Below, one piece after another: positions 1-31,579 of a stretch of 31,579 nucleotides of DNA. Numbering within the stretch: the first letter of the stretch is position 1; every line of letters begins with the position of its first letter. The DNA lies in assembly GCF_000192795.1 (NCBI RefSeq), contig NW_007360661.1, positions 1 through 31,579 of the forward strand, written 5' to 3'. The DNA is from Vavraia culicis subsp. floridensis. Lineage: Eukaryota > Microsporidia > Pleistophoridae. The notes beneath the pieces were generated by a model. That model was not told where the DNA came from. It saw nothing but the letters and a program-made list of their open reading frames with translations, and made no database searches. A program made the translations under genes and the position numbers.

Positions 1-188
1 ACTCTCCAAAGAAGATCATCAATTTGATTTGCGATCACTTTGGCGTGTCTAATACGTGTTTTATAAACTTCAACCAGCTCTTCCTGCTTTGCTTTCCTAG
101 TCAGCACTTCCTCTGTCTCTGTACTTGACTTGTTATCAGCTGCTAGACACAGACCAACAATCAACAGTACATGCGCAACGAAATGCAT
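1..188 (-). CDS. Secreted helical protein, 5' end only (runs off left edge)
   Basis: Sixty-two codons are visible on the minus strand, starting at the ATG at 188. An in-frame TAG lies two codons upstream, so this start is firm. The N-terminus MHFVAHVLLIVGLCLA is a textbook signal peptide, with likely cleavage before ADNKSS. The mature part is charged and predicted helical. A stretch with E-L, Y, R, then NQIDD resembles the region around residues 67-85 of the secreted RING protein at 15410-16132 (E-L, D-Y, R, NNQADD), so the two may be paralogues; that is an eye alignment. A TATAAATA box lies exactly 28 nt upstream of the ATG. The protein is presumably exported by the parasite. Function is unknown because the C-terminus, where a zinc domain might lie, is outside the window. 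Confidence 0.72.
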   Translation of the reverse strand, partial: MHFVAHVLLIVGLCLAADNKSSTETEEVLTRKAKQEELVEVYKTRIRHAKVIANQIDDLLWR

Positions 189-208
189 GCGCTATCGGTT
201 TTATTTCG

Positions 209-216
209 TATTTATA
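209..216 (-). promoter_or_regulatory. TATA box of the left-edge secreted gene
   Basis: TATAAATA on the minus strand within AAAACTATAAATA; its first T is 28 nt before the ATG at 188. The same 13-mer at the same spacing precedes the right-edge gene. Confidence 0.7.
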
Positions 217-1391
217 GTTTTATTTTGAAATCTTACCTTTTTGGACACTATCCAAAAAAGCACCTCTCCATAATCTCATTTTAGGTGTGCCTTATTTTCT
301 GAATGTGGTTGTTCTTTAAAACCCGTTGCTGTGTGCACAAAAATATTCTGTGTACGAGTTTGGTATGATAAACCGTTTCATTTCGAGCACATTCTTTCGT
401 TTCCCTCCCTTTCATAAAAACACGATCTATGATTTGAAGTAACTGCCACGCGTTCCGCAAAATCTAAGAAAAGTTTTTGTAGTGCATCCCGATAATTATC
501 AAATTATGTTTCCGTTCATGTTCTATCCGTAATTATGGCCTTAGATGACACGTAATCGAGAACTGAGCAACTCACGGTACCGCCATGCATGGCATGTTAA
601 TTGCACTTATCCGTACGGATGAACCGAGAGTGTTTTTTTAGTGCTATGCGTGATCGGCCGTACACATTGCAAGGCATAACACGTCCTATTCGGTCAGCCC
701 ATCGTATCGCAGACTTTGAGGTACACACAAAACGCATTCGTACCTTTCAGGAGGCAAACATCCCTTTTTATTCCCCAAGCTGTGCAACGATTGTGACCGA
801 GCAACGCGTGAACAGGATGCACATCCGTTGCCTTTGCCTGCTCCTAAAACACCGCGCAAGCACTCGCTGAGGGCTCCCCGCATTTGATTGCTGAGACAGA
901 ACATAAACGCTTTGGAACGGTGCCGTTCTCTGGTACTTTGCGTTGAACGATTGCAGTACAGCAAATGTTGGTCTACGCAACGGAACAGCGTGTCGAGCAA
1001 GCGGTGTGCTACAGGCCAGTAGCACATCAAACAGCACTTCGGAAAGTTCTGAGCCTTTAATCTGCCGGTACGAGCCCTGAACAGGAATAAGCAGTAAATA
1101 GCAAACCTACCAAACACCGAGCGGTGTAGAGCGGGCAATAACCGAGTGGTTCATCACAGCATGTTCGAACGAACGAGTGTGCACAGCGGTGTTAAACAAG
1201 GCACTTGCCGAGAAAAGAAAGCCAAACAAAATCGTACCAAACGAAGTGCCTCAACCATCATCTACCGCACCAATTCGTATCATCCCTTTCATAACCTGCT
1301 CACCATGCTGCACGGTACTCCCTTCGTTCTTTGTTTCCACGTTTACCTGTCCCCTTCGGTTCAACCAATAAATCCAACTCCACACCCCCAA
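217..1391. other. Intergenic spacer
   Basis: About 1.2 kb with no supportable gene. The only structure I see is a short inverted repeat (TTTTTGGA, 5-nt gap, TCCAAAAA) near 236-258, just upstream of the left-edge gene's TATA box. GTAC tetranucleotides are frequent. Open frames here begin with TTG/GTG or resemble nothing. Confidence 0.5.
1385..1389 (+). promoter_or_regulatory. CCC-like start signal of SmE
   Basis: CCCCC ending two nucleotides before the ATG at 1392, in the context ACACCCCCAAATG. C-runs at this position are a described microsporidian gene-start signal. AATAAATC 25 nt upstream of the ATG may be the accompanying A/T box. Confidence 0.6.
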
Positions 1392-1604
1392 ATGCTTCCA
1401 CTTGAACAGCTGCACAATTTCCTTGAGAGGGCCCAAAAGATACGAATCGTAGAGAAGTACCGTACCGTAACACGTACGGGGTATTTGAAAGGATTTGATG
1501 AGTACTTCAACTTAGTGTTTGTTGATGAGAGGAATGTTAGTGTGCTGATGAAGGGTGATTCGGTGTGTGCTGTACTATCGGTTGATAATGATGGTGAGCA
1601 TTAA
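1392..1604 (+). CDS. SNRPE: Small nuclear ribonucleoprotein E (SmE-like Sm protein)
   Basis: A 70-residue Sm-fold protein. The Sm1 motif is seen at residues 31-43 (YLKGFDEYFNLVF), matching the G-FDEYMNLVL core of SmE. The Sm2 motif at about 52-65 (LMKGDSVCAVLSVDN) matches the SmE ending LMKGDNITLLQSV. An N-terminal helix precedes them. The ATG at 1392 follows a C-run directly and the Sm fold begins immediately, so longer in-frame readings are unlikely. The protein should join the heptameric Sm ring on U1, U2, U4 and U5 snRNAs in the nucleus, implying that splicing is retained. It is shorter than usual (about 90 residues) because the loop between Sm1 and Sm2 is reduced to a few residues. Assignment to E rather than another Sm/LSm protein rests on the FDEY and LMKGD motifs. 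Confidence 0.85.
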   Translation: MLPLEQLHNFLERAQKIRIVEKYRTVTRTGYLKGFDEYFNLVFVDERNVSVLMKGDSVCAVLSVDNDGEH

Positions 1605-1790
1605 TGTAGGGTAGGATGGGTAGGATGGATGGGTAGGATGGATGAGTAAGTAAGATGGGTAGGATGGATGGATGGGTAGGTAAGATGGGTAGGTAAGATG
1701 GATGAGTAAGTAAGATGGATGGATGGATGGGTAGGTAAGTACGTACGTACCTAAGATGAGTAAGTAAGTACGTACGTACTTAAGTAAATA
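1605..1790. repeat. GATG/GTAG/GTAA low-complexity tandem repeat
   Basis: Directly after the SmE stop codon lies an array of short interspersed units (GGATG, GGTAG, GTAAGTAAGAT) ending in alternating ACGT stretches (GTACGTACGTAC) around 1738-1787. It has no coding sense. The array starts within a few nucleotides of the stop, so the SmE 3' UTR must lie in it. Confidence 0.85.
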
Positions 1791-2740
1791 GCGTAATTAA
1801 CTATCAAAATACGTAAAATAAATTATCACCGCTCTACACGTGAACATTTCTCTAATAGACCCGTAAAACATCCCGTAAAATACTTTAATCAATTCAAACA
1901 GAACCATTCTATCCGCCAAATAAGCATGGCACTGCTCAAAACGATTACCGTTCCTCGTTGGGAGTGCTTCTCTCACACGAAGCACCTTACTTGGCAGGAA
2001 TGCTCATGCACCATGAACGTACCGTACATTTCCTGTTCGAGCACTCCTTGTTCGTAGTGGTAGGGCACAACTACCATTCCTCACTGCTCTCCGCCAAGAG
2101 CATGGGCACAGGGCACACCGTGCTCTGCCCGTTTTACCGGTGCACCTTCCCCACCACTACAACACATGCATTCGTGCTCCTTTTTATACCCGTGGTCGAT
2201 CTGAAACGCATGGTTTGGTATTTTGAGGTGAAACCGTTTAATGCACAGCCCACCACCGGTATGGTGCTATTACGGTGTGATTGTTTTAGTGTGAGAAGCG
2301 ATGAGTAAGAGCGCGTAGCGCAGCAATGATAAGCATGGTTTGTATGACTGATGCTATCATCATACGTGATTGTGTTGTGTGATGGTGCAGGGTTGTTGAG
2401 CATTATTGGTGATTTGAGCGTTGTGAGCGATGTTTTGAGGCAGGATTAGATGGGGAAGACGGACAGACCAGGGCGGTGATAGGATCGTACTGTAAATCAA
2501 AAGAAAGGTTAAAGGTGCGATTAATACCCTGCACGTAATCAAGCGCAGCAATTACTTACGATACGTGGCAGCCGTGCTCATCAAGGTGCATGATTTACTA
2601 AGCACCCTGCATACGCAATTACCACTCGTACATGCTCCGTTACGCTGCGCGTATCACGTTTGTGGGAATAACACGTATTTATGATAGCGTGACTATGTGG
2701 GCGCGAATTATGGCAGTAGTAACTACGATAGTGCAAGATC
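1791..2740. other. Intergenic spacer
   Basis: About 950 bp without a supported gene. A 102-codon ATG-started frame (2000-2308, plus) has no promoter signal and no clear homology. Nothing else stands out. Confidence 0.4.
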
Positions 2741-3883
2741 ATGCAGACCAACAGTTCGCATCCTCACACAACGTTTTGCTCCCCATCTAAAACAGAAACA
2801 GAACACGTGCCAATGAACGCGCTTGTACGAAACGCTCTTCTTTTTAACGCGCAGTACGGCACACGTCTTATGATACGCATGTTATTGCAAAGCATTGTTG
2901 ATATGATGGACGGTATGGGGGTGTGTGGGTTGGGATGTGTTGTGTTCGTGGATTTGTTTAAGGTACTGGTAGAGGGTGTGGTAGCAACGGTGGTACGCAC
3001 TCATCGGGATATGCGTGGTGATGCGGTCTATCATGATGAGGACATTGATCGCGCGCGCAAAGACAGACTTACTCACGAAAACGTGCACAATCAAGGGAGC
3101 GGGCATAATTATGATCGCAGGAAAGAACGTACTGCTATGCATAAATGTGTGCTTATGCAACACGTACATAAGAACACATCATGCACCCCCACGCATAAAA
3201 AACCGCTCTCTGCCATCCTAACAAAGCACGTATCAATACTATGCACAGTACTACACATCACACGAACATACACACTCATACCAACCGATACAACACTAAC
3301 ACTCACCACTCTCACAGACCTGCACGTATACAACGACCCAACCAATTTCACAGCATGTCCGTACATGCTATCACCGACCCCTTCACTCGTAATCTTAAAA
3401 AAGTACGGCACGGAATATGCCATAACATTGAATAATTCGTATCTGTGCAGTTTGGAACGTAAGGTGTTCGAGAATAGCAGTACCTGTCTGTGGGAGATAA
3501 AGCAGAACGCGTACGGCTACTTTCTTAAACGGGACGGTCTGTGCTTTCGTGGCGGGTGTATGATGGCTGAATGCAACGATAATGATGAGGATCAGAGTTA
3601 CATGCTGGTTGAGAAGGAACTTTGTGTAGCTGGCGATGAGAGCACAGTAGAGGGGCAGGTAAAAAATAAAATAATGGGGCGCAAGATTAGCGATGGGAAG
3701 GATGATGACAGTACGGATGCTGCGCTGAAAAGAATGGAGGAGAAGTATGGGCATGTTGGGAAGAAGATGAAAGAACTGATTGGTGCACTGCACAAGGACA
3801 AGAAGAAGAAGGAACACAGGAAAAAGTGGGGAATGAAATGGAAAAGTCCTAGTTGGAGAGGTATTAAGCTTCCGATGTGCTGA
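2741..3883 (+). CDS. Ricin-B-like (QxW/trefoil-like) protein with hydrophobic N-terminal extension
   Basis: A 380-residue ORF. Residues about 225-292 hold two successive Cys repeats. The first has C236 and C249 followed by W251; the second has C268 and C278 followed by QSYMLV. This fits the ricin-B lectin repeat (CL, V-L, C, Q-x-W). A lysine-rich tail follows, with the helix DAALKRMEEKYGHVGKKMKE; DAALK-M-E recurs in the tail of the protein at 13225-14508. Residues 42-86 are hydrophobic, and 158-180 could be a signal segment. The start is unsettled. ATG 2741 is the longest reading; ATG 2813 has a TATA-like TCTAAAAC 27 nt upstream; ATG 3155 would give the trefoil with its own hydrophobic leader. 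It lies same-strand with the next two family members. Family assignment is by motif only; no substrate can be inferred. Confidence 0.6.
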   Translation: MQTNSSHPHTTFCSPSKTETEHVPMNALVRNALLFNAQYGTRLMIRMLLQSIVDMMDGMGVCGLGCVVFVDLFKVLVEGVVATVVRTHRDMRGDAVYHDEDIDRARKDRLTHENVHNQGSGHNYDRRKERTAMHKCVLMQHVHKNTSCTPTHKKPLSAILTKHVSILCTVLHITRTYTLIPTDTTLTLTTLTDLHVYNDPTNFTACPYMLSPTPSLVILKKYGTEYAITLNNSYLCSLERKVFENSSTCLWEIKQNAYGYFLKRDGLCFRGGCMMAECNDNDEDQSYMLVEKELCVAGDESTVEGQVKNKIMGRKISDGKDDDSTDAALKRMEEKYGHVGKKMKELIGALHKDKKKKEHRKKWGMKWKSPSWRGIKLPMC

Positions 3884-5290
3884 GCAATGGCGGGCAGTAA
3901 CGAGCCATACAAACTGCGTTATACACGCGAATTGTTCGCCAGAAAGTCCTCAGTAAAGCACGTATTAAGTGCCTGAGCAATGGCACAACTTTCAACAATA
4001 AAGGCGGATAAGTGTGCGGTAAACAACGTGTACTGTTCATCATACACCGTGTGGTAAGCAATCCATACAAACAGCCTTGGTAATCTGCATGGCAGGTGGT
4101 AAGTACACGTACTGTTTGCTATGGGGAGAGTCATAGGATTGATTGATCGGTTGCTCTGTGACCGCTACCGGGCAAATTCGGTCTTACGAAGCAAAGATCA
4201 AATCTGAACGATGAAAATACGTGAATAACACTATGCCGTGGTGCAACTGCAAAATAAATTGTGAAATTGAACGAATTATTCGTGCTTTCTTGCTCTCCTC
4301 ATCGTACGGTGCACCAAAAAATAGTACGATTTACGAATGCTGCGTAAGTGAACAGCTGCTCGTTATAAAATTAGTTGATCACCTCACAATTAACAGCTCT
4401 GCCCCATATCACCGTATGTAACAGCTCATGATCACCACTTTGCTGTGCGGCATTGTTGCGCCATGGTTCAGAGAAACAATTACAAATGCTAAAACCACTA
4501 TTTCCCATGTCGACACCGAATAAATTTTCCTCTCAAACAGAAAAGAACAGCAGCGCTAAAAACGTACTTTTACAATTGTACGACCCGGTAAAATTGATCG
4601 AGCATGTTGTGTACCTTTAAGGATGCCATCCTTTTGCATTGGTTGTGCTTTTTCCCAGCAAAAGCACTTGTTAACTGTCTCACCAAGGGTGCACCGCTAT
4701 GTTGCGATCAAGGTGCAGTTCTATCGCAATATTTTTTGTTGAACGGGTTAAAAACATTATGCTTGCCACCTATCACCTAAATATTTGCTGTTTGTCCTGC
4801 TACGATACATGCAGTAATCTTTGTCTATTCCCTCTGCACATGTTGCAATCTCAGATCAATGCCGATTTAGTTTGATGTCTTATTCATGCATAGGTATGCC
4901 GTGTATATTCGTGGTATATCGTCAAAATTTTCGTGACATTAATTCCTGATATGATCAAGCAAATGTTTACAGCGAAAGCGCTACGAATTGAAAGGTACGC
5001 ATTTAAAATTCATGTATAGCGCCTATGAATCAGCGATGTTCTACGTAGAATCATGGCAGAATGCTCCATCTACCGCATTCTAATACGGTAAGCCCTCTAT
5101 CATGTAACTGAAACCAACCACGCATCCATTGAGCGGATGGACACCGCAAAGTCGTCTTGTTCTGCTCTTACCATTTAATGCATAAAGCAGTAAAGTCGCA
5201 TTGCCCAACACGCAAAACAAAAACTCACCTAAAACAAAGTGCATGTGATTGTTTCATGTGTTATTCAATTGCATTCTCATTTCGCATAGA
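3884..5290. other. Intergenic spacer
   Basis: About 1.4 kb with many stops in all frames, GC lower than the flanking coding regions. A weak inverted repeat (AGAATGC / GCATTCT) occurs near 5060-5083. I see no gene, RNA gene or mobile element. Confidence 0.45.
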
Positions 5291-7417
5291 ATGGCATACG
5301 GAACAATAAGCAACGCAAGAATATTAGACAGAATGAAAGCATCAGCGTGTTCATGGATGCGAGAGTGCAATATTTCGGATGTTATCGTTGCGATGGGCGT
5401 GGTTCTCTGTCTTACCGGGCTGTGTACCCCCAATATTTTGATCTGTGGTATATTATGCATCCTTTTAGCGGTGCGTGTTGTGAAAGGATCCCATATTTGG
5501 GGTACACTCAATAGCACCAAGGGTATTATTCGTGCAGTGATCGGTCGAACAAGCATATTTGTTCATACTCGCACAACGGGGCACACCGTTGCTCGCATAA
5601 TTCTGCGCATTCTGATGCATGTGATACCTGCCGTTGTACAGGCTGTGATTGGTTTCACCGCCTGCACTACAGATTTAATTAACAGGTCTAATGCGGCGGA
5701 TATGATTATCATGGTCGGTACGGCATGTATGCGTGCATGTGGGGTGCGTATCATCCATGAAGCGTACTTTGCTCCTTCACGTGTCGTTATATGCGTGCTC
5801 ATCTCCCTTGGAATTCAACGAGCACCTCTAACGCTATCAATTGAGGATGCGTTAGAGGTGCTCTGCGCTTCCAACTGCCTGTTCAGTAGCACATGTCTTA
5901 GCCGTACTGCTGGTGTCGTATGCCTACTGTTCCATGCACAGCTATGCGGTTGCTGTGATTTTCTGCTTCTCTATCCACTGAGTCCTAAGGTTTTTCCCAT
6001 ACCTGGTGATAGCACCTGTCGCACATCATATCATGCATGGATAACTTACATTGTATTTATAGTTGTGTCTAATGCAAGAATGCATAAACAATTAAGAATT
6101 ATGGTACGTTATCATGCTGTGCACACTCTTATTTCTTTATGCATATCGTCAGGAAAGAACATATACAGAGACGTACTGAACGCGTGCATAAATGAACAAT
6201 CTAAATATGGTTCTAGAACGTTTTTCAACATTAACATAAAAAGGAGCACTGGCATGATGTACAACGCACATGGCAAGAGGGCAGTGCTAACAAACAATTT
6301 TGTGGCACAAACGGGTATAGATGACACCAAAAACATGGGATGTCAAGCTTTTACCGATTTGGTGGTGCAAAATAGTTGTTTGAAAGAATTGAGCGACAAG
6401 GGCACGATCGTAGTTTGTGGAGACAAAAAACGCAAACATCGAATGATAGAAGATTGCACGTACATTAACGTAGAAAGAGACGATGCGTATGATGGTAGAG
6501 CTGAGATAGAAACGGAACAAAGAAATGCAGTTCTCACTGCGAAATGGAAGGTAACGCAGCGTACACACACCAAGGGTCTAACAGTGCCATGCAAACGCAC
6601 CGAAACAAAGAGAAAAAGAGCGCATAATATGAACATGAAAGACAAAAGATCGACATTCAATGCACCTATTTGTACTAAAACGAATATTAGTCATGGTAAA
6701 TCCAGCATAGGTGTACAGAACGAGCACGGGAGCATAAAAGAAGATAATGGCATAGTCTGTCTGATGAGCACGAAGAAGCGAGATAAATGCGTAAAGAAAG
6801 GAATTAATCTGTTCGATAAAACAATGAATACAGGTGATAATGCGCTTAGTGCTCATGATTGCCACAACATGCGAGCAGGTGCCTTAATGTCCTACATAAA
6901 CATTCTCATCCTATCACTGCTCATACTTCCATCCTCTTCACATTACATCATGCACAACAATTTCTATCTGCATGCGATCAATCGCAAGGTCGTGTTGAGC
7001 CGCGACAGAACATCCTTTAAAATAGAGAAACACGGTGCTTTCAGTAAGCTACGAGTTCGTGACCTGTATATGAACGAGCACATGAGACTGAACACCAAAG
7101 GATCACATTTTATGATAGAAAGGGTCATAAAGAATAGAAAAGACTCATCCGATAACCCGTCCAGACGCCATAGAAAAGAGTATTATTTTGCGCTGCGTAG
7201 AAAGAACAAGTGCCTGGCCGTGTGTGGCAATGAACTGAAAATGTCGCATCAATGCTCCATATTTAGGTTTGGTACTGCGAACAACTGCGACTTTGATTTT
7301 GTAAGGATGTTTAGAGAAGGCGTGTTCGTGCAGCCGTTCAGTGATGCCCTTGTTTTTATCAAGAAGATGACCGAGTGTGTGGATGACAAAGGATTGAACG
7401 GTTGTGGTGTATCGTAG
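5291..7417 (+). CDS. Large multi-segment membrane protein ending in a ricin-B-like domain
   Basis: About 708 codons without a stop, far beyond chance at this base composition, so the frame is under selection. From the N-terminus come several hydrophobic segments (roughly the first 290 residues), then about 240 charged residues. Last is a 176-residue C-terminal part that itself begins like a signal peptide (MSYINILILSLLILPSSSHY, ATG at 6887). The C-terminal part has K-C-L-x2-V-C, a second Cys and an aromatic F-x-F, the same pattern as the neighbouring ricin-B-like proteins. First ATG is 5291. ATG 5333 has AATAAGCA 28 nt upstream and may be the true start. ATG 6887 has no TATA-like box. It could be one membrane-anchored lectin-like protein or two fused genes. 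A perfect 15-bp hairpin lies in its coding sequence at 5820-5863. Confidence 0.6.
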   Translation: MAYGTISNARILDRMKASACSWMRECNISDVIVAMGVVLCLTGLCTPNILICGILCILLAVRVVKGSHIWGTLNSTKGIIRAVIGRTSIFVHTRTTGHTVARIILRILMHVIPAVVQAVIGFTACTTDLINRSNAADMIIMVGTACMRACGVRIIHEAYFAPSRVVICVLISLGIQRAPLTLSIEDALEVLCASNCLFSSTCLSRTAGVVCLLFHAQLCGCCDFLLLYPLSPKVFPIPGDSTCRTSYHAWITYIVFIVVSNARMHKQLRIMVRYHAVHTLISLCISSGKNIYRDVLNACINEQSKYGSRTFFNINIKRSTGMMYNAHGKRAVLTNNFVAQTGIDDTKNMGCQAFTDLVVQNSCLKELSDKGTIVVCGDKKRKHRMIEDCTYINVERDDAYDGRAEIETEQRNAVLTAKWKVTQRTHTKGLTVPCKRTETKRKRAHNMNMKDKRSTFNAPICTKTNISHGKSSIGVQNEHGSIKEDNGIVCLMSTKKRDKCVKKGINLFDKTMNTGDNALSAHDCHNMRAGALMSYINILILSLLILPSSSHYIMHNNFYLHAINRKVVLSRDRTSFKIEKHGAFSKLRVRDLYMNEHMRLNTKGSHFMIERVIKNRKDSSDNPSRRHRKEYYFALRRKNKCLAVCGNELKMSHQCSIFRFGTANNCDFDFVRMFREGVFVQPFSDALVFIKKMTECVDDKGLNGCGVS
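5820..5863. repeat. Perfect 15-bp inverted repeat inside coding sequence
   Basis: GAGCACCTCTAACGC at 5820-5834 and its exact reverse complement at 5849-5863, with a 14-nt loop. It encodes the residues RAPLTLSIEDALEVL of the large ORF. The DNA or mRNA could form a strong hairpin. Confidence 0.9.
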
Positions 7418-8088
7418 GGAGTAGTTGAGTATTGGTGTGATGCGGTGAAGTGGTACGGAGCAGGTGTGTGAGTAGCGGTTAACAGGGTAAATAAGATGGT
7501 GCATTACAAAGTAAGGTAGAAGAACTCTAAAGCAGAGTGCAAACGTGGAGGTGTGATGAGATGGAATAAGGGCATAGCAAGCACCGTGACATACGAAAGC
7601 AATTACATATAAGCATAGCACATCACCGGGCATCAAAAGGTGCATTAATGTATTGCTGTGTACGCCGTAAACATTCATTCTATGCATTAACACACCTATT
7701 CGTTGAGAGTAATGCACATTTAAACAAAATTAAACATTTTTAAAGCTGTGGTCGTTTGCTACGTGTTGTTGGGTAGGCTTAGTAATCATTTGCTGTTATC
7801 TTTACGAACTATTTCTACGTGTTGTTGTTGCTTTGTTCTTCCATTACCATTTCAAGTAGTTTAATCTCTCTTCATCTCTAAGCCTCTCTTCTTTCCTATT
7901 CCGTATCAATACTTTTTCCGATCAATTATCCATTCCCTTCCATATCAACACTTCTTCCTCCTTATCAATGCCCATTTTAGTACCTCTCCCTCTCCGTCCT
8001 AACCAATCATATCTCACATCGATCATCATATCTTATCTGTTTCAAATCATACCCTACCATTAAAATGTACGATTTACTACAGACGTAG
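7418..8088. other. Intergenic spacer, pyrimidine-rich toward its 3' end
   Basis: About 670 bp. The segment 7850-8060 is strongly C/T-biased on the plus strand and leads into the next gene. TTAAAATG lies 29 nt before the next ATG and may serve as its A/T box. No gene is seen. Confidence 0.5.
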
Positions 8089-9093
8089 ATGAACGTACTG
8101 CTCACAATACTTCATTTCATTCCCACTCTACACACCTCCATAAACCTTGTCATACACTCCCAGCCTATCTACTTCAAATCATACACCCTATCAACCGTAT
8201 CATCCCCGTACGATACGTTCACCCTCAACAACGGCATGCTAACAATAGGTGACAAAGCGTTGTGCCATCGTTACGGTTCAACCACAGTAAATACGTGCAC
8301 GATAGACCACAACGATAGAAGAATGCTAAAAATACGAATGATCGGTGGATGCACACGTATCGGTACGAATGGCATGTGTGTGAGTGTGAATGGTGGAATG
8401 GTTGGTTTGAGAGAGTGTGGGGGAGTGGGACAGTGTGCATTGGTACAGAATGTGGAGGATGAGAGTGATGATGGTGATAAGAATGGTAGAAGTGTTCGTG
8501 TTGGTGGTGATGGTGGTGATGTGAACAGTGGGAGAAGGTATGGGGCGGGATATGACGAGAAAGGAATGGTAAATTTGAATGGACGGGACAGTAGGAAAGG
8601 AAGTAACAGAGAAATGGTAGGAGATGAGAATGAAGGGAGCGGGAAGGAAGGGAGTGGGAAGGAAGGGAGTGGGAAGGAAGGGAGTGGCAATAAAAACAGC
8701 AGTGGCAATAAAAACAGCAGAGGCAATAAAAACAGCAGTGGCAATAAAAACAGCAGTGGCAATAAAAACAGCAGTGGGAATGAAAATAGCAGTGAAAACA
8801 GCACAGCAATTAATAATGAACAAGCAAACGATGCCAATACATCAACAGTAACCGGTACAAGTCCCTTCAACTCACAATCATACGATCTGTCACGTGTACA
8901 GCAGTCCTTAGATGATGCATTTCACACCATCACCGAGACAAATCCAGAAATAGAGGTTAATATCAAACGGGTCATTCCCAAGTGTTTTAATGGGTACGAA
9001 AGTATGGATGAATATTTAAGGGATGTACTTCCGAATGTAAGGAAGATGAGAAAGAAGTATTGTTATAATGAATTTTATGATATAGGGGGATGA
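8089..9093 (+). CDS. Secreted ricin-B-like protein with GSGKE/GNKNSS repeat linker
   Basis: A 334-residue protein. Residues 1-25 form a signal peptide (MNVLLTILHFIPTLHTSINL). Residues about 50-122 contain two Cys repeats: ALC59 to C70 then MLKI, and MC97, V-G-L, C110 then ALVQ, matching a degenerate ricin-B (QxW) repeat pair. Residues 123-180 are Gly/Asp-rich, 182-198 are GSGKE repeats and 199-234 are GNKNSS repeats. The C-terminal 75 residues form a compact charged module with several aromatic residues and two cysteines. The ATG at 8089 is the first in frame. It is convergent with the next minus-strand member, 593 bp away. The repeats are microsatellite-like at DNA level, so linker length probably varies between isolates. 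Sugar binding is not established, because catalytic or ligand residues cannot be read. Confidence 0.72.
   Translation: MNVLLTILHFIPTLHTSINLVIHSQPIYFKSYTLSTVSSPYDTFTLNNGMLTIGDKALCHRYGSTTVNTCTIDHNDRRMLKIRMIGGCTRIGTNGMCVSVNGGMVGLRECGGVGQCALVQNVEDESDDGDKNGRSVRVGGDGGDVNSGRRYGAGYDEKGMVNLNGRDSRKGSNREMVGDENEGSGKEGSGKEGSGKEGSGNKNSSGNKNSRGNKNSSGNKNSSGNKNSSGNENSSENSTAINNEQANDANTSTVTGTSPFNSQSYDLSRVQQSLDDAFHTITETNPEIEVNIKRVIPKCFNGYESMDEYLRDVLPNVRKMRKKYCYNEFYDIGG
8632..8793 (+). repeat. In-frame 15-bp and 18-bp tandem repeats
   Basis: Nearly four copies of a 15-bp unit (GAAGGGAGTGGGAAG, 8632-8685) are followed by six copies of an 18-bp unit (GGCAATAAAAACAGCAGT, 8686-8793). Both periods are multiples of three and preserve the reading frame, coding for GSGKE and GNKNSS. 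Confidence 0.92.
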
Positions 9094-9686
9094 TACGTCA
9101 TGGTAAGAGTAAGTAATGATTGGTAGGTATTAACAAATAAAGCAATGCATTATTTTACCATTATTTATTACACCGTGCTGTACGCTACCAATCATCAATG
9201 ATGCTAGCATTTTTATGTAATAGGAGTACAAACTTAGAAGATGACTTGTCAGTTTGTGCAAATAAATTATTTTACCCTTCAAAAATAAGAAATGTTTATT
9301 TTGTATTTCTGTGCAACATTAAGTGCTAAAACTTTTATCTAACCCATTCTCTCCAAGATACGTTTAGTTAACATTTCCAAACAATATTAAACCGCATAAT
9401 TTGGAATAAATTCCTTAACCCTTGTCGAAGATCTGAAACAAGTAAAGTAGTTGGTGAATAAAAGTATGAAGTATTAAAGAAAGGAAGTGCCGTTTATTAT
9501 GCAAGCAAATTTTACTACGTTTTATAAACGGAGTAGCACTGCCATTTAATAATGCAGGTACTGCCCACCACAATTGCTCACCACAATTAATCACCATATA
9601 CACAATACTTCATCATCACACCCCTTCACCACCACAACTAATCACCACACCCCTTCACCACAATTAATCACCATATACACAACACT
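9094..9686. other. AT-rich convergent intergenic spacer
   Basis: About 590 bp between two convergent stops. It contains AATAAA about 40 nt after the upstream gene and a short-unit repeat of CACCATATACACAA / CACCCCTTCACCA near 9590-9685. No gene is seen. Confidence 0.5.
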
Positions 9687-10211
9687 TCACTTACGTCCTA
9701 TGCCTTTGAGAGACTCTCTCCTGTAGTACTCCTCATTCTTGTCCATCACTTCCAGCACGATCTTCTCTTTCTCAGCAATAGTGCCCCCATCAACACTGCC
9801 ACCACCCTCCCTAGCAACAAACACCTGCTCATCCCTACCATCACACTTCCCCAAGCCAACTCGTCCATAGTAGTACGTAACACACCGCCCATCGCTCTCC
9901 AGCATGTACTTATCATCATCTACCACCACCATCCTAAACACGCTCTCAAGCTCATCATACGTGCACACCGCCACGTCCCGCTCCTCCCTATCCACACACA
10001 CCTTCATACCGCAGTAGAACACTTCGTAGTGGTTGTCCGATATCTTACGTAGCTGTGCGAATGTGCAGTACGTGTTCAGTGCCTGCTGGAAGGCCTTGCT
10101 TAGGGGCAGTACGGACAGGTGGAGGGTGTCTATGCCCAGCACAAGACTGTCATTGTGCAGGAAGTGCAGTTCTATCAGTTTGGATGTTAGCAGGGAGATG
10201 AATAGGAACAT
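9687..10211 (-). CDS. Secreted ricin-B-like protein
   Basis: A 174-residue protein and the clearest family member. MFLFISLLTSKLIE is the signal peptide. Two repeats are visible. Repeat one has V-C72, V-A-V-C83 and VFRMV. Repeat two has GRC110-V, R-V-G-L, KC123-DG and EQVFVA, which follows the ricin-B consensus (CL, V-L, C-G, Q-x-W) almost position by position, with F for W. A short charged C-terminal tail follows, so this member lacks the long low-complexity extension of its relatives. TATAAA lies 25 nt upstream of the ATG at 10211, and CCCC lies six nucleotides upstream, so both promoter elements are present. It shares the minus strand with the NAD kinase, 318 bp downstream of the latter's stop. 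Confidence 0.74.
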   Translation of the reverse strand: MFLFISLLTSKLIELHFLHNDSLVLGIDTLHLSVLPLSKAFQQALNTYCTFAQLRKISDNHYEVFYCGMKVCVDREERDVAVCTYDELESVFRMVVVDDDKYMLESDGRCVTYYYGRVGLGKCDGRDEQVFVAREGGGSVDGGTIAEKEKIVLEVMDKNEEYYRRESLKGIGRK

Positions 10212-10230
10212 GAGGAGGGGTGGTGAAGGG

Positions 10231-10236
10231 TTTATA
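10231..10236 (-). promoter_or_regulatory. TATA box of the 174-residue ricin-B-like gene
   Basis: TATAAA on the minus strand, 25 nt upstream of the ATG at 10211; CCCC follows at 10217-10220. Confidence 0.6.
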
Positions 10237-10409
10237 ATTGTTTATGTGAAACTGTGTTAGTGGTGATTTGATTAGGTGTTGAGTAGAGGAGGGGTATTTA
10301 TGGGCGATAGGTACGTTTATGAGATGGGTGGTAGTTATGGGGTAGGGGGGTATTTATGGGATGGGTGTTTTTAAGGGTGTGATTTACGAGGGTGTGATTC
10401 ACAGGGACA

Positions 10410-10458
10410 CGCTTACGAATTAACAACGCTTACGAATTAACAACGCTTACGAATTAAA
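10410..10458. repeat. 17-bp direct repeat, three copies
   Basis: CGCTTACGAATTAACAA starts at 10410, 10427 and 10444, just after the NAD kinase stop codon on the minus strand. G-rich short repeats precede it (10260-10400). No coding sense. Confidence 0.88.
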
Positions 10459-10529
10459 ACGTTCATGCCAAAGAATGGTGCCCGTGCTGACCATCAATAA
10501 CAACCCTGCGATAGAACACCCCCATCGTA

Positions 10530-11825
10530 TCACCGCTGCTCATAACCGCCATACAACCGGTCAATCACCCATCTATCACCAATCCTACCACGCTCACAGT
10601 ACGCCATCCTTACCATAGCTCCACCCCTAACAACAAACTCATCCCCACTGATCCACCGCACACCATCAATCACCCCCATCCCATTCGTGCTCAGCACCTT
10701 CACCCGTACCGTTCTATCCACACCAACCACCAAGGCATTTTCTCCGTGCTCAGGGTTGATGAAATTTATGACGTGGCACTGCACAAGCGCGACAGGTCCT
10801 TTCGCTGATTTGTTGTATGCGGATGAGCCGGTCTGTGTGCTTATCAGGACTGAATCGCATCTCACGGTTATTTTGAACGTGTTGTGGCTATGCGCATAAA
10901 TGCTGTTCAAATCGGTGCCGGCAGAACGGTTGGTCGTGCCAGGGCTGCCAACCGTATCGGCATCCCTGAGCGCACCGCACCCCTCATCGTAAACATGCAC
11001 CTCAAAAATGTTCAATCGACCGGGATATCCCCTTCCAATGACCAGCTCGTTCACAAAGTACCCCTTCCCCACCACCTTGCTCAACCTGCGCATTACAAAT
11101 TTAAAACTGCCAAATTCTTTTTTAAGATCATCCCTTGCCAGCAGGCATAAATGACCGGCATGTCCGTAGTTGAACACGTAGAACGTTAGCGGCTGATCTG
11201 TGCTGTCGGACAGCACGTTCTGATCGTTTGGCCTGTACTTGTGTGTGCGGTTCTGTTGGTGTGATGGGCAATGTTTGTGGCTGTTTGTGCGGGGTGCTTC
11301 CTTTTCGTTGGTTTGTGCTGGGCATGTGCGGTTTTTTATGCTTTCTGTTTTTGTGGCGGTACCGCTATTGATAAGGGCACTGTTTGGCACGGTTTTACCA
11401 TTTTGATTTTTCTTACTTTCATCCTCCCCACTTTCATCCTCTCCACTTTCATCCTCCCCACTTCCACCCTCTCCATTTTCATCCTCTCCACTTCCACCCT
11501 CTCCATTTTCATCCTCTCCATTTTCACCCTCTCCACTTCCACCCTCTCCACTTCCACCCTCCCTACCTATAACGCCATCCATCCGCACCTCTCCATCGCT
11601 CTCAAATTCAAAACCACCAAACATCCTCTCATACACCCATTCAATCTCATCAATTGCCTTTCCACAGCTCAGCAACGCTCCACACGCACTAAGAAACGTA
11701 CCATCACCACCCAGCACAATAACATTCGGTGCTCCGCTTTTCACCTCATACCTCGTTGTCAGGTATGCACGTGCTGACTGGATGGCCGGCGATGGCACGG
11801 ATGGTAAAAAGATTTGGAAATGCAT
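10530..11825 (-). CDS. NAD kinase with large low-complexity insert
   Basis: A 431-residue protein that phosphorylates NAD to NADP using ATP, a cytosolic step supplying NADPH metabolism. Family motifs seen: VLGGDGTFL at 37-45 (ATP/NAD-binding GGDG), FNYGHAGHLCLL at 218-229 (usual N-x-G-x-x-GFL), NELVIGRG at 259-266 and STQTGSSAYNKSAKGP at 329-344 (usual STPTGSTAY). The canonical GDG before the last motif is CDS here, so the enzyme is divergent. Between the first two motifs sits an insert of about 140 residues (73-215), including Gly/Glu/Asp/Ser/Asn repeats at 89-137 encoded by a 15-bp tandem repeat. The start at 11825 is chosen because CCCC lies seven nucleotides upstream (AACCCCAAAAAAATG) and longer readings begin with TTG. 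Activity is likely but untested because of the motif changes and the insert. Confidence 0.88.
   Translation of the reverse strand: MHFQIFLPSVPSPAIQSARAYLTTRYEVKSGAPNVIVLGGDGTFLSACGALLSCGKAIDEIEWVYERMFGGFEFESDGEVRMDGVIGREGGSGEGGSGEGENGEDENGEGGSGEDENGEGGSGEDESGEDESGEDESKKNQNGKTVPNSALINSGTATKTESIKNRTCPAQTNEKEAPRTNSHKHCPSHQQNRTHKYRPNDQNVLSDSTDQPLTFYVFNYGHAGHLCLLARDDLKKEFGSFKFVMRRLSKVVGKGYFVNELVIGRGYPGRLNIFEVHVYDEGCGALRDADTVGSPGTTNRSAGTDLNSIYAHSHNTFKITVRCDSVLISTQTGSSAYNKSAKGPVALVQCHVINFINPEHGENALVVGVDRTVRVKVLSTNGMGVIDGVRWISGDEFVVRGGAMVRMAYCERGRIGDRWVIDRLYGGYEQR
11413..11570 (-). repeat. 15-bp tandem repeat within NAD kinase
   Basis: Degenerate 15-bp units (plus-strand form like CTTTCATCCTCCCCA / CTTCCACCCTCTCCA), coding on the minus strand for GEDEN, GEGGS and GEDES pentapeptides. 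The frame is kept because the period is divisible by three. Confidence 0.9.
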
Positions 11826-12770
11826 TTTTTTGGGGTTGCGCAATTCGTGTGATAGGATGGATGATGGTTTGTTATTATGCGCATAATGCAATAAGAGTTA
11901 TTGTACAGTATAAATAGGTGGAGGTGCCATGATGCGTTGTATTTGCGTGTTTGGAGCTGTGCAGTGCATAATACAGGACATGAACGGGAAGAATTACAAT
12001 TTAGGAAAACGTAGTGGAGGGGAGAACGAGAAAGAAATTGTGGCGTACCACGAATAGAAGACACCAAGGATGTGATCCGCTGTTTGTTCAAGACTGCTAG
12101 ATGTGCCTGCCACGTGAAATACGCTTTTCATCACCTGCCATAGCGGTTCTCAAATGAGCACTTTTTCCACGGAATGTAAAGTGCTGTTATCGTTCACGCG
12201 CGGTAAGAAATGTGGTGAGGACTGGCTTAGATTCACCAGAACGGCAGCAGAGCGGACAGGCCGACTCGTTCACAATGGCATTGATTTTGAACCTGCTCTG
12301 ACAAGCGAATTTGTGCAAAAGTGACCGGGTCGTGGCAGAAAGTTGCGCCCAAGAACTGAGATGTACCAGCTCTACCCGTTAAACATTCTTGGCGAGCGCA
12401 CTATCCCAAGATGGTACATGGGGCGACTCTTGGGCGGTTTCGTGCCACTGATGCGACCAAACGGCGAGCGCAAATTTACACGATAAACAGACCTTCTGGC
12501 CGTGCGCACCCCGAACTGACGGTTTCTGCGGATGTGAGTTGTGCCAGCAAAAGAGTGTGGCATGAAAAGTTGTTTATCGGTGCGTACCTACGGCACTGCA
12601 GGTGTTGAATGATTAGTTGATCAGAACGTACATTTTTGGTTATTAGCATGTAGTTGGCATGGACACTGCCGACAAGAACAGAACACGCCAATGGGACGAG
12701 CAGGGGGGTATGCACGTGGACCGTATGATGTGCAGCATGCGTGATCAGCCGTGGCTGCTGTGCCGGTGCA
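11826..12770. other. Divergent intergenic spacer
   Basis: About 950 bp between the NAD kinase start and the minisatellite. GC is moderately high. A direct repeat of GGCGAGCGCA occurs near 12391 and 12462. No gene with a usable start signal is seen. Confidence 0.4.
11832..11835 (-). promoter_or_regulatory. CCC-like start signal of NAD kinase
   Basis: CCCC on the minus strand, seven nucleotides before the ATG at 11825. It decides between this start and longer non-ATG readings. Confidence 0.6.
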
Positions 12771-13105
12771 CAGATGTTCATGACCATACACGGTTGTGCT
12801 GTTCTGGCCCGGTATGTGTGCCCTGCCCACCACAGTACTGTTCTGGTCTGGTGCACAGATGTTCATGACCATGCACGGTTGTGCTGTTCTGGCCCGGTAT
12901 GTGTGCTCTGCCCACCACAGTACTGTTCTGGTCTGGTGCACAGATGTTCATGACCATGCACGGTTGTGCTGTTCTGGCCCGGTATGTGTGCTCTGCCCAC
13001 CACAGTACTGTTCTGGTCTGGTGCACAGATGTTCATGACCATGCACGGTTGTGCTGTTCTGGCCCGGTATGTGTGCCCTGCCCACCACAGTACTGTTCTG
13101 GTCCG
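12771..13105. repeat. 85-bp minisatellite, about four copies
   Basis: An 85-bp unit beginning CAGATGTTCATGACCAT starts at 12771, 12856, 12941 and 13026, the last copy ending near 13105. Copies differ at only a few positions (for example CCATACA/CCATGCA and GCCCTG/GCTCTG). Because 85 is not divisible by three, the array keeps several frames open on both strands; the apparent ORFs are artefacts of the repeat. It ends about 90 bp before the TATA-like box of the next gene. Confidence 0.95.
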
Positions 13106-13195
13106 GTAAATCTCAGCATTCGTTTTAGCCCTGTGTCTGCCCCCTCCTATCACCGCGTTTTATCAAAAATGAAACGAAACGTTTCAGAACAAATC

Positions 13196-13203
13196 AATAA
13201 ATA
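13196..13203 (+). promoter_or_regulatory. TATA-like box of the NLS-bearing ricin-B-like gene
   Basis: AATAAATA, 29 nt upstream of the ATG at 13225; no C-run near the start. Confidence 0.5.
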
Positions 13204-13224
13204 CCGCTATGACAACACTGAAGG

Positions 13225-14508
13225 ATGTTACCGCTACTATTCCTTGCGCTCATAAGTGCTAAAGAGGCACCTGCAGAAAACACCAACGAACCCGAAAGCG
13301 CCTCTACATCCTCGCACGACTGGAAGTCTCTCTCATATGCCGTGCTGATCTCACCGTGGCTAAGAAAAGACCTATTCGTGAACACGGCAACGGCCCAACT
13401 GGAGGTAAAGAGCAACGATAACTCAGATCTCTACAAATTTCAGGCTGACGAGCCCGATGGTCGGGGAATGGGATTCCTGCTGATGAACAAAGCTGGCGAG
13501 TATTTCATAATCGATCCCAACATGACGGTAAAACTGGTGCAGGAAAAACCGCAGGACTTATGGCTGTTCGCCATGAAGAGAAGTGGCAGCATAGACGTAT
13601 CCTATGCTCGATTCGGTACAAAATGTTTGCTGTACACCAAGGATAACCAATTGACCGGCACAAACTGTGCCGATATCGGTGAGAATGTGGAGGAGGACGG
13701 GTTCATTGTCATAATAATGAATAGCTCGTTGAAGGAGGTATCGGATGAAATGAGGATTATAGACAGCCAGATTGCTACGGAAAAAAGTGAAAAGAATGTG
13801 GAGGAGCCTGAGGAGGAAAATAAAAGGGAGGAGCAGAAGAAGGAAGAGTTTGTAGGGATTAGGTTTGAAGATGGAATGCCCGAGAAGAAGAACGAGGGAG
13901 GCACTGGGAAGAGAGGAAGGGATGCTGAGGAGGAGGGCAAGGGGCCGGAGAGTAAGAGGGCAAAGAAAGAAAAGGAGGGGGACGAACCGAGGAAAGGCTC
14001 TCAGGGCAAGGGCGGTGAAGGTAAATCGAGGAAGAGACCTGCCTCTGATGATGATGAGGAGGAAGATGAGGGTAAAGGCAAAGAAAAGGGGCCAAAAAGA
14101 GGTGCGAAAAAGCCAAGAAAGGGTGCGAGTGACGAGGAAAAGGCATCACCCTCTGGCGATGAAGCAGCTCTGAAAAAGATGCTAGAAGATCTTCTGGCCA
14201 AGGTGGATAACGTTAAAGATGCGATGGAAAAGAGAGAAGGTTCGGGAAAGAGTGACAAGCAGCAGAGCGGAAAGTTGAAGCAACCACAACGAGGTAAGAT
14301 CAGAGCAAAGGGATCGGGCTTGAAACCGGGCAACAAAGACGATGAGGAAGATAAGCTGACAGGAGGAGGACTGTTTGGCAATGCATTGAACACGCTTGGC
14401 AATGTGGCAGACCTGGCGATCAATCCTACTAAAAAGGCGAAGATGGCGTTGAATGCGGCTGAAGCTTTGAAAGGTCTACTTGAACCGGAGACCAAGGAAA
14501 CAGAATAA
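13225..14508 (+). CDS. Secreted ricin-B-like protein with basic NLS-like tail
   Basis: A 427-residue protein. MLPLLFLALISAKEAPA is a signal peptide. Residues about 32-168 form a beta-rich domain, including KCLLYTKDNQLTGTNC (134-148) followed by FIVI, the Cys-pair pattern of the neighbouring ricin-B-like proteins. Residues 190-380 are charged low complexity with NLS-like clusters: GKRGRD (228-233), SKRAKKEK (243-250), KSRKRPASDDDEEE (267-280) and KRGAKKPRK (291-299). A helix at 313-335 begins EAALKKMLEDLLAKV, echoing the tail of the 2741-3883 protein. The end (383-420) is a hydrophobic/amphipathic segment. AATAAA overlaps the stop codon. A secreted protein carrying NLS-like clusters could act in the host nucleus; this is inference. 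It could instead be a spore-wall or polar-tube accessory protein. Confidence 0.75.
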   Translation: MLPLLFLALISAKEAPAENTNEPESASTSSHDWKSLSYAVLISPWLRKDLFVNTATAQLEVKSNDNSDLYKFQADEPDGRGMGFLLMNKAGEYFIIDPNMTVKLVQEKPQDLWLFAMKRSGSIDVSYARFGTKCLLYTKDNQLTGTNCADIGENVEEDGFIVIIMNSSLKEVSDEMRIIDSQIATEKSEKNVEEPEEENKREEQKKEEFVGIRFEDGMPEKKNEGGTGKRGRDAEEEGKGPESKRAKKEKEGDEPRKGSQGKGGEGKSRKRPASDDDEEEDEGKGKEKGPKRGAKKPRKGASDEEKASPSGDEAALKKMLEDLLAKVDNVKDAMEKREGSGKSDKQQSGKLKQPQRGKIRAKGSGLKPGNKDDEEDKLTGGGLFGNALNTLGNVADLAINPTKKAKMALNAAEALKGLLEPETKETE

Positions 14509-14509
14509 A
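14504..14509 (+). terminator. Poly(A) signal overlapping stop codon
   Basis: AATAAA whose TAA is the stop codon of the 13225-14508 gene. Confidence 0.6.
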
Positions 14510-15404
14510 TTATATTTGTTAATGTTAAGGCGGTTCGTTCCTGATGGTGCGAACGGATCACTCGTGAAGATCGAGCCATCGTTTAAGTGGGGTCTTTGAG
14601 CCATGCTGATGATTTGGTGCGAAGGCATTCGTGTGATGAGATGGAAGCAAACGCTGGTCATTGCACGCATTTCTGGGCGGAAGCGAATAAATTTACTGCT
14701 TGCACTGCGCTTGTGATCGGTTGTTGATTCTTGACGCTTTCTGATCCGTGTTGTACCCCTTAGCAGACCGTTTGTGCGGTCTAAGCCAAAACTGTTCTGC
14801 GTTTGAAGGCTTACCCGTTTGCTCACGCCAACACAACATTTCCTTATCCGTTTAGACCGCAAGAACAGTTTTTAGGTACGTGCACGGTTTTGAGGTGCTT
14901 GGCCTGTTAACAAGAACTGTGCTCGTTGTGGTTTGTCGGCAGGCAGAAGGGTTTAGGATAGGGCGCAGCACCTTTCGATAATGCGTACTGTGGTGGATGG
15001 CAAAGTGTTCGTCAGAGCAGCCTCGCTAACACAAACTACGGTGATTGTGCCATCGAGTCGCTGTTCAGAAATTGTTGTGAGCTGCCATCAGGCGAACCGT
15101 GATCAAATTTAGCGTTGCCGTGAGAACGAATCGCTTGCATCAACCTCAGCAAAGAGAGAGCGCGCGAACCACACCGCCAGATTTGGGCATTCTACCGCAG
15201 CAAAGGAACAATCGCTGTAACCAATCGTTTGTTCATCTCCTCATGCATCGAAAAAGCGATTTCCACGCCAGGGATAGTTACCGATGAGGACGTGCACCGT
15301 AGCACGGTCTTTCCTGTGGAGAACAGAACGACCGCACCGCAGCAGATCTGAGTGCACTTACGTGTCACCGCGCAGATCTTGAAAGCAGACTCTTACTCAA
15401 CAAT
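14510..15404. other. Convergent intergenic spacer with interlocking inverted repeats
   Basis: About 900 bp, not obviously coding on either strand. It contains two inverted-repeat pairs in interleaved order at 14775-14872, described separately. No RNA gene could be recognised. Confidence 0.45.
14775..14872. repeat. Interleaved inverted repeats (X-Y-X'-Y' order)
   Basis: X = TGCGGTCTAA (14775-14784) pairs with TTAGACCGCA (14852-14861). Y = AAAACTGTTCT (14788-14798) pairs with AGAACAGTTTT (14862-14872). The pairs interleave rather than nest, so the two hairpins are alternatives or form a pseudoknot-like topology. Confidence 0.85.
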
Positions 15405-15410
15405 TTTATT
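15405..15410 (-). terminator. Poly(A) signal at the stop codon of the RING gene
   Basis: AATAAA on the minus strand sharing one base with the TAA stop (GAGTAAATAAAA). Confidence 0.6.
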
Positions 15411-16132
15411 TACTCGATATCAAGGCCATCTGCAGGGTCTACGTCGGGCAGCAACGCTCTCCCGCAGCATGGGCAAGTTCTCTTCTCAAGCATCCATTTG
15501 TACAGGCACGTGAGCTGGAACCCGTGTCCGCACGGTGCATACACCAGGTCATAGTCCTCGAAGCAGATCGGACATTCGCTCGAATACCTCTTCGCTTTCT
15601 TGCCGCTTATCTCGTCACAGACCGCCACATCAAGCAGGTCGTACTTAAGAATGTTCAGTGCCCGTATTAACTCGTCCTCCTCGCTTTTTATTCTGCTCGT
15701 CTTCAACCGCTTCTCGAACAGTGCCTCCGCGCTCGTGAGCACAAGCTTCACGTCCGATGTCAGCCTCGTCGTCTTGATGTGCGAGTAGTTATCGCTTGTT
15801 CTCAGCTTGTACAGCATTCTGAACACAAGTACCATCTCGTCCAGGTATTTCTGGAACGAATTGCTGAGGACCGCATTGTCGTCTGCCTGGTTGTTCAGGA
15901 TCTGGTAGCGTATTTGGTAGTCGAGCAGCAGCTCGTTGTGCTTCTTCTTGCTACCGCTCAGCGCGTGCTGCTTGGTGACACTGACGTACTTATTGTTTCG
16001 GCGCGGGGGCACGAATATGGAGTGGAAGTCCTTGCGAATCTTGCTTATGTAATTTCGTGGCCTGTGCTCATCAAGAATGAACACGCGTTCTGTGAATATC
16101 ATGGTGATGAAAATGAATAGAATGTGATGCAT
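15410..16132 (-). CDS. Secreted RING-finger protein (candidate E3 ubiquitin ligase)
   Basis: A 240-residue protein. The start at 16132 is chosen over a longer frame because TATAAAAG lies 27 nt upstream and the new N-terminus MHHILFIFITMIFTERVFIL is a signal peptide. Residues 62-175 are helical and charged. Residues 187-223 form a RING: C187-x2-C190, C201-x-H203, C209, C220-x2-C223. The ligand expected at 206 is Gln instead of His/Cys. An acidic tail follows. RING domains recruit E2 enzymes for ubiquitin transfer; being secreted, it could act on host proteins, which is inference. The helical part resembles the protein at 17914-18657, and CGHGF recurs near the end of the protein at 28653-29819. 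AATAAA touches the stop codon. If the signal segment is an anchor, it could instead be an ER-membrane ligase. Confidence 0.82.
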   Translation of the reverse strand: MHHILFIFITMIFTERVFILDEHRPRNYISKIRKDFHSIFVPPRRNNKYVSVTKQHALSGSKKKHNELLLDYQIRYQILNNQADDNAVLSNSFQKYLDEMVLVFRMLYKLRTSDNYSHIKTTRLTSDVKLVLTSAEALFEKRLKTSRIKSEEDELIRALNILKYDLLDVAVCDEISGKKAKRYSSECPICFEDYDLVYAPCGHGFQLTCLYKWMLEKRTCPCCGRALLPDVDPADGLDIE

Positions 16133-16151
16133 GTCGTATCTCTTCCGCTTT

Positions 16152-16159
16152 CTTTTATA
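16152..16159 (-). promoter_or_regulatory. TATA box of the secreted RING gene
   Basis: TATAAAAG on the minus strand, 27 nt upstream of the ATG at 16132. It decides the start and yields a signal peptide. Confidence 0.7.
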
Positions 16160-16676
16160 GATTTTATGGCAATTTATCACATTCTAAGAATGGAAAGAAC
16201 GAAAATATCCTTTAAGGAAAAATAGGAAAGTAAATTAAAATTGCAATAAAGTGCTGAACGAGCGGTGTGATTGCATGTTATAATACGGCAGTGAACCGCA
16301 ATTTCTTATAAAACGGGGCAAATTGCTGTTTGCTGCTGGCATGTTCGGATCAATAAACGTAATATAGCAGACATGTGGACACGGGTGCTACGGAAGGGAA
16401 CGGTCAGGACCGGGCTCATTGCTCAGCACCACACGTTGCAAATCAAACGGTGTAAAAATAATATAGCGTGCACATGGCAGGGCAGCACACTGTGGAAGGC
16501 ATCATACCTACGCTTCAGTACCTGCTATCACTGCTCACATGCTGTTCCGTGCTAATTCATTTTTAATTTATCAATCGTTTTGTGCTGCGTTGAAAACGAA
16601 CAAATTTGGAATAAATGATGCAAAACGTGTGATTATCATTGAATTTGTTGTACAACGTGTTTTTTACGTTTTGGCA

Positions 16677-16757
16677 CGTGCAAAATGTGCAAGCAGAAAT
16701 TGCGCACCGTACCGCTCTGTTCGTGCAAAATGTGCAAGCAGAAATTGCGCACCGTAC
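16677..16757. repeat. 45-bp-period direct duplication
   Basis: A 36-bp sequence starting CGTGCAAAATGTGCAAGCAG occurs at 16677 and again, identical, at 16722. Confidence 0.9.
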
Positions 16758-17554
16758 TCCACTCCAACACGTGCTCATATTTTGATCACCACTATTTCGT
16801 AAATTGTGATCAATCACTTCAATATTACCAAATGAAACGCTGTGCTTGCTTGCACTGAATTGTGCACGATATGGTCAAACAAGCAGCTCCTCCCATCCCA
16901 TAGACCGGCAGCACCGAACGTATTTTGGCCTGCAAAACACCGGACACGTCCGTGTTTGCATCCGCATGGCTGATTGTCTTCTTTGCAACCAAAATCATTT
17001 TATGTCTCTCTTACGATCAAATCCAGTGATATCCTCTTTTGTTACCGTTTGAGAGTGAAATTGATTTTTAATCAATAAAATTTTTTGGGCAGTTTTAGAG
17101 CTTAAACACGGTTCGGTACCGGTTCAGAAAGAAATGGTGCAAATGTTTGTGTTCGTCTGCGGGCAGCAATTAGGAGAGGTGGCAAGATGGCATGGTAACA
17201 TGCTCCAGCGTGGAGTACAAATCGAGAGCTTCTATCCTACGCCTACAAAGGAGGACGAACTGTTAGGTCGTGTGCACGCCTGTACAACCAGGTTTTTCAC
17301 TAAAAGTCGCTTATTCATCTCCTCATACACATCATCCAAAGAACACACTTTTTGGTCTGCTGTGCCCGATCGTGGCCACTAGCCTTGGTTTGGAGGAGAA
17401 ATTCGTGCGCAGGCCTGCATGGCAACACAAAGGTGTGCAGCAGTGGCCCCAGCACACAAGCTGAGCCTTCCACACATTCCTGAACACCTTTCTTGCCATT
17501 TGCAGCTCAGTGCAATTCGTGGGCAGTGTACGGCTAAGCGATGGGCATGTCCAT

Positions 17555-17740
17555 TCAAATGCTGTTCTGCATCACATTCCGTTGTTCATCTGCATTTGTA
17601 AAATGTTTCAATCTGGGATGATCAAATCTCCGTTTTCTGAGCACATCACTGATCAAAAATATGGCACGAAGTAACTCCGCATCGGAAAGGACAGGCATGA
17701 GCTCAATGATTGAGTATGCGCTCCAATCTGCAAATATCAT
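17555..17740 (-). CDS. Candidate 61-residue protein with CCC start signal
   Basis: A 61-codon minus-strand frame starting MIFADWSAYSIIELMPVL and continuing with predicted amphipathic helices and a basic C-terminus. Support comes from CCCC about 11 nt upstream of the ATG (CATACCCCGTAATTACCATG), as at the housekeeping genes here, and from ordinary codon use. I recognise no homologue. It could be a small real gene, a decayed fragment, or chance. Confidence 0.3.
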   Translation of the reverse strand: MIFADWSAYSIIELMPVLSDAELLRAIFLISDVLRKRRFDHPRLKHFTNADEQRNVMQNSI

Positions 17741-17908
17741 GGTAATTACGGGGTATGCCAGGTATTGTCGTTGCCTTTGCACTTCCGCATTAGGAATTTA
17801 AACAGCTTTCCATTTTTAAGGCCTGTCACAGAACCATAAAAAGGTCTGCCCTGCAAGATGAGATTACCCCTTTGCGATAGCAATTGATGTTCTTACGAAG
17901 CAATACCT

Positions 17909-17914
17909 TTTATT
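17909..17914 (-). terminator. Poly(A) signal at the stop codon of the secreted helical gene
   Basis: AATAAA on the minus strand sharing one base with the TAA stop (TTCTAAATAAAAGG). Confidence 0.6.
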
Positions 17915-18657
17915 TAGAACATCCTCTCAATCTCAGACTTTGCCTCCTCTGCAGCCTCGATGAGCGAATCGCACCCCTGATCAAAAGTTTCGAGCTCGTC
18001 CAAATCGTACATTCTATCCTTCTCCACCATCTTTACGAGTACGGTTGCGTTATCTACAAGCTCCTTTATGAGAGACAGCAGCTTGGACACCCGCAGCTTC
18101 TTCCACGTGTAGGTTCCCACCGAGTCATCCAACTGGTCAACAATGTCCGAAAGTGCTTCGTACACGTTCCACAGCTTCGAGCTGTACTCCTTCTCCAAGC
18201 CCTTATCAACTCGTTTCTGAATTTTGTCCTTCAATTCGCTCAGCATGCTTCCGATCTCATGTCTATCCATCCTGTACTTGGGCGTTGTGCTGGTTCTTTC
18301 GCGCGCAACCTGCGTGTAGAACAGGTCATAACGATTGCTGAACGTCTCCGAGTTATCCCTTGCCTGCAGTTTTACCGTTTTTGGCTGTTCCAGCTGCGGT
18401 ATCTCCTCCAGTGCAACCGATTCATAATCAGAAGGCTGCGATCGATCAACACGCAAAACCTTCCTGGTTGATGGCTCTGCCTCCCTCAGGCCGTAGTCAC
18501 GGGGATCGGAGTACATCGTGTCGACGTACTCGGTGTGTGCGGGGGTCAGTGAGTACGTAGCCTCGTCATCCGAAACGTAGCTGTAGGCACGGTAGCTGCA
18601 CCTGTATGCAGCTATGTATATCAAAAGTGCTGCTGATAGATTGTGTATGGCCAACAT
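17914..18657 (-). CDS. Secreted helical protein
   Basis: A 247-residue protein. The start at 18657 is chosen because TATAAAAA lies exactly 28 nt upstream. It gives the signal peptide MLAIHNLSAALLIYIAAYRC. The ATG at 18678 lies only seven nucleotides after the TATA box and is unlikely to be in the transcript. Residues 25-130 are Tyr/Ser/Asp-rich and probably disordered. Residues 131-247 are a run of charged amphipathic helices. This helical part aligns by eye with residues about 90-170 of the secreted RING protein: a helix, then Y-x3-K-x2-R, a Leu-rich helix, and D-E-L near the end. It has no RING, so it would be a RING-less member of that family. No enzymatic motif is visible. It is divergent from the ricin-B-like gene at 19924. 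Confidence 0.75.
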   Translation of the reverse strand: MLAIHNLSAALLIYIAAYRCSYRAYSYVSDDEATYSLTPAHTEYVDTMYSDPRDYGLREAEPSTRKVLRVDRSQPSDYESVALEEIPQLEQPKTVKLQARDNSETFSNRYDLFYTQVARERTSTTPKYRMDRHEIGSMLSELKDKIQKRVDKGLEKEYSSKLWNVYEALSDIVDQLDDSVGTYTWKKLRVSKLLSLIKELVDNATVLVKMVEKDRMYDLDELETFDQGCDSLIEAAEEAKSEIERMF

Positions 18658-18677
18658 GGATGTGATTGCGCTGATCA

Positions 18678-18685
18678 TTTTTATA
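18678..18685 (-). promoter_or_regulatory. TATA box of the secreted helical gene
   Basis: TATAAAAA on the minus strand, 28 nt upstream of the ATG at 18657. It overlaps an upstream in-frame ATG and argues against that start. Confidence 0.7.
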
Positions 18686-19896
18686 CTTTTAAAGTAATTT
18701 GTGTATTTTTGTAAAAATTTATTTTTAATTTGTAGAAATTCAAGCACTTCCCAAATGAGGAATATAAAATGATTGATGAGCGTTTTTGCACGCTTTGGTA
18801 CGATCAGATCAAAAAATAGAATTGGGTGAAATGGACCCGTGTTCTGGATGAAGATGACCTGTATTCTGGATGAAGATGAGCAGGGGCACTGCGTGCACGA
18901 GATAGTGCTGCGGTTACTGCCATTTGTATTTATCACTCCACATTTTGCCTGATCAACGTATCGTTCACTCTCTTTGCCCGATACGCACCCTTCACACGAA
19001 CCGGAACTGATCGTGTGCACAGCGAGGTGCACACAAAACCTGTGCAGCTGCATCACGCCGTTGCATTTCGTGGAACGTGCTATCGCTAAACGCATTTTAC
19101 CAGCACAGCGTTTATACGCTAACAGTGGAGCGAGATCGCGAGCACATTGCAGGATTAACCCGTTTTAATAAATCACAGGATTTTTAATTTGTCTTTAGCG
19201 GCAGCGCACCGGGTGACTTTACAGTTTTAACGGACACGTCATCTCAGCAGAGAAGATGGGCGCTGTTCATGTCTACGGTCATTTCTGCTACGAATAAAAC
19301 CAAAAACAGATTATTTCAACTGCAGCGCAGATGTAACACACCGTTAGGTCTTCCTCGCCAAAAATTGTGTATTTACCACTTTTTTATCACTCAGCTAATT
19401 TACTCGCAGTACCGCACCGTAACGTGCAAGAAAGGCACTTCGTTGCCATGAATCGTAAATTTGCGTTTTGCCATGTTAGTAATGCGTTGCTATCATTAGG
19501 GCTAGAGAGGTGTTCATTTATTCTCCTCATCTCCTCATTTCCTCATCTCCTCATCTCCTCATCTCCTCATCCCTCACCTCATCCCTTCTCCTGCTGCAAA
19601 AAGCCCGCAAATTAAACACCCGCTACAACCGCACCAATCGCATGCCTGATTACCACACGTACACATCATCGTACCAGCGGCTATGCACCCATTTCTCACC
19701 GATGTGCCCGGGTTCGTGTGATGAGCGGCACCAAATTTGCTTGAGCAGGGATCGAAAAGGCTGCGCAGCACGGGCCGTACGCCAGGTACGATGCTGCCAC
19801 GTGTTATGACGCTGTTCATCGCTCTCAGAGGCGATCGACACGCAATTCCTTTCAAAACACTTCCCAAACAAAGATGTTTTAGCCATCACCACCAAA
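18686..19896. other. Divergent intergenic spacer
   Basis: About 1.2 kb between two divergently transcribed secreted-protein genes. It contains a duplicated ATTCTGGATGAAGATGA motif near 18842-18878 and a 9-bp CTCCTCATC-type repeat at about 19518-19577. Frames here carry no start signal. Confidence 0.45.
19518..19577. repeat. 9-bp tandem repeat (TCTCCTCAT)
   Basis: About six near-perfect copies of a 9-bp pyrimidine-rich unit, grading into CCTCACCTCATCCC. Confidence 0.85.
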
Positions 19897-19904
19897 TACA
19901 AAAA
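19897..19904 (+). promoter_or_regulatory. TATA-like box of the Arg-rich-tail ricin-B-like gene
   Basis: TACAAAAA, 27 nt upstream of the ATG at 19924; CCC also lies just before the ATG (ACACCCGCATG). Confidence 0.45.
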
Positions 19905-19923
19905 ACATCACACACACACCCGC

Positions 19924-20835
19924 ATGTTAACCATCAGAGCGCCTGTTTGCGATTTATTCCCGTCCTATATCACGCCGCATTTATGCAAAGCAATCCCTGC
20001 TGCCATCAAGCTATCGGTCCGCATCCTCGTGCTCTTCCGCCTCTGCCTTATCGCATGCGAACCGCTCACCGAGGAGGGATACATCTACTCGGTTGACGAG
20101 CGCAAATTCCTCGACTACCAGCACAAGCAGGATGCCCTCGTGTTCGTTGAGTACGACCACATGCCGCCTGCGTTCAGGATGGTGGAGACCGAGTCAGGCG
20201 CAGTCTTTTTGGAGGATGAGAACGGCAACGCGCTCGACTCCTCACGCAGCAACTACGATCTGATCCTGTTCAAGAAGCATGGCGGGTGGAACCAGCAGTT
20301 CTCGCTGGTGACCGTTCCACGCGACATGGTAAAGCTGAGAGTCGGCAACCGGTGCATGACCACCGAAAAGAACATGAAGTACCTGACAGAGGTGGACTGC
20401 GACACGTTCAGCAACAAGCCCGGCCAGTTCTTCAAGTGGATCAGTAAGAAGGACGAGCAGGTGGTGCGAGATTACATCGAGCGGTGCAGACGTGGCGGGC
20501 GGCGAAGAGGGCCGCGGTACAACGACGATGCGTACGACGATGAGTATCCGAGGCGGGGCCGTGACAGGCCGTACAGAAGGCGGCCAAGGGTAAGGCGGCG
20601 TGGCGATGGCACACGGGATGATTACGAGCCGCAGGATTACGACAGGCGCGACTACGATGACCGTGATTATGATAGGCGGTCGTATGACAGGCCGTACGAT
20701 GCGTACGATGATTCATCGCACGATAATGAAAGGTGGGATCAAAGGCTTAAGCCGTGTTTGAACCTCAATGAGGACAAGCTGAGGGACAAGCTGTACGATC
20801 TGAGGGCAATAGCGAACAACAACGTTGTGCTGTGA
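19924..20835 (+). CDS. Secreted or membrane-anchored ricin-B-like protein with Arg/Asp/Tyr tail
   Basis: A 303-residue protein. A hydrophobic segment (VRILVLFRLCLIAC, 32-45) lies unusually far from the start and may be a signal anchor or a late signal peptide. No nearer in-frame ATG exists. Residues 50-175 are beta-rich with NQQFSLV (123-129), RCM at 143-145, C159 and GQFFKW (167-172), resembling QxW repeats with F for W. Residues 183-275 are rich in Arg, Asp and Tyr: RRGGRRRGPR (189-198), then DYDRRDYDDRDYDRR-type repeats (238-252). A short helix ends the protein. Codons strongly favour C or G at the third position, unlike neighbours, suggesting high expression. The tail resembles RNA-binding or condensate-forming low-complexity tracts; any such role is inference. 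Confidence 0.72.
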   Translation: MLTIRAPVCDLFPSYITPHLCKAIPAAIKLSVRILVLFRLCLIACEPLTEEGYIYSVDERKFLDYQHKQDALVFVEYDHMPPAFRMVETESGAVFLEDENGNALDSSRSNYDLILFKKHGGWNQQFSLVTVPRDMVKLRVGNRCMTTEKNMKYLTEVDCDTFSNKPGQFFKWISKKDEQVVRDYIERCRRGGRRRGPRYNDDAYDDEYPRRGRDRPYRRRPRVRRRGDGTRDDYEPQDYDRRDYDDRDYDRRSYDRPYDAYDDSSHDNERWDQRLKPCLNLNEDKLRDKLYDLRAIANNNVVL

Positions 20836-21025
20836 GGTGCACGATGTGCTGCAAATGGCGGGTGCCAACGGACACGGAGCAAAGGCAGCTGGGTGTAATT
20901 AGAGGATGGGGCGTTGTGGTGTGTGAGATCGGTAGGAAATAAAAAAATTGTTAAATTTTGGTACTTCAGCGCTGTGTTTGGCCGGGCCGGTGGTTACGCC
21001 GTGGAATCAACACAACGGGCAGACC
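20836..21025. other. Short spacer
   Basis: Contains AATAAA near 20937, the first plausible poly(A) signal after the upstream gene, roughly 100 nt past its stop. Confidence 0.4.
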
Positions 21026-21136
21026 ATGACGCCCCCAACACGCTCATCCATCAAACGTACGAGGTGCTCCTCCACGATCAAAACAATGCGCGTAGCGTAT
21101 GCCATTCTTGCACCCCCGCCACGTACCCGCAGCCAA

Positions 21137-21259
21137 ATGACCACAATTTATTTTTGCATCCGCACCGCTTTACCATTCCTAGTTCACGCGGTGCTGCGCT
21201 ACCACGTGAACCGCTTCATCAGCGTAAAACTGCTGCACCGCGCAGTTCATGCACGTTAA
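21137..21259 (+). CDS. Candidate 40-residue membrane protein
   Basis: ATG at 21137, with CCC about 10 nt upstream (ACCCGCAGCCAAATG), encodes MTTIYFCIRTALPFLVHAVL followed by a basic tail. That is one hydrophobic segment with Arg/His/Lys at the end. Codons in the second half are C/G-ending (for example CGC TAC CAC GTG AAC CGC TTC ATC), as in the strongly biased gene just upstream, which argues for real coding. The same frame extends upstream to ATG 21026 (77 residues). It resembles a small tail-anchored or translocase-type subunit in size, but I cannot name a family. Confidence 0.4.
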   Translation: MTTIYFCIRTALPFLVHAVLRYHVNRFISVKLLHRAVHAR

Positions 21260-21390
21260 ACCGGTCACATAAATTTTATTTAAACTACGCTCGCTGCCAC
21301 ACATCCCTTGTAATTCTGAGTACGTCCCCAATCGCACAACCTGCCCAAGATATTGATAATCCCTCCCCTTCCACCCACACTACCTCCACA

Positions 21391-21612
21391 CTACTTATCC
21401 AAAACATTACTCCTAAAACTCTCATACTCCTTCACCACATCATTAATCCTGTGCAACAAACCCTCCGTATCCATCCTATCAACCGATTTATCACTAACCA
21501 AGCTCATCTTACCAATTTTACCATCCCCCTTCAACTTCTCACCCTTACCCGCACCCTCCTTACCAATGCACATCAACATACCAACGTAAAGCAACATCAT
21601 CAATTTTAACAT
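21391..21612 (-). CDS. Small secreted protein (73 residues)
   Basis: The ATG at 21612 gives a strong signal peptide (MLKLMMLLYVGMLMCIGKEG). A Lys/Gly-rich stretch follows, then a helical C-terminus (LLHRINDVVKEYESFRSN). A TATA-like TATTTTTT lies 29 nt upstream. A longer reading starts with GTG and is not credible in a eukaryote. I recognise no homologue. Size and layout fit small secreted proteins of intracellular parasites. Confidence 0.5.
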   Translation of the reverse strand: MLKLMMLLYVGMLMCIGKEGAGKGEKLKGDGKIGKMSLVSDKSVDRMDTEGLLHRINDVVKEYESFRSNVLDK

Positions 21613-21780
21613 GCAAGGCACGAACCGATAGCTAAAAAATACAATTTAATACAAAATGTGTCACATATCACAAACTTGTTTGTGATTGTGTGGTTGATGT
21701 GTACATGCTTTATGACTGTTGACCTGTGTTAACGGTACAGCTTCGAAGATGTGGGGGTGATGAGATTTTTACTTTTTATA

Positions 21781-22012
21781 GGATGAGGAGTAGGGGGGAA
21801 GTGGAGAGAGGAGTGAAGAGGAGTGAAGAGGAGGGTGAAGAGGAGAGGAGTGAAGAGGAGTGAAGAGAGGAGTGAAGAGGAGTGAAGAGGAGAGGAGTGA
21901 AGAGAGGAGTGAAGAGGAGGGTGAAGAGGAGGGTGAAGAGAGGAGTGAAGAGAGGAGTGAAGAGGAGGGTGAAGAGAAGAGTGAAGAGAAGAGTGAAGAG
22001 AGGAGGAATAAC
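21781..22012. repeat. Polypurine tract with GAAGAGGAGT repeats
   Basis: About 230 nt made almost wholly of A and G on the plus strand, built from GTGAAGAGGAG and GTGAAGAGAGGA units. The minus strand keeps several frames open (SSLHS/TPLF repeats), but they have no coding sense. Confidence 0.92.
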
Positions 22013-22105
22013 ATACCAAATAAACATACCATATAAACATACCATATAAATATACCAAATAAACATACCATATAAATATACCAAATAAACATACAAATAA
22101 ATGTA
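22013..22105. repeat. AT-rich 15-bp repeat
   Basis: AATAAACATACCATA / AAATATACCAAATAA units follow the polypurine tract directly, about five copies. Confidence 0.85.
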
Positions 22106-22586
22106 AATAATACGTAAAGACAAACACTAAGAAATGATTTATTGCACGTATTAACGGTAAAGGTGCAGAGAATGGCTGAGTAATACGCAAGGAATAATAA
22201 ACGGTACGGTACGTACATTCTTAAGCATACCGTTCTTAATATACGGTACCGCAGTACATGCACGCAATAAAAGCGTACAGCACCAACATCTTTTCAGTAC
22301 GTGCCAAGCATTTCATTTCTAAGCACCGTTCTATTCCGTGCTACCGTTCATTTCATAAAGGCAACCAATCGTAACAATCAATCTGTTGGTGTATAATCGC
22401 TAAGGTAATGCATAATTGTAACAAGCACCACAGTGCTGTGTTCTACCGGTACCGCACCAATAGAACAATCCCTTACAAAATGAACCACTCATCATTGCAC
22501 AACCAAAACACTTCTCGCTAAAGCACTGCATGCACATCACAAGTGGCACACAATCATAAATTAGCACCACGTGTTTTGACCAGAGC
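22106..22586. other. Intergenic spacer
   Basis: About 480 bp rich in ACGGTACGGTACGTAC-type motifs. No gene is seen. Confidence 0.4.
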
Positions 22587-22593
22587 TATAATT
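22587..22593 (+). promoter_or_regulatory. TATA-like box of the KDGG-repeat gene
   Basis: TATAATT, 27 nt upstream of the ATG at 22614; no C-run nearby. Confidence 0.55.
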
Positions 22594-22613
22594 GATGAAG
22601 CATTGGAAATGAT

Positions 22614-23180
22614 ATGCTATTTTACGTACTGGTGGTAATGAGCAAGCGCTTTGAGGTGCATGATGAAGATGTGGTGAGCAAGAATGAGATGAAAGAGAAG
22701 AACTTATCGGTTAGACAGATGGAGGAGGGTGAAGATGGTAAGGATGGGGGTAAGGATGGGGGTAAGGATGGAGGTAAGGATGGAGGTAAGGATGGAGGTA
22801 CCAGCACCAATTCTAATGCACTCTTTGATGGTGATGCAGAACTAAAACCAAGAGAAGAAGATTCTACGGAGCACATCGCTAAGTACTCCTCAAAAGCACA
22901 CAATAACAACCGCGTAGCATTTCAATCTCTCAAATCGCTAAAAAAGCAAAAAAAAATAGAAAGACACGAAAGGAACTCGCAAATAAAAGTGACTGACCTG
23001 AATTACTTCAAGGATGAGGTGAAGAGGAACCATAACTCGCACGTGCACCGTGTGGGCAGCTTTGCTAACAAAGCGTACTACACGTACTTTTCGTACCACC
23101 CTAGTATTAGGCATAGTGCATGGGTGTTTCATAATGCACACCATGGTGTGCGTGATGGATGGAGAGATTACTACGAATAG
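22614..23180 (+). CDS. Charged low-complexity protein with KDGG repeats, possibly secreted
   Basis: A 188-residue protein. The N-terminus MLFYVLVVMSKRFEV has a short hydrophobic core that could be a signal peptide, though it is brief. Residues about 40-62 are KDGG tetrapeptide repeats coded by a 12-bp tandem repeat (about 22736-22800). The rest is hydrophilic, with basic stretches (KSLKKQKKIERHERN) and an aromatic/His-rich C-terminus (YYTYFSYHPSIRHSAWVF). The TATA-like box spacing places it with the secreted-gene class. I recognise no homologue. Alternatives are a nuclear or nucleolar charged protein, or a spore-wall component. Confidence 0.55.
   Translation: MLFYVLVVMSKRFEVHDEDVVSKNEMKEKNLSVRQMEEGEDGKDGGKDGGKDGGKDGGKDGGTSTNSNALFDGDAELKPREEDSTEHIAKYSSKAHNNNRVAFQSLKSLKKQKKIERHERNSQIKVTDLNYFKDEVKRNHNSHVHRVGSFANKAYYTYFSYHPSIRHSAWVFHNAHHGVRDGWRDYYE
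22736..22800 (+). repeat. 12-bp in-frame repeat (KDGG)
   Basis: About five copies of GGTAAGGATGGG/GGTAAGGATGGA within the 22614-23180 coding sequence. Confidence 0.9.
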
Positions 23181-23397
23181 GCGTACCACGGTGCACACAC
23201 AGCATTACAACTAAGCGTACGGCACGTACCGCAGTAAATAAATCGTACCATTAATTTGCACTCGTTGTGTTGCACGTATTTCTGCATCTGTTCGTACGTT
23301 TTATTTCTTAATTGCTTTAAAGCGCTGTGGAAAGTTAAACGGCTGCGGTACTACAAGGAAATACGTAAGTAACTACGCTACCATGACAGCATGCTCA

Positions 23398-23529
23398 CAT
23401 CAGCACCCCTCCTACTCAACATCAGCACCCCTTCTACTCAACATCAGCACCCCTTCTATTCAACATCAGCACCCCTTCTACTCAACATCAGCACCCCTCC
23501 TACTCAACATCAGCACCCCTCCTACTCAA
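23398..23529. repeat. 22-bp minisatellite overlapping the RecQ stop codon
   Basis: Six copies of CATCAGCACCCCTTCTACTC plus AA, starting every 22 bp from 23398 to 23508. On the minus strand each unit contains GATGTTGAGTAG, the last codons and stop of the RecQ gene, whose real stop lies in the copy nearest the gene. Confidence 0.95.
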
Positions 23530-26389
23530 CATCATCAATCATAACCTTCCCACTTACCTTCACAGCCCCAACCACCAAATACCCATTAACATACCCCATC
23601 CTATTCTTAACATGCACCTCTTTCAGCATACCCTTACCAATCATCATCCTAACAATCCTCTCAACTTGTCCTCGCTTAACATCCCTTAACACGCCGTAAT
23701 ACGCACTCTCACGGTAACCATCAACCGCTTTACTCTTCGATCCTCTGAGCACATTAACTATGTGCGTAAGTGAGAGCCTTTCATTCTCACGCACGAGCTT
23801 TGCTACGATTTGTGCATGTTCCGTGCAATCAATTTGCTTTGTTTTGCCCGTCTTGTTGCAGTTATCACAGCCTGTGCACCTCTCAGTCAGTCGCTCGTTA
23901 AAATACTGCAGTATCTGCTTTCTTCTGCATTCCGTGATGTTCTCGCAGTATTCTATCACTCTGTTCAGGTTATCACGGTCCGTCTCTCTTTTCAGGAGGT
24001 TGTTCAATCTGCTCTTATCACCGTACGAGTAGAACAAAATGCACATGCTCTCAAGACCATCCCTTCCTGCACGACCTGTCTCCTGGTAGTAGTTCTCCAA
24101 CGAGTACGGTATGCTGTAATGTATGACGTACCGTACGTCCCGCTTATTTATGCCCATGCCAAATGCTACGGTTGCTACGATCACCCGTATCTTATCGTTT
24201 GTCCATTCTCGCTGTATTTTGTTCCTTTCCTTTTTCGTAAGACCTGCATGGTAGTACATGCTTGTTATGTGGTTGTTCAGCTTGTAACTCACCTCCTCAG
24301 CCTCCCTCTTGCTTATCACGTAGATTATGCCTGGTGATGAGGGATAGTACGTGTTTATGAACGATACGATTTGGCTTATCGTGTCTTTTTTCTTGTGCAG
24401 CACGATGTATTTCAGGTTCTTGCGGTTGAACGATGACCTGAAGGTGAGCACGTGCTGATCGGATGAGAGCGGCCTATCAGCACCGAACAGACAGCCTTTT
24501 ACGTCGTACTCGACCCGTTTGGTAGCGGTTGCTGTGAGTGCCATGATGGTGCACCCGAACATGTCCTTGACCATCTTCAGTTTTTTGTAGTCCGGTCTGA
24601 AATCGTTTCCCCAGTGTGACACGCAGTGCGCCTCATCGATTACCACCCGTGCGATGTTGCCCTTGAGGATGCCCTGCAGGGCATGTGATTGTACGAGTGT
24701 CTCAGGCGTGAGGAACAGTATTTTTACACGTTTGCGCACGTTACCTACCCGTAAACCCTCCCGCAACACCCTAAACACTACATTCCTCTCCTTCACCGTC
24801 ATACCGCTGTTGAGCGTAAGCGATGAGATGTTGAGCCGTAGCAATTCCTGTATCTGGTCCTCTATGAGCGAGAGCAAAGGACTTATCACCACTGTTACTC
24901 TGTCGGTGAGAAGGGCAGGCAAGAAGTAGCACAGGGACTTTCCACCACCCGTAGGCATCAGAACGAATACGTCCTTCTCGTCAAGAACAGCGTTGATGAT
25001 CTCCTCCTGATTTGGTCTGAAGCTCTTGAGCTTGAATATCTCTGTTAGTGTTCTGTACAGGATGTTATCAGTGCTTTGAACGGTATCAGGAATAGCATCG
25101 TTGAACTGATCGTAGAACGTACTCGTACCGGTCATTGTGTTGCTGAGAATGCTAACGGTGTTGCAATCGGTGCTACCAACCTTTTCATCATTGCTAGTGC
25201 TCTTACCAATAGTACTGCTAGTGCCCCTACCGATCCTGTCATCAATCCCTTCGTTGATCCTGTCATCAATCACTTCGTTGATCCCGCCCTTAATCACTTC
25301 GTTAACTCCTGCACCATTTCCTTTGACAACGCCCTCAATCCCTTCGTTAATTCCCACCTCATCTACACCACGGTCATAGACACCCTTCCGATACACCCAC
25401 GATTCAATCACATCGTCCGACATTTCCTCAATTATCTCATTTATGCACGTACTGTCCCCTTTTATCTTCTTGATTTTAATTTCCTCGATGTCCTTCTCTT
25501 CAAAATCACTCATGCTATGCTCATCAGCACACACCGATCTATCCAACACGCGGTGCACGGCTTTCCGCTGTTCCACCGTATCTTCCGCGCTACCACCCTG
25601 CTTTCGTTTTATATCCTGATCACACCCCTTCATCACAGCTTTACTGCCATCACCACGCTCCTTTTGTACAACACGCTGTCCGGTCTCTTTCACGCCAGGC
25701 TCACGTGCGCTTTTATATCCCACCTCTTCAAGATCGGTGGACGCGCTCACGCATTCCAAGTCATCGTACGTAAATTCGAGATTGAAGAGCGAATGATCGT
25801 CGTTCATGCGTTCATGCATTGATGGCACGTTTTTATTTTTGTTGAGCGCTCCTTCCGTTCTATCTGGCTGTCCTGTGGCGTGCTGTGGGGCATTAACCGT
25901 TTTGTGTGTGGTTTTTTTACTTTTATTGGTTGCTGTGTCTGCTCCTGCCTTTTCATCCGTGCTGCTGATCCTGTTCATGCAATTTGTGATTGCTGCTGTG
26001 CTATTATGCGTTAGATGATTTACATTTATTTTTGCATTACCATGCATTGCTGTGCTATTATGCATCGCTGTACTGTTTTTTAAAGGACTCGCACCCCTAA
26101 CATTGCTGACACCCCCTACACGGTTAGTCCTCACCTGTCCATTCACAATTTTCATCCCATTCGTGCAGCCCTTCCCATCCACACCATCGCCCCTCACTCC
26201 TCCATTGATACTGTTTACCTCACTTCCAAGTACATTTTTATTCGTGTGCTCTCTTACATCACTAGAATCAAAGAATTGATCTATAATATCTGATGACTCG
26301 CTTATGTTATGAGGAATGCCTGTTTTTGAGTGTTTTGCGTTGTGTTCTACCACGGCTGCTATGAAATCGTCGTCTGATGAAAAGTCCAT
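23522..26389 (-). CDS. RecQ-family DNA helicase (BLM/Sgs1-like)
   Basis: A 955-residue ATP-dependent 3'-5' DNA helicase for recombination and fork repair in the nucleus. Residues 1-445 are low complexity with acidic patches and repeated INE-x-IDDR units (about 345-385). The helicase core spans about 455-800: FRPNQEE (457-463), PTGGGKS (479-485), VIDEAHCVSHWGNDFRPDY (583-601), MALTATAT (616-623) and QETGRAGRDG (769-778). Zinc ligands are C821, C838, C841 and C844, followed by an RQC winged helix to about 945. There is no HRDC domain. ATG 26389 is chosen because CCCCC lies 15-19 nt upstream. The open frame continues upstream through purine repeats as hydrophobic low complexity and is probably untranslated. 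The stop sits in a 22-bp minisatellite. Subfamily assignment to BLM/Sgs1 is inferred from the long N-terminus and RQC. Confidence 0.92.
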   Translation of the reverse strand: MDFSSDDDFIAAVVEHNAKHSKTGIPHNISESSDIIDQFFDSSDVREHTNKNVLGSEVNSINGGVRGDGVDGKGCTNGMKIVNGQVRTNRVGGVSNVRGASPLKNSTAMHNSTAMHGNAKINVNHLTHNSTAAITNCMNRISSTDEKAGADTATNKSKKTTHKTVNAPQHATGQPDRTEGALNKNKNVPSMHERMNDDHSLFNLEFTYDDLECVSASTDLEEVGYKSAREPGVKETGQRVVQKERGDGSKAVMKGCDQDIKRKQGGSAEDTVEQRKAVHRVLDRSVCADEHSMSDFEEKDIEEIKIKKIKGDSTCINEIIEEMSDDVIESWVYRKGVYDRGVDEVGINEGIEGVVKGNGAGVNEVIKGGINEVIDDRINEGIDDRIGRGTSSTIGKSTSNDEKVGSTDCNTVSILSNTMTGTSTFYDQFNDAIPDTVQSTDNILYRTLTEIFKLKSFRPNQEEIINAVLDEKDVFVLMPTGGGKSLCYFLPALLTDRVTVVISPLLSLIEDQIQELLRLNISSLTLNSGMTVKERNVVFRVLREGLRVGNVRKRVKILFLTPETLVQSHALQGILKGNIARVVIDEAHCVSHWGNDFRPDYKKLKMVKDMFGCTIMALTATATKRVEYDVKGCLFGADRPLSSDQHVLTFRSSFNRKNLKYIVLHKKKDTISQIVSFINTYYPSSPGIIYVISKREAEEVSYKLNNHITSMYYHAGLTKKERNKIQREWTNDKIRVIVATVAFGMGINKRDVRYVIHYSIPYSLENYYQETGRAGRDGLESMCILFYSYGDKSRLNNLLKRETDRDNLNRVIEYCENITECRRKQILQYFNERLTERCTGCDNCNKTGKTKQIDCTEHAQIVAKLVRENERLSLTHIVNVLRGSKSKAVDGYRESAYYGVLRDVKRGQVERIVRMMIGKGMLKEVHVKNRMGYVNGYLVVGAVKVSGKVMIDDVE

Positions 26390-26403
26390 GTCTGTTTTGG
26401 TAT

Positions 26404-26408
26404 GGGGG
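26404..26408 (-). promoter_or_regulatory. CCC-like start signal of RecQ
   Basis: CCCCC on the minus strand 15-19 nt before the ATG at 26389, somewhat farther than in the other housekeeping genes. Confidence 0.4.
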
Positions 26409-26479
26409 CTGAGGGGAATGATGGGGTTGAAGAATAATGGGGAGGAAGGTCGGGATGTGTGAGAATGATAAGAGATGAA

Positions 26480-26795
26480 GAAAAATGTAGGGATGGGAAG
26501 GGAGGAAGAAAAGTAAGGATGGGAAGGGAGAAAGAAAAGTAAGGATGGGAAGGGAGGAAGAAAAGTAAGGATGGGAAGGGAGGAAGAAAAGTAAGGATGG
26601 GAAGGGAGGAAGAAAAAGTGAAGATGAAGACAAAGTGAAGATGAAGTAAACAGGAGACGAAGACAAAGTGAAGATGAAGAAAAAGGTAAAGATGAAGTAA
26701 ACAGGAGACGAAGACAAAGTGAAGATGAAGTAAACAGGAGACGAAGAAAAAGGTAAAGATGAAGTAAACATGAGACGAAGACAAAGTGAAGGATC
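26480..26795. repeat. Purine-rich repeats upstream of RecQ
   Basis: About five copies of a 26-bp unit (AAGGATGGGAAGGGAGGAAG then AAAAGT) to about 26620. A second array follows, built from GAAGATGAAGTAAACAGGAG and ACGAAGACAAAGT units, to about 26795. The plus strand is almost all purine. The array lies in the RecQ promoter/leader region. Confidence 0.93.
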
Positions 26796-26969
26796 AGTTC
26801 TGATGTGGTGATCCTGTAAGACAAGATCATCATACCGGTGATGCGCCCTTAAAATACATTTATTTACATCTGTGCCAACCTGCCGGCCTTCATTCATAAA
26901 ATTTCGTTTGATCGAGCGACAATCGCTTGGTGCCTGTCCTAAAAAATGTAAATTTTTTTTTCTTCCGCA

Positions 26970-26973
26970 CCCC
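26970..26973 (+). promoter_or_regulatory. CCC-like signal of uS8
   Basis: CCCC six nucleotides before the ATG at 26979, preceded by an AAATTTTTTTT run about 28 nt upstream. Both element types are described for microsporidian genes. Confidence 0.6.
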
Positions 26974-26978
26974 TCAAA

Positions 26979-27365
26979 ATGTCAAGCAAACTGGCACAGG
27001 CATGCACGACCATAAACAACGCGAATCAAAGTCAAGCACGCCAAGTGATAATACGCAACATCAACTCGGTAGTACGCAACTTCCTCAACGTCATGCAGCA
27101 ATACGGGTACATCGACGAGATAACATACATAAACGATCACAGGGTGGGAAAGGTCGTTGTATCGCTGAACGGGCGGCTGAACAAGTGCGGAGCTGTGTGT
27201 CCTAGGTATGACGTGAGGATAGATGAGATTGAGGGGTACAGGCAGAGTATCCTGCCTGCAAGGCAGTTTGGACATTTGATACTTACGACCTCTAAGGGAA
27301 TTATTGATCACAGGGAGTGCATCAACCAGGGAACGGGTGGTAAGGTGCTTGGATTCTTCTATTAA
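26979..27365 (+). CDS. RPS22: 40S ribosomal protein uS8 (RPS15A / yeast Rps22)
   Basis: A 128-residue protein, close to the usual 130. It belongs to the 40S body, where uS8 binds the central domain of 18S rRNA. Family landmarks run in order: INNANQSQARQVIIR (12-26), FLNVMQQYGYIDE (35-47), DDHRAGK-type NDHRVGKVVV (51-60), GRLNKCG (64-70), LPARQFG (91-97), LTTSKGIIDH (100-109) and the C-terminus GGKVLGFFY. No intron is present. A C-run lies just upstream of the ATG, and ATTAAA overlaps the stop codon, so the mRNA has little room for UTRs. This is one of the two most securely identified genes in the window and the best anchor for phylogeny. Confidence 0.97.
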   Translation: MSSKLAQACTTINNANQSQARQVIIRNINSVVRNFLNVMQQYGYIDEITYINDHRVGKVVVSLNGRLNKCGAVCPRYDVRIDEIEGYRQSILPARQFGHLILTTSKGIIDHRECINQGTGGKVLGFFY

Positions 27366-27366
27366 A
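27361..27366 (+). terminator. ATTAAA poly(A)-like signal overlapping uS8 stop
   Basis: TATTAAAGG: the TAA stop lies within ATTAAA. Confidence 0.45.
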
Positions 27367-27547
27367 GGATTGATTTTTTAATTGATCAGATGGGTGAAGT
27401 GGCCGTGTTTTTAGCACAGGTTTGTTTTTCTGTTTGGGCATGTTTTCTGGTGTGGTTGCACAGCCCTTTAAAACCGTTATTTATACGATTTGAGCACATT
27501 TTTGCCTGCAGAGCAGCGATAGCACTGCTATAATCTGATTGCTGTGA

Positions 27548-28138
27548 TCACATGTCAATCAGAGATGACCTAGTTTTTGACATTGAGGTTCGTTCATTCG
27601 CTACCTTTATCGCGTGCTCATGGAGCTTTCTGATATAACAACCGTAATTATAGCACTTCTCGGTTCGTAGACGATAAAAACTGCGCTTGATATTGTCCGC
27701 TTGTTGAGAGTGTGCCAAGGTTTTTACATGAAAAAGCGTTGATCCACAGCTTCGCACGAATTCATCCGACCAAACACGTTTTTGTGATTCAACGGGATCG
27801 ATTACTTGTTTTTGGTTTGCAGAGCATGGAAGATGATGCATCAAACTATTTTCTGGTTCAATCGTACAAATTACATGTTTTATTCCTTTGAGTTTTATTG
27901 GTCCGTATTTGTGTAACATGACGTGCGGTTTATTAAAATACATAATACCGCATGTTTGCATGGATCGTAAATCTTGGCCTGTTCCTGCGTTAGACGAAGG
28001 AATTGCTTCAAATACATCTCTCTCATCGTAAAAAACGAAATGTTGCACTAAATTTATAGAAATTGATGAGATATGGTGCGAGGTAAATTTTTGATAATGA
28101 TAATAGAAAGAAGTGAGGCTCATTGCTCTAGTTATCAT
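27548..28138 (-). CDS. Possible divergent ricin-B-like protein (may be decayed)
   Basis: A 196-codon minus-strand frame from ATG 28138; ATG 28123 is an alternative. Two stretches recall the ricin-B-like proteins. HFVFYDERDVF resembles IYSVDERKF of the 19924 gene. FYRLRTEKCYNYGC resembles YFALRRKNKCLAVC of the 5291 gene. Unlike those genes it has no clear signal peptide, no TATA-like box at 25-29 nt and no C-run, so the true start may be lost. It could be a family pseudogene with an intact frame, or an unrelated cytosolic protein. The base composition is more AT-rich than that of the family members upstream. Confidence 0.4.
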   Translation of the reverse strand: MITRAMSLTSFYYHYQKFTSHHISSISINLVQHFVFYDERDVFEAIPSSNAGTGQDLRSMQTCGIMYFNKPHVMLHKYGPIKLKGIKHVICTIEPENSLMHHLPCSANQKQVIDPVESQKRVWSDEFVRSCGSTLFHVKTLAHSQQADNIKRSFYRLRTEKCYNYGCYIRKLHEHAIKVANERTSMSKTRSSLIDM

Positions 28139-28161
28139 TCGTACCAATTTTGCTATCAAAA

Positions 28162-28344
28162 ATGACGGTAAAAAATGAACAAAACGGCACTAAAACATTG
28201 TGGGAGACGAGCTGCAGTAAGCGTGCGAAGAAATGCTCGCTTATGAATAGATGTGCTCTCACAAGGGAAGAAGCGCTAAAAAGGAAAAGTAGAGATATGA
28301 GATTTTTACGCTCAATCACGTATAAGGACGTGCACAAAAGGTAA
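28162..28344 (+). CDS. Candidate 60-residue basic protein
   Basis: ATG at 28162 opens a Lys/Arg-rich frame with three cysteines (SCSKRAKKCSLMNRC) and a helical basic end (EEALKRKSRDMRFL). It lies head-to-head with the 27548 ORF, only 23 nt from that start. Codon choice looks coding-like, but there is no start signal and I recognise no family. It could be chance. Confidence 0.25.
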   Translation: MTVKNEQNGTKTLWETSCSKRAKKCSLMNRCALTREEALKRKSRDMRFLRSITYKDVHKR

Positions 28345-28652
28345 ACGTAATGTTTGATTACATGAATATGCCGGTAGGGTTACGTGGTTTGGATGGTTTG
28401 TTGTTTGAAAGTGAGGACATTATCGTTTGGCGCGTGGTGTCCGCCTTGGAGACATAAAGCGTAATGATTTGAAGACATGACCGTGCTACCTTCTATTCTT
28501 TTAAGGTGATACGAATCAATAGAATGGTTTTGTTTAGACATAACGTGCTAAATTTAAACTGTCATCGCTGATCAATTTCGTTATTTATGGAAGTCTTCTA
28601 ATTACGGATCATCGCATCTAAAAGTATAAAAAGTACACGAAAAATCCTTGTT
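28345..28652. other. Short spacer with promoter
   Basis: About 300 bp, becoming AT-rich toward 28625, where the TATA box of the next gene lies. Nothing else is seen. Confidence 0.4.
28625..28632 (+). promoter_or_regulatory. TATA box of the secreted Cys-motif gene
   Basis: TATAAAAA, 28 nt upstream of the ATG at 28653; no C-run. Confidence 0.7.
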
Positions 28653-29819
28653 ATGGATTTTCATTGCTACGAACTATTCGGTTGGTGCACATTTATACTT
28701 TGTGCTCACAATAATCCAAAATCCGACAACATTACGAATTGTGCCATAAAATTCGTGCAAATTAGTAAATCGTACCTGAGAAGCACGGAAGAGACGGATG
28801 AGGTGTACGATTCGCTGAAAATGACAACTTTACAATTCCAACAGTACTATCGTTTGGTCTTTTCTTGGTATGATACGCTTTGTGAAGTGTCCAAATTTAA
28901 ACCATCCGATTCTCGCCTAAATATTTTGCGAGCCCTGATTAAGAATGTCTTTGCATCTAAATCTGACACAGAGTCAAAGACTTTTGAAGAATGTTATGCG
29001 AATTTAAAAGCAAATTCAGCACGATTTTTCATATGGACCGATTTTGCTGGTATCAGGGTTGAGGTGGAAAATTTTTTTACCATAATGCACGAATCTTTGA
29101 AGTTCCTGTCAGTTATACATTTAATATCTCTAAACACTTCAGTTCTGGAGCAGAATCATTATTTATATTTTGAGTCATTAAAAATTGGCATGCTTGATGC
29201 CGAAAAATATTTAGCATCTAATTTATCAGAAACAAAAGAGATTAGATACGTATCCATCGAACGTTTCGACGAGTTGTTCAGAATATTGAGAGATTGCAAG
29301 CATATGGTAACAAATTTGATCTTTTTTTTTGAATCGAGGAACAGTTCACTTATTCGGTTTATGAATAACGAGCCGCTGGCTCGAGTCGATGATCTGAAAT
29401 CCGTTATGTTTCCGAATAATGACAATAAAGCGAAGAAAAACGATTTTTTGCATCCCTTATTGGATCCGCTTCCAGAAAACGATGATATACCAACGACTAG
29501 TATTGTGGCTGACAAACGCATTTTTGGGTTGGACGAAAAAAGCTTTGTTATAGGTGATTGCAACGAAAATAAAGGGAATTATAAAAGATGCTTAGGATGC
29601 TTACGCCCAGAAAATATGATCGGTCAAATGGTTTGGAAGCGATTACAGCCGGATAATAGCGATGAAAAGCGTGATGAAGGAGTAGAAAAAAAGTTTAAAC
29701 CACATAATAACTATTGTTGGAAATGCGGGCACGGTTTCATGTTCAACCGAACAGGTATCTGGACACCTTGTGGAAAGGATGACATAAGAGTACAAGAGTA
29801 TTTAAAGTGTTTCGAATAA
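28653..29819 (+). CDS. Secreted helical protein with C-terminal CGHGF zinc-like motif
   Basis: A 388-residue protein. MDFHCYELFGWCTFILCAHN is a plausible short signal peptide. Residues 30-250 are predicted helical; FQQYYRLVFSWYDTL resembles FQKYLDEMVLVFRML of the secreted RING protein. Residues 250-315 are a charged linker. The C-terminal 75 residues carry CLGC (C-x2-C) and, after a linker, CWKCGHGFMFNRTGIWTPCG. CGHGF is identical to the core of the RING gene (CGHGFQLTC), so this may be a degenerate RING or a zinc ribbon. Ligand spacing does not fit a canonical RING. The start is supported by TATAAAAA exactly 28 nt upstream, and AATAAA overlaps the stop. Codons are AT-rich compared with the RING gene. 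A role as a secreted effector is inference. Confidence 0.72.
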   Translation: MDFHCYELFGWCTFILCAHNNPKSDNITNCAIKFVQISKSYLRSTEETDEVYDSLKMTTLQFQQYYRLVFSWYDTLCEVSKFKPSDSRLNILRALIKNVFASKSDTESKTFEECYANLKANSARFFIWTDFAGIRVEVENFFTIMHESLKFLSVIHLISLNTSVLEQNHYLYFESLKIGMLDAEKYLASNLSETKEIRYVSIERFDELFRILRDCKHMVTNLIFFFESRNSSLIRFMNNEPLARVDDLKSVMFPNNDNKAKKNDFLHPLLDPLPENDDIPTTSIVADKRIFGLDEKSFVIGDCNENKGNYKRCLGCLRPENMIGQMVWKRLQPDNSDEKRDEGVEKKFKPHNNYCWKCGHGFMFNRTGIWTPCGKDDIRVQEYLKCFE

Positions 29820-29820
29820 A
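29815..29820 (+). terminator. Poly(A) signal overlapping stop codon
   Basis: AATAAA containing the TAA stop of the 28653-29819 gene. Confidence 0.6.
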
Positions 29821-31426
29821 ATAATTTTCTCGTTTTTTATTGTTAACGTAAAGGTCGTAGCCAAGAATGTATACAGCATCTTTAATTGTGCATTTAGATT
29901 TTGTCATCACATCGACAATTGGAGTAACTAGATTGGTAGAGTACCATGTTTGTGATATTTATTATTTTCCAGTAATTAAATTGTTATTTAACCTTTTCGC
30001 CACGAACACATTCTCCGGTGAGCTATTCCAGTTGAATAATCTGCTGCGCCACAAGTGCACACTTGCGAAACAACTTTAATCGCCTATCATGCGCTTAGTG
30101 TCGCAATAACTTACTCAGAGCGAGTATAATCGCCCGTAAAACGGGAATGATTTAAAAATTACCGAACAATGCAATCGGAAAATATAATTTAGTAACGTAA
30201 TTTTGTTTTGAAATTTGAAAATATACAGAAATGCACAAAGCCTTACCTTGCATTGGTAATGTGTCTGTCGTCGGACATCATTTCTAGTACAAGCAATACG
30301 CTTTCTCAATCATTTTTTCATTTCGTTCTCTCGCTAGTGTAAATGGGACGTGTATATCCATGAACCTCAGTGGATATTTATCCGCTAATTTAAGTGAACT
30401 TTGTCTAGCATCATCTTTATGGCATTCTCGTAAAATTTATCGCATTAATTTAAGATGAAAAGCAGCTGTAGAAATATTTTTTCTCATTTTGTGCTGGTAT
30501 AAGCAATAAGAATTCCAATAAACTGTGTCTAGCCAATAAAAAAGTACTTCTTGTTCCATTTTATAGATCTGCTGATGTATTTAATGGCAATAATCATATC
30601 ACACTCGTCGATAACACCCATCAAAGAGTTATAATCAACCATGTATTATGGTTTAGGTACAAGTTCTCAGGTTTCATTATTTCTCTTTCTTGTGCATATA
30701 AATTCGCTGGTATGGAAAGTAGATAACATAAATACGCCCGTTTTATCACGCAATTTAAGGGCTTATAAATTACTTGATGTCCAAAACCTCGCTTATTTTT
30801 CTTTTCTGTCTATTTTTTTGGACATTGCCTCACAGTCTTACATGCGTTTGTTACATTTGTATGCGATAAATTAGAATTAGCAGGATCGCTGTAATAATTA
30901 CCAATCATCATTCATTCATATAAATAAAAAAACAACTCAAATGTTCAGAAATCAGTTCTATGGAACAAGAAATATTACCTTTTAGGAAAAATAAAAAATT
31001 TTGTTTCATGTATTTGCACTGCATGAAGAGTCTAAAGCTGTTGTACAACTCATTCTTTCTGAGATGCACTTAGTAATCATTTACAAACAATATTTTCATT
31101 CTATTTTTATTTATTCAACCCCTATCATTATTTGGTTGGCTGTTTTTATGAACACCACCACGTCTAATCAAAATGCATGAAATAAATAACATATCTGCAC
31201 TTTTAACTTTTGTTTGATTTCCTCAATATTGTAACAAATTATGATGGCATTCACAATATATTTAGATGATTTACCAGAAAAAGAATGAAATACAAAGAAA
31301 TGGATGTAAAAGTGAGTTTTTGGTCAATTTAACAGAACATAACATCACAATCAAACAGATGTTTTGGTGAACAGTTTGTATGTTCTCATCATTGACTAAC
31401 GTTCATTTTTCTGGAAGAATCAAAAC
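29821..31426. other. AT-rich intergenic spacer
   Basis: About 1.6 kb, clearly more AT-rich than the left half of the window and poor in repeats. Short open frames (29867-30079 and 30641-30874) have no TATA-like box at the usual spacing and no recognisable product. Confidence 0.5.
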
Positions 31427-31434
31427 TATAAATA
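31427..31434 (+). promoter_or_regulatory. TATA box of the right-edge gene
   Basis: TATAAATA in AAAACTATAAATA, 28 nt upstream of the ATG at 31455, identical in sequence and spacing to the left-edge gene's box. Confidence 0.65.
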
Positions 31435-31454
31435 AGTTAAGAAGTCGATGCATC

Positions 31455-31579
31455 ATGTTTCCAGATTTTGACAATACGCCAACTGAAAAGTTTTTGGTGG
31501 AAAAGACACAATTGTTAAATCCTGGTGGTTTTGTCTGTGCTGTAGATAATCAGCTGATTGTCTACCGCGGCAAAGCTTT
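31455..31579 (+). CDS. Unknown protein, 5' end only (runs off right edge)
   Basis: Forty-one codons are visible, beginning MFPDFDNTPTEKFLVEKTQL and ending IVYRGKA at the edge. The start at 31455 is preferred because TATAAATA lies exactly 28 nt upstream. An earlier in-frame ATG at 31380 lies upstream of that box. No signal peptide is seen, which sets it apart from the other TATA-class genes, and there is no C-run. Too little is visible to name a family. Confidence 0.5.
   Translation, partial: MFPDFDNTPTEKFLVEKTQLLNPGGFVCAVDNQLIVYRGKA

What the first reader, a model, noticed from the sequence alone, without database searches (positions are those of the whole stretch)
2741..20835. Cluster of divergent ricin-B-like secreted proteins with unrelated tails
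Six ORFs (2741-3883, 5291-7417, 8089-9093, 9687-10211, 13225-14508, 19924-20835) share a pattern: a hydrophobic leader, then one or two Cys repeats of the form C-L-x-n-V/L-x-n-C followed by Q/x-F/W/Y. Overall identity is very low. Each then carries a different low-complexity tail (Lys helix, GSGKE/GNKNSS, NLS-like, Arg/Asp/Tyr). This looks like a fast-evolving local family of exported lectin-like proteins, interrupted only by NAD kinase and two other secreted genes. Secreted ricin-B-like proteins have been reported in other microsporidia; a cluster with swapped tails suggests diversification by recombination of the low-complexity parts.
Basis: partly seen in the sequence, partly recalled or inferred. 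Interest (0 to 1): 0.85.

Follow-up and report, generated by a model that had tools for sequence, protein, structure and literature searches.

The report
Divergent ricin-B-like secreted microsporidian gene cluster
A contig of a microsporidian parasite carries a loose cluster of fast-changing, apparently secreted proteins, one clearly and three probably built on the ricin-B-type lectin fold that such parasites are already known to use in number; the odd tails look inherited and self-expanding rather than swapped between genes.

The parts
3155..3883 (+). Gene A: secreted-type protein, orthologue of T. hominis THOM_1161; candidate trefoil domain about 3293-3625, Lys-rich tail about 3626-3880
   Evidence: 65% to P0006; low-confidence model, all 50 listed entries beta-trefoil; 18 of 199 shuffles do as well: not significant
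6887..7417 (+). Gene B: probable true gene inside ORF 5291-7417; leader then Cys-containing domain about 6941-7321; membership unsupported
   Evidence: leader; 55 of 199 shuffles do as well
8089..9093 (+). Gene C: leader, remote RBL-like domain about 8137-8457, tail with GSGKE and GNKNSS repeats
   Evidence: 0 of 199 shuffles; D is its best other ORF; tandem arrays
8628..8794 (+). In-frame 15-nt (8628-8687) and 18-nt (8683-8794) tandem arrays in the tail of C
9687..10211 (-). Gene D: remote RBL-like protein with Cys pairs in two lobes, domain about 9804-10172, short tail; closest to the secreted pair on contig C10
   Evidence: profile of the C10 pair hits D, E 1.2e-4; 0 of 199 shuffles
13225..14508 (+). 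Gene E: leader, remote RBL-like domain about 13318-13728, long Lys/Glu tail with NLS-like stretches; the one protein search for it found only a 99% identical copy
   Evidence: (0 of 199 shuffles); against: no AlphaFold support
19924..20835 (+). Gene F: bona fide ricin-B-like protein, domain about 20071-20448, Arg/Asp/Tyr tail ending in a block conserved in T. hominis
10530..11825 (-). Interrupting gene: divergent NAD kinase carrying its own 15-nt repeat array (11415-11561) inside the reading frame
   Evidence: (NAD kinase matches just under the cut-offs)

Best explanation
The window holds a loose cluster of strongly diverged, secreted ricin-B-like (beta-trefoil) proteins of the kind already known in microsporidia: F certainly, C, D and E probably, A possibly, B undecided. 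Most likely each is exported by a leader peptide. The trefoil would then bind glycan or protein on host cells, the polar tube or the spore wall, and the charged, probably unstructured tail would add a second contact (or, in E, a nuclear-targeting signal). The genes arose by old local duplication and diverged until only profile-level traces remain; the tails change in place by repeat slippage and are inherited with their gene. Shown here: the gene set, F's membership, collective similarity of C, D and E to RBLs, tail orthology in A and F, tandem arrays. Inferred: secretion, ligand binding, tail function, local duplication as origin.
For: F: T. hominis protein named putative Ricin B-related lectin, 72% identical; found by an RBL from contig C18 (E 1.4e-4); 32.5-32.8 bits against a profile of six RBLs that left F out. 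The profile of those six plus F matches 14 PDB sequences at E<=1, 11 of them trefoil lectins or relatives by name (fold recalled); the best is a designed trefoil (7.9e-5), the best natural lectin 0.0052. C, D, E: rank sums of the nine RBL ORFs 2176, 530 and 551, each below all 199 shuffles; with the common divisor, z is about -2.4, -4.0 and -3.1, against a lowest value of -1.98 among 42 background ORFs. A profile of A with P0006, C, D and the C10 pair ranks 8 of 9 RBL ORFs in the top 34 of 649; 0 of 100 column-shuffled profiles do as well. A: all 50 entries listed by VIA-align are beta-trefoil proteins by my reading of titles and ranges (fold recalled). Tails. Published tandem RBL clusters: PMC3749934 (abstract and passages), PMC9224602 (parts 1-2 of 5), PMC10759460 (section 12).
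Confidence: 0.67

Rival explanations
1. Only F is an RBL; the other five are unrelated, lineage-specific small secreted proteins that merely share a leader, a few Cys and beta-rich composition.
For: No ricin Pfam hit; own-genome searches with A, C, D, E find only themselves; Cys motif at chance level; AlphaFold models of low confidence.
Against: Shuffle and background-ORF controls for C, D, E; D hit by the C10 pair profile at E 1.2e-4; trefoil-only VIA-align list for A's model.
Confidence: 0.25
2. The cluster diversifies by recombination that swaps low-complexity tails among RBL domains.
For: All six tails differ in composition; RBLs elsewhere in the genome also carry dissimilar tails.
Against: Tails of A and F are orthologous across genera; no tail is shared in the cluster; the only tail pairs below E 0.01 are R5-R6 (neighbours on C43) and R2-R8 (same contig), whose domains are related too; repeats explain growth in place.
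Confidence: 0.06
3. D and the adjacent secreted pair on contig C10 belong to the PTP4/PTP5 branch, so part of the window encodes polar-tube-associated proteins rather than host-directed effectors. (Compatible with the best explanation.)
For: The C10 pair is adjacent, secreted-type and its profile hits D; ptp4 and ptp5 are reported adjacent in all genomes studied in PMC10759460 (section 12).
Against: The pair was not compared with any known PTP4/PTP5 sequence here; D is not adjacent to the pair; an unrelated-looking ORF follows D closely.
Confidence: 0.25

Closest known systems
Microsporidian ricin-B-lectin-like (RBL) family of Spraguea, Encephalitozoon, Nosema and Vairimorpha (PMC3749934, PMC9224602, PMC10759460)
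   Same: Secreted-type proteins, single diverged trefoil-like domain, tandem clusters, very low identity, members where the domain is no longer detectable by Pfam, some with NLS
   Different: Here in a Pleistophoridae-like genome; members of this cluster are more diverged from each other than the genome's C18 and C43 RBLs are, and several carry long low-complexity tails
Trachipleistophora hominis putative Ricin B-related lectin (P0002) and THOM_1161 (P0006)
   Same: Orthologues of F and A with the same domain and tail
   Different: No T. hominis relative of E was found. B, C and D were searched only as rows of one alignment; that search returned neither B's nor C's own protein, so for them the silence says nothing
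NbRBL28 of Nosema bombycis (found in the host nucleus, PMC9224602)
   Same: E also combines a leader, an RBL-like domain and NLS-like stretches (by eye)
   Different: No sequence comparison made; E's nuclear targeting is untested

Membership tests
Microsporidian RBL family | Sequence similarity to recognised family members: gene F | tested here: met
Microsporidian RBL family | Sequence similarity to recognised family members: genes A-E | tested here: inconclusive
   C, D, E only collectively (0 of 199 shuffles each); A 18 of 199 and B 55 of 199.
Microsporidian RBL family | Three-lobed beta-trefoil fold | tested here: inconclusive
Microsporidian RBL family | Signal peptide | tested here: inconclusive
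   Crude hydrophobicity scan only: B, C, E pass, A, D, F do not with that rule; no signal-peptide predictor available.
Microsporidian RBL family | Occurrence in genomic clusters | tested here: met
   Same genome: five RBLs on C18 within about 24 kb, two on C43; F with C, D, E within about 13 kb here.
Microsporidian RBL family | QxW/QxF lobe motifs | tested here: inconclusive
   Q.?[FWY] after the Cys pair found in the domains of A, D and F, not of B, C, E.
Pfam PF00652 Ricin_B_lectin at its curated cut-off | Score over the gathering cut-off (29 bits) | tested here: not met
   None of ten window proteins matches; of four own-genome RBLs scanned the best scores 24.9 bits. Not filed here.
PTP4/PTP5 | Similarity to known PTP4/PTP5 | not tested
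   Only adjacency of the C10 pair and its profile's hit to D seen.
Carbohydrate-binding lectin | Binds sugar | not testable with these tools
   Needs purified protein and a glycan assay.

The most novel reading that the evidence does not exclude
The contig is part of a GC-rich, repeat-rich compartment in which trefoil effectors of two branches (classical RBL and a two-Cys-pair, polar-tube-like branch including C, D and the C10 pair) diverge beyond sequence recognition while in-frame tandem repeats keep generating new disordered tails; many 'orphan' secreted proteins of Pleistophoridae would then be hidden ricin-B folds.
Probability: 0.25. Interest if true: 0.55.

Novelty: new member of a known kind. 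Interest (0 to 1): 0.38.

Why it matters
Microsporidian genomes are full of secreted proteins with no recognisable relatives. Evidence that several neighbours of a true RBL are remote RBLs suggests that part of this orphan secretome is one known, host-facing fold diverged past Pfam's reach, as PMC10759460 argued for Nosematida with structures. It also separates tail growth by slippage from domain shuffling.

Tried and rejected
Tail swapping by recombination: rejected for A and F. Cys motif as evidence: rejected, chance level. Pfam on ten window proteins and seven relatives: no ricin match in the window, sub-cut-off matches outside it. Family searches of the genome with PF00652 and PF14200 found nothing, but they also missed the genome's clear RBLs, so they show nothing. 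PDB sequence searches with F and C alone and with two A-based profiles gave no convincing relative. Foldseek on both models: best E 1.4 for A and 0.068 for E; for E's model no trefoil is among the 50 entries listed, which does not exclude one. A two-lobe profile did not support A-E. Synteny with T. hominis was not tested (its contigs are not held).

Results against my reading: the C10 pair X1 and X2, which look like RBLs by eye, do not individually retrieve the RBLs (18 of 19 and 7 of 19 shuffles do as well). The protein search with the A-B-C-D alignment returned neither B's nor C's own protein, so it was insensitive for them. Ten ORFs longer than 720 residues were left out of the target set (644 of 654).

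Full report
Where we are. The window is contig C58 of a 5.63 Mb, 80-contig genome. F's best named relative is a T. hominis protein called putative Ricin B-related lectin (P0002, 72%), and A's is THOM_1161 (P0006, 65%). Thirteen background stretches (130 kb) average 40.0% GC. [quoted passage not shown] hominis (PMC4654818, passages). The species is therefore probably V. culicis or close kin; this is inference.

The genes. All six ORFs exist. B's long ORF very probably contains a short gene starting near 6887, at a strong hydrophobic leader. A is clearly conserved with T. hominis only from about 3218. Identities of the other five domains to A are 9 to 21% in a forced alignment.

F is an RBL. A C18 protein found with F gives six strong RBL matches in this genome, itself included (four on C18, two on C43), and weakly F (E 1.4e-4) and a C14 protein (E 0.0011). 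I scored a profile of the six against all 654 stop-to-stop ORFs of 80 codons or more in 130 kb of background, 70 kb around the clusters and the window: F gets 32.5 bits, a further C18 member 61.9 bits and the C14 protein 13.6 bits. I call these nine, F included, the RBL ORFs. A profile of the six plus F matches 14 PDB sequences at E<=1; 11 are trefoil lectins or relatives by name, and three are not (a pullulanase and two rad21 entries). The best is a designed trefoil (7.9e-5), the best natural lectin 0.0052. The four own-genome RBLs scanned reach the ricin Pfam families only below their cut-offs (best 24.9 of 29 bits for PF00652), so the Pfam silence of A-E is weak evidence.

A to E. On the six-RBL profile D and A are the first two ORFs after the nine, but at E 0.55 and 0.59. 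On a ten-sequence profile D is first, A seventh, C 27th, E 50th and B 113th of 442 scored non-members; a last-lobe profile puts A third, C ninth, D 24th, B 28th and E 87th of 383; a profile of the first two lobes supports none (D 30th at best, of 455). Against 199 shuffles each: C 2176 (0 as low), D 530 (0), E 551 (0), A 2571 (18), B 2648 (55); A with two orthologues 2632 (7 of 99 column shuffles). Five other secreted-type proteins gave 3 to 15 of 19 shuffles as low. For central 130-residue pieces of 42 longer, non-overlapping background ORFs (9 shuffles each) the lowest z was -1.98 with a fixed divisor of 640. On the same divisor D is about -4.0, E -3.1, C -2.4, A -1.5 and B -0.6 (my arithmetic). 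In raw rank sums 0 of 42 reach D or E, but 8 of 42 reach C. D and E are therefore well supported, C moderately, A and B not.

A second branch. Two adjacent secreted-type ORFs in a background stretch of C10 (L043:3116-4345 and 5768-7498, minus strand) have Cys pairs in two lobes as D has, by eye. A profile of these two hits D first among other ORFs (E 1.2e-4, 16.9 bits), though an unrelated-looking 910-codon ORF follows at 5.8e-4. A profile of A with P0006, C, D and this pair places 8 of 9 RBL ORFs in the top 34 of 649 (rank sum 382; null mean 2482; 0 of 100 column shuffles as low). That profile contained leaders, so part of the effect may come from them. Taken singly, the pair does not retrieve the RBLs (X1 18 of 19 shuffles as low, X2 7 of 19). 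Since ptp4 and ptp5 are reported as always adjacent (PMC10759460, section 12), the pair may be PTP4/PTP5; not tested.

Tails. Between A and P0006 the domain is 81% and the tail 53% identical; between F and P0002 89% and 77%; between F and the more distant P0003 63% and 43%. Among the tails of A-F no pair matches at E<=1; elsewhere R5-R6 (E 1.7e-9) and R2-R8 (1.5e-5) share tail sequence, the other pairs listed being weaker than 0.04. C's tail holds 15- and 18-nt arrays, and the NAD kinase between the genes has a 15-nt array inside its reading frame. Slippage within genes and vertical inheritance explain this; swapping is not needed.

Comparison with what is known. Campbell and colleagues described a broadly conserved microsporidian RBL family in tandem clusters, two members being released on germination (PMC3749934, abstract and passages). 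Xu and colleagues found 52 in N. bombycis, 30 with a detectable domain, nine with leader and NLS, and NbRBL28 in the host nucleus (PMC9224602, parts 1-2 of 5). PMC10759460 identified 74 RBLs in Nosematida with sequence and structure together (section 12). A term search of the main text of the T. hominis genome paper found neither ricin nor lectin (PMC3486916). The searches (20 of 68 listed; 10 of 11; 15 of 30) listed no paper whose title or shown abstract deals with RBL clusters in Vavraia or Trachipleistophora; this is no proof of absence, as only openly licensed papers are held and the lists were capped.

Mechanism. Most likely these proteins leave the parasite by the secretory route, the trefoil binds glycans or proteins at the parasite-host boundary, and charged tails add avidity or targeting. 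None of these steps was shown here.

Noticed in passing
15410-16132 (-): Leader, then a region without Pfam match and a C-terminal RING-H2 finger (PF13639 over its cut-off): a possible secreted or membrane RING ubiquitin ligase. RING matches also on C26, C79 and C12.
   Followed up: partly
17914-19095 (-) and 28653-29819 (+): Two more secreted-type proteins with no convincing Pfam relative; the second ends in Cys/His-rich, zinc-finger-like pairs by eye.
   Followed up: no
L043:3116-4345 and L043:5768-7498 (contig C10, minus strand): Adjacent secreted-type pair with two Cys-pair lobes and long low-complexity tails; PTP4/PTP5 candidates. A further weak match lies at C10:86155-86616 (E 0.0018), not fetched.
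   Followed up: partly
1-28000 versus L027-L046: GC of 45.7% over the first 28 kb exceeds all 13 background stretches (36.8-42.4%); the RBL stretches on C43 are also GC-rich (46.6 and 50.3%), those on C18 with RBLs are not (35.6-40.4%).
   Followed up: partly
12765-13107: Four copies of an 85-nt unit, 98% alike, just upstream of E.
   Followed up: no
10530-11825 (-): NAD kinase with a long low-complexity insert made of 15-nt repeats, between recognisable halves.
   Followed up: no
L016:313-1896 (contig C14): 528-residue protein with an RBL-like last lobe near the end, followed by an NLS-like stretch and Lys/Glu tail.
   Followed up: partly
L035:1758-3338 (-) (contig C2): Secreted-type protein with many PCIPICPPY repeats, reminiscent of a polar tube or spore wall protein (likeness recalled).
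   Followed up: no
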